DNA from: Heterotrichella gracilis
Lineage: Eukaryota > Sar > Xanthophyceae > Tribonematales > Xanthonemataceae
Direction: 5' to 3'
Assembly: GCA_032358255.1 (NCBI GenBank)
Contig: JAULBX010025997.1
Span: forward strand, 1 to 53,468
DNA length: 53,468 nt
Below are positions 1 through 53,468 of the stretch, piece after piece (the first letter of the stretch is position 1; each line of letters opens with the position of its first letter). A model generated the notes under the pieces. That model made no database searches, was not told the DNA's origin, and worked only from the letters and a program-made list of their open reading frames with translations. The translations under genes were made by a program, and so were the position numbers.

Positions 1-1781
1 CACAACAGGCTGTAGGGTTTGACCTAGGTTGTAGGGCTTGACCGAGTGGCGCTGGTGTTGATTGTCAAATGCGGCGCTTCGTGATACTTTTTAGCAAAGG
101 AAAGAGCAAACGGGCTGGTGAGCAAGTACTGTCTAGGTTGCATTTCTCCTGCCATACCACCCCTCCCTGACCTGGAATTACTGTAAGTTTCATGTTGCAC
201 ACAATGCATGCGCCTTGTCATGTAGTTGTAGCCTTCCCAGTTCACCACCGCTGTGCACTTGCAAGTTCTCTGCACTTGGTTTCCTTCACCATGGTCTAAG
301 ATTTCCGGGAACTAGCTTACACTGACAATGAGTGTGGTGCAACAGCAGGAAGGGGAGGGCTGGGAGCACCGGGGCCATCTGGAGCAGCGGGAGCCCCGCA
401 CGCAGGTATGTTTTACGAGTATTGAAGTTGGTCCTTAGCAAGTAATACCCTGCTTTGCCGATAGTGCTTTCAAAAAGACATTTTTTTACTTTGGACATTT
501 TTTTTTTTTGGGATTTTGGATATATTCAATTTGGTCCTTCTTGCCTGATTGTTTTCCTCCTATAAGTATATAAGTACGAGCCATACACACTTACCTACGG
601 TGTATCACCCTAGCATTTTGTATGACACTGAAACCTCATTGGTGTGCATTCGACATATGAAGGCAGCTAAATCAGCCTTGATATATCTTCAGCTTTTGTT
701 TTTTAGGCCAGTTAGGCCAGTTTATCTTTATCCTTAAAAACACATCCTCATTTTAGCTTTAAACCTTGCTGCTTCAAGTTTATCTCTATCCTTTTAATCC
801 TTTTCGTGTACCCATGGACGGACCGGTTCATCATTTATCTCTATCTTTCAGTTTTTGAGCCCAAATATGTTTACCTCTCAAGGTTTTTATCCTCTTTTAA
901 GCCTATATAGCCTATATAGCCTATATTTGCCTTCATGGGTCGATGTTCATGTAGTTCATGCTGAACTCACTTTGCGATGCCACCACCTACACCACCCTTG
1001 AAGGAACATGTGGCTACAAGTTGCTTGCAGCAGGGGTGGTGGCATTGCAGAATGAGCTAGCATGAACACCGGTGAGATTATGTGTGCCAGGGTGATATCT
1101 AGGTGGATACAACAAGTACTTACCAGTGTGGAGAGTCACCAATATTCTTGTCATTCAGTTCTTAGCTCAAAACCAAATCTGACGCGTGCGGTGGATGCCT
1201 AAGCTTCCGGCGGTGTTGAACATATAACTCTACCCCTTTTGCCGCTGCCAATTGCTTGACAGGAGTGATTTAAATAGCTTTGTAATGCCGGTCAAACAAT
1301 GACACCACCATCAACACATCATTGAAGTCCACGCAAGTTGGGAACTTACCGGATCCGTGACATGCAGGGCCGTCCAACGCACAAGACCGCTCCCCAAATT
1401 CCTCCAGGGGGTCAAGACCACATGCCCCAGGAGCCCAACCTGGTCACGATGATGCACCCCAAGCCGAGACTCCCCCTGGATCCGGCGTCTCAATGGACAC
1501 TTCAGCGACCACTTAGAAGGGTTAGTCTATTAGCGAATTGGGGATGGGAGGCTGAATCCCAGTGGGCAAGAAGTGCCACTTAAGTGCTAGTTCCACTTAG
1601 CTTTGCCAAACACGATTCAAAGCCATTCCCATCAGTGTGCCATTTAACACGATGATCGATCTGATGTGATTGCATTTGTTCATTCAAATGTGTAACCTTA
1701 CAAAAGCTGCAGCCGGAAATGGTATTCATGAGGACTGCAAATGCATTAAATGTGACTTGCACATGTCATGACGCAACCTTG

Positions 1782-2286
1782 GTGATGCGGGACTGTTAGT
1801 GAAAATACTGGATTTGATTGATTGGAACATTGATAGCCAGTATTCCATTGGAGAACTTGGCAAGACACAATTGTGACATTGATTAGATCCTTATATTCAA
1901 AACAGTTTGTAGCTGATGAGGGTATTTTGATTCAGCTGCACTGTACAGTTTTATGGTACATGTACCATAGAACGGTTATGATACATGATGCAAGCTTACG
2001 CTTTTTGGCTGTATGATAGTAAATATTCCTAGAAGTGGACTTAGCGTGGCCCTAGGCGCGTCATGGTGTACGCGGAGTTAGCGCTCTGTCATGCAGCTTT
2101 GGAGTACGGCAGCATTGTGTGTTATCGGTTTGATTTTCAATACTTCAAAGTTTGTTTTCCTGCATGAACTGATCAAGATGAATCATGGTATTGACTGTGA
2201 TATATGCAGCGTTCGCAGGTGCTCGCTTCTCACATGAGACGGGAGGTACTGATGCGGGACTGTTACTGAAAATACTGGATATGATT
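1782..2286 (+). repeat. Direct repeat of about 38 bp, 468 bp apart
   Basis: The segment beginning gatgcgggactgtta at 1782-1819 recurs with few changes at 2250-2286. No coding sense or transposon ends were seen. It may mark a larger decayed tandem duplication. Confidence 0.7.
1952..1969. repeat. 18-bp perfect palindrome
   Basis: TATGGTACATGTACCATA equals its own reverse complement. It lies in sequence without genes. A role as a binding site is possible but nothing else supports it. Confidence 0.7.
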
Positions 2287-3166
2287 CACTGTTCATGTGT
2301 CGTGCGCCCAGGTCTCCCAATACCTTATGTCATGCATGAAATCCAGGCTGGATCCCCACGGTGACCCTTGCCTTCCTCTTGGACCAAGCAGTCGCCAGGC
2401 GCCAAACGCAGTCTGCAATTTGAGTGCATTGCAGGTCCAAGCAGTGTGTTGAATCAAGCATTACATTGCATCAATTCCAGTGTAATAGTACACAATAGTA
2501 CAATTTCAAACTATTTTTAAAAATGGATGTTACTGTGCGCATGCGCAACTTAGTCCTGCGCCGCCATCCTATTACCTCGAGCCAAATACAATCAGTATTG
2601 GACAGGGGAGGATCATTTCAAGTGGTGTGTGGAACCAAAACATATTGCAAATTAGTAAAGCGCAAGGGAAACCAACGTACCAGTTTTTGGGTTGCAGATG
2701 GTCCATAAACCCTGACTAGCTAAATACCCTGGAGCCACTGATTTTGCATGCAGCCGCCCCAAAGCCCCACCCCAAAGCTGATTTCCACTTTGCAAAGTGG
2801 CAGCAACAACCGCCAAAAAAACAGAGCGCCGAAAAGAAAGCAAGATACCAATGCAACACACGACCGGCAAAGTAGGGCCTTGTACATAACCAAGAACTAG
2901 CACCTTGGAAACATGTTCATGTTAAACTGGCGCTGCCACACCAGCAGCGCACTGTGCAATGCCTACCTAAAACCACCGACATGCTTGCCTCTCCTCCCCC
3001 AACCATTCCCGGAAAGGTCGCATATGCATAGGTACTCAGGCCAGCACCATCCCTCCGCAAATTGTAATTTGCCACCTCGCCACCCAAACAAGTCACCCGA
3101 TTGCCTGAACCCCAGACTTCCCACCAAACAATATGCCACATTGCAACGGCGGCCTTACCGTTATCC

Positions 3167-6100
3167 TCACCCTCCCACCGACCCATGCCCATTCATTGCC
3201 CGCCCAGCACCCCCCACAACGCTGGCGCCCCGCCGCGCCCCCCGCCGCTGGAACCACCTCCCCACCCCCCACCTACGCTTGCTCCCCACCCCATGCAGCA
3301 TGTCCAGACCCTCCAGCTCCTGTTCCACACCCACCCGCAGCCACCCCGCCCACCGCAAGCCCCAGAACAAAACCCCGTTGAGGGTAACAGTCCAGGCGCA
3401 GATGCAGAGCGCGCCCAAAATTTGGATCCCCAGCTGGCGGCCGCTGCCCCCGTAAAACACGCCCCAATCATTAGCGTCCTGCAAAGCAAATATACATATA
3501 GATATTTTTTTTGCATCCCCAATTCTCTACCCAATCCCCAGTGAACCACAGCCCAGCCGCTGGCGACATTCCAAAATAATCCAATTGGATCAAAACATGA
3601 TGTCAGGATGTAATTGAAATCAAATTTTGACCCTAGTAGGATTGCAAAACGATCAAGCAAAAATTCATCTGATAATGTACCCATCTGCAAACGACAACCC
3701 TCCCCTCCTCCGCAAGTTACACATCCCCCACCACTCACCTGGCCATACACCACTTGCACTTGCTGCTGCGTGGCGAAAAAGCCCACCGCCACCAGGCCCC
3801 ACACCCCGCCCACCAGATGCACAGCAACCGAGTCCAAGGGGTCATCAATGCGCACCCTGCGCAGTAGTCGGGAGGCACCGGCGCACAGCAGCGCCGCTAT
3901 CAGCCCCACAACCACTGCGCGGGGGCACAAAAGAAGGGGTTTCAGAGCTGCGCAAGGGCCCAGAGTCGGGTACATTGGGCCACGGACGGGTGGACAGATT
4001 GTGGGGGGGGGTCATGGGCACTGCGCGTGGTTGGTTTGCAGCCTCTGCAGTAGGCGGGAGGCCCCAGCACACAGCAGCGCGGCTATCAGCCCCACAACCA
4101 CTGCGCGGGGGCAAAACAGAAGGGGTTTCAGAGCTGCGCAGGGGCCAGGGTCGGATACATTAGGCCATCGAGCGGTGGACACCGCGGTCATTGACACAAT
4201 AGCTACCAGGATGCCATGAGGAGTATGGCTGCGACATCACCAGGCTCCCTCAGGAGTATGGGCAACACCAGGGACACCATACCCCCCAGGGGCCCCCACC
4301 CCCCCTCCCCACCCACACCCCACACCCACACACCCTGCACCACCGCACCACCACCCCCAATCCCCATCACCACACAAACCACAGCCCTCCCCACCATCAC
4401 CGCACCTGCCGCGTACGCCTGCATCACCGCACACCCCGCATTCATGGACACCAGCGCCACCAGAATGCCGTGCAGCATGGCAGCCACATCCCCAGGCTCG
4501 CCCAGCAGCATGGCCAGGGTGAGGGAGGTCATCCCACCCGTGGAAGCTGCCAATGTGACGTTGATAGCTATGGATGCCGCTGTGCGCATGCATCCGTAGA
4601 AGCACTGGGTGGAGCCGGAGGTGGCGCCATACCTGTGGTGGGGTGGGGAGGGGGGGGGTCAGGAGTGAGTGATGTGGGAGTTCATGAGTGGGTGGTGCGT
4701 GGGGTTTTTTTTGAGCGATAGGATGAGATTTATGTGTGCATAGAAGCTGCCAATGTGACGTTGATGGCTATGGATGCCGCTGTGCGCATGCACCCCTAGA
4801 AGCACTGGGTGGAGCCGGAGGTGGCGCCATACCTGGGGTGGTGGGGTGGTGGAGGTGGGAACAGGGCGGTGTGTGTGTGCGTGTGTGTGGGAGGCAATAT
4901 ATGCGTGAGATTATGGACGCTTCCAGGTATTTGTGTTGATTGCGATGGTTGCCACTGTGCACCTGCATTTGCAGAAGCACTGGGGAGTTGTGGAGGCGCT
5001 GCAAGCTAGGGTTCTTTTACAGGGGTTTGGCAGGGTTTCCGAGCACATCTCACCATCCAAACCACAGTATGAAAGTGCCCAGCGCCTGGAAGGCAGGGTT
5101 GCACCCCGGCATCTCAATCACCTCCCCATCCACGGTGAATCGCCCCGTGCGTGGGCCCAAGATGGCGGCCGCAACCAGCGCAGCACCGCCACCTGTGTGG
5201 GGAAAACGGCTGTGAGAATGCAGGGTGCATGTAGGATATATAGTGGGTTATCGGCACAAGGACTTTTGTACATCACTGCGATGAAAAGAGGTGCATGTAG
5301 GGTCTTCAGGGGTAGTGATGTAGGGGGAATCGTAGGGTACAGTCGCCCCTGTGCTGGGCCAGGCCCACATAATGACGGTGGCTGCCACCAACCCCGTGCG
5401 GCTAGGAGGGCGCGTGCGTGATCAATTTAGGACGATTAATCTACATTGGGTGGGCGTGGTCAATTTTGGGTGATCAGCCTGAAACGGGGTTCGCATGATT
5501 ATGGTGCTATGCCTGCATCCAACTCAATGCCCTGTTTACCTGCATAGTGCCTTAAAATGCGGCAATATGCAGTAGAACAATAACGCATCCCCATCCCCAA
5601 CCCCCACCTGTCACGTGAATCACCCCGCTCCCAGCAAAATCGATAAGCCACATGCTGTCCCCCGGTAGGGAAGCCTCAGGTTGGCCGCTCTCACAGTCCA
5701 CCCTGTAAGCCGATAGCCAGCCCTGGGTGGACCACACCCAGTGCGCCACCACAGGAAAGCAGAATCCAGTCATGAAGATGGAGTAGACGACGTAGGACCT
5801 GCAGGGGAGGGTTTTGTTAGGGTTTGTTTGGAGCTTGCCCTTGCTTAGGGTTTTTTGTTAACTAGGGTCAGTCAGGGTTGCAAGCGCCACCCGCCCCCAG
5901 TGCGCCATCATCAAAAGCACAAAGCAGTCATGCAGATGGAGTAGTGACACAGGACCTGCAGGGGAGGAGGGTTTGGGTATATGTGCTGGGGTAGATGTGA
6001 GGGTTCGTGGTGAATGAGGATTTGATTAGGGTTTGGGGTAGCACTGGTTGAGTGTGCTGCGGCCGCGCCATTCAACCCCCAATCTGAGCTGCGCCCGCTC

Positions 6101-7931
6101 CGCCTATGGCTCCACGACAGAAATTGTCACCGCCAGTGCGCTGCGCCTCCATCCCCACATCCACACCTCCCTCCACGCATGCACCCTTTCACCCACCGAA
6201 CCAGCACCCTCGCACCCACCACACCAACAGCCTCCACCCACCCACCCACCCACCTGAGCTGCGCCCACTCCGCTGTCGGCCCCGAGACAATGGTCACTGC
6301 CAGTGCGCTGCATGCCCACCCCCACATTCACACCACCCTCCACCCACCGGACCAGCACCCTCCCACCCACCACCGCCTAGAACCTTCCCCACCCCCCATC
6401 TGAGCTGCGCCCCCTCCGCTATCGCCCTCGATACAATGCATTGGGTGATATATACCACTGCCAGTGCACTGCTCGCTCACCCCACATCCACACCACCCTT
6501 CGTGCATGTAGGCCTACGCCCCCCTCACCCTGGCATCCACCCGCCCCATGCACCTCGCCCCCCCCCCCCCCCGCCCGACCCCCCCCCCCCCCGGCCAGCC
6601 ACCCGCCCCCGGCCCCCCGCCCCCCCCCCCCCCCCCCACACCCACCTGAGCTGCGCCCGCTCGGCTATAGCCCCCGATACAATGGTCACCGCTAGGGCGC
6701 TGCGCGCCCACCCCCACATCCATATGCCCAGCTGCTTTAGGGTGAGGTCATCGAACCCTATCAGGAAGAAGTGGCTGTAACCGATGAAGCTGCTCTGGCA
6801 GGGCTTGCCTGCGTGGGGAGAGCACATCGTAAACGCTAAAAGTCCCTAGCAAAACAACCCTAAGTGGAGGTTGTATACCCTAGGATCCTGCGCACGTGTG
6901 CGTGGACACGAAGAACCCTAGAAAAGTGGGACCCTAGGTAAGGGTATTTGAACCCAGTGGCTGCAGCCGATGCAGCAGCTGTGACAGGGCTTGGCTGCGG
7001 GGTACTTACCGCACGTGCTGTTAGTGCGCGTGTAGTGCGTGTGGGGTGGGTGGGTGGGTAGGCGGTGTGTGCAGGCGTGGGTACTGGTGGTGGTGTGTGA
7101 GTGCATGTGTGTGCTGTGTCTGGGTGGTGGTGGTGGTGTGGGTGTGGTGCAGGGGTGCCGTACCCATGACTGATATGACCCAGTCATCCACCACGTGTGG
7201 CTAGGGAGGTGTGGTGGGTGGTGGGTGGTGGGTGGTCGGTGGTGGGTGGGCTGGGGCGGGGCGGCGGTGGCGTAGTGTGTGGGGTGCGGGCGTGGTGGGT
7301 GCTGCAGGGTGGGTACCCACTGCCTGATACCCTGCTGAGGGTATGCACGCACCTGTCCTGAAGGCGTACCCAGTGGCCCACCACATGAGCGTCCCTATGC
7401 ACGTGTCTATCACGTTTTTTAGCAGGATGTTGCGGGTGTTCTTGAACCGCACGCTCCCCGCCTCCAGCATGCCGAAGCCGCACTGCACGCCCACCGCCCA
7501 CCGCCAAAGTGAGACACGAGGGTGGTACCATAAGGGTCTACTATACGACCAGTACCCAAGGCACGGGGGTTCGGAGACTCACGTGTGTGTCCACCAACAC
7601 AGGCTCTTTTGACAAGTCTAGCCAAATGAGTGCGGTTGTGGCAAAGATACCGGCACTACTTAGACGCGCGCTATCAACTGTTATAAGTATGACCCACGTC
7701 CAACATAAGGGTGTACAAGTGGGCGATATTTACCATATGCTGGTTGGGTGGTGTGCACGCCTAGTCGCATTCACATGGATGGTGGCTGGGCATATGTGAA
7801 TATGACGAGCTCACCTGCATGAAGAATATGAGGAATGCAGCCAGCAGCATCCATTCGATCGTGAGTTCGTCGTTGAGGTCTCCATTGATCGAGATGTCGA
7901 TCTGGGGTACCGAGGTCTGGTTTGCTTCCAT
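3167..7931 (-). CDS. AMT: Ammonium transporter (AMT/MEP/Rh family), 8 exons, 484 aa
   Basis: Plasma-membrane channel that takes up ammonium. Exons in transcription order: 7815-7931, 7353-7482, 6646-6808, 5608-5798, 5054-5192, 4406-4632, 3739-3914, 3167-3478. All junctions are GT..AG and phases close to 484 codons plus stop, within the usual 450-510 aa. Diagnostic stretches are [19 protein letters not shown] (about residues 36-54), [18 protein letters not shown], and WFGWYG, whose Trp is split across the exon 5/6 junction. The twin pore histidines are present: H198 in VIHVTGG and H355 in [10 protein letters not shown]. The C-terminal tail has [12 protein letters not shown], like the regulatory tail of the family, then ends in an Arg/Gly-rich low-complexity extension to the stop at 3167. 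I chose the Met at 7931 because it opens the exon carrying the first helix. Introns are packed with partial copies of exons 3, 4, 6 and 7. Confidence 0.93.
4040..4178 (-). repeat. Echo of AMT exon 7 start with its intron end
   Basis: Copy of the acceptor region and the first 58 bp of exon 7 (3739-3914). The acceptor gcgcag is intact and the copy exon start at 4100 reads [19 protein letters not shown]. Similarity continues into the preceding intron (to about 4178), so the duplicated unit spans the splice junction. Confidence 0.88.
4203..4290 (-). repeat. Echo of the middle/3' part of AMT exon 6
   Basis: Translates to [23 protein letters not shown], against [22 protein letters not shown] in the true exon. 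It lies downstream of exon 6 in transcription. The frame stays open over about 25 codons, so it is diverged but not badly broken. Confidence 0.8.
4742..4832 (-). repeat. Echo of AMT exon 6 start, carrying an in-frame stop
   Basis: Near-identical copy of the first 90 bp of exon 6 (4406-4632) with an intact AG acceptor just before 4832. It reads [11 protein letters not shown] and then TAG at 4796-4798, where the true exon has TAC (Tyr). Inclusion would truncate the transporter in mid-protein. It lies in intron 5, upstream of the true exon. Confidence 0.9.
5885..5965 (-). repeat. Echo of the 5' part of AMT exon 4
   Basis: Resembles 5735-5810 (start of exon 4 and its acceptor) and lies upstream of it in transcription. 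The acceptor context cctgcagg is intact, but the coding part has indels. Confidence 0.75.
6083..6492 (-). repeat. Three echoes of the 3' half of AMT exon 3
   Basis: Copies of the segment coding [19 protein letters not shown] lie downstream of the real exon 3 (6646-6808) at 6399-6492, 6253-6330 and 6083-6162. The 6253 copy keeps the GT donor. In the other two the donor dinucleotide is changed (catctgag and aatctgag instead of cacctgag on the + strand). C-rich and CCCA-rich simple sequence separates the copies. Confidence 0.85.
6558..6637. repeat. Poly-C / CCCCG low-complexity tract inside AMT intron 3
   Basis: Several C runs of 10-18 nt are broken only by single G or A bases. It is likely to slip during replication and sequencing, so its length in the assembly is unreliable. 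Confidence 0.8.
7055..7280. repeat. G/T-rich minisatellite in AMT intron 2
   Basis: Irregular GGTGGGTGGT-type repeats on the + strand (CCACCC on the coding strand) fill most of the intron between exons 2 and 3. They are low complexity and not coding. Confidence 0.7.
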
Positions 7932-9453
7932 CCGGTTCCGGAACCCCCTGTTGGGCACCCCAGGTACCCACCGCCGCTACAGTACTTGAGATCTGCCCCG
8001 TGCTATGGCCCAAACAAATGAAGACTTGTTATACAACAACATCCTTCCATTTTTCACGCCTGGCAACAAAGGCTCTTCCGTTGCCACTCCCTAAGGTCCC
8101 AAATTGGGCATCACGTTTTCAGCTAGCCCCCCTCGGCATGAACCCAATGGGTCCATGTGCGTGTACAACGTCGCAGATCGAGGCCTAGCTTGAAAGGTGG
8201 GTTGGAAGAAAGAGGGACCACGTGCAATCGAAGCCTATATTTGCCTGCCGTTGCCTTCGTCTGTTGACATTCGTGGCACAATTGGCTCAGAGCTCAGCTG
8301 ACTCAGCACGTGCGATTACTTCCCAACGGCACATTCCAGTGCATTCCGCCTCAATACGTTATAAGCAACGGTTGGGCTTTTCCGACGCGCACTGCGGGGA
8401 ACGAAGGGCTTGCACCGCTTACAGACCCAACGGGCGTTAGATGCAAGCACTGGGCGTTGGCAACGGTGTGCACACCGCTAGATCCAGCAGGGCTTTGTAG
8501 GGTTTAGGGTTCACCTTGCACAGGCAACTGGGCTAGGGTGTGCACTGGGCAGTGGCACCTAGAACCTGGGCACTGCTTCTTGGCTTGGGTCATGCCAAGC
8601 ACGTAGCAGGTGGCCCTTTGGACTGTTGCTTACCAACAGATCCTGGACCCAAATTTGACAAGGGCATGCACAACCCCAGAGCCTGCCCCGCTGCCCATAC
8701 GGCACCCCAACCCTGAACTCTAAACTTTATAACAGTGCCAAGGCGAGGCAGCGCGGCATTACAAAAAAATAAAAATAAAAGGGACGCAGTTGACAAGCAC
8801 TTGCGCAACCCAGAGCCTGTTTAGGGTTAAGGGTTTTTGGCCCAGCACCTGATGCTTGTAGTGCGCTGCCAAGACAACACCCATGTGCTAAAGCGAGGCA
8901 GCGCGGTACTACAAGAAAATAACAAAACGAACGCAGGTTGTGTATCCATGGCACACGGCAATAGCAGTCCAGCAGAAAACCTACTGGGCCAATACGGTTC
9001 GTGTTTGATTGCCAACGCCCCACCGTCAGTGCACTCGGCGCCCTTCTTAAACACGGCCCACTGAACACCCATTGAAACATGGTCCCTAAAGCTACATCAG
9101 TGCCTTCACCCCTCCTTGACATCAGCTTTGGGCTTCTCAACAGGCCGTGAATGGATGACTGATAAGCATCTGCTGTTTACTCCATGCCCCACCATCAATA
9201 CACCCACCATTCCTCCCAAAACAAGATTCATTGACGACCATTTCACAATAAAAATGTGTGGTCCCTACAGCTACAGTCAGTGCCTTCACCTCAACTGGCT
9301 GTGGGTTCATGGGCTGTGCCATGGCAGCCGAGCAGCCTGTCGTATTCCACCCCCACTTCACCGTCAGTGCACCTAGCAGTCCTGCCCAGAAAGTCCTCAT
9401 TTCTGACCATGTCCCTGTGACAAAAAAAAAATGTGGTCCCTAGGGAGCTGCAC
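7932..9453. other. Gene-free interval with a tandem array at its left end of the reductase gene
   Basis: Upstream of the transporter start and downstream of the reductase stop, so it should hold the transporter promoter and the reductase 3' UTR. No protein domain was recognised in its open frames. A repeat pair (about 8640-8770 and 8793-8920) and a three-unit array (about 8900-9450) occupy the right half. Confidence 0.6.
8640..8925. repeat. Two-unit tandem repeat, about 154 bp per unit
   Basis: Segments with caagggcatgcacaacccc.. and gccaaggcgaggcagcgcgg (8650-8770) recur as caagcacttgcgcaaccc.. and gctaaagcgaggcagcgcgg (8797-8910). Divergence is moderate. It lies downstream of the reductase gene. 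Confidence 0.65.
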
Positions 9454-9500
9454 CTATGACAATGCCTGCACCCCCTCCTCGACATCAGCTTCAGCGTGAA
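8990..9500 (-). repeat. Three-unit tandem array containing echoes of the reductase C-terminus
   Basis: The landmark ggtccct occurs at 9081, 9259 and 9434, so units are about 175-178 bp. The rightmost unit overlaps the true end of the last exon (stop at 9454). The other two carry decayed copies of the sequence around the stop codon (9085-9130 and 9263-9300), downstream of the gene. This is the exon-echo pattern at a transcript end instead of a splice site. Confidence 0.7.
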
Positions 9501-11507
9501 CTGGGTTTGGGTGGATGACTGCATCATACACAGCGGAGTAGTCTGTGTTGTCCAGCCCCCGCTCCACTGTGGATGCACACACATCCTCCAGGCCCTGCAG
9601 CAAGGAGGTTGACAGCCCTGCTGCCACAGCCTCCTCTTTGAACAACCGCACGTCCTTCAGGAGGTGCTGCACAAGGGGAGCAGGGGGTCGGTCGATTCTA
9701 AGGGATAACCCAGAGGAATGGCAGTCCATTGTTCGTTTTTGTTTATTGCTTTTGCATACATGAATCGTTCCAAACTTTTCCACAGCACCTCGCCAATGGT
9801 AATGCATAGGATCGCATGGGCATGCAATCATTCTGCTGCCAGATGATGGACTTGGATTTTGAAGCGGCACGTCTTAGGGTTTAGGTTAAACCACTCACCT
9901 TTGTGGGAAAGTTGGGATTGGAGTAGTCCCCGTCCAGCATGCGTTGCAGCTTCTTGTCAAAGGTGGGCGCATACAGGGCGCTGCCCCGCAGGATCTTCAT
10001 GAACTTTTCCACATCCACGCCGTTGCGCTCGACCAATCCCAAGGAAGTGGAGAACCCAACCTGGGGGACGCAACACACAAATAATGTGATTTAAACTCAG
10101 ATTAGAAGATATTGATCATCAACCAAAGAAAATTGTTGGCCTTTTATCCCAGGCAATTGAGTCAGCGGGGCCGGGTTTGGACCCACCATTACGAGGAGCA
10201 CCCTTTCACATGCGAGTGCGAATGCATGCACCCGATCCACCAACCCATCCACGTACCGTCAGGCTGGCGATCAGCTGGTTGAGCGAAAGCTTGACCGCCG
10301 CAGCACTGCCCACCTGCCCAATCCACTCGGGTGCCTGACCCAGCGCCAGGAGCACGGGCCAGGCAATGGAGTCTGCTGGGTCGGATTTGGACCCCACCAT
10401 TATCAGCAGGGTCCCTTTTTGGGCCTCGGGCAGGGATCCCAGCACGGGGGCCTCGATGTAATGCGCCCCTGCCGCCTCCACTGCCGCCGCAATGTCTTTG
10501 GTTTGCACAGGGCCTGGGGAAGGCAACAGGGGATGAGAAAAATGAGCATAAAAAGAATAGTGTGCATCGCTGGGGATGCCAAAGGAAGGGTTGGAATAAT
10601 GTATATATTTGATTATAAACAAGCTAAGAAACAACAGTAGACAAATCAAAGATATCCCCAGGGGTGTTAATATATAAACCAGGAATTATATTTTTTGTTT
10701 AACACCCCTGATATCCCTAATGCAGAACCCAAATGTACGAATGACGTCGCACCTATGGTCCCCATCTGCACCACCGTCTTCCCGGGGAGCGCCGCCCGCA
10801 CTTCCGGGGACAGCATCACCTCGGAGATGGCCCCCGCATCCGACAGCAGCAGCACAACCACATCCGCACCCCCCACCGCATCCGCGGCGCTGGCGGCCAC
10901 CGTGACACCCTCCTGGGCCAGGGGTTGGGTGGCTGCGGGTGTGCGGTTCCAGGCTGTGGTGGGGAAGCCCTGCTGCTGCAGGCGCAGCGCAAACTTGGCG
11001 CCTGCAAAAAGGGACAATTCAGTCAAGGTAACCCAGTAACCTGGACGTACTGGACCTTGTATTGTAGACCCCGCGTGAGTCTGTGTACGCATGGTCACTT
11101 AAACCCTAAACCCTAAACCCTGTAGGGTATGTGTACCCATGTGCCCTACCCATGACCGCAACGCCAAGCACCATCACCTTGGGCGCCTGCGGAAAGGGGA
11201 AAATGAGGCACATGGAAGGAGCAAGGAGCTTCTGTTTTGCGTACACAGCTCCACACAGCAACAATGCCCTTCAAGTGAGCACCTGTGTATACCTTGTGTC
11301 TTGTATTACTTAAGGCCATTGTTTTGGCCGATTCCGCACGGCGTTTTGCATAGGGTGCGCGAGTCCTAACCCATGCCGTATTAGATAGATCCTGATCCCA
11401 ACCCTTGCAAGGGTGGTTACAGTGTGTGTATGCGCCCTACCCATAAGCCCAATGCCGAGCACCGCCACCTTGGGCCTCGCCCCATCCCCTGCTGCTGCGC
11501 CATCCAT
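9454..11507 (-). CDS. GLYR: NADP-dependent glyoxylate/succinic-semialdehyde reductase-like (3-hydroxyisobutyrate dehydrogenase family), 5 exons, 315 aa
   Basis: Beta-hydroxyacid dehydrogenase that reduces aldehyde-acids such as glyoxylate or succinic semialdehyde. Exons: 11441-11507, 10753-11001, 10257-10513, 9899-10060, 9454-9666; phases close to 315 codons plus stop. The Rossmann motif GIGLMG is at residues 18-23, split after the last Met by intron 1. Substrate-loop EAPVLGS is at 126-132. Catalytic Lys180 sits in AVKLSLNQ, and the helical C-terminal domain ends FPTKHLLKDVRLFKEEA.... EAPVxGS and FP(L/T)KHxxKD favour the plant GLYR branch over mitochondrial HIBADH, which is inference from family memory. 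The start at 11507 gives a short leader; an in-frame Met at 11606 would add 33 residues and could supply a targeting peptide. Which is used is unresolved. Confidence 0.86.
10150..10206 (-). repeat. Echo of an internal part of reductase exon 3
   Basis: Resembles 10360-10415 (coding ...LLIMVGSKSDPADSIA...) and lies in the intron downstream of exon 3. Small indels break the frame. Confidence 0.7.
11143..11186 (-). repeat. Echo of reductase exon 1 (nucleotide-binding motif)
   Basis: In intron 1, a copy reads APKVMVLGVAVMG, against RPKVAVLGIGLMG in exon 1. It is followed by the same donor (gtaggg) and preceded by an AG at 11187-11188. The second glycine of GxGxxG is replaced by alanine, so a protein using this copy should bind NADP(H) poorly. 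It is 37 bp from AG to GT. Confidence 0.85.
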
Positions 11508-13237
11508 GCTCCCCCTGACACACACCCTCGAGTGTGATACACGGCCCTTGCTGCACGGACCAGGACATGTATGAGGAGGTATGCCAGGAAATACAGGTGG
11601 AGACACACGAGAAAAGGGATGTGAGTAAAGTACATGGACACACCTGGACTACTAAAGTTTATGGACTACTAAAGTTTATGGTCTAGACCATTTAGTAGTC
11701 ACGGCCGCTAGTGCAAGCACGTGGCCTAGGAGCATGCCAGGCTAGTGAGGCGTGTGCAGTGCTTGGTCCACACACATGGGGGCACCCTGAAACCCTAACC
11801 CTAAACCCTAGTGCTTTTTCCAGCAGATGCTTGGCGTCCACACGCATGGGTGCACCATTGACTGTGGGTACTTCCAGGAAGTGCTTGATGCCGCATGCGC
11901 AAGGGTTTAGGGTGTGGAGTGTAGGGTCTAGGCTGCCTGCACACTTGACCGTACATTATTGCCAAGGTTGCACGTAGCTATTCACCACAAAGGGAACAAA
12001 ATCCTAATCAACTAACCCCATTCGTCACTGACCTGGATGAGGCGAATGCAGCAGCCACGCCCCTCACGGTGTGCTTGGCTGAGGGCAGTGGAGGCGCCAC
12101 AGCACAGGCAGTACCTGTGAGAAGTAAGCCGTGATGGGTATGTCTGGCCCAGTCTTGTTACCCACGCCATGTTCCACTGGTTGCTGCCCGGCCTGTCTGT
12201 TTTAACACGTTGTTGGTTGTGGTGTGGCGCCGTGTGTAGGGGCGATTGTTTCTTTCTTTCTTCCTGCGTGGTAGGCCTACCGCAGGATACCACCCATGCC
12301 CAACCACGTACACAACATGCAAGCAAGCTGTGGTAGCGCGTTCGCGATACACCCACACAGGATAACCTACCCCTACCCCAAAGTGGTATCCTAGGCATAC
12401 CCACACAGGATACCATCAAAGCTTAACCACATAGACAGCATGCAAGCACTAGCACCAGTAGAGTGGTAGCGCAGTACAACCACGTCTTGGAACAGTTGCG
12501 GGTGGGTGGGCACAGGAGACCCACTTGGCACACACAGCGAGTTGGGTTCATGGGATGCAAGGCCATGGTTTGTATCTAGTTGTATCAAGTGGCCAAGGTC
12601 CCACCTGACGATGTCCTGGTGGACAAGGAGGTTTGCAGGCGGCAGGCGGTGACCGGTCTGGATACCTGCGGTGCGCTCAACGGCACCATCACAGCAGGCT
12701 AGGGTGGAGGTGGGATGCGACGACTAGCTAGGTGGAGGTAAGAGAGTGTTAAATCAGCTGGTTTGTCACAAGTTGTTACTGTGGTGTGGTGGATGGGAAG
12801 TGCTTAGGATGAGGAACGTTAAAGCCGACAACTTGACATCATAGGTCGGGAGAACACCCGATAAAACAAGGGGTATTGCAGATGCATGCATAAATAAATA
12901 GACATGACATTGCATGCATAATGGTCTCGAGGTTCCTCATCCCCGTGGGAACCCCACGGATATAAAACCACGGCTTGAGCAGCTCTCCACCGAAAATTCT
13001 CCACTGAAAACGCACGGAACCCACTGCTTGTTGGTCTTTCGAGCCAACCTCTCTTGTGTGGAGCTGGGCAGTGGCAGATTCACATGGCATGTCAGATGTT
13101 TTACCCCATGCCATGGGCATTTACACGCATTACGGCCGTTAACAGCTATTAAGACATGGCTCACTGGTTGATCCCCAGCGTCCCTGAAGAGGGTACCGTA
13201 TAGCAGCATCCTCAGGCCTCGCCCAGGCACGCATGCC
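11508..13237. promoter_or_regulatory. Divergent intergenic region between the reductase and WDR91-like genes
   Basis: About 1.7 kb lies between two divergent start codons, so both promoters should be here, but no specific element can be named. It contains a nested hairpin (11664-11700), a tandem pair around 11761/11827 (66 bp apart), a CCCTAAA cluster at 11788-11809, and a pair of related segments near 12286-12340 and 12410-12470. No open frame looks coding. Confidence 0.5.
11648..11700. repeat. Short tandem plus nested hairpin
   Basis: A 17-bp unit (ggactactaaagtttat) is present twice from 11647. The second copy's gactactaa (11664-11672) pairs with ttagtagtc (11692-11700). Inside, atggtct (11678-11684) pairs with agaccat (11685-11691), leaving a 5-nt bulge. 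It lies upstream of the reductase start. Confidence 0.75.
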
Positions 13238-16200
13238 ATGGAGTCGATAGCCTACGTGGATGCCCTCATCAAGGAATACCTCTTGTTCCGTGGCTTCACC
13301 TCTACCTTGCAAGCCTTTAGCACCGACCTGGCCGACGATCACGGGTGCGCGTTTCAAGAGGACAAGATCACGGCAGCCATCTTTCGGGACTTCATCCCAA
13401 ACTTCCGATTGCACCAGCTGGTGGACCTGCTGACGTTTCTGAACGAGCGGGTGTACTGTAAACTCGACGCCAGCTACGAGCCGACCATCAACAAACTCGA
13501 GGTAACACTTGCATTGGCACGCCCTTCCGGTCTCGTTTTACTTTTTGTACTGTGGGCTGCATTGCCATGGCATGCCATGCCTTGCCAATATGCATGCATA
13601 TGTCCCTAGGCGTTGGGCGTGACAGCAGTCCCAGCCTTTCATGCATTGCCATGGCATGTGTGGCCACCACACCAACCAACCACTCCGCCGTGTTGCTGCA
13701 CCACCTGTGCAAAGTTCTTATTTAAAACCCTTCCCAAACCCTACCTAGACCCTAAACCCTAACCAATACCCTTCCCTAGGTTTCTGTCCTGCGCCTCTAC
13801 CTGGTGAACGCCTGCAAAGCCAAGCAACCGCAACACTTGCAGCAATTCTTTGCCACCCATGGGCGGGGACTGGCGGGGGGACGGGGGGCTGATGGCTGGG
13901 GACCATGGTTTGCCCTGCCCTATGTGGAGAAACCAGAGGAAGACCCGCGCTTCTTTGTAAGTGGTGCACTGACGCTGTTGGTGGCATTGCTGTTGCAGTA
14001 AACCACAACACTACTGTAGACGGTAATGCTTGTCAGGGCTTCCCCGAACCCTCTATGGCATTTACTGTCAGGGCTTGCCGCTATCATGCATGGAGAAATA
14101 AGAGGATAAATCCAGGGCAAATTATTGGTGGCGCATGCGAACAATCCGCTTGTGGCATTGCTGGATGAATAAGCGCGTAGGCTGGTGGAAACCCTTGCCC
14201 TAAACCCTTAACCCCTGCACTCCTGCAGAGCTTCTTCAACGAGCGGTGGGCAGGGCTAGTCGAAACCTCCTTCAGGAACTTCCTGGCGGCTGTCATCCAC
14301 CAGCTGCCCCTGCCCGCCATTCTGAGATTCAACCAGGATAGGGTGGAGCGACAGGTGAGAAATCCTAAACCCTCAACCGGAACAAAAACCCTAAACAGAA
14401 CCCTATGCATGTCATCCACCAGCTTACCTTTCCGCCATTCTGCGATTCAACCAGGACAGGGTGGAGCGGCAGGTGGAAAGCCCTAAACACTAAACCCTAA
14501 ACCCTAGGTCAGTCCCTGAGGCAAAGCCTGATGCAAAATTCTTGAATCGGATGACGGCCACCTGCCTCTTCCCGTCATATTTCGATGCAACCAGGATAGG
14601 GTGGAGCCACAGGTGGGAAACCTTATTGCAAATTCTTAGGTCAAACCTTAAACGGACATCCCCATCTATGCATGCAGCATGTGCTGTGTATAGATCCGAC
14701 ACCTCCCTTTGTCCAGCTACTAACAGTTCCATATATGTAGTGCACGCTGCATTGCACTGTCCTAAATCCCAGGGTTTCCCCACAGGCGCTGCAGAAAAAG
14801 GTGGAGGGCCTTACCGCTGAGCTGGCATCGGTGCAGAGCCAACTGGCACAGCTACAACAAACAGCGCAGCATGCACAGCACGCGCAACATTGTCAAGGGG
14901 AGGAAAACAACATTCCTTCAACATCCTCCCCCCCTTGTGCATCTGCCAGCAACGCTGCCATCCACCCGTCCCCCCAACCCACCACCCACCACGCCGCCCT
15001 CGCCCTCCCCACCATCACCGGCGTGCGAGTAACGCCCCCGGCAGGCGAACCCCGGGGTGCCCTAAACCCTAGCCTAGGGTATGGCGCGGCGGTGCTGACC
15101 CTACAGGAGAGGCTGACGGGGCACGAGGCGGCGTTGACTTGCTGCAAGTTTTCGCCTGTGGCTGCGAATTTGGCCACCGGGGACGCCGGGGGGGTGGTGC
15201 GCATTTGGGCCCCGGGGCACATTCAGGTGGGGGTCCGGGGGTGCTGTTGAAATTTGGCACTGGTTCAGGATTTGAGAAAGGAATACTTGTGCAACTAGTC
15301 ATTGAGCACCCATTGCCCGTAGGTTAACCGAGAGTGACACTGTGCATCACACCGTTTCCACATTATGGATGCCGTTTTCCATTACTGTGCCCATTCCAGT
15401 CCATTACGCATACCTTGCGATACACCGCAAGTACAAACCTGCATGTCCCCACCATCATATGTGCACCCTTCTCCACCCTACCCTTTACCCGCCTTTCTCC
15501 ATTCCCCAGGGCGACGCCACCCGCTGCGCCACCATCAGTTGTGCGGACCCAATCACATTTATGNNNNNNNNNNNNNNNNNNNNNNNNNNNNNNNNNNNNN
15601 NNNNNNNNNNNNNNNNNNNNNNNNNNNNNNNNNNNNNNNNNNNNNNNNNNNNNNNNNNNNNNNACCCTCCACACTGCACCTCTGACCTCCCCGTTTTCCT
15701 CCATTCCCCAGGGCGACGCCACCCGCTGCGCCACCATCAGCTGCGGGGACCCAATCACATGCTTGGCGTGGGACAGCAGGGGGAATAGAACCCATGGGGG
15801 ATGCACTCCATACTCACTTCATTTCATCCGCAATTTGCCCTTACAACCCCACACACTCTATTCCTCCACGCTGCCCTTCACCCGCCTTTCTCCATTCCCC
15901 AGGGCGACGCCACCCGCTGCGCCACCATCAGTTGTGCGGACCCAATCACATTTATGGCCTGGGACAGCAGGAGGCATAAAACCCTGGGATGCACCCTCTC
16001 CTCCCTTTCCACCCACCACACTACCCACATGTGCACACTACCTTTACCCTCCACACTGCACCTCTGACCTCCCCGTTTTCCTCCATTCCCCAGGGCGACG
16101 CCACCCGCTGCGCCACCATCAGTTGCGGGGACCCAATCACCTGCTTGGCCTGGGACAGCAGGGGGGATAAGACCCTGCTGGTGGGGACGGCGGGGAAGGG

Positions 16201-18058
16201 GCTGCGCGCGTGGCATGTGGACACAAAACACATGCTGGCCACCAGCGCCCCTGATCCGCTGCACCCCAGGGTGGTTGACATCGCCTGCAGCCCCCTGGAA
16301 CCAGCCTTTGTGTGCTCACAGGTAAACCCTTAATACCCTAAACCCAGAATCACAAAGGCGGAATTGGTGACGTGCATGCCGATGGATCCTACCTGTGTAC
16401 TCACTGGTTCATCCTAACCCCTAAACCATAACCCTGGCCCCCAAACCCAAAACTGTTACCGGTTTTTCTTCTATCACTGAAACCCTACGCAACCTTAGGG
16501 CCTCCCACAACATCGCTCTCCCTGCCAATCCTGCTCACAATGTAACCCCCCCGTTGCCCGCAGCACGGTGCAGAGCTGGCAAACAAAAAGTGGCGGACAA
16601 TTTTGATAAAATATCCTTATCCATTTCCCTTCACCCACCCCACATGACCGTTCCCGCATTGAACCCCCCCCCCTCCCCTCATCCTCACAATGCCACCCCC
16701 TCTTGCCCGCAGCATGGTTCCAGGGCAGGGGGCAAGCTGTCGCTGTGGAACATGCGCGCATTCAAGCGCACCCACACCTTCGCAATCCCCGGGGATCCGC
16801 TGGTCACCTCCTTGGGATTTGACTCGACAGGGAAAGCGGTGCTGACCGGGGCAGAGGATGGGGTGGTGCGTGTGTGCTGAACCCTAAATCCTAAAAATGT
16901 CAAGCTTAAAACCCTAAACTTTGTTCGGGGGAGGGGGCACGAGGTGTTTCTGGGCTGTCGGGAGGTTTTGTTCTCTTCGTCAGCTGATTTCAATTCCCCA
17001 TGGACTTGCCAGTAGGATCGAACTGGTTCTGTCCCTATAATTTGACTTGACTGGCAATGCTGTGCTGATGGGGTGCGGAGAATGGGGTGGTGCCCATGCG
17101 CTGGATCGTCAGGTCGACCTCCTGCAATCCGGCATCTACTAAATATAGATGCACAGATTGTGTATCAATGCGGTGTATGGGTATCTGTTGACACTACGTA
17201 CATGTGCAGGTGCGGGTGTATGATGCAGCAGCCAAGGCGGATAGTGTGAGCTGGGTGGCCAGTGGGGTGAAAGGGGGGCTGGTGGCACGCTACTGCAGGG
17301 GAGGGAACCACGTGCTGTGCCTGGATGCGGCAGGTGAGGGGGGGGGGAAAGGGAGGAAGGGGGGATGTTTTGCCCAACGGGAGTGGATGCCCATGTGTGA
17401 CGGCTTGATACATGCGGTTTAGGAAGGTTATGTTATATAGTTTAGGGTTCTGCCTTTGGACAATGAGGTAGGGTTTTCCCACCTCCACTGTGCAGATGTT
17501 TTCTGGAGCTAGAATGAGGTTCGTAGCATGCAGCTCCTGCCCAGGTTGGGGTTGATCAATCGGGGATCTTTGAATGCAGGGTTTTGCGATTTTGGGACCC
17601 TAAAGTAGGGTTTTTCCACCTCCTCTTTTGCAGGTACCATGAGCCTGTGGGACCTTCGAAAACCTGGCACCAAACCCCTAGAGTCATTGAATTTGGGACC
17701 TTTGCTGGCCAACCCCGGGCCGTCGGCCCCCGCATCCCCCAGCAGTGGCGGTGCGGGTGGTGGGGGGCTGAGCGTGGGGGTGCGTGGTGGGTGTGGCGCC
17801 GCCACCAGCCCCAGCGGCCGGCTGCCATGGGTGGAGGTGGGGGCGGAGGGGGGTGGGGGGACGGGGGCCCTGTCGCTCACGCTGTTTGACCTGGCGCCAG
17901 GCGGAACCATGCCAGGCAGAGCAGTGCCAGGTGGAACGGTGTCAGGTGGCATCAGTGCGGTGGATGTGCACGGCAGCCGGCGGTGTGTGTGTGTGTGCAG
18001 GGGTGGGGCAGGGGTGGTGGAATTGTACTCGTGTGGCGGTGGGGTGGAGGGGCGATGA
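13238..18058 (+). CDS. WDR91: WDR91-like LisH / coiled-coil / WD40 protein, 8 exons, 645 aa
   Basis: In animals WDR91 is an endosomal Rab7 effector that lowers PI3-kinase output during early-to-late endosome conversion. Exons: 13238-13501, 13780-13956, 14229-14354, 14786-15226, 16094-16321, 16713-16865, 17210-17333, 17634-18058; phases close to 645 codons plus stop. The N-terminus (MESIAYVDALIKEYLLFRGF) is a LisH-type dimerisation region. The WDR91 block FFNERWAGLVETSFRNFLAAV...LPAILRFNQDRVERQ falls in exon 3, a coiled coil at about 190-220 (ALQKKVEGLTAELASVQSQL), then WD40 blades from about residue 295 (LTGHEAALTCCKFSP...VRIW). Exons 4 and 8 carry low-complexity inserts. Exon 4 encodes GALNPSLG from a telomere-like ccctaaaccctagcc, unusual in coding sequence; that piece could instead be an unrecognised intron. 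The region before exon 5 is a tandem array with an assembly gap. Confidence 0.85.
14076..14166 (+). repeat. Decayed echo of the WDR91 exon 2 end
   Basis: Resembles 13905-14000, with catggagaaataagagga echoing tgtggagaaaccagagga and a shared gtggcattgctg tail. It lies downstream of exon 2 in the same intron. It is heavily diverged. Confidence 0.55.
14411..14612 (+). repeat. Two echoes of the WDR91 exon 3 end
   Basis: Copies at 14411-14472 and 14551-14612 repeat the end of exon 3 (CAACCAGGATAGGGTGGAGC plus CAG) and both keep the CAG|GTGG donor. The first still reads VIHQLTFPPFCDSTRT-like in a shifted frame. CCCTAAA repeats separate them. They lie downstream of the true exon. Confidence 0.9.
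15484..16093 (+). repeat. Four-acceptor tandem array before WDR91 exon 5
   Basis: The same acceptor (cattccccag) and exon start (GGC GAC GCC ACC CGC TGC) occur at 15510, 15712, 15903 and 16094; only the last continues into a long exon. Spacings are 202 (including 100 N), 191 and 191. Copies at 15510 and 15903 share tgtgcggacc...atttatg, and copies at 15712 and 16094 share tgcggggacc...tgcttggc, so the array has a two-unit higher-order repeat of about 382 bp. All copies start in the same phase. Confidence 0.93.
15564..15663. other. Assembly gap, exactly 100 N
   Basis: The run of 100 N interrupts the first echo of WDR91 exon 5. A round number suggests a placeholder. If the 191-bp period held across the gap, 89 bases would be missing, or 89 plus multiples of the repeat if units collapsed. 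Confidence 0.95.
16513..16600 (+). repeat. Echo of the WDR91 exon 6 acceptor and start
   Basis: gttgcccgcag followed by CACGGTGCAGAGCTGGC mirrors cttgcccgcag followed by CATGGTTCCAGGGCAGG at 16702-16730. The copied exon start would be at 16564. It lies upstream of the true exon 6, and the copied reading frame decays after about 10 codons. Confidence 0.8.
17031..17095 (+). repeat. Echo of the WDR91 exon 6 end
   Basis: Resembles 16815-16880 (tttgactcgacagg...gatggggtg|gtgcg) and keeps the gggtg|gt junction at 17089. It lies downstream of exon 6, so exon 6 has an echo on both sides. Confidence 0.85.
17465..17520 (+). repeat. Echo of the WDR91 exon 8 acceptor
   Basis: gtagggttttcccacctccactgtgcag at 17468-17495 mirrors gtagggtttttccacctcctcttttgcag before exon 8 (17634). 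Only the intron end and a few exon bases are copied. Confidence 0.75.
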
Positions 18059-18600
18059 CACGCAAGGGAGGAAATTGTATAATTATGGGGTTTTCAGCGG
18101 GGGTTGAGGTGAATATGATGCTCGAAGGTTGCACTTGAAAAGTTGTCCCCCAAACTCCTTAGGGGGATGGTATTGTACAAGGGTTTTGCAGGGGGGACTC
18201 CGAGGTGAATGTGACATTATAATTCTGCACTTAAATAGTTGTGGCCCCTAACTCCGCGTTGCGATTCTTGTCCTGTATTCTCCTTTCTAGGCATGGTTGC
18301 TGAAAGATGTTTGGGGGTTGTTGTACGAAGAGTGCTTCTATTGTGCCAATGTTGCCAGAACGCGTAAAATACCATCATTACTGCCATTGCCGCTTTCTAC
18401 ACAGATGTTGCTTCCTACTTCACGTTTCTTTTCTTGTGCACCACTCCCCTTTGAAATTCATAGAGCGCAGCAAATTGCGCCCATTTAATGATATATTATT
18501 GATAACATTGTGTCACAATTGGCAATATGATACTGTCCACAATCAGTACTGCTACCCAAAAATGATCGCCAGGACTAGCGATGGGAGAATGCTCATTGCA

Positions 18601-18641
18601 ACTGTCCCTTTTACAGTAAAAGTGACAGGAAAAGGGACAGT
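18601..18641. repeat. Inverted repeat, 12-bp perfect arms
   Basis: ACTGTCCCTTTT (18601-18612) pairs with AAAAGGGACAGT (18630-18641) across a 17-nt loop. It lies between two convergent genes, so a transcript-end hairpin is possible on either strand. Confidence 0.7.
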
Positions 18642-18774
18642 AAAAGTTTTACTCAATGCCCCAGTGGCTCATTGTACATGGATTTGGGAAGCATAAATTG
18701 CAAGCATGGATTTGTTTCAAATCCAATGTTGCAAACCACATGAGTGCAGGTAATGGAAACTCCCCCATTCCGCC

Positions 18775-18862
18775 CCCCTCACGCTGCATGAGCCGCACGA
18801 CGACCGAGGGAGTTACCCCCGCAGCTGCGCCTGCGCCAGGGATGCGGGCCGGGCTGCGGCCA
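18775..18862 (-). repeat. Echo of the MTO1 last exon, beyond the stop codon
   Basis: Copy of 19000-19082 (coding [21 protein letters not shown]). It encodes GVTPSVVVRLMQ and lacks the preceding coding frame. It lies downstream of the stop at 18905. Confidence 0.85.
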
Positions 18863-18904
18863 AACCCTCGGTTTCTCTTGATTCATTTCCCTCCCAGCGC
18901 AACC

Positions 18905-21900
18905 TCACCCAGACACCACCACCCTGCGCTCCTCGCCCCCTTGTGTTTCTCCCCCTTGCGGCCCCCCACCCTCCCTCCCCCCCCGCCTGCGCACATGCTG
19001 CATGAGCCGGACAATGGCCGAGGGGGTAACCCCCGGGATGCGCTGCGCCTGCGCCAGGGATGCGGGGCGGGCGGCGGCCAGCTTCTCTCTATCTTCTGTT
19101 GACATTGCCAGGGAGTGATAGTCGATGTCCGAGGGGAGGAACAGGGCCTCGTTGCGGCGCAGGACCTGTAGGGGGTGGAGTGAATGGGAGTGGGTATTGG
19201 AGGGTGGGTGGGTGGGTGGTGGTGTGGGTGGGTGGGTGGTACGTGGTGTGGTTGTATGGCGGTGGGTATTGGCATTGCCAGGCAGGGGAGTGGTAGTCGA
19301 GGTTGGGCGGGAGAAGCAGGGCCTTGATCATAAATACATAATAAATTATGCTGAACAATCCAAGTACAAATAGAATATTTAAGTCGAAGAAAAAAGGGAA
19401 CAATTGTTAACACTTTACCAGACTTTAAACGCACTGCTGATACCTGGCATCGCATCACCAGCATCACTGCACCACCCCAAATCACCCACCACGACTTTAA
19501 TCTCCTGCCGGGCCTTGTGCACCACGAATATAGTATACATTGTGCTTACAAATTAAGAAAGGAAATAAAGCAATAGTCAACAGAAACCAGGATGTTACCA
19601 AATACCACCACCTGGCACTCCATCACCACCATCACGACACCACACCCACCTCAATTTCCGTCGCCTGCCGCGCTTCAAACGCTGCATAGTGGCAGTTGTG
19701 CACTGCAGTGGCTGCTGCTGAGGTGGCGCCCCCACCCCCACCACCCTCCGTTAGGGCGTGGACCAGGGGGGCGCCAGGGGCGCCTTCGGCCAATGCCGCC
19801 GCGGCTACCTGCACAAATGGGGTTGGGGTGAGGGGTGAGGAGTGGGGCGTGGAGAGGGTGAATGGCAGGGTTAGGTGCAAGGTTTAGGGTGGAATTTCGG
19901 TTTGGTTCGGTTGTGGCACGCTTTACTGGTGTGGGGGTGGGGGGTGGCTGGTGCTGAGGTGGCGCCTCCACCCCCACCCCCCTCACTGAGGGCGTGGACC
20001 AGGGGGCCGCCAGGGGCGCCTGTGGCCAATTCTGCTGCAGCAACCTGTCGAGTGTGCGGGTGGGTGGGGAGGAGAGGGTGAGTGTCAGGGTGTTTTGGTG
20101 TGGCATGCTGTACGGGTGTGGGTGTGGGGGGCTGCGTGGGCCAGCTGTTGCTAGGGTTGGGACGTAGGGTTGCCGGATGGATCTCATGAGTTCTAAAGGG
20201 TATGTCCCACCACCCCCACACACATGCTCCAATGAGACGGGGGCCACGCCAGCATACTATGGTAGGTGGTCAATGGGTTTACATAAGGGTAGATTTCCTT
20301 CCCACCTGCTCTAATGTGACATGTGGCCGTGCGAGCATCTGTGCCGCGGATACCCACGCCCCGTCGCTTGCAGCGGGCAGCCCCCTGCGGCGCCATGCGG
20401 GGGGTGTCAGGCGCACCCCTTGCAACACCTCCTCTGCTTGGGACACCAGGTGGGCGCGGGAGGCTGCTGCTGCTGCACGCGCCTCGCCTGCGGTGTACAT
20501 AAATATCTTTAGAATTAAAGGTTGATATTTTGCAGGAGAAACCTAAACCCTGTTGCAGCAGACAAGGGGCAGTCAGAACAAAGGATTCAGGCGAACAACC
20601 ATTCAGCAAGGCTTTGCACTCTATTCACACTTTCCATACACAAACCCAATATTCAAAATTGTTTAAGAAATTCGAAATAGTAATGAAGTACGCGCCGCAT
20701 TTCAAACTTGTGTGCTTCTTTTCCCAGCCACCTACCCACAATCCCCGCCTCAACCCCCAGCGCTGTCAGCCGCGCATCGGCATTATCGGCCCTCAGACTC
20801 AGTCTGAACTCTGCTCTTGCGCTCATCATGCGGTAGGGCTCGGCAGTGCCCTGGCTGCTGAGGTCATCCACTAGCACCCCCATGTAGGCGTCGGCGCGGG
20901 AGAGGACCAGGGGGGTGTCGCCTGCAGTAGAGTTTAGGGATTAGGATGGTGTTTTGTTGGCGCTCAGAAAGCAGATGCGTGCACTGACAAATCTACAGTA
21001 TCATCCCCCTGACTGCAAACCCTAGCCAAACCCTACAGAAGTGCAGCCGCGTTTGCCCCCGCCAGCAGCCCCTGCCCTGCCGCCTCCTCATGTCCCATAG
21101 TACAGGTAATCTGGCCACCAAAAAACCCTAACCAAAACCCTACCGAGCGCAACCACATTGGGCATCCGCCAGCAGCCCCTGCACTCCATCCTCCTCTTAA
21201 ACCCCCAACAGAAACCCTACCTAGTGCAGCAGCATTCGCCCCCGCCAGCAGCCCCTGCGCTGCCGCCTCCTCATATCCTGTTGTGCCATTGATCTGACCA
21301 GCAAGGAACAGGCCGGGCAACCTCCTAGTCTCCAGGGTTGGTAGCAGCTCCCTTGGATCAACAAAATCGTACTCCACAGCATAGCCTGGGAGCGTGCGTA
21401 CATGTGAGAGTTAAGTGAAGGGAGAAGTCGGGGGGCGTGGGGGGCGGAGCACCCAATCGTGCATACAAATGTTGATTAGGATCAGTCAATAGCATTCGTG
21501 GTTAGTGTTGCATCAGATTGAATTACCGGTGGGATAGACACAACAACCAACAATTTTAACAAGCTGCAACCACCCAACCCAGCAAATCCCCACACAACCC
21601 ACCTGGGACCAGCATGGTTGCATTTTCCAGAGCGGGGATGGTTGCCAGCATACGTTTCTGATCCTCGGGTTCCATCGAATTTGAGATCCCGTTGGGGTAG
21701 ACCACATCTGTTGAGAGGCTCTCAGGCTCCAGCCACACGTGGTGGGTGCGGCCTGGAAACCGCCTGAACTTGGTTTCCAAAGATGGGCAGTAGCGGGGTT
21801 CGGTGCGGCCGCCCTGTCGGGTGGTGGGTGGTAAGGGATTTTACGGGAAGTGCACTATGCCGCTATATATGAGGAGTGGGGGGTTGGGATAAAGAGTGGA

Positions 21901-24650
21901 GCCCCTTTCCCTCCCAAATGACCCATCTGTACCTACGCTGAAACTTGCTGTGAACACACCCAGACACCCGCATGGCGTCCATCCAATTGGCAAGGAACCG
22001 CCACGATAGGCCCACATCCCCACCCTAAACCCTAAACCCCAGACCCTACCCCCACGCGCACGCACCTCTGTAATGCCGTGCCCCCCATCAAACTTGGCCC
22101 CCCTCCCGGACGCCACACACCCCAGTACCCACTCCTCAGTGGCGGGGGTGGTGCGGGTGCCGTAGCATGGCACCTGGCATGCTGGTGGGTGCCATGCCAA
22201 GGGGTGCATGTTGAGGAATGAGAAGGGGAGGGGAGGGGAGTCGCCCGGCTGGGGGGTGCACTGGGACCAGTCGATGGTGCGGCCTGGTGGGGAGGGGAGG
22301 GGGAGGAAAATAGGGGTTTGTAGATGGCGAGGAGGAGGAGCAGGAAGCGACGTGACAGCACAATGTTCAAACAGGGATAATTGACAAAACGGTTGAAAGG
22401 TGCAATATAACAGGGTCCACGGGTTCAAAATCCTTCACAAGCCCTACCCAAACCCTACCATCCAGCCGAGGCACCGACCTCATCTGCAAACTCCCCGGCG
22501 CAAAATCCTACCGATAGTCTAAACCCTATTCGTATCCCTAAACCCTACCCAAACCCTACCATCCAGCCGCGGCGGCGTCCCGGTCTTCAACCTCCCCAGA
22601 GCAAACCCTGCATCGTGCAGTCGCCGCGCCAGCGCCCCCGCAGCCCCCGCCGCAACCACATCCGCAGCATCCACCCCCCCACCACCCCCACCGGCGGGTG
22701 CTGGGGATTTCGATGGGGCAGGTGTGGATGCGGTGCTGGGGATTCGCCCCGCGGGCCTCTGCGTGCTGCCTATGTGTATGACCCCCCGTAGGAATGTGCC
22801 GGTGGTGAGTACCACTGCCTTGCATGTGATGCGTTCTCCTGGTGAGGGGGTGTTGGTGGGGGGGGTAGGGGGGCGTTGGTGTGGTGGTAGTATGGCGGAG
22901 GCGTGCGCGTGTCTTTGCGTGTGTGTATGTGTTGATGTGGTAGTGAGTTGTCAAGCGATGGGCATTCGGAAGACTCGAATGGACGCACAGTCAATCGTGC
23001 ATTTTGAACCCTCCACATGTACAACAACAGCCCGATCGAGACAAGGCAGATAGTTGGATTTAAAGCGCAACTGCCACCGCCTGATTAAATACAGAAACAG
23101 CTGTTGCCATGCAAACCCCCTCCCCGTCCCACCACCCACCCGTCGCCAGCTCCACCCCCTCCACCACGCCCATGCTCCCCCCGCTGCCGGGGCCCACCAG
23201 CACATCCACCACCGCCCCATCACAAATGTGCAGATTTGGGGTGGCAGCCAGCGCAGCCTGCATGTGGGCCTTGTACAGGTGGCGATCCATTTGTGCCCTG
23301 GGGCCCCGCACCGCCGCCCCTTTGGAAATGTTGAGCATGCGGAATTGGATCCCTGCTGCGTCCGCCACACGCCCCTGCAGGGATTTTGGTATTGGGAGTG
23401 GAAATTGGGGACTGAAATTGATGAGTATGCCGGAATGGTTCCCTGATGCGCCTGGCAAGCGTCATTGGGGGCAAGGGAGGAGGGTTTACTATGTGTGTTT
23501 TCCCGCATGGGTTCAGCTAGGATTTTTAGCAGCGCACCGCGAGCTAGGGTTTTTAAATTAGTGGCGCTGGTAGCATTTTCATGGGGGGACCATGAGTCCA
23601 TGTTAGCGCATCTACTTTGGGTACCATGGGGCTCCCTTGGCCAGCCCCCCTAGCTAGGGTCAAGGATTAGGGTTCTGGTTAGGGTCTAATATGCGCACCA
23701 TGAGTCCATCCAGCGCATCCACTTTGCGCTCTAAGACTCCTTGGCCATGTCCATATTCTAGGATTTACTAGGGTTTCAAGTAGGGTTTCAAGTAGGGTTT
23801 AGGAAGCGCACCATGAGCCCGTCCAGCGCATCCACTTCGCGTACTAGCGTCCCCTTGGCCAGGCCCCCTATGCTAGGGTTGCAGCTCATTTCACCGATGC
23901 TGGCGGAGGGTGAAGGGGTGACGAGGAGAGTGGTGGCGCCCCTCCTGGCTGCAGCAGCCGCCGCCTCACAGCCTGTGGGTATGAAATCTATTGATGTGAA
24001 TCGAATCAAATTAAGTTAAGTTATCCTGTGTTACACGTGGAATGCATCCACTCAAATAACACCACATTGTATGCACTGGTTTTGTTGTTGATTGTGGGGA
24101 ATGTGTACGTTGGACATGGGTGGTGGCGCCCATCACGGTTGCTGCTGCCGCCGCCTCACAGCCTGTGGGGCTTACACTGTAATTTACAGGCACTGTACTC
24201 CGTGTGGAAAGCATCCAACAAAAAATGCCACATGTCATGCACTGGTTTGCTTGTGTCAGGGTTCGTGGTTTTTGTTGGGTACGGCAGCGTTCCAGTTTTG
24301 CAGGTGGTGTTAGGGTTTGCAAAGGGTTTAGGTTGCCAAAGCGGGAGATGCCAGTGGGGTGGTGTCGGCAGTCTCATGTGCGCTTCAGCATATCTCGTGG
24401 TCAGCGCTGACTCCCGTGTACATAGGTGCATGATGCTCTGACAAATTAGTGGATACACACAAAGAATGCATATGCATGCATATGGTGGTGCATATTTAGG
24501 TAATTATCAAATGCACATCTAGGCGACACAGGTAAGCACAGCTGGTGCCGTACCTGCATGCCCACCGCCAACCACAACCAGATCGACGCAGCGGTGGGTG
24601 GAGAACCGCCTAGCGGCCTGCCACGCCTGGGCGATGCAGCCTCGCCTCAT
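18905..24650 (-). CDS. MTO1: tRNA uridine 5-carboxymethylaminomethyl modification enzyme, MnmG/GidA/MTO1 family, 11 exons, 717 aa
   Basis: FAD enzyme that with MnmE/GTPBP3 modifies the wobble uridine (mnm5/taurine-methyl-type) of organellar tRNAs. Exons: 24554-24650, 23812-23972, 23140-23374, 22560-22838, 22066-22283, 21603-21813, 21221-21385, 20736-20921, 20306-20487, 19650-19808, 18905-19165; phases close to 717 codons plus stop. The start [20 protein letters not shown] looks like a mitochondrial presequence. FAD motif GGGHAGCEAA spans residues 28-36. [64 protein letters not shown] (430-440) and [14 protein letters not shown] follow in family order, ending [14 protein letters not shown]. 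Low-complexity inserts sit near 195-223 and in exon 10 (Gly/Ala-rich), and the C-terminus has an extra Gly/Arg-rich tail. A plastid role is possible too. Nearly every intron contains an echo. Confidence 0.95.
19275..19330 (-). repeat. Echo of the MTO1 exon 11 start
   Basis: Encodes [16 protein letters not shown], against [15 protein letters not shown] in the true exon 11 at 19085-19165. It lies upstream of exon 11 in intron 10, beside G/T-rich minisatellite sequence (19195-19270). Confidence 0.8.
19440..19535 (-). repeat. Echo of the MTO1 exon 10 end
   Basis: KARQEIKVV here matches EARQATEIE at the end of exon 10. The flanking cacctggcat..catcacc intron sequence is also copied (19441-19490 against 19610-19650). 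It lies downstream of exon 10. Confidence 0.75.
19945..20044 (-). repeat. Echo of the MTO1 exon 10 start, open frame
   Basis: After an intact acceptor (cgacag, copied exon from 20044) it reads [27 protein letters not shown], against [27 protein letters not shown] in exon 10 at 19808. Same phase, about 33 codons open, upstream of the true exon. Confidence 0.9.
20215..20265 (-). repeat. Echo of the MTO1 exon 9 end
   Basis: catgctccaatgagac..ggccacgccagcat mirrors cctgctctaatgtgac..ggccgtgcgagcat at 20304-20340. It lies downstream of exon 9. Confidence 0.75.
21041..21205 (-). repeat. Two echoes of the MTO1 exon 7 end
   Basis: The copy at 21041-21120 encodes [26 protein letters not shown], against [26 protein letters not shown] in exon 7. 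A more decayed copy lies at 21140-21205. Both lie downstream of exon 7 and each is followed by a GTAGGGTTT-like donor region. Confidence 0.9.
22459..22505 (-). repeat. Echo of the MTO1 exon 4 end
   Basis: Encodes [16 protein letters not shown], against [16 protein letters not shown], and keeps the G|GTAGGGTTTGGGTAGGG donor context. It lies downstream of exon 4. Confidence 0.88.
23591..23762 (-). repeat. Two echoes of the MTO1 exon 2 end
   Basis: The last ~60 bp of exon 2 (coding [17 protein letters not shown], ending 23812) recur at 23699-23762 and 23591-23651. Both lie downstream, spaced 113 and 108 bp, and both keep a CATG|GT junction. Frames are broken by substitutions and indels. Confidence 0.88.
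24118..24165 (-). repeat. Echo of the MTO1 exon 2 start
   Basis: After an intact cccacag acceptor it reads (G)[17 protein letters not shown], against (G)[17 protein letters not shown] in exon 2 (from 23972). It lies upstream of exon 2, so exon 2 has echoes on both sides. Confidence 0.9.
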
Positions 24651-25255
24651 CGCAATGCCGCCTCACATTGCGAGACCATTAGGATGTGTGGTGAAGGTGG
24701 TGTGGCCAGGAAAGCGTGTTACAACGGTGCACTATGGGTGTGTCGAATTTGTGCTGTAAAGGGTTCGCAAACGCGCTTGGGTTGCAAGGTGCGCCATATG
24801 CATGCGGCAGATGCTGAGCCAGATTCTGAGGCTACCTGCAGGTAAAAAGGTCAACAGCTTTGTAAACTTTGACCCGTCAACAAAAAACAAGCCTTGTAGA
24901 AGGGGAGCTGTTGTAAAGCATGTTGGGCTTTTAGCGCCAGAGGGCTGTTTTGGGAATGCCAGTTGTCGCGCCCCCTCGAGCATATGCATTATTGTTCCCT
25001 GTGCATGCAAGTACATAGTTGACACTGATCCTGCCAATGAGTTATGTAGCTCGATGGTTATTTAGCCACATACTAGGATTGGTGATGATCGGCTGGGTTT
25101 TACAAAGAACGTAACGTTATCAAGTGACCGTTGATTGCGATGGGACGAACCTGCTGCATGCATGTATCATCACCGCTAGCTCTTTGATTTTGCTGCAGTA
25201 GACACTTGTCTTCAATTAAGAGAAGCATATTGGTACAGCATAAAAGCTCACAACG
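24651..25255. promoter_or_regulatory. Probable bidirectional promoter between MTO1 and OST3
   Basis: 605 bp separate two divergent start codons (24650 minus, 25256 plus). Both genes need promoters here. No named element could be recognised with confidence. Confidence 0.45.
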
Positions 25256-26448
25256 ATGCAGCAACGACAGCTGCAGTGGGCGGTCCTACTGGCCGGAGCA
25301 TGCATCTTGGCATTGGTATGCATCGGCAGCGCTGCCCGGTCTTCTCAGGTCCCAGCAACCACTGACAAGGTGCGTGGATCTTTCATATGACTTTCGCCCT
25401 TATTCAAACGCCTGGTGCTGCTGATGCTGCAAATCCCCTGCCTTTTCCACAATGCATGGCACAACCCATGTTTTGGCCCACATCTTTCACGTGTTCCCAA
25501 CAGGTCCAGGACTTGCTACTGCTCCAGTCCAAGTCCAGCGATGGCGTCATCCGACTCAACACCGAGTCCTTCGTCAAGTTTGCAACTGGCAAGTCCAGGC
25601 CCTACACCTTTCTGGTCTTCCTGACAGCCAGCCACCTGTTGAACAAGCCTCAGCTGCAGCTCAAGGTGATGCGGGAGCACTTTGGGTATGCCGCCAAGGC
25701 CTTCGTAACGCCAGCCGACAAGTCCCAGACGGGGAAGCTGTTCTTCGTCGACCTGGAGTTTTCAGAGAGCAGGGATGTGTTCCATCGCCTGGGAGTCAAC
25801 TCCCTGCCCTTTGTCTTCCTCATCACCCCCAGCACCATCATCAACGCCGACGGCTCCATCAAGATCAAGGACGACGCCAAGATGACCCCCGAGGAGTTCG
25901 GCTTCCCCATCAAGGGCAAGGCCTTCCAGCAGTTTGTGGAGCAAAGCACCGGGATCAAGGCTGGGCAGGAGGTGGTGGAGCCTTCCTTCACCAAGTCCCC
26001 CTACTTCCCTCTCTTTGCCCTGGCAGCCATAGCTGGCTTGATCTACCTGGCATTCAAAGCCATCACCTCGCCCTTCCTCATGAACCCCCCGGTGTGGTGC
26101 GTGTCAGCCCTCTTCGTCTACTGGTTCAGCGTGTCAGGGGGCCTGCACAACATCATCAGGGGCATCCCCATGTTCACCATCAACCCACAGACCCAGAAGG
26201 TGCAGCTGTTTTTGCCCCACGGGCCCAGCTCCCAGCTCGGAGCGGAAGGGTTCTTCGTAGGGACCCTCTACCTGGCTTTTGCCCTCACACTCACAAGCCT
26301 GGTCTACCTGCTGCCTCGGCTCAAGGGGGAGTCCAATCAGCGGTGGGCGGGGTACATCACCATTGGAGTGGCGGCCTTCATCTTCAACGCCATCCTGAGC
26401 GTGTACACATGGAAGACTGGGTACAGCCTCAAGACGTACTTCTCGTAG
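25256..26448 (+). CDS. OST3: Oligosaccharyltransferase subunit OST3/OST6 (TUSC3/MagT1 family), 2 exons, 352 aa
   Basis: Subunit of the ER oligosaccharyltransferase that N-glycosylates nascent secretory proteins. Exons: 25256-25369 and 25504-26448. Residues 1-27 (MQQRQLQWAVLLAGACILALVCIGSAA) form a signal peptide. A thioredoxin-like luminal domain covers about 38-195, followed by four membrane helices (about 205-225, 233-250, 285-308, 319-341), the family's standard layout and length. The redox CxxC of yeast and animal members is absent: the equivalent turn reads FLTASHLLNKPQLQL. This is also the state I recall for plant OST3/6, so it is probably non-redox here. The single intron shows no exon echo. 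It is divergent from MTO1 and convergent with the MYSM1-like gene. Confidence 0.93.
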
Positions 26449-27734
26449 GCGTGGGGTGGGGTGGGGGGAGCAGGGAGTTTCGTGGAGGCAGCGCCGCATG
26501 TCATGGAGTCAGCATGTGGTCTATTGGGGTCCCACGACTGGCCATACTTCTCATAGTATGGCGGTGTGGCGCCGCTGTATTGCCAGTCCTGACTGCAGTT
26601 TTCATTGAGGGGAATCTCATTCCCGGTCCAGGCGTGAATGGCTGGTATCGTTGTCGCACAGAGTATTATGTTAGGGTTTGTGGTGTCCCTAAGCAGCGTG
26701 CTGTGACAGTTTTTTCCCGCCAGGTGGCTCCTGGCGACAGGTCCCTCGTTGTTCTCAGCGACTGGATCCCCGTTGGACAACATTGGCAGTACAAAAGCCA
26801 CCCAATTGTTTTGCGTGGCAGACTTCATATTGCATTCTTGGTGAGGCTTTGCTGGCAACAATGCGCCACGGGTGTGGCGGATGTGATATGAGGTTGAAAA
26901 GCGCCAATTATTTTTCTCAATTGCTACCTCCACATGTTGGAAGAGAAAGTGCGCGTCAGACTAAAGCTAAGCGCTTTTCTAGTGGACTGGTTGTAAATGG
27001 CCCCTACTAATCCACCCCCTCGTCTCTCATCAAGGTACCACGTGGTGCCTATTCCACCACCTGCCACGCAACAAAGTTGTGCCAGTCTCTAATTTATAAC
27101 CCTACACCCTGCCAACGGGCCAGGCCATACACATATCTACCTATCTACCTCTGACCGACTTCCTGCCGGGGGAATATCCCCCGCATTTATGCATAACTTT
27201 CAATACAATACAGGATGATATAGAAACGAGTTCGCGAAGGATCCCTGACGCATCAACTAATCTGTACCCGCATGTGCATGGAATTTCCAATGTGCAAGCA
27301 CCCTCGGTATCTGAGCACTTAGCAGTGCTGGCATAGGCTCCCTGGGGGCCAGGGGACCGCTGTTTAAAAAAGGGAGGCATTAACATCCACAGTTGATGAT
27401 AAACTGAGCTCCTGTGCCGCCGTTTCCACACAGGTGCGTTTTACCAACTGCTTCACTCCTCCTTCCTTGCTACCCTGCTAGGGTCCCATGGGGCCCACCA
27501 GGCCCATCACCACCAGAGTCCAACAAGGAAGAACACACAGTATGAGCCCTGTGAAATCTTTTGAGGCTAGCCTTTCACACAGCTTGCGGTGAACTGAGAC
27601 CGTGAGCTGCCTGACTGAAAAGTATCTACTCACTGCGGGGCGCAAGACATGCACAAGCTCCGCTGGTTTGCAGACAAGCCCAGCCCGCATAAAAAGCCTG
27701 GGGGTGATGCTGACAACCTAGCTCTGATACAACC
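26449..27734. other. Convergent intergenic region (OST3 / MYSM1-like 3' ends)
   Basis: No gene recognised. It should contain both 3' UTRs. A TGTAA, the common green-algal polyadenylation signal, occurs near 26990 (ggttgtaaatgg), but it is far from the OST3 stop, so its use is uncertain. Confidence 0.5.
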
Positions 27735-30700
27735 CTAGGCGGCGGGGTAGCCGATGTTCAGCCGCCAGTTTTCCTGCAGGTACGCCATCACACGGTCCAG
27801 AAAGGCACTCATCTCTCCCTCATCCACCTGAACATACAACAGACCCCTTGTGAGGATACGAGAATTAGCCGAATAATTTTCTGGCGACACAATCTTTGCC
27901 TGAGGATATACCGGATCACTTTGGTACACATGCCCGAGCGACATGTCATGTGTGTTAACGTATTACATGGCCAAGTTACTAAGTGATGCATGTGCCAAAC
28001 CCTGCTGCCATGCCACCAATCCCTCCCAACCCCAGAAGGCAAAGCGTAGAAAGCAGCACCCACCTGCGTAAGGTGCGAAGCCAGTGATGCGCGCAGCTTT
28101 GCCGCCTCGATCAGCGAACCCCACACCGCCAACCCCTCCACCCAGTTGGTAAATCCCAACCCCCATAGATAAAAGCAAAACCCTACAACCCCTTAAAGGC
28201 GGCAACCTGCCCATCCTCCCCCTACATGGGATACAACGCATGCAGGGCGAAACCCTAAGCAAAACCCCACCTGTGTGAGGTGCGAGGCTAGTGATGCCCG
28301 CAGCTTTGCCGCCTTGGTCAGCGAATCCCCCACCGGCACCCCCTCAAGCCAGCTTGCAAATCCGCGCCAGCACTCGGACAAATCGATGCGACCAATGTCC
28401 TCCCGGAACTGCTCTGTGACCTGGAACCGCGATTGTGAGGGGGATTTGAAATGGATAATAAAGCATTGAAATGCCAACATTTAAGGACCCTGGCTTGAAA
28501 GGGAAATGTAGGCATGACTTTACCCCATGAAAGTGCGCTATTTACAGAAGGAGATCTGGACATGGAGGGGCAAGCGGTGGCTGATGAGAAATATTGCTCG
28601 CTATTTTCTACCTTTAATCTACTGAAGGGTCCCTCACTTCCCCACCACACACCTGGCGCAGCTGCTGCTCAAACTCCTCCCCTGGCTTGCATTCCCTCCC
28701 CTGCACGCTATGCCGCACGTTGAATGGCTGCAGGTTGCCCCCCTTGGGCTGAACCACAAACCACTGGAACGCCGACACCTGGCACGCACCACAGAGTGAA
28801 ACAGCGTCAGCCACGTTGAAAAGAGTTGGTTAGTTGATCAGATGCGTGTCAGCAGGTCAAAAAGAGGAGGAATCGCCCTTGCACAGCCAGATTAAAACAT
28901 GGGGTTATATTGGGTAAATGTGGCTTGGCTGCAGATCGCCCCCTGGGCTGGACAACAAACCACTGGAAGGCGGACAGCTGGCAGAGACACAGTGATGGCC
29001 CCTATTTTCCACTCACATGCGGTAGACATGTGAACCCAGGTTGGGAAAATCTACTGGCTTTTTCGATCGCGCGTACGAGAATCGCATCCCCATACCCTCA
29101 CCACCACACACACCACCACCACCAGCACACGACCACCCACCTGTGCCGGCAAGTTGGTGTCATATGGTCTGCATATCGCCCCCAAGAAGGGCTGCAAGCT
29201 GGTGTCAAGGCATGTGAACAGCGCCTGGTAGTGACATTCCCACATGACCCCGCACCACACACACACAACCATCGCCACTACAATCACCGTCACAACCATC
29301 ACCACCGCCGCCACTGCCACTCAACCACCACCATCACTACCACAACCACCACCACCCACCTGTGCCGGCAGGTTGGTGTCATAGGGCCCGCAGATCGCCC
29401 CCAGGAATGGCTGCAGCTTGGTGTCTGGGCAGGTGAACAGCGCCTGGTAGTTGCGCTGGTTCTCGTTGTCCTTCTCAGAAGGGCGCGGCTCGAACACAGG
29501 GTGGGAGTGGTACCTAAAGGGTGAGGATGGAAGCAGTTTAGGGCACAGATGTGGTGGTGGTACCTGGGCGCTCTAGGCTGTGACTTTAGGGTTGCACGGG
29601 TTTCGAAGGGTATCTCAGAGGGTTTTCAGGTCCTGCGTGAATGCCCCCGCCTCCATCATCCCCCCTGGTCTCAACCTCACACTCGGGATCAAGCTCCACA
29701 CTGGTGCCGGAGGTGGTGCCATCACCCGCTAGGGTTTATACTTCAGGAATTAGGGATTATCCTAAACCACAACCAGTCTTTATCACACATCACCACCACC
29801 ACAACCACCACCACACGCACCATCCCACCGGCACCATGCCAGCCGCCTCCATCACCCCCCTGGTCTCCACCTCGCACTCAGGGTCAAGCTCCACACTGGT
29901 GCCTGAGGTGCTGCCCAGGGCCCGCCGGCAGGGGTAGGCGCGCAGCACCGCCAGTTGGCGCCTTGCGGGGTCCCATGTGCCGCCCAGCAGGCCAATGACT
30001 TCGCAGGAGGACAGGTGGGCGTGGAAGTCGATGAGGAGCAGGGCCTGTGATAGCAGGAATTGGTAATTTCAGGACCATTGTTTGGTGATTTGTGGTGCTT
30101 TAGGGTGAATTGTATACTGTTTGGTAGGCGCCGCCCTCCGCCAGGTGGCGCCATGCGGGTCCCACCAAGAGACGCCAAGTCCCCAGATGAAAATAACCAG
30201 GTCGTGAATTTACCCACCTGCGCCTCCACCGCCACCTGAAATGGCTGAGCCAGTGGCGCCCCAGACCCAGGCAACCCCGTGTAGTCATGCGCCCTCCTCC
30301 CTAAACCCTAAACCCTTAACCCAGGCGACTTGCAACCTACTTCTTACCAAGACACCGCAACACAAATCCCAAGGAAAGTAGAAAAAATGGAGTGTAGCAT
30401 ATTTTGTTGGACACCCACCTGCGCCTCCACCACCACTTGAAAAGGCTGCGCCAGTGGCGCACCAGACCCAGGCAATCCCGTATACTCCTGCAGCCGAGTC
30501 AGCTCGAGCGATTCTGTGGTTGCGCCCAGCGCGGCGCGGGGTGCACGTGTATCGCGCTTGGGGCGGTTGCGCGCATATTCAGTGGGCTCCCTGCAGAAAT
30601 GTATGGATTTTACAAATATATTTTGTGGGACGTGGGTGGAGCGTTTCCTGGATTTAGGTTTGCTTCTCCCCTGAATATAGGCCAGTTTCAAGGCATGTGC

Positions 30701-33700
30701 GTAGGGTTTGGATGTAAGCAAATCTATGGTGGCGTGCGGTGCTGGCCAGGGTGTGCGAGGCATAAACGACATGTACAGTGCTTGCGGGCTCTTGCAGTAG
30801 GGTTGAGGGTCCATAGTTTGATGGACCATCAGCGCTCTCTCCCCCTCCCGCACCTGAATTCCGGGGATGCGGGCGGGGCCGTTGGGGCCTGCACATTCTT
30901 GGGCGCGGGGGCCTTCCGCTGCCTGGGGGGCTTGGGGGCGTCAGAGGGCTTGGCCGCACCGCTGGCTGCTGGTACTGGTGCTACTGTGGTGGTGGTGGGT
31001 GCGGCGATGGTGCCAGGTCCTGCAGGGCGGATGGGGAGGGTGGTATGTAGGGTATTCCCATCGCTATTGTAAGTGATCAGCATTGCATGGCACCCGATTG
31101 TGAGTAATCACACCCCACGACATCTAGTGATCATGTGGTCCATCACCACACACTGATTGCACATGAACTGAGCGTGTCCCTTACCAGTCAAATGGTGCAA
31201 AAACTTGATGGTACTCGTACATGTTCACACCACCGCTGAACTGGTTGCATGCTTTGGCACAATACCTTCTGCTGCTTCGCCTTCCGGTTGTGCCTGGCCC
31301 TCCGCTCCCTCCCCTCCTGCAGGTGCAGGGTTTTCCACCTGGGGATTTGTCGCAATCCCAGCCAGGGCATCGGCGTTGGCTTGCTGCAGCTCTGCAACAA
31401 CAGGTGGAAATTAGGGTTTTGGGGGGGTTGCAAGAGCATCTTGAAGGGTTTTGGTGGCGCCATGTGGGTTCCAGCAATTTTGGCAGAGACGGGGACATGA
31501 GGGTTCCAGTAGAACCAGTCCGGCATTGCCATCGATTGGGGGATTGGGGAAGGCATCACAAGTTCACAAAGGATTAGTGCAGGGGAGCGTACAACATTAT
31601 GATAAATGCTATTACAATCCACTATTAAACCCTGATCATGACCCCAATCCCAGGGCACAAACGGCTACACAACAGTAACCAGGGTTCCACTCACTCTCAA
31701 GGTGCTCGGGCTTGAATCCATATGCCTTAGCAGCAGCCGAGTTTGGGTCCAGTGGTTTCCCCGAGAGCGTGTAGCCGCTGCCACTCTCAGCCACCTTGGG
31801 GGGGAGAGTCTTGCCCTGAAAAAAGAATACCCAACAAATTACCATCTTACTTATTTTCTCCTCACATAAATTATGGACATGCAGCGGGAGTCTCGAATCA
31901 CAAGCTGGCTGTGTGCTCATAGCCGGATTGATTATGGAGGGGACATTTCAAAGGGGTAGACCATGATTTTATGCCTACAATGTCCCTACCATTACCCTTC
32001 GGTCAACTATGCGCCTACCTGCATACACAGCTAATGAGGGGCAAGCTGGAATGTGCATGAGTAATCATTCACTGGTTCCTCCCGTGTAACCCCTGTTGAA
32101 CACCCTAAGCCCTTACCTGTACGCAGAGCTTGATGAAGTATTTTTGGGCATGGGAGGTGAAGGCGCGCTGGTCCCGGGTGCCTACATGCTCAGCGCACTT
32201 CTTCCAGTCCCGGCCATGCAGCTCCAGCGCCTCCGTGAACCTTTGGATCAATACAGAAATTGTCTCCACAAGGCGAGTAAGCATTGTCAATTGCCTATGA
32301 CGGTTTGGACAAATTGCACTGATACCATGCACAGTAAAAAACATCCATGAATTTTCTTTCCACAAACAGTTCATTCTTTGGTGCAAACATGCCAAATTTT
32401 TACTCTGGGCAACACTGCGTCCATCTAACCCTCAAGCGCCTCCGTGAACCTATGAAACAACACAGACAATGTCTTCCACAACAAAAACGATGGCAATAAT
32501 TCACAAAAATTAATAATATTGCCAATGGCCTAGGACAGTTTGGACAGGAATGCACTAACGCCATGCAAGTAATGAATTTCTTTTCGCAGGGAATGAGCCT
32601 GTCTTGCCTCCCTCTTGACTGTCTCAAATTCCCGTCACGTACAAAATACTTTTTGATGTACATTGTCAGCTTTTTCACGCTGAGCAAACTACACCCTGCA
32701 TGAAGTAGAATAGCAACGGGTCCCGCCGCATCTCAGAGAGACATAGGCTGCACGCTGGACAGGTCCTTTTCTCACCTGCGCTCCTCCTCCTCGTCCCATC
32801 CCCGGGATTTGGCCCGCTCCTTGCCGGTGTCCTTGCGCTTGCGCCGACCAGTGGCAGAAAGCTCCTGCGGTCCCTGGGAGGGGCCGGGCTCGTTTTCCCC
32901 ATCCCCAGCGTCCCCCTTGGGATCCCCACCCTCCCCCGCTGCTGCTGCCTCGCCTGGCCCCGGGTCAGAGGCATCCCCGTTCTCTGCTGGTTTCAGGTTC
33001 TCTTTGGCGGCCTCGGTGGCATCGTCAGATGCCTTCTTCTCGCCCGCTGGCTCCTTTTCCGGCTTCTTTTTGGCTCCCTTGGGGGCTGAAAAGGCAACAC
33101 GGTCTGTCAGTAAGGTGATCCTGTGCGTTCCAGCAGTATAACCAGGTCAAGAGCCATGTAACACCAGCTTGTTCTGCTGCCTGAGAGGCATGGTGCCATG
33201 GCGGGAACAGGGCAGGGGTTGGTGTGGGGTTGCACACTTGCCAACCAGCGACTCAAAGGAGACAATAGTGCGTGGCGTGTGACCACTGTCGTTGCTGGAA
33301 TGCATTCACCACCCTGAGCACATGTGGCGGGAGGGTCAAAGGAGGACGGAGGGCACCCAGGGGCACGGTGTGTGTGACCTAGAATGGGCAGGTAGCCCAC
33401 TGCTTGAAGCAGCAAAGCTATCACCCATGCTCAAAGTTTGAAAGCATGGGTGATAGCGGGAGCTGTTATGCAGGTGCTAGTATGTAGGTGCTGGCGTTCA
33501 CTATGCGGATATGCGGACCACAGTCAGGGTCAGGGCACAGTAAGGAGTTGTGGCCAAAGGCATCACAGCGAGGTGATATGTACACAGCCAACCCTGTTTC
33601 ACGTCGCAAACCTGATGCACTAGGGAACCAACCAACGGTACTGAATAGAATATAACTTCACAAACCCAAACCACACTTCCCTGTCAATACCTAGACAGTC

Positions 33701-33931
33701 CCATTAAAACACCAGTGGCCACCCAACCCCAACCCCACCTGCTGCTTTCTTGGCAGGTGCTGCTTTGGGCTGGGCCTTCCGTTTCTTCTTCTTGGGACCG
33801 TCGTAGTCTTCGTCCTCGGAGTCGTCTTCTGCCCCTTGGCCACCGCCAGCGTTCCCGTAGTAGTCGTAGTAGTTCTCCTCTGAAAGCAGCTTGGCAATCA
33901 AGGCGTTGGTGGCATCGTCATTGGCTGCCAT
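27735..33931 (-). CDS. MYSM1: MYSM1-like histone H2A deubiquitinase: SANT/Myb plus JAMM/MPN+ domains, 12 exons, 652 aa
   Basis: Predicted nuclear zinc metalloprotease removing ubiquitin, by analogy H2A. Exons: 33739-33931, 32776-33085, 32117-32240, 31695-31815, 31266-31391, 30854-31019, 30419-30590, 29821-30044, 29360-29513, 28653-28778, 28271-28420, 27735-27827; phases close to 652 codons plus stop. The N-terminus is acidic then Lys-rich (DSEDEDYDGPKKKKRK). A SANT/Myb helix set lies at about 160-209 with the SHAQKYF motif. A Pro/Ala-rich linker spans about 250-345. The JAMM catalytic set is complete: Glu419 in EVIGLLGG, then H481-S-H483 with Ser491 and Asp494 in HSHPVFEPRPSEKD. The SWIRM domain of animal MYSM1 was not seen between SANT and JAMM, so this may be a SWIRM-less algal/plant form. 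It could equally act on another ubiquitinated target. Confidence 0.86.
28064..28156 (-). repeat. Echo of the MYSM1-like exon 11 end, open frame
   Basis: Reads GFTNWVEGLAVWGSLIEAAKLRASLASHLTQ, against GFASWLEGVPVGDSLTKAAKLRASLASHLTQ in exon 11, and keeps the CAG|GTGGGT donor. It lies downstream of exon 11 with no stop in about 31 codons. Confidence 0.9.
28922..28977 (-). repeat. Echo of the MYSM1-like exon 10 start
   Basis: After ctgccag it reads LSAFQWFVVQPRGRSAAKP, against VSAFQWFVVQPKGGNLQPF in exon 10 (from 28778). Same phase, intact acceptor, upstream of the true exon. Confidence 0.9.
29141..29236 (-). repeat. Echo of MYSM1-like exon 9: 28 open codons bounded by AG and GT
   Basis: Reads ALFTCLDTSLQPFLGAICRPYDTNLPAQ, against ALFTCPDTKLQPFLGAICGPYDTNLPAQ. 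An AG precedes 29224 and a GTGGGT donor follows 29141. Both ends are in phase 0, so inclusion after exon 9 would add 28 residues in frame. It is the best-preserved echo in the window. Confidence 0.92.
29638..29725 (-). repeat. Echo of the MYSM1-like exon 8 end
   Basis: Encodes TSGTSVELDPECEVETRG, as in exon 8, and then drifts out of frame (DDGGGG instead of VMEAAG). It lies downstream of exon 8. Confidence 0.9.
30218..30290 (-). repeat. Echo of the MYSM1-like exon 7 end
   Basis: Reads YTGLPGSGAPLAQPFQVAVEAQ, against YTGLPGSGAPLAQPFQVVVEAQ in exon 7, with an intact GTGGGT donor after 30218. A telomere-like CCCTAAA cluster (30300-30320) separates copy and original. It lies downstream of exon 7. 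Confidence 0.92.
32430..32600 (-). repeat. Duplicated intron end with the start of MYSM1-like exon 3
   Basis: 32438-32590 repeats 32235-32370: the exon start (ttcacggaggcgct) after an AG, plus ~130 bp of the preceding intron, including gcc(t)a..gacagtttggaca and accatgca-type blocks. It lies upstream of the true exon 3. Only a few exon codons are included. Confidence 0.85.
33417..33457. repeat. Inverted repeat with 15-bp perfect arms in MYSM1-like intron 1
   Basis: GCTATCACCCATGCT (33417-33431) and AGCATGGGTGATAGC (33443-33457) are perfect reverse complements around an 11-nt centre that is itself nearly palindromic (caaagtttgaa). It may be a small hairpin RNA, a remnant of a miniature inverted-repeat element, or an intron structure element. 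Confidence 0.85.
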
Positions 33932-35059
33932 TGTGGGGACTGGGAGGTACAGCTACAGATGGAGAAGAGGACTCCCAGACGAAACTTATAGACTGCTTAT
34001 ACCCGAACCAAAGTGGGTTGCTTGGACCAGGTTGTTACAAGAACAAGCTGCGAGGGTGAGTGTACTCAGTGACTGCAGAGTGTACCCAACCGTGATGTGC
34101 AGAGGATAGGTGTGCAAGTTAGCGACCTGGAGACCATCTACAGAGCCTGTTTCAGTGTATAGAAGGGGGATACGGTCCCTGGACGGTGCGTTGGTGGGTG
34201 GGTAACGCTGCTTAGCAGCTGATATTTCACGAGTACGACCTGTCAACGGCCCTTTCACAAGCCACTCACCACTGCACGAGCAACGTATAGGTAGAACATA
34301 ACGCACCACCCAGTTTCACACCGATAAACAGCTAGGGTTGGGCGCACAACGTAGCGAACCTTTGCCGGAAGTTTGGCCATTTCAAATTTTCATTGTATCA
34401 TGGGGTGATATAGCGAAGTCAAGACGAGACGAGAAAGGCATTATCCACGTGGCATTAAAGAGTCACGCCATGTCAGCATGTGTGTCAGCACTGGCCAATG
34501 CAAATGCATGCATATCGTTCCGGACTTTGACGCTCGAACTCTTGCTCTCAAAACACTTGCAGGTCGTTTAAACGCCAAAACAGGCAAAGCAAGCGTTGAA
34601 ATACAAGCCTGTCGTTGCGATATATCACCTGGTTGCGCCTCCGCATATATACACTCCGCATCGCTTGTATCACCGACACTTGGTTTCGTGTTGCGCCAGA
34701 AACAAGCAAGTGGGTAGTCCCGCCCTGTAAATACTTGCAGTGGGCGATAGAGACAAAGACACGACCTGCAAGGTAAAACACAAGTACACACACCGCCAAG
34801 CCTTGCGCCATCTATCGTTGAAACCTCGTGTTGGCACAAGGACACCCTGTGGTGGGGTCTGTCACTCTTGGTACCGTTTAAGACACTACAAAACCCTGGA
34901 ACGCGTCATTTGTATCCTGGCAAGCGCACTGCGTGCCTGTTCATGTCGCCCCTGGCATGGGATGTCACGTCACCCATGTGTTTCACTCTCCCTGTAACTG
35001 GTGCACAGGTCACAACAGAACCACTCTACTCCGTGGAATCCACCCAGCAGTGGTACACG
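33932..35059. promoter_or_regulatory. Divergent intergenic region between MYSM1-like and EF-hand genes
   Basis: 1.13 kb separate divergent starts. Open frames on both strands near 34440-34850 overlap each other and have no recognisable domain, so I do not call them genes. In the EF-hand frame the reading extends upstream to 34868, so the true start of that gene could be earlier. Confidence 0.45.
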
Positions 35060-38000
35060 ATGCTGTTATCAAGTGGAAAAAGCAGCTACACGCGCCCAGT
35101 GCGCCTCACCGCCCGCAGCCCTCTCCATGCCCTTCGCGCCCCCTCCCGCCCCCCCACCCCCCGCCACCACCGCCGCACCACCCGCGCCCCGCCCCGTGCC
35201 GTGCAACAGCAGGACGACAAGGAAACCAAGCCAGAGCCCAAGGACATAAAACCAGCAGAATCCAAAATGGAGAAGATCGAGAAGGACCTCAAGCAGCGTG
35301 GGATCGACAAGGCCATGGCGAAGCGGGTGCTGGAGATGTGGAGCAAAATGGGTGCAACTGACCCTGACCAGCTGAGGAAGCTGCTGAACAAAAAGTCTTT
35401 TAACTCGCTCTCCACAGTTTCCCTGCAGCTGTTGCTGGACCTGGGGGCATCGGTGGGCGCCATCTACACAGGTGGGGCGGTGGGGGGTGGGGGGGGGGGG
35501 AGTGGTGGCGGTGGTGGCGGTGGTGGGCAGGTGGCATTCTGTTCCTTCTAAAGAGGCATCACTGTGAGACTGTGAAATTGGGGCATGCTCATGTAGGATT
35601 TAGGGCAGCACGTGATGTGGGTTTATGGCAGCACGTGCCTGCATACGCCATTTATGCCACACGAGAGTTTCGTGTTTGGCGGTTCTGGAATGTGGTGTTC
35701 TATATCCTTATATAGAAAATGACCTGTCTGCAATGCTGCTGTATTTTACACCATCCATCCCATGGTTTGCGTGTAACCACAGGAGGCACTCGCCTGCCCT
35801 CTCATTCCCCAACGCCATGTGTACACGTCACGCATACCACACACGCCACGGCGCTCGCACAACCTGCTTACCACTATTTAGGGTTTATCATCTGGGGTTT
35901 TGCATGTGCTTTTGGCATGCTGCAGTGCTGCACATGGGAGTGCAAGGGTTGGCATGTCGAGCCACAGTTATTCCCCTTCCCACTCGCTCCTCTGCGCCAT
36001 TTGGACCCATCAAACCTACCACACATGCCATGGGGTTTGCATGACCAGCTAGCGCTTGGCATGTGCATTTCTGGTTGGGGGTACGGGTGTAGGATGTGGT
36101 GTTGCACGGTCGCAACATCGAAAACATCAGGCTTCGCCACTAGTTTGGATGTATGGTCGCCCTTACCACAGTCCCCCTGGCACCACCGCCCACCAACCAC
36201 AGCCTCCAGGCCCCCCCCACCATATGTGACCCCCTTATTTACCCCCCTCCCCTTGCCCCCATTGCAGCCATGATCATCGGCCAGACCCACGAATTTGGAC
36301 CCTTGAGCATCGGCGTGGAATTCCTGGCATACACCCTGGGCCTGTATTTTGTGATCAACACCTTCACTGATGTGGTCACACTGGGGACCCTGGCGGCCAC
36401 CAGCCTGACATACGGCACAAACGCAGGTGGGTTGGAACCCTAATGGAGGGTTTTAGGGTGGCTGATGTGGATGTGGGGACCCTGGCAACCACTAGCCTGG
36501 CATACGCGTTGGTGCTAGGGGGCAGCAACCCTAATGAAGGCTTACCTTGGTGTCAAGGTTTGGGAAAGTTGGCCTCAAACACACCCTACACCATCAGAAA
36601 CGACTAGAACAATAAAGAAATTGTCATTATTTTTGCTTGCTCTTTTCAATTTGCAATTCAGTTGTAGTCCCCATTCTCAGGGTAATCATTCTTCCATCCC
36701 TCGTGTGACACTTCCCCCTTGATGCAGATGCTGTGCTGTCCGCTGTGCGCCACATAGCGGGTGTGTCTGGGCTGGAGGTGGTGGACAAGGTCAAGGGGGC
36801 AGCGAACATTTTCAAGGTGGTGCAGACACTCAACCAGATCGCAGACATGCTCAAGGTGGGGTGTGAACCCTGACAAAAACCCTAGCAGAAACCCTGGTGG
36901 GATACCAGCGTACCACGCGGTTTTCAAGGTGGTGCAAGCGCACTAGCAGATTGCACACATGCCCAAGGTGGGGTGTGAAAACCTGGCTAAACCTAGCACC
37001 ATCCCTAGTGAAACCCTAACAGCCCCCCTAGAACATGGCCCATACCCCGCCAAAAGCCCTACAACGACCCCCAAAAAACACAACGAATCCGTGCTCACGC
37101 CCTGGCTAACCCTAAACCCTACCCCGTGCAGGAGAAGACCGCGGAGGGCCTGCCCCACACCACGCTCTCTGACCTGGCCGCCTACCTCACCCTAGAGCAT
37201 GCACAGACCACCTATGGGTGGGACCCAGATGCGGAGGGCATCCCTCGGGAGGTGGCGGCCGATGTGGCGCTGCTGTTTGTGCAATATGACACCAACGACG
37301 ATGGGGAGCTGGACCGGGATGAGTTCCAGAAGCTGTGGTGCGTGTGGTGGTGGTGGTGGGGGTGGAGTCGTAAGAGTGTGGGGGAGGTGGGCGGGGGTGG
37401 TGGGGATTTTGGGGCGGAGGGCATTGGGGAGGTGGGAGGTGGCGCCAAATGGCGCGCTGCTATTTGTGCAATATGACACCACCGACGATGAGGAGCTGGG
37501 TATGGATGAGTTCAAGAAGCTGTGCTGCGTGTGTGGGTGGTGTGGTGGTGGTGTTTGAATGGGCAGCTGAGAGTTCATTTGATCAAATGGAAATGGTGAT
37601 CAAGGATGGGTGGGTGGAGGTAATCACCATCTGCAGCTGGGAGGAATTGCTGTACCACTGATCACTCGCTGATCATCCTCGTTGGGTTGCCGCAACATTG
37701 GTCGCTTGCTACTCGCCCAGATTGGATGAATGCACCACTGATCATTTGCTGATCACCCAATATGAACTGGTGCAGTGATGGTTGCCAAAGCTTGACATGG
37801 GACGCACCACTGTTCACTTGGTACATTTAGTTGCGACTCAATGTTACTTACTTGCTAATCATTCATTTTGAATCATTGCAGCGATGAGTGCATGGCCGAG
37901 CTGACAGAGCCAGAGCTTGAGATGGGGTTTGCGATACTCGACAAGAGCGGGGACAAGAAAATCCAGTTCACCGAGTTTGTGGATTGGTACTTCAACAAGG

Positions 38001-38617
38001 TGGGTGCGGTATGGGGTAGGGCAAGGGGAGGGATTATGTGAGCAAGATGATGGAGGAGGGAGGGGGGCTGAGCATAGCAATGGGTGGAGGGGAATTGTAC
38101 AGGTAATGCCCCCCTAACATGGCTATCATTGATGCTACCACCACAACACCTAGCCCCAGGGGAGGTCTAGATGATCGGTGAGGGGGGCGCCTGGTGCTGC
38201 GGCAAGGTGGGCGGGCATGTGTGGGGGTGGGGATAGGGAGGAACATGTGGCAGGAGTGAGGGGGGTAGCACATTTCCACTGGTACAGGAGTTGCCCAAGT
38301 CTACTGGCAACCGTTCATACTGGCAACCATTCGTGCTATCCTGCTTTTTATTCCTTGGTCATAGGATGTCCACTCGCCCCCCTAGGGCAGGTCAATGTGC
38401 CCTAAACCCTAAACCCTAAACCCTGGCGCAGGTCAATGTGCCCCAAATCCTAAACCCTAAAACCTAAACCCTAAACTCTGGTGCAGGTCAATGTGCCCCA
38501 AACCCTAAACCCTAAACCCTTAACCCTGGTGCAGGTCAATGTGCCATAAACCCTAAACCCTAAATCCTGGTGCAGGTCAATGTGCCAGCCAATCACAGCC
38601 CGTCAGCCCAGGGATAA
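35060..38617 (+). CDS. Plastid-type membrane protein with two EF-hands, 6 exons, 354 aa; family not recognised
   Basis: Exons: 35060-35471, 36268-36426, 36728-36855, 37132-37337, 37882-37999, 38576-38617; phases close to 354 codons plus stop. The first ~55 residues (MLLSSGKSSYTRPVRLTARS...) are Ser/Arg/Thr/Ala-rich and basic, like a chloroplast transit peptide. A SAP-like helical stretch follows (KDLKQRGIDKAMAKRVLEMW), then hydrophobic segments around 130-190 that suggest membrane insertion. EF-hand 1 is D286-E297 (DTNDDGELDRDE), canonical for Ca2+. EF-hand 2 is D322-E333 (DKSGDKKIQFTE) with Lys instead of Gly at position 6, so binding may be weaker. Function is unknown; a Ca2+-sensing plastid membrane role is inference. 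The start could lie further upstream in the same frame. The last intron ends in five tandem acceptors, so the C-terminal residues depend on splice choice. Confidence 0.75.
36455..36530 (+). repeat. Echo of EF-hand gene exon 2 end
   Basis: gatgtggatgtggggaccctggcaaccactagcctggcatac-type sequence mirrors 36369-36412 (coding DVVTLGTLAATSLTY). It lies downstream of exon 2. Confidence 0.88.
36920..36983 (+). repeat. Echo of EF-hand gene exon 3 end, with a stop
   Basis: Copy of the region coding FKVVQTLNQIADMLK, followed by the same AAG|GTGGGGTGTGAA donor context (junction at 36967). An in-frame TAG replaces part of the TLNQ codons. It lies downstream of exon 3. Confidence 0.9.
37430..37535 (+). 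repeat. Echo of EF-hand gene exon 4 end (degenerate EF-hand)
   Basis: Encodes ALLFVQYDTTDDEELGMDEFKKL, against ALLFVQYDTNDDGELDRDEFQKL. Asn3 and Gly6 of the Ca2+ loop are lost and the donor TG|GTGCGT has become TGCTGCGT. It lies downstream of exon 4. Confidence 0.92.
37650..37825 (+). repeat. Short tandem repeats in the intron before EF-hand gene exon 5
   Basis: accactgatcactcgctgatca (37656) recurs as accactgatcatttgctgatca (37734), 78 bp on, and more weakly near 37805. No coding content. Confidence 0.7.
38380..38580 (+). repeat. Five tandem splice acceptors with CCCTAAA spacers
   Basis: The string gcaggtcaatgtgcc occurs with its exon-type start (GTC AAT GTG CC) at 38391, 38432, 38487, 38535 and 38576. 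Spacings of 41, 55, 48 and 41 bp equal a 20-bp core plus 3, 5, 4 and 3 heptamers of (degenerate) CCCTAAA. Only the last runs into the non-repetitive tail VNVPANHSPSAQG and stop. All five are equivalent acceptors in phase 0. Confidence 0.95.
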
Positions 38618-40601
38618 AACCAGGGGGGTTATTCAGGTTGGAAAATTCTGCACAAGGGCCTTCATTGCTCGACTCAATGATCAGCACATGCAGCCAGGCA
38701 GGCATCTGCAAGGGGGTAAAACACATGTCACTGGGCAAGTGTGATGGGGATGAAATGGGATGGGGTTTTTGTGGACGAGTGTTCAGGTTGGTTAATGGGC
38801 AAAGTTTTTGTTGGTGCCCATAACAGGATGCATGTGCCGCGGGGGGCAAAGAAAGCAGGGGAGGGGGTAAATGGGGAGGGATGCGCAGATACATTTTTAA
38901 TTGGTGATGTGACGATCATATTTTTCTACAACAGTCTGTGGGGCAAAAGGAGTTATGCGGCTGCCTTGTGCATGTGCAGTTGGTACCGGGGAAACGCTAC
39001 GGGCTTTAAAGTTGCTGGTGATGTTAATGCTGCTGCAGTGTTGTCAATTATTATTGTTTTTTGGTGCTTTGGCGCCCCCAGTACATATCACAATGGCTGG
39101 TGGGCTTGTGCTCGACACCATAGGTTTGGATATCTGTCTACTTAGGCAGCCGGCATTGTGATGATCGTGGTGGGATGATGGTGTGTGTTTTGCTGGGGTT
39201 GATATTGCATGGTGAATCACCCACAGTGTTGCTTGTTGCGCCCCAGATTTGTGATTTTTTTGGACTCCACACCGAGTGTAAAAGGTACAGTTGGTTTGTG
39301 TTCAGAGTTGATTTGGAAACGGTGATAGGACCATGATCAGGCGAGGCAATGTCACTTAGAAATGGCCCATTTTGTGGCTGTGCGTCAATCGTTGTTATTT
39401 TTTCCCCCATAGGGCAATGGGGATCTTGACCTTTATTTGTGGATGAATTTGAACAACTGCGACAGTGGTTTATTATTTACCATTTTGATTGATGAGGTGA
39501 TTGGATGACTGGTCCGATCAGTGGATTTATGGATATAATTTCAGAGAGGTATATGGGGTGTAACAGTGTTGATGGCACCCTTGGCAGTGCAATGTCATGC
39601 CATGCCGCAGCAGCTGCAAGGAAGTTGCTGGGCATGGCGAGTGACAGCACATGCGCATGGTGACAGCGGCGCTACCGGTAACCCTAAACCCTAAACCCGG
39701 CTCCAAACATCCACACTTGTGACAGCTGCGCTACCATGGGTGACACAGCAAGTGCTGTCCCATACCTATAGATAGAAACAATGGCATGGCTATGTATTCT
39801 GAGAGGTTGCTGCCATCATGCCCCATCCACCATCTTGCCAAGAGCTGTTACAAGATCTATCAGTGCGGCCTGGCTGTCATCCCAGGCCGGCCCACAGTTT
39901 GTCACCCTAAACCCTAAACCTTCAAAACAGCTGCCATTCCAGCCCGAGCAAGTATTACTGCACCTTTTGAACGCAGCAACAGGGAACAAAAGGCGGTACC
40001 TGTGCACATCCAACGGCGTGGGTCGGTAATGGATGGGACGTATGGCTGCATGGGGAGAGGGTGGCTAGGTTTACTCGCAGGAGGCAGTGACTGTCTTGAC
40101 AAACCTCGATGCCCATTCTTCTATTAGACACGGCTCATCCAATACGATGGACATTGATTTGCAAGATTTTGATTCCTTAGGGGTGAGAAGTGCATATCGG
40201 TGACTGTATATTAAGCCTGTTGGCTGCCCACCAGTGATTTTCCGGTGCAACATGCATGCATGCATTTTACGACATGGACTTCCTGGGCGAATTAGCGGGC
40301 GTGTATGTGGCATAGTGTGCCCGTGAAAGATCAAAAATCTTCTCTTCAAGGTAAACCCCTGTTACCAGGCCGTCTGGTGACTGTTGGAACGGTTTTAAAG
40401 GAACGCATGCATGCATGTATCTGGTAACTCGGCAGGTTTGTTGCACCGTTGCAAAGGCACAAGGCACACTAATGCACCGTTACGATCGCACAGCCGATCC
40501 AAACCATGCTTATCCAGCTTTTTGTTCTCCACCCACAACATCTTGCACTTTAATATCAGCGTAATCAAACCCACCTTCTTTTAAACCCTCCTTCACCTCC
40601 C
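38618..40601. other. Intergenic region between the EF-hand and F-box genes
   Basis: About 2 kb with no recognisable gene. It contains a short tandem pair (gtgacagcggcgctacc at 39660 and gtgacagctgcgctacc at 39719) and CCCTAAA clusters near 39679 and 39903. The F-box promoter should lie at its right end. Confidence 0.55.
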
Positions 40602-42699
40602 ATGGCCAGGCGCCACCAGATACACCACATGGCCACCATGGCTGACCTCCCCGCTGCCCTGCTACACAACATCCTCGCCAGGCTCACCCACGCCCAGCAA
40701 GCCCGGGCACAGACGGTCTGCAAGGCCTGGAGGGACGCCCTGGGGCACACATCCCCCTTGTGGGACAGGATCCAGTTTGAGGGGAGCGATGCCCAGTGGC
40801 TGTACGATGAGGCCGAGTGGGCGCCCTTTGCGGCCTGGATGGCGCCCCGCCTGGCGGCAGCGAGTTGGGTGTCGATGGAGTTCCCAGGCCCCGAGGGCGC
40901 GCTGAGTCAGCGCCTGAGCGAACACCGGTTCGGTGTCAAATGGGGCGACACGCTGGTGGGGTGGTTGCTGGCCTGCCTCACACCCTCGCGGCTGGAGCTC
41001 CTGTCACTGCGCAACGCCCTTCGCAGCCCAGGCACCCGGGAGCTCCGGCTCTTGCACGCCTTCCCCGCCCTCACCGCCCTCCACATGGACACAGGGGAGG
41101 GCAGCCTGCGCTGCCTGGCCCAGCTCACCACCTTGACCAGCCTGCGCCTGCGCTTTGACCCACAAGGCTACCATCCCATGCTGCTGCCCCGGGCGCTGCG
41201 GGGGCTTGAGCTGGATGTGTTGGACGAGGACCCCACCACGTTCATCGGGAGGGAAGCCGGCCTGGCAGCCAGTGTGCTTGCAGAGGTCAACCGCCCGACA
41301 GCGCTCACCCGCCTGGTGCTGCTCCTGCCACACTGGGACGTTAGGGTGGACTTGTCGGGGTGCACCGTGCTGCAAACGCTGGCCATCAGGTGAGGGCTGC
41401 ACCCCAAACCCTAAACCCTAAACCCTGAACCCTAGAAGAGGTGAGTGCTGCACCACTGGTCTCACTTGCTGTTTCTTGCTTGCTGTACGGTGCCACTGGC
41501 TGCGCAATTGGCTGTCCAATTGGAGGATAGCACGTGATTTGCTCATCGCCTTGAAGCCAGCCTGAAACCCTAAAACCTTATAAAAAAACTGAAAATACTA
41601 TTGTATTTTAACAGCCGCCTGTTCCCTCAGGTGTGATGGATATGTGTCGCTGCCACGTGGCGGGCTGCCGCCTTCCCTGGAGCGCTTCAAGTTCCTGGAA
41701 GGCTTGCATGGTGGCTGCATCTGGATACGGGACGGCTCCCTCCCCGCCTCCCTCCGCACCTTGCACCTGCAGGACGTCAACTTTGAGGGCTCCCAGCCTT
41801 GGGGCTGTGGGCACCCACAGCTGCAGGTGTTGAGCATCAGCGTGCTCATGTAGAGGCAATATCTGCAGGTGAAATAAAAAAACAAATGAATATCTGCGCA
41901 GCCTGTCCATGAACAGGGTCGTTGGTGAATTGAAGGACGAGGGTTTAGCACCACTTTAGTGAGTAGCTTTACCAAATTTAATTTTACTGTAGTGATTTTG
42001 CTTGTTGGCTAAATTCTCTTTGTTAGCATCCATACAACAAAAACTAAAATTATTTATAATTTTTAATTTCAACAGCTTGACTATTTCCCCCTTTTGTCCA
42101 CTGTTTCCCTTACCACTTCCCCCTGTCTGCAGCTGATGTACCATTTCCCCTATCTGCAGCTGATGTACCATTTCCCCCATCTGCAGCTGATGGAGTGCCT
42201 GGCCCGCGCAAGCTTGACCCACTTGCGCCAGCTATGCATGCACTTTGCAGACCACCGGGCCTACCCAGTCCCAAACAGCTCGACCCTGGCTGCGATTGGG
42301 CTTACAGATTCGGTGGCCAACGCGCAGTCTGGCCACAACTCGACTCAGCTGGAAGTTCCAGCGTATGCCATCGGGCACCTAGTTCCAGTGGAGGTTCCCT
42401 GGCTCCCTAGCCTTCGTGAATTCGCCTGGCAATTGGAGCACACCATCGCGCTGCGGCTGCGCACTACCCCCGAGGCGTGGGTGGATCTGGAGAATCTGCT
42501 GTGCGGGGGGGATGCGGGGGGCAGCGCACGGGAGAGGAACGTGGGGGGTGGTGTGTGGTACCGGTGGAGGCGGCTGCCAGGTGGCAGCTGCAGCCTTGCT
42601 GTGATGGATAGCAGCCGAGGCAAAGGACAATCGTTTGGGCTGCCAGTTATGCAGGAGGTGTGGTTTTTGCGCAGCATGTCTGAGAAATATTGGTCATGA
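40602..42699 (+). CDS. F-box protein with leucine-rich regions, 3 exons, 498 aa
   Basis: Likely substrate receptor of an SCF ubiquitin ligase. Exons: 40602-41389, 41631-41826, and 42187-42699 with the last of three acceptors; phases close to 498 codons plus stop. The F-box is near the start (MADLPAALLHNILARLTHAQQARAQTVCKAWRDAL, about residues 13-47), as expected for Skp1 binding. Leucine-rich stretches follow (RLELLSLRNAL, LTSLRLRF, LRGLELDVL, LTRLVLLL, LRTLHLQDV, LTHLRQLCMHF), irregular in period, probably an LRR solenoid that selects the target. The second Met (40632) or third (40641) would also preserve the F-box. If the intron after 41826 were retained, the frame would stop at 41853. The target is unknown. 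Confidence 0.8.
42128..42192 (+). repeat. Three in-frame tandem acceptors, 27 bp apart, before F-box exon 3
   Basis: ctgcag followed by CTGATG occurs with exon starts at 42133, 42160 and 42187. Each 27-bp unit codes LMYHFP(Y/H)LQ, so using acceptor 1 or 2 instead of 3 adds 18 or 9 residues without changing frame. Confidence 0.93.
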
Positions 42700-44229
42700 G
42701 GAGTTCTAGCAATTACTAATTTTTATTTGAATTGCTGAACGAACGTTTAGCACTGCCCAGAACGGCCTAGAACTTATCTGCTGCCTGGAGTTCAATAGAT
42801 TGTGAATTTGGACATTTGCATCAATCATTCAGTATGGTACAGTACAAGCACGAGCAAGGTAGAGCCTCCATCAATTTGCTCAGAAAAGGGTAGGTTTATC
42901 CACAGCAAGAGGTGCAGCTTTTCAGTCCGGCATATGTTTCACACTGTGTCAGCACAATACATCATTATTTATTTATGGAACCACTGGTGACAAGTAGCTA
43001 GTAGCTTTCAAAAGTACCAAATGACGGCCACTGCACTGTTGTCACTGTTGCCCCATTGATTGCTTACTTGTTTATTGCATTTTCATTGTTGACTAATTTG
43101 AAATCATTTGTGTTTTATCGTTCAACAATAATTATGTTTAATCGTTCAACCAAACATTCATTGGCGCCAATGGTGTCCCTTATTAGCGACGTTGTTAAGC
43201 TAAAGCTTTCATGAGGTAAGCGCCCCTGTTCACCCGCTGTAATCTATCAAATCAGAATTGTTGCAGAAATTATGTGCCACTATCACGACAACCTACTGTC
43301 ACACACTGCGGTAGATGCCACTTCATAATGTGGACAACCTTTAAAAGCGTCAGATTTTGCCATGCTACTCATAGTAATTGGAACAACCCACAATATTGTG
43401 GGTTTGGAACTCCGAGCCCATGGCACCATTGGTGAGATATGGATTTACTCAACCATCTCCCAATCCAGTGGGCCATGGTTATCGACTTGGGCACGCATTG
43501 CAGTGCAGTGAGGGTGTTGTTGTTCCTTGGGACGCTGGAACAGGATAGTCTGATATTGATGAATATATTCCTTCAATAAACTATATAAGGGTTTATTGGC
43601 GCATGGCCAGAAACCCTTAAAAAGTAGGTTGCAGATTCTAGAAGCCTCTAGCGAATCCAGGCTCAGGGGACAGCTGGGGTGTTGTTGCTTACTCATTAAA
43701 TTACAGCCTGCCAAAAAACTGCCGCCACAGTGACGTGGTGATACCAGCAGAACCCTAGTAGGCGCCGCTGTCATCTGTATATTTATTCTACAGAGCTACA
43801 CACTGAATTTCTCACATCTGTATATTTATTTTACAGAGCTACACGCTGAATTTCTCACTGACACTGCTGAAGTGTTGATGGCTGAATATTCTGTGATAAA
43901 AAGCAAGTCCACACAGCAATATGCCGCGTACATATGGACAATGTACCCCAGGGCAGCGCAACAAAACATGCGCATGCGCATGGTCAGGCATGGTGTACAT
44001 GGTGACGAAGGGCGTAATGTCTCAGATGATGTCAAAATTGAAATACCAAGTGTTCATTCACGCAAGGCAGCCTGCATCTGTTGATTTTGCCATGTGTCTC
44101 AGATTTAAAATTGGAGAAGCCCATTTGCATGCATGTGGTAAGGAGTTCCAGCCCCATGTTCCCTAGGGTCATGCTAGGGTACTAGTAGCCATGATTAGCC
44201 ATACATCAGTCAAGGTACATGCGCCTGAT
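42700..44229. other. Convergent intergenic region, AT-richer than the genes
   Basis: No gene recognised. It includes a 43-bp perfectly adjacent tandem duplication (43772-43857). It should hold the F-box 3' UTR and the 3' UTR of the secreted-protein gene. Confidence 0.55.
43772..43857 (+). repeat. 43-bp tandem duplication containing a CTACAG/TTACAG acceptor-like site
   Basis: Unit catctgtatatttatt(c/t)tacagagctacac(a/g)ctgaatttctca is present twice, at 43772-43814 and 43815-43857, with two mismatches. The low divergence suggests a recent event. No gene is recognised around it. Confidence 0.9.
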
Positions 44230-45013
44230 CTACAACATGAAACGGCGGTTGTGGTGGTTGTGGCCGCCATCGCTGCCCTCAGTGTCATCGTTGGTCTCGG
44301 TGTTATCATTGTTGGTGGTCTCGGGCACATCGGGTGCCTCGGGTGCGTCGGGTGACTCAGGAGCCTCAGGTGCCTCGGGAGCCTCAGCTGGCTTGGGTGT
44401 CTCGGCCTCCTTGAGTGGGTGGCTGGCTTTCACAAACTTGGGGTGGGGGGAGTGGTCGGCGTGTACATGCACGGACTTGGTGGAGTGGTCGGGCTGGGGG
44501 GAGTGGGTGGCTGCAAGGGGGGTGAAGGGAGTGAGTATGGGGAGGGGAGTGAGCATGTGAGAGGATGGGGGGGGATGAGCATATGGCATGTGCGTTGGTG
44601 GGCAGCGCATGGGCACCCATGGGCACGCATTGCCGCAACATACAGCCAACAGATTTGAGACCAGGGACAGTGTTCAAGTGCCAGATAGGCATTTAGGCAT
44701 TATGCTAAAGCCTATTAATATATTTAAATTTATGCGCTTGTCGTTTATGACTTGTGTATGCGGGCCTACCTTTGGGGCTGCTCTTGTGGGCGGGCTTGGG
44801 GCTTTCCTTGCCCTTAGCAAGGCCCTTGGGCTCTGGGTGGGGGGAGTGGGCATGCTTGGGGCTGGCCTTTGGTGAGTGGTGGGCCTTGGTCTCGCCCTTG
44901 GGCGACTGCTTGGCCTTGGTAGTCTTGGTGGTCTTGGCTTCCGTGGCCAAGGGGGTGAAAATGGCCAGGGCTGCCACGAGGGCGAAGAGGAGCATGGAGC
45001 GGGAGGACGTCAT
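44230..45013 (-). CDS. Small secreted Lys/His/Pro-rich protein, 2 exons, 174 aa; function unknown
   Basis: Exons: 44770-45013 and 44230-44510 (donor GTAGGC, acceptor TTGCAG, phase 1), 174 codons plus stop. Residues 1-26 (MTSSRSMLLFALVAALAIFTPLATEA) form a clear signal peptide. The mature part is basic and rich in Lys, Ser, Pro and His (KHAHSPHPEPKGLAKGKESPKPAHK), then switches to an acidic Glu/Pro/Ala repeat (EAPEAPEAPESPDAPEAPDVPE) and ends in an Asn/Asp/His-rich tail (GGHNHHNRRFML). It resembles hydroxyproline-rich cell-wall or extracellular-matrix proteins in composition only. The His clusters could bind metal, which is inference. An in-frame Met at 45046 would add 11 residues before the signal peptide. 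No exon echoes were seen. Confidence 0.6.
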
Positions 45014-47350
45014 GGTGGCTTTCTTGCGAGTGTGCCTGCAGGACAAAGACGAATGTAATAAGTTATAGGTTCAAAGAGCATCATGCGTATACGTGTGTGG
45101 GGTTCTGCCCGGTTTTGGCCTGCTCGCGATCGTTAGTGCGGGCATGCCACATTTCATAATGACAAGGGTGCATGGTTGCCGCGCATTATGCACGAGGCGA
45201 ACATTGTCCACGAGGGTCTCACAAGCAGTACTAGTGTGTTTGGAGGTGTTAGGCCTGGGCTGATGTGCAGCCCTGTGGTCCATGGCCATGTGCATGCGCT
45301 CGACACGTGTAGCATCATTGGTGGGTGGTCCAAGTACAAGCAGTGACTGGAGACATGCATTACAGCCAAGGAAGCCTCAAATCGTGCGCTACGGCACTCC
45401 TGCACAAACCACGCACTTGCAAACATACCTGCAGGTTTTCGAGTCGGGCAGTGGAGATTGGGTGCTGCAGGAGAGGTGTACCTCAGAGATGTCTGCAAAA
45501 GCACAGAGCTGTTCAGTGCTCCAAACAGGAATAATGACAAGGACTTGGTTATCGTGCAACACAACGAAGCCGATCGAGTGGTGCACGGCGGTGAATGCTC
45601 GAGCATGGCTAGCATGGCTAGCATGCCAGCGCTGCATGTACACATGTGCCACTTGGCATTTACGAACGTCCAGCGCCTGGTGGCCAGGCAGTGTTCCAAC
45701 CCAGTTTGACCACGCACATAGAATAATAACACAAAGGACGAAGGCTACAAGCAACACCTTGGGTGTGGCTGTTTTTACACTGGGGTTTTGCAACGTGGCA
45801 TGAGCATCTGGTTCGCGCGAAAACACATTGGCAGGAGTGCTGTGCAGTCTGACCACGCTGCTTGCATATGAACACTGTGAGACGGTGCAAAATTTTGCTA
45901 CATCTTTGCATGAGTGCGTACCTATGCTTTGAAGACGTTGCTGTGGAGTGAGGTGGTGGGCAAGGATGTTGCAAAAGAGGGGCGACAGTCGGCAATATAT
46001 ACCATGCTCGAGCTATGCAAGTCAGCGCGCAGCTTTCTAGTGGTTAGTCTGACACGAGTCGGTCCCTTAACCAGGTATTTTCTAACGGAGTGGTGGCACC
46101 TTTCCACCTCGACAAACAGAGGTTCAGAGTGGAAGCCAAAGTGGAAGCAGTGTTGCAGCGCGCGTGCACGTGCAGGGGGAGAGGAACATGTGTATACGTT
46201 TTCATATATCTGTCACAAAACGGCTGCTGGCCTGAGCAAGGGCGAACAAATAGCCAGCACACGTTGCAACCAGACCAGTTTCAGCAGGTGGTGTGCAGCT
46301 GGGTTGTAAAGGCCAAACTTCCAAAACACATGCCGCTGTCCCACCCTCGCACTCCTCGCATGCTTGACAGTCCCATACGCCAGTGGGCAGACCACCTGTA
46401 CGACACGTGTAACGAGCTGTCTCGATAGTTTATACGTGGATATCCACGTTGCACACAGGCGAGAGTGGATTCTTATTTGGTCCTTGTGCGCAGCAAAGTG
46501 GGCTCAGTACATGGTTACCTTGAAACAGTCGATTGAGGCCTTTGCCAACTTTTTGTTGGCCAATGTCACATAATTCCAGTTTTTACAGAGTGACTACCCT
46601 CCCCACACACAAATCCGTGCACCCCGTTCACTGCAAGCAAGCTGAATTAGGCCCTGCCACACTTGGCTTTAGCTAGCTAGCTTCTGCACCACGGCTCTGC
46701 ACATGACCCTAAACCCTAATCCCTAAACAGCCCTGATGTCATCGATGCGGCAGGTGCTGCATTCTAATGCAACTGCCTTAAGGGTCTGCAAATGTTTAAC
46801 TAGATGTGGACACCCCAGCCAGGCATACCCTGGTCTCCCTGGTCAAGGGGCATGATGATACCCTTAGTTAGGGTAACCAGTAGGGTGATGACTGTGCTGA
46901 CTGGGTGGTTACCTTGTCAAACCCTGCGAAGCTTGGGCTTACCAGCTCTCTTTTTGGGAGATATTGTATCACCATCATTGTTGTCATTTTCATTGTAGAA
47001 ACCCTGTGAATACTCTAAACAGGGCGGGCTGAGGTGAGGGCACGAGTGCCTGGGTGCAGCTGCGCCATACTCCTCAATGCCAGCATTATTTCGGGTCTTC
47101 ATACCCCGATGATCGCAGCGATTTTGGCTCAAAAGTGGCCACCAAATATTTGGCAAATTCCCATATAATATTCCCCGGGATGAACACAAATATCCCAAAA
47201 AAGCAGTTATGGAAGACCCGCATGAATGTTTTTCATCTCAAGCTCCAGGTTCAACATGCCAGTCAATGTGGTAGCATCCTTTAGCATCAGCTGCAGAGGA
47301 GTTCTAGCAAAAATGTGGCCACAGTCTTAGCTGGAGGTGCGTGAGCGCTG

Positions 47351-47566
47351 TCACTTAGGCCAGCCCATGCTGCATACGGTGAGCAGATAAGCTGATGGCA
47401 TGACGGACTTTGTGGCCACCTCTGAGTGTAGCTCCAGCTGTGTCAGGTACATGCAAGTTGCCAGGGCAGTCGGGGCGTTGGGCGCCACGCTGCCAAGGTG
47501 CAATCGGCGCAGCATGGAGCTGCTAGCAAGGATGGAGGGGACATCGTCGATGGGCCCACTATGCAC
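47351..47566 (-). pseudogene. Possible leucine-rich-repeat fragment
   Basis: A 71-codon frame reads ...SMLRRLHLGSVAPNAPTALATCMYLTQLELHSEVATKSVMPS..., two LRR-like LxxLxL units about 26 residues apart. No F-box or other domain is attached, and flanking frames give nothing. It may be a decayed relative of the F-box/LRR gene at 40.6 kb, but this could be chance. Confidence 0.3.
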
Positions 47567-47861
47567 TCCCTAGTTCTGGCGAGTGGCCCATGGGGTGGAA
47601 GGACCATATGCCTGGCAGCTACATCTGCCTTATGCAAGGCATGCGGGCAGCATCCAGCGGGTGAGGGTAGTGAGGAGGACGTAGAAGGTGGCTGGTAGGT
47701 AGGACAGCAGAATGTAGACAGTTGCCTCTCGTGGAATAAAAGCAAAACAAAAATATGAAACTCGGGCCCGCATGTCCATATTGCCCGGGCGTATCTTGAG
47801 TGCATCTGTCACTTGTGCAAGGGAAGGATATGACGAGGTGGTCAACATATGGAATATAAAG

Positions 47862-47905
47862 AAATAAAGAAATATCGACAGCCTGTCCTTGAACAGGCAC
47901 GTTGG
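47862..47905 (+). repeat. Block shared with the F-box gene intron 2
   Basis: gacagcctgtccttgaacaggcacgttgg resembles gcagcctgtccatgaacagggtcgttgg at 41898-41925, with similar AAAGAAAT-rich sequence before it. The core gcctgt...acaggc can form a 6-bp hairpin. It may be a dispersed repeat or a shared ancestral exon. Confidence 0.45.
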
Positions 47906-48395
47906 ATTTAGCGAAGAGAGTCAGCATATGGATACATGTGTCTGGCGGTGGAGATCCTCAGGGCTGTCAGTGTGGACATCTGTTGTCCCTTCATGATGCA
48001 CAGGCCACAACTTGAACAGCAGTGCAACCTGGTTGGCAATGGCCTTTAAAATGCATGCATGCATTTAAACATTCATGCGGGTCTTCCATAACCTTTGGAC
48101 GCTGGCCTACACTGCAAGGCTGGCCTGCACTGTTTGCAAATAGCATGATCCCTCCATAGTGCATGCTGCCGCCACTGCCCTGCCAGGTATGCCATGGCTT
48201 TGGCACAATATTGCTGCAGACTATCACCCTCGTATACCTCCCACTGAACCCCACTGTCTAACCATCCAAACAGGCGTGCACCCTGCCCCTAGAGGACCCA
48301 AGTATGCTCCATGCACTTCACTCTGAGTGACACACCCGGCAGTTGAATTCACTCAGTGGATGCGCTTATGTACCCATCCTCAGCGCAGGAGCATA

Positions 48396-48578
48396 ATGCC
48401 ACCAGGGCCAGGCACTGATGGAGATGCCACAGACTGGTCTCAAAAGCCTGTGTCCGCACTCAAGGCCTACCTGCTTGATGCTGGTGCTGACTCCAGCGGG
48501 TGTGTAGAAAGGGAAGACCTGGTGGCGCTGTGCACCAAGGTGGAGCGGGAGCGCATGATGGCATCTAAGGCACCGCAG
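48396..48578 (+). CDS. Candidate first exon of the ARM-like gene (SAP-like motif)
   Basis: Opens at ATG 48396 and runs 61 codons to CAG|GTGAAG. It contains WSQKPVSALKAYLLDAGADSSGCVEREDLVALCTKV, which resembles the short helix-loop-helix (L-K-x-Y-L...G-C-x-E-x-x-D-L) found at the end of several ubiquitin-ligase and ARMET-type proteins. It could be the N-terminus of the downstream gene or a separate small gene. The link through 49.1-49.4 kb is not settled, because that stretch is itself duplicated. Confidence 0.45.
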
Positions 48579-48714
48579 GTGAAGGGGCTAGTTGCCTATC
48601 ATGACCCAGCAGTCCACCATGATAATCCTGGCGCGCATGGCATGCGGGTGACGTGATTGCAGGGACTGCAAGGAGTGCAACCCATGCCCTGGTGATTGCC
48701 TTGTGCTAACACCG

Positions 48715-49270
48715 CAGGCGCAAAAAGGGCAGAAAACTCCCATCATTTAGCCAGGCATTGCCACAACATGTTTCATCCCTGAGGCTTGGCCCCAATGGGT
48801 CAGTGACTGCGTTTCTGAGCTGACTTTTGACTGACTGAGCTGCGTTCTTGGGCTGACTCTTGACTGACTGACTTGATTGACTGCGTTCTTGAGTTCAGAG
48901 AGGGCGCTCCAGGTGAGAATTGAAGGCTCATACCTTCAACTTGCACGTAGGCACGGCAGGGATATTCAGAGCCTGAACCCTGTTTTAGGGTTTGAAACAC
49001 TACACCCCAAACCTTGATACTTTTGTTGAATCCCCAGGGAAAGCATGGCGCGAGTATTCCAGAGCATGAACTGTACACCCCTACCCCTATTTGCTGTGTG
49101 CAGGTGTCTAGCCGCACCGCCACCAACATGGTCCATGGAGGGCGCAATCTTGTGCACCTGTGCAAACATTGTAATAGCACGGGTGGTGTCCAAATGCGCA
49201 AAGCAGTCAGAAAAATGCTAACATCCAGCCACGCATTGCCACAACAGGTTTCATCCTAAGGGAGCCCCAG
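48715..49270 (+). repeat. Duplicated segment, about 480 bp apart
   Basis: 48722-48790 (cgcaaaaagggcagaaaa..ccaggcattgccacaacatgtttcatcc) recurs at 49197-49258 (cgcaaagcagtcagaaaa..cacgcattgccacaacaggtttcatcc). The order suggests a tandem duplication of the candidate second-exon region. Confidence 0.7.
48820..48900 (+). repeat. Imperfect GACTGACTGA-rich tandem repeat
   Basis: Units of gctgactcttgactgactga and gcgttcttg(a/g)g recur two to three times. Low complexity, apparently intronic. Confidence 0.7.
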
Positions 49271-49380
49271 ATATAATCAAATGGCTCACCCGTCCTTGAC
49301 TGTCTGCAGGTGTCTAGCAGCACCGTCACCAACATGGTCCATGGAGGGCGCAGTCCACAGGGCACTGCCAGTGCCAAGGC
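49105..49380 (+). repeat. Duplicated candidate exon starts (VSSxTxTNMVHGGR)
   Basis: After tgtgcag at 49103 and ctgcag at 49308 the same exon-like start occurs: VSSRTATNMVHGGRNLVHL and VSSSTVTNMVHGGRSPQGT. Both are phase 0, like the exon ending at 48578. Which copy is coding is unclear. It follows the exon-echo pattern. Confidence 0.7.
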
Positions 49381-49895
49381 CGGTGTAGACAGCAGGCACA
49401 GCAGGACCCTGCCTTCCCCACAGGGCATGTCAACTGCGCCTTATCAGGGTGCCACGCAGCGGTGCCACGCTGTACCATCTTGAGGAGGCCATTGGGGCAG
49501 CATTGCAGCTTCCAGTGCGATACTGGCCTACATCTAGCAAATATGTAATCTTTGCATGGTGCAGGTGCATGTGATGCCTGATTGATGTAGAGATAGTGAC
49601 TACACTCCAAGCACTCGTGTACTTTGCAAAATGTTACTCATGCCAGGCGTATGTCACTCTTGTCACTCAGGTTCTCCTTCAATTATCTATCCTATGATGC
49701 ATGGATGGGTATGGCGCACTGGTATACCCGCCCATTATGGAAGGTTTTGGCCTAGCCTCGCGGTCTATGCTTTTGTAGTTTCAGCCAGTGATTGTGGACA
49801 AAACATTGCATATTTGTGTGGAGACCTTAGGAACGTGCTGCTCCTGGCCTGGCTGCTTAGGGTTCAGGGTTTAGGGTTTTTGCCTTGCCCAAAGA

Positions 49896-52800
49896 ATGGA
49901 GCGCTACACTGCTGAGTCACTGCTGCTGAGGTGGATACATCAGATGGTGAAGCTACATGATGAAAGCCTTGTGGTTGACCTGGTGTCGGGCACTGTGGTT
50001 GGTTTCTTGCTGGGTGATATCCAGGAGATGCCATCGGGTCAAGTGGTAGGTGGTAGGTGGTAGGTGGCCAAACACCTGCACAACTGCATATGTGCATGTG
50101 GGTTGGTTTGTAGGGTTTTACGTTTTTGATAATGGGTAGTATACAACCCATGCATACTCATTCAGACTAAAAATCTGTGCATTACAGGTAATTCAGCCAG
50201 ATGTCTAGACAAACTGATTACAATTGCGTGGACCACTGTAAAATGGGCTCATCAAGGGCCAGTATGCCAATTACTTTGTGTGTGTTGCAGGCGATTGAGA
50301 TATATGCTGAGAGGTTGAGAATCACCCAAAATTTCATCGCTAGCTTGCCCATGCCTTTGGCCCCGCACCTTGAGCCATTCAATGTGGCGATTCCACATCT
50401 CGCAAGAGTTTACACAGCAGGTGGGTAAAAGCCATGGTTACTTACTTCTAGTGACTACATTCTGCCGCAGGCCCTGGTTGCTTGTATAGCTTTGTGACAC
50501 AGTCAACCTGGGAGCCGCAAGGCTATGCAGGGTTAAACCCTAAACCCTAAACCCTAAACCCTTGCAGACGTTGCACTGCACTGAGTATGCTATTTAACAT
50601 ACATACTCGCATTCCATGCATTCCTTCTCAGAATCAAGATTAGCAGCAAATTCCTGTAAATACTGCAACATCACTGATGTGTCAAAATCCTCCTGCCAGT
50701 ACTGTCAGGGTAGCGGCTTGAACAGGTTCAATCCCTTGCGCGCCAGAGGGTCCCTTACCTGATAAAGAAATTGGTGGGCCAGCTTGTGTGGCCCTATCCC
50801 GCCCTCTAAACCCTTCACCCACAACACTGCCACATAGCTTGCACTGCAGCAATCCCTGTGAGACCTGCCATCTATGTGCCCCTGCCAGATGCGATTGCTC
50901 AGTGAGATCTACACAGACCACTGGCAGGGTCCAGACAGCCCACTGACAGGGTTCAGGGATTAGGGATTAAGGTTTAGGGATTAGGGTTTAGGGTCCACAC
51001 AGCCCACTGACCACTTGTTTGGGCCGCTGAACAGGGCTCACATAAGAGAGCGATGCCCTGAATGCGGTTAGCTTGCGCGAGAATGTCCTGCAGATCTTGA
51101 GAATCTTGATGAATAATGAGGATAGGAGAGCAATAGCAATGGCTGCAGCACCAGGGTTTGTGGATGAGGTACGGTTACAAGCACTGCTTTTGAAATGAGC
51201 CAGTACAGCGTAAAACTGTGTTCATCACCTATTGACATCATACAGTTGTGGTGCTGATTTGATTACCGTGGTAAACTATTGGTGCATTTTCCTCTTTTTA
51301 TATGGGAGCATCTGCTGCTTGCGCATGTTCAAATGGTGAGTGAGTATCTGAGGTTGAGGAGCACTGAACCCGTCAAGAATGACTACCTACAGTGCTGCCT
51401 TACCCTTGTGGCAAGGCTGCTTGTGCGTGATGGAGTCAAGGTGCCCAACTGGGACCAAGTACGCGGCTGCGTTTGCAAGATCATTGCCCAGTGAAGTGTG
51501 CACATGCAAGTCACCACTCATCACAATCCATTGGAGGCTTGCCAGCTGGCTATGCAAAGAAACACTGGTGTACTTGAAGTACACAGGCAGCCATCTCTTG
51601 TATGGATGAAATCGCACCATTATTGTTACTACTTTGATTAAATGTGGACGCCTTTTTGAGAGGCTCAAGCTTGCTGCTACCAAAATGGTAGCCCGTGCAG
51701 TACTGCTTTCAGGCTATTAGATTATCTTGCTTTCGCCTGTAGTTTAATGGCTGACTGTATTTTTTTATATCACAATTGCTGGGTCTTGTGCCAGAAAAAA
51801 AGTATTGATGTGATTGTAAATAGTTTTAAATGACGGTTGTCGACACCGTATGCCCTGCATGAGACTGATCTGCACGTCTGTGCCCATCTGCACAGGTTGT
51901 TGATATGCTGCTCCAAGACATTGCCGCCTGCATACACACCGACCCCTACAGGATGTCCAGATCCATTCAGGAAAAGGGCCATTGCTGCATTCATGGCCTC
52001 ATGGCAGCATTGGACTTTCTATGCAGCACATGCTGCACTGAGGCGAAGGAAAGGCTCATTCAATCAGGTACAATAAGCTGCAATGCAGATGGTCCCATAT
52101 AGTAACAGGTGTTCAATGACATCTCAGACGCGGCGTTTTGCCATGGGCAGGCATTGGCAAGAGGATCAAGCGGCTGCAGTTCTGCACAGGGCATCATGTC
52201 GCAGCCAGATTTGTAGATTATTTAAGATCTCCAGCATTTTTTTACCAGGCCAATTTAGATTACCTCCTATGAAATAAGCTCCAATACAGATGGTGCCAAA
52301 TAAGGTATTCACAGAAATCTGCGTGTTGACGTGCACAGGCATCAGGTATTCACAGATATCTGCGTGTTGACGTGCACAGGCATTGCCAAGAGGATCAAGC
52401 GGCTGCAGTTCTGCACAGAGCAGCCTGTGGCAGACGCCGCGCGTCGCTGCCTGAAAATCATGGCACTGCATGGTCCTGAAGAGGTGCTGTGCAACGAGAA
52501 GGTGGCGAGTGGCAGGGCTCCAGACCAGGTTTCGGTGGGATGCACAGCCTTGGATGGTTTAGAAGGTGAGGTCCTTTGGGATGACAATGCTGGTGGATTG
52601 GGACATGGACTAGCTGTCACACAAGCAGCTGCTTGAAAATCAGAGCATTGTTTTGGATTTACAGTTTGACAAAACCATTTTGTTTTTGTTGATATGTGCT
52701 TGTTACTGCACTCGAGCAACGCTTCTGAGTTTCCATCATGATTGCAATATCTAAAGTTTTGCGACATCTAGTTATCTTGGGTTACCTTAAGATACATAAA

Positions 52801-52939
52801 GTTTTTCATGACTTTCTCGTTGTTTGCAATGTGTGCAGGGGTCAATAAGGAGTGGGTGGCATCCATATCTGAGCTCATGATCCACCTCGACACAAGCAGT
52901 CCAGGCACCTCTTCTGAACCTCCAGCATACCAACCTTGA
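49896..52939 (+). CDS. Helical ARM/HEAT-like protein of unknown function, 7 exons traced, about 336 aa
   Basis: Exons: 49896-50045, 50291-50420, 51047-51168, 51309-51458, 51896-52067, 52380-52565, 52839-52939; phases close to 336 codons plus stop at 52937-52939 when started at ATG 49896. The sequence is almost wholly amphipathic helix (AESLLLRWIHQMVKLHDE, LRENVLQILRILMNNEDRRAIAMAAA, DYLQCCLTLVARLLVRDG, HCCIHGLMAALDFLCSTCC, GIAKRIKRLQFC), which suggests an armadillo/HEAT solenoid, but I do not recognise the family. More 5' exons are likely (candidate at 48396-48578). Junction 51047 and the acceptor at 51309 have weak polypyrimidine tracts. An alternative end reads through the donor at 52565 to a stop at 52636. 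Exon 6 has an echo and a duplicated acceptor upstream. Confidence 0.6.
50534..50562 (+). repeat. Telomere-type heptamer cluster (CCCTAAA)n
   Basis: Four consecutive CCCTAAA units lie in the ARM-like gene's intron. It is one of at least a dozen such clusters (others near 11102, 11788, 13750, 14488, 22023, 38400-38570, 39680, 41405, 46710) in both orientations relative to genes. The opposite strand type (TTAGGG-like) occurs at 50950-50995. Confidence 0.9.
52070..52379 (+). repeat. Echo of ARM-like exon 6 start and a 41-bp tandem acceptor duplication
   Basis: At 52151, after gggcag, the copy reads (G)IGKRIKRLQFCTGHH, against (G)IAKRIKRLQFCTEQP in the true exon (52380). The preceding intron block aataagct(g/c)caat(g/a)cagatggt is also doubled (52072 and 52264). 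Directly before the true exon, a 41-bp unit ending gacgtgcacag|gcat occurs twice, giving acceptors at 52339 and 52380. Using 52151 would add about 40 residues and stop. Confidence 0.9.
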
Positions 52940-53468
52940 TAATCTTGTCCAACTTGCTGATCAGAATGCCCCAGTGTGCACGTGGTCAGGGATGTGGAAG
53001 GCATGGTACTGTGTGCACTCCTGTGCAGGACAACGCAGAAAAGGAGTGTGTACAGTAGCACTTTTACCCCACAGAAAACAAGCCATATACGTGGGGTCTA
53101 GGGCCACACCTAGACCTCAAGGGTTTGAACAAAAATGCACATGAAAAAGCCAGTGCATAACCCGTTCAAATTTTGTTTGTACCCAGGAGGCATAATGGAC
53201 ATGGCTGCTTGTGACAGCAGCTGCAAGAAATGAAAATAGTACTGCAAGTTTATGTGGTGGCATAGCCTGTTCCTTGAATAAAGTGTGACTTGACAAGTTT
53301 TGAATAGCAAACATCCTGGTGCATGTACGCCCTTGGTGTCATTTTGATCAGCTTTTGCCACACTTTAGTTGCAGCTGTGCCTTTGTTGAGCTTTATGCAC
53401 TTTTCCTACTACTATCTTTTTCTGTGTGATTTTCCCAGCTTGCCTAAAAGCAGATTGTGAAATTGGGC
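52940..53468. other. Downstream of the ARM-like gene
   Basis: No further coding exon was recognised. It probably holds the 3' UTR and the start of the next intergenic region. Confidence 0.5.

Follow-up and report, generated by a model that had tools for sequence, protein, structure and literature searches.

Interstitial telomeric sequences (ITS) occur at repaired double-strand breaks in rodents, primates and the horse, and in the sections of the two reports drawn on here duplication of the target is described at 6 of 130 loci in rodents, 4 of 25 in primates and 3 of 66 in the horse, which the authors read as the outcome of staggered breaks (PMC2246262, PMC7215372). An excerpted study of Daphnia describes staggered breaks that leave direct repeats, and neointrons that lengthen through repeated bouts of such breaks (PMC4202315), so that an earlier note on the DNA described below was too strong in holding that no genome was known to grow introns in this way at such density. 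In another partially available account, CST-guided fill-in by Pol alpha-primase at 3' overhangs generates small tandem duplications (PMC8355091). The origin of intron sequence and the cause of its lengthening form an old question, with few systems that offer every stage of decay. In the alga Heterotrichella gracilis, introns carry diverged copies of exon edges (echoes), frequently separated by telomere repeats; the ingredients are already known, while their combination and scale look new.

The sequence analysed comprised the window, that is, the whole stretch of 53,468 nucleotides from an H. gracilis contig, and 25 other loci, together 303 kb. The genome-wide alignment took the form of a sample (250 kb of 68.5 Mb), and the coordinates of the 25 stretches were fixed blind to their content; L006-L025 came from nine contigs chosen among those with a telomeric 21-mer, and L026-L030 from contigs outside that list. 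Window exons are curated models (partial for the ARM-like gene, and lacking the first exon or exons of the reductase), and exons elsewhere are unvalidated predictions of a purpose-made gene finder. In the edge test, a 100 bp query had to score above all 60 shuffles with z>6. Searches of the window for Rfam families and tRNAs returned no match.

Exon-edge copies in introns

The features of the window are listed in the table below. That exon-edge echoes are real, and recur beyond the window, is confirmed. Among curated exons, a copy was present for 15/50 donor edges in the intron immediately downstream and for 14/50 acceptor edges in the intron immediately upstream, against 0/50 and 0/50 (0/100 in total) for the reverse complements of the same edges. 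The earlier note had counted roughly 45-50 echoes by eye, and a lenient listing agrees, with 46 alignments (offset other than zero) distributed over 31 edges. The self-alignment proposed there as a check gave 69 direct versus 2 inverted window pairs at E<1e-3, with starts less than 500 bp apart in 50 of the 69. At offsets of 50-600, the window and the 25 loci together yielded 173 direct pairs and 3 inverted ones, and locally dinucleotide-shuffled sequence gave none in that range; this count leaves out 24 hairpin-like inverted matches at offset <50, because the method is blind to direct pairs that close.

Echoes and genes of the window, with the evidence for each (offsets in bp; edge test and self-alignment as defined in the text)
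Feature	Position	Strand	Evidence or remark
Ammonium transporter gene (AMT), 8 coding exons, PF00909	3167..7931	-	open curated model; Pfam E 6.8e-98
AMT exon 7 start echo with >=60 bp of acceptor-side intron, offset 185	4038..4159	-	exon part 55/63, intron part 54/59 identical
AMT exon 6 end echo, offset 252; adjoins exon 7 echo	4179..4287	-	self-alignment, edge test
AMT exon 6 start echo with acceptor, offset 199	4743..4891	-	exon part 87/90 identical
AMT exon 6 start, weaker second copy	4914-4999	-	
AMT exon 4 start echo, offset 149	5891..5975	-	self-alignment, edge test
AMT exon 3 end with donor, three echoes	6079..6490 (6079-6163, 6192-6330, 6343-6490)	-	edge test
AMT exon 3 start echo, offset 186	6956..7002	-	edge test
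Reductase exon end echo (exon 11441-11550), offset 291; telomeric tract nearby (~11100)	11127..11184	-	edge test
WDR91-like exon 3 end (14229-14354), two echoes, CCCTAAA-type repeats between	14410..14674	+	edge test
WDR91-like exon 5 start (exon 16094-16321), three echoes	15471..15986	+	100-base N gap between first two
WDR91-like exon 6 end echo, offset 223	17023..17103	+	edge test
MTO1/GidA gene, 11 exons, PF01134	18900..24650	-	curated model; Pfam E 8.1e-133
MTO1 exon 10 start echo (19650-19808), offset 232	19944..20092	-	self-alignment, edge test
MTO1 exon 7 end, two echoes, donor GTAGGGTTT, telomere-like filler	21002..21185	-	curated model, edge test
MTO1 exon 4 end echo, offset 101; telomeric repeats from donor on	22439..22504	-	edge test
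MTO1 exon 2 end, two echoes	23544..23765	-	edge test
MTO1 exon 2 start echo, offset 190	24090..24169	-	spacer 23980-24119 single copy in genome
MYSM1-like exon 11 end echo, offset 207	28051..28156	-	self-alignment, edge test
MYSM1-like exon 10 start echo, offset 199	28926..28983	-	edge test
MYSM1-like exon 9 end echo, offset 219	29099..29232	-	self-alignment, edge test
MYSM1-like exon 8 3' part echo, offset 195	29641..29720	-	90.5% identical, frameshifted
MYSM1-like exon 7 end echo with donor GTGGGT, offset 201	30212..30290	-	spacer 30291-30412 with CCCTAAACCCTAAACCC
MYSM1-like exon 3 start echo, offset 210	32431..32481	-	edge test
EF-hand gene exon 2 end echo	36462..36543	+	edge test
EF-hand gene exon 3 end echo	36921..37010	+	self-alignment, edge test
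EF-hand gene exon 4 end echo, offset 183	37414..37554	+	self-alignment, edge test
EF-hand exon 6 start, acceptor CAG|GTCAATGTGCC four times, telomeric CCCTAAA repeats between	38380..38586	+	last copy is the exon (curated model)
Telomeric tract ~15 bp past F-box gene exon 1 donor	41399..41434	+	
ARM-like exon start echo (exon at 52380), offset 237	52106..52204	+	41-bp x2 repeat also at acceptor

Gene by gene, the list of echoes in the earlier note held up to varying degrees. All those named for the MYSM1-like gene (3' ends of exons 7, 8, 9 and 11, 5' starts of 3 and 10) and the EF-hand gene (3' ends of 2, 3 and 4, 5' start of 6) were significant, as were the ARM-like acceptor echo and, in AMT, the 3' ends of exons 3 and 6 and the 5' starts of 4, 6 and 7. 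Significance was reached in the WDR91-like gene by the 3' ends of exons 3 and 6 and the 5' start of 5 but not by the donor of 2 or the acceptors of 6 and 8, and in MTO1 by the 3' ends of 2, 4 and 7 and the 5' starts of 2, 10 and 11 but not by the donors of 9 and 10; the MTO1 exon 11 donor lies outside the test, exon 11 being the last in the curated model. One reductase donor stood and exons 3 and 5 fell short, and F-box exon 3 stayed below threshold (z 4.3), though a 27-bp x3 array is present there. Echoes absent from that list were found at the AMT exon 3 and MYSM1-like exon 8 acceptors, with a marginal one at the MTO1 exon 3 acceptor. The placement rule (3' copies downstream, 5' copies upstream) follows from geometry, as its own caveat had rightly said. 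Wrong-side matches were seen for 2/40 donor edges in the upstream intron and 5/40 acceptor edges in the downstream intron, and several of these seven are short exons in which the 100-bp query spans to the other edge.

At the 25 other loci, echoes were present at 55/400 predicted edges, and controls gave 2/800. Echo-bearing introns made up 24/51 intron spans in the window and 48/203 in the sample; the loci from contigs with telomeric 21-mers (L006-L025; 106 pairs, 47/165 introns) were far richer than L026-L030 (7 pairs, 1/38 introns), so echoes are unevenly distributed and the sample mean may overestimate their frequency. Introns with echoes are longer (median 464 versus 272 bp). Because 36/46 echo alignments extend at least 10 bp into the intron side, their template was genomic, and an origin from cDNA is ruled out.

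The copies have a median length of 66 bp, with a median offset of 179 bp and a median spacer of 95 bp. They diverge by up to about 30%, and the duplications are of many ages, as suspected from the window, to which they are not confined. Homology stops exactly at the splice sites in some pairs, which is not general, and the offset histogram gives only broad humps near 105 and 190 rather than a sharp nucleosome-sized value. Short perfect arrays also exist.

Telomere repeats between the copies

The heptamer TTTAGGG is very probably the telomere repeat of this alga, because arrays of eight units occur in 11 contigs, in six of these within the first 200 bases and on the minus strand. Exact telomeric 21-mers number 834 in 68.5 Mb, chromosome ends included. 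The genome encodes telomerase and Ku domains; no match to CTC1 or STN1 was obtained, but the controls were silent too, making these searches uninformative.

Spacers were counted in 115 of the 173 pairs (spacer 12-300 bp, not low-complexity, non-overlapping), and 52 of the 115 contain TTTAGGG, compared with a mean of 13.7 and a maximum of 27 for random segments of the same lengths (500 draws). Telomeric 7-mers occur at 5.16/kb, where dinucleotide composition predicts 0.66 and the reversed words reach 1.04, and telomeric bases account for 7.2% of spacers, 2.3-3.2% of copies and flanks, and 1.5% overall. Starting from the repeat instead, short internal tracts of the alga's own telomere repeat, as in ITS, are present, and perfect (TTTAGGG)3 tracts are flanked by direct repeats of 25-95 bp in 17/40 cases (score >=34; maximum 29 for the own reverse complement and 26 for a cross-locus control), with a copy end at most 6 bp away in 14/40; 23/40 had no direct repeat at that score. 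At 1500 random places the corresponding values were 6.2% and 2.9%, and the direct duplication around the insert is that expected of a staggered break. For tracts of at least 14 bp in the window and sample, a set sharing one tract with the 40, the counts were 24/55 and 16/55. A clear example is locus L054, with an open exon, where 77-bp copies with the donor GTGCGTG flank a 37-bp spacer of CCCTAAA repeats. Across 26 loci, pair density follows telomeric words (Spearman 0.75; 0.58, p=0.002, excluding words inside pairs). In a broader set, telomeric words lay near copy ends in 19/49 cases, with 19.8 expected by chance, i.e. no excess. About half of the spacers lack a telomeric word, as do 10/19 in the youngest class (>=90% identity).

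Origin of the echoes

With moderate confidence, we read the echoes as one copy of long target-site duplications produced by the repair of staggered breaks, with filler that is often telomeric. Nearby nicks on opposite strands would leave overhangs of roughly 20-150 nt, and fill-in of these would make the segment present twice. Additional DNA would then come to separate the ends, in a substantial proportion of events telomere repeats that telomerase has attached to a 3' end, and end joining would close the copy-filler-copy structure. Duplications wholly inside an exon would usually be purged, and those in intron or spacer DNA would quickly decay past recognition; where a splice junction is spanned, the exon-contiguous copy would stay in use and the other copy and the filler would become intron. 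The intron would thus gain the length of copy plus filler, and repeats of the event at one edge would build echo arrays. We infer the break, the enzymes and the joining, and likewise a common origin for spacers of non-telomeric sequence. Against this reading stand the spacers that lack a telomeric word, the 23/40 tracts with no direct repeat, the lack of excess near copy ends, the spacers that align with a neighbour, and a third-position bias stronger than in a simulated neutral echo; exon-touching pairs also exceed the age-corrected expectation (29/39 versus 35%).

The most serious competitor, which weighs most for the non-telomeric half of the pairs, is that a break in the intron was repaired by copying the nearby exon edge (by SDSA or a polymerase-theta-like route), such that the spacer is old intron and the echo is new. 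Proximal repair-mediated duplication that includes splice sites is known from vertebrates, in the part of the account available (PMC2671141); 63/112 pairs (after exclusion of 3 whose copies are telomeric) lack a telomeric word in the spacer and tend towards longer offsets (KS p=0.027), and the three non-telomeric spacers tested are single copy in the genome. Against it, orientation is strictly direct (173 versus 3) and telomeric spacers adjoining clean copy ends must themselves be inserts, and we consider this explanation unlikely, though deserving of some weight.

The earlier note had envisaged repeated tandem duplication across splice junctions. Its local direct copies, with the exon-contiguous one kept, stand, but most pairs are not plain tandem: the spacer exceeds 10 bp in 144/173, and telomeric spacers had no place in that account. 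A contiguous look (10 bp or less) is found in the other 29/173, and short perfect arrays occur, as simple duplication or slippage over the junction with later decay of the intronic parts would give; as a set, the copies are not contiguous units with a length equal to the offset. All 24 pairs at >=90% identity have a spacer above 10 bp, and 83/104 spacers tested align with neither neighbour, likewise in the youngest pairs, while the 21/104 that do are mostly multi-copy arrays as far as examined. An unduplicated spacer could not have decayed while the copies remained 90-97% alike. Tandem duplication is contradicted as the main process, and excluded as the sole cause, by these spacers within the youngest pairs, and the explanation as a whole is improbable.

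It is more doubtful still, and very improbable, that the echoes function as alternative splice sites or as alternative, mutually exclusive exons. In the codon-position test of 30 echoes (reductase, ARM-like gene and weak or short echoes dropped), 17/30 carry neither frameshifting indel nor stop in the matched part, and the third-position mismatch excess of 2.56 (95% 1.97-3.39) lies above the 1.65-1.99 of a simulated neutral echo; constrained simulations (omega 0.3 or less) give 3.9 or more, however, 13/30 echoes are frameshifted or stopped, and most are partial exons. Virtually no weight falls on a mobile element (introner) bearing telomere-like sequence, for which the general look of an insertion with flanking duplication speaks but not the variable duplication length (25-95 bp), the young telomeric spacers shown, which consist of little but repeats, or the spacers at large, which form no dispersed family (no shared non-telomeric spacer sequence across loci, and scarce dispersed repetition, in 303 kb), nor on an assembly artefact, suggested by one N gap within the WDR91-like exon 5 array and opposed by copies up to about 30% different on many contigs.

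Returning to staggered-break repair with telomeric filler, a wider role is put forward tentatively: telomerase, routinely acting at staggered breaks in genes, may possibly be a major engine of intron growth, its telomere-repeat insertions with long flanking duplications accounting for much of the intron DNA and now and then for a new intron, with the repeats supplying splicing signals (MTO1 donors GTAGGGTTT). Duplications supplying both splice sites, as in intron gain at double-strand breaks, did not emerge as a pattern: 5/270 introns exceed the threshold, which 0.3% of random pairings also pass, and several of the five are low-complexity. L009 3735 and L016 9080 are candidates; the case that introns are born from an AG^GT present in each copy is weak, and few births are clear. 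An empty site was not observed, the only in-genome near-paralogue examined being that of L014, which is without telomeric insertion; the extra stretch in one of its copies has neither echo nor telomeric tract, and it was set aside as an empty-site case. The genome appears to preserve many dated steps of one process, part of them chemically labelled by the telomere repeat, which ties telomere biology to gene structure and opens intron growth to direct test.

Comparison with described systems

The following comparisons refer to the portions of the published accounts available here. As in ITS, short telomeric tracts would be put in at breaks, and in ITS a minority have a direct target duplication; the alga differs in that 17/40 tracts are flanked by a duplication, the copies are 25-95 bp, and exon edges and introns are strongly affected. 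In Daphnia, the repeats also present in exons measure 4-12 bp, with telomeric filler not mentioned in that portion (PMC4202315), whereas the alga has established introns, copies of tens to more than 100 bp, and telomeric filler. The CST/Pol alpha system resembles the process proposed for the alga in that overhang fill-in and Ku-dependent joining produce tandem copies of overhang length, with overhangs of at least 43 bp (PMC8355091), but is experimental, in mammalian cells, and the portion available does not mention telomeric filler (PMC8355091). Vertebrate proximal duplication likewise copies nearby segments, including splice sites, beside their source, with a mean separation of 1.2 kb and detection via interrupted transposons (PMC2671141); in the alga the distance is 0.05-0.6 kb, the copies are only direct and the spacers are telomeric. 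In a published case of intron gain, a duplication over an intron-exon boundary, as here, yields a new intron, but in the alga existing introns grow. Introners also shape introns by insertions with target-site duplications, but are repeated elements with duplications of 3-9 bp (PMC9860276), while the alga shows no repeated element and far longer duplications.

Copies of exon edges in the adjoining introns

The window corresponds to contig C349, one of 903 in a 68.5 Mb assembly. Its proteins point, by sequence, to a green alga; the named relatives of the OST3/6-like protein are Volvox species (34–35% identity), and its best other matches reach 39–44%. Exons were curated for ten genes, among which the ARM-like gene has a partial model and the reductase is missing its first exon(s). 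A Pfam scan of five proteins detected ammonium transporter, GidA/MTO1, Myb plus JAB (MYSM1-like), WD40 and EF-hand domains. Over the whole window CpG falls short of expectation (observed/expected 0.54) and CA exceeds it (1.42), suggesting cytosine methylation.

The earlier note had described diverged partial copies of exon edges and their splice sites (echoes) within introns, and these are real: the edge's own bordering intron holds a significant copy for 15 of 50 donor and 14 of 50 acceptor edges, while none of the 100 edges matched the reverse complement of that intron. A lenient listing gives 46 echo alignments on 31 edges. The intron across the exon from the tested edge matched in 2/40 (donor) and 5/40 (acceptor) cases. 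The placement rule proposed earlier is the geometry of which splice site stays used. Echoes were also found in 25 sampled loci elsewhere in the genome, with exons predicted by our own gene finder, for 33/200 donor and 22/200 acceptor edges (reverse-complement and other-intron controls: 1, 0, 0 and 1 of 200 each). They occupy 48 of 203 introns there, versus 24 of the window's 51 intron spans, and three of those 51 belong to the partial ARM-like model. Loci vary widely (L024, 8/9 introns; L018, 0/14; L029, 0/12), and the sample is regionally uneven, some loci being rich in echoes and telomeric words and others without any.

Ascertainment alone fails to explain the excess at exon edges, because 29 of 39 window repeat pairs touch an exon, above both the 35% predicted by random placement with doubled visibility (p=6e-7) and the 52% predicted when whole-exon segments are counted (p=0.006). 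Echo mismatches by codon position are 9.7, 8.6 and 23.5%, a ratio of 2.56 (1.97–3.39), against simulated values of 1.65–1.99 for a neutral echo and ~3.0 at omega 0.5; some copies may once have encoded protein, or gone through a period of alternative splicing.

Locations of individual repeats and related features
Sequence	Position	Feature
Window	22505-22559 and ~21186-21220, minus strand	Two MTO1 donors reading GTAGGGTT and running into telomere-like sequence; telomeric word starts at the splice site itself
Window	15471-16177	Four near-identical WDR91-like acceptor and exon-start copies; 100-base N gap among them; assembly there provisional
Window	6540-6640	AMT intron 3 array; nearly pure C tract of ~80 bases
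L014	4995-5174	75-bp copies, 94.7% identical; telomere-like spacer of 30 bp
L016	8245-8372	48-bp copies around a telomeric spacer of 32 bp
L009	3735-3877	Telomere-containing duplication, apparently exon-internal; both copies carry AG^GT at corresponding sites; candidate newborn intron
L016	9080-9279	As for L009; candidate newborn intron
L030	3807-4890 and 6263-7354	Inverted pair of ~1.1 kb, 85% identical; more copies elsewhere in the locus, so likely a mobile element or other repeat

Spacers and the telomere repeat

At offsets of 50–600 in the window and sample there are 173 direct pairs and 3 inverted. Plain tandem duplication, put forward earlier as the main source, does not account for most of them: a spacer of more than 10 bp separates the copies in 144 of the 173, including all 24 of the youngest (90% identity or more). 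Echoes are thus mainly something other than plain tandem copies. For 115 non-redundant spaced pairs, the medians are 66 bp (copy), 95 bp (spacer) and 179 bp (offset); 83 of the 104 testable spacers among them do not align with the stretch after the second copy or before the first.

TTTAGGG is very probably the telomere repeat of this genome, judging from its arrays. Eight-unit arrays occur on 11 contigs, in six on the minus strand no more than 200 bases from the contig start, and in the other five on the plus strand, at coordinates given without distance to the contig end. The genome encodes a telomerase RNA-binding domain and Ku domains. The fourteen 7-mers of the repeat occur at 5.16/kb, where dinucleotide composition predicts 0.66 and the reversed words reach 1.04.

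A telomeric word is present in 52 of the 115 spacers (500 random draws: mean 13.7, maximum 27). By descending identity class the shares are 9/19 (90% or more), 10/28, 21/35 and 12/33, so the telomeric share does not simply fade with age. About half of the spacers have no such word, youngest pairs included; each of three examined occurs once in the genome, and spacers of this kind could be other filler, or old intron sequence into which the echo was copied. In a wider set, telomeric words lie within chance distance of copy ends (19/49; expected 19.8). Across 26 loci, repeat-pair density correlates with telomeric-word density (Spearman 0.75; 0.58, p=0.002, excluding words inside pair spans).

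Starting from the telomeric sequence, 17 of 40 perfect (TTTAGGG)3 tracts are flanked by direct repeats scoring 34 or more, against control maxima of 26 (cross-locus, n=240) and 29 (own reverse complement); at a looser cut of 25 the counts are 21/40 direct versus 5/40 reverse complement. A copy ends within 6 bp of the tract in 14/40, whereas randomly chosen positions in the sample reach the score of 34 in 6.2% of cases and the 6-bp distance in 2.9%. For tracts of at least 14 bp from window and sample the counts are 24/55 and 16/55; tract L062, which lies inside L016, is counted in both sets. Both copy ends fall within 8 bp at 11 of 95 tracts (10 distinct), with duplications of 22–77 bp. Locus L054 preserves an exon echo together with its intact filler: an open frame, presumably of dihydroxyacid dehydratase, enters the first copy and ends at a GTGCGTG donor, followed by 37 bp of CCCTAAA-type repeat and then by a 77-bp second copy of the exon end and donor.

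Outside the ARM-like region, where exons make up 26% of window bases, tracts of 14 bp or more lie in introns (11) or intergenic DNA (5), and none of the 16 in exons; they are not significantly closer to splice junctions (p=0.15). On the sense strand of curated window introns, CCCTAAA words number 232 (22/48 introns) versus 109 for TTTAGGG (16/48), and predicted introns elsewhere are closer to parity (397 versus 311). CCCTAAAC may resemble a branch-point motif.

Proposed origin and known parts of the process

We propose that a break with long overhangs, for example from two nicks, would be filled in, leaving the overhang sequence present twice, that filler would be added by telomerase or another source, and that end joining would seal copy, filler and copy. 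A 3' overhang would be the preferred form since it suits both telomerase and CST/Pol alpha-primase. After duplication across a donor the first donor would remain in use, and across an acceptor the last acceptor; echoes of exon ends would therefore sit downstream, and those of exon starts upstream. The intron would gain a copy plus filler per event, and median intron length is 464 bp with an echo versus 272 bp without (p=3e-5). Birth of a new intron from a duplication that contains both splice sites is rare at best.

Parts of this process are already known, as break-repair lengthening, border repeats, telomeric insertions and proximal duplications. In mammals, published work describes 3'-overhang fill-in by CST with Pol alpha-primase, which together with Ku yields tandem copies (PMC8355091), and telomeric repeats inserted at genomic breaks, in some cases with direct duplication of the target (PMC2246262, PMC7215372). 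Other papers report repair-mediated duplication of proximal DNA in vertebrates (PMC2671141) and direct repeats of 4–30 bp close to intron borders (PMC11782384). Searches of open-licence papers brought up no account of intron sequence arising from long, telomere-filled duplications. Daphnia neointrons are described as lengthening by break repair with short repeats (PMC4202315), whereas the duplications here are long and often carry telomeric filler.
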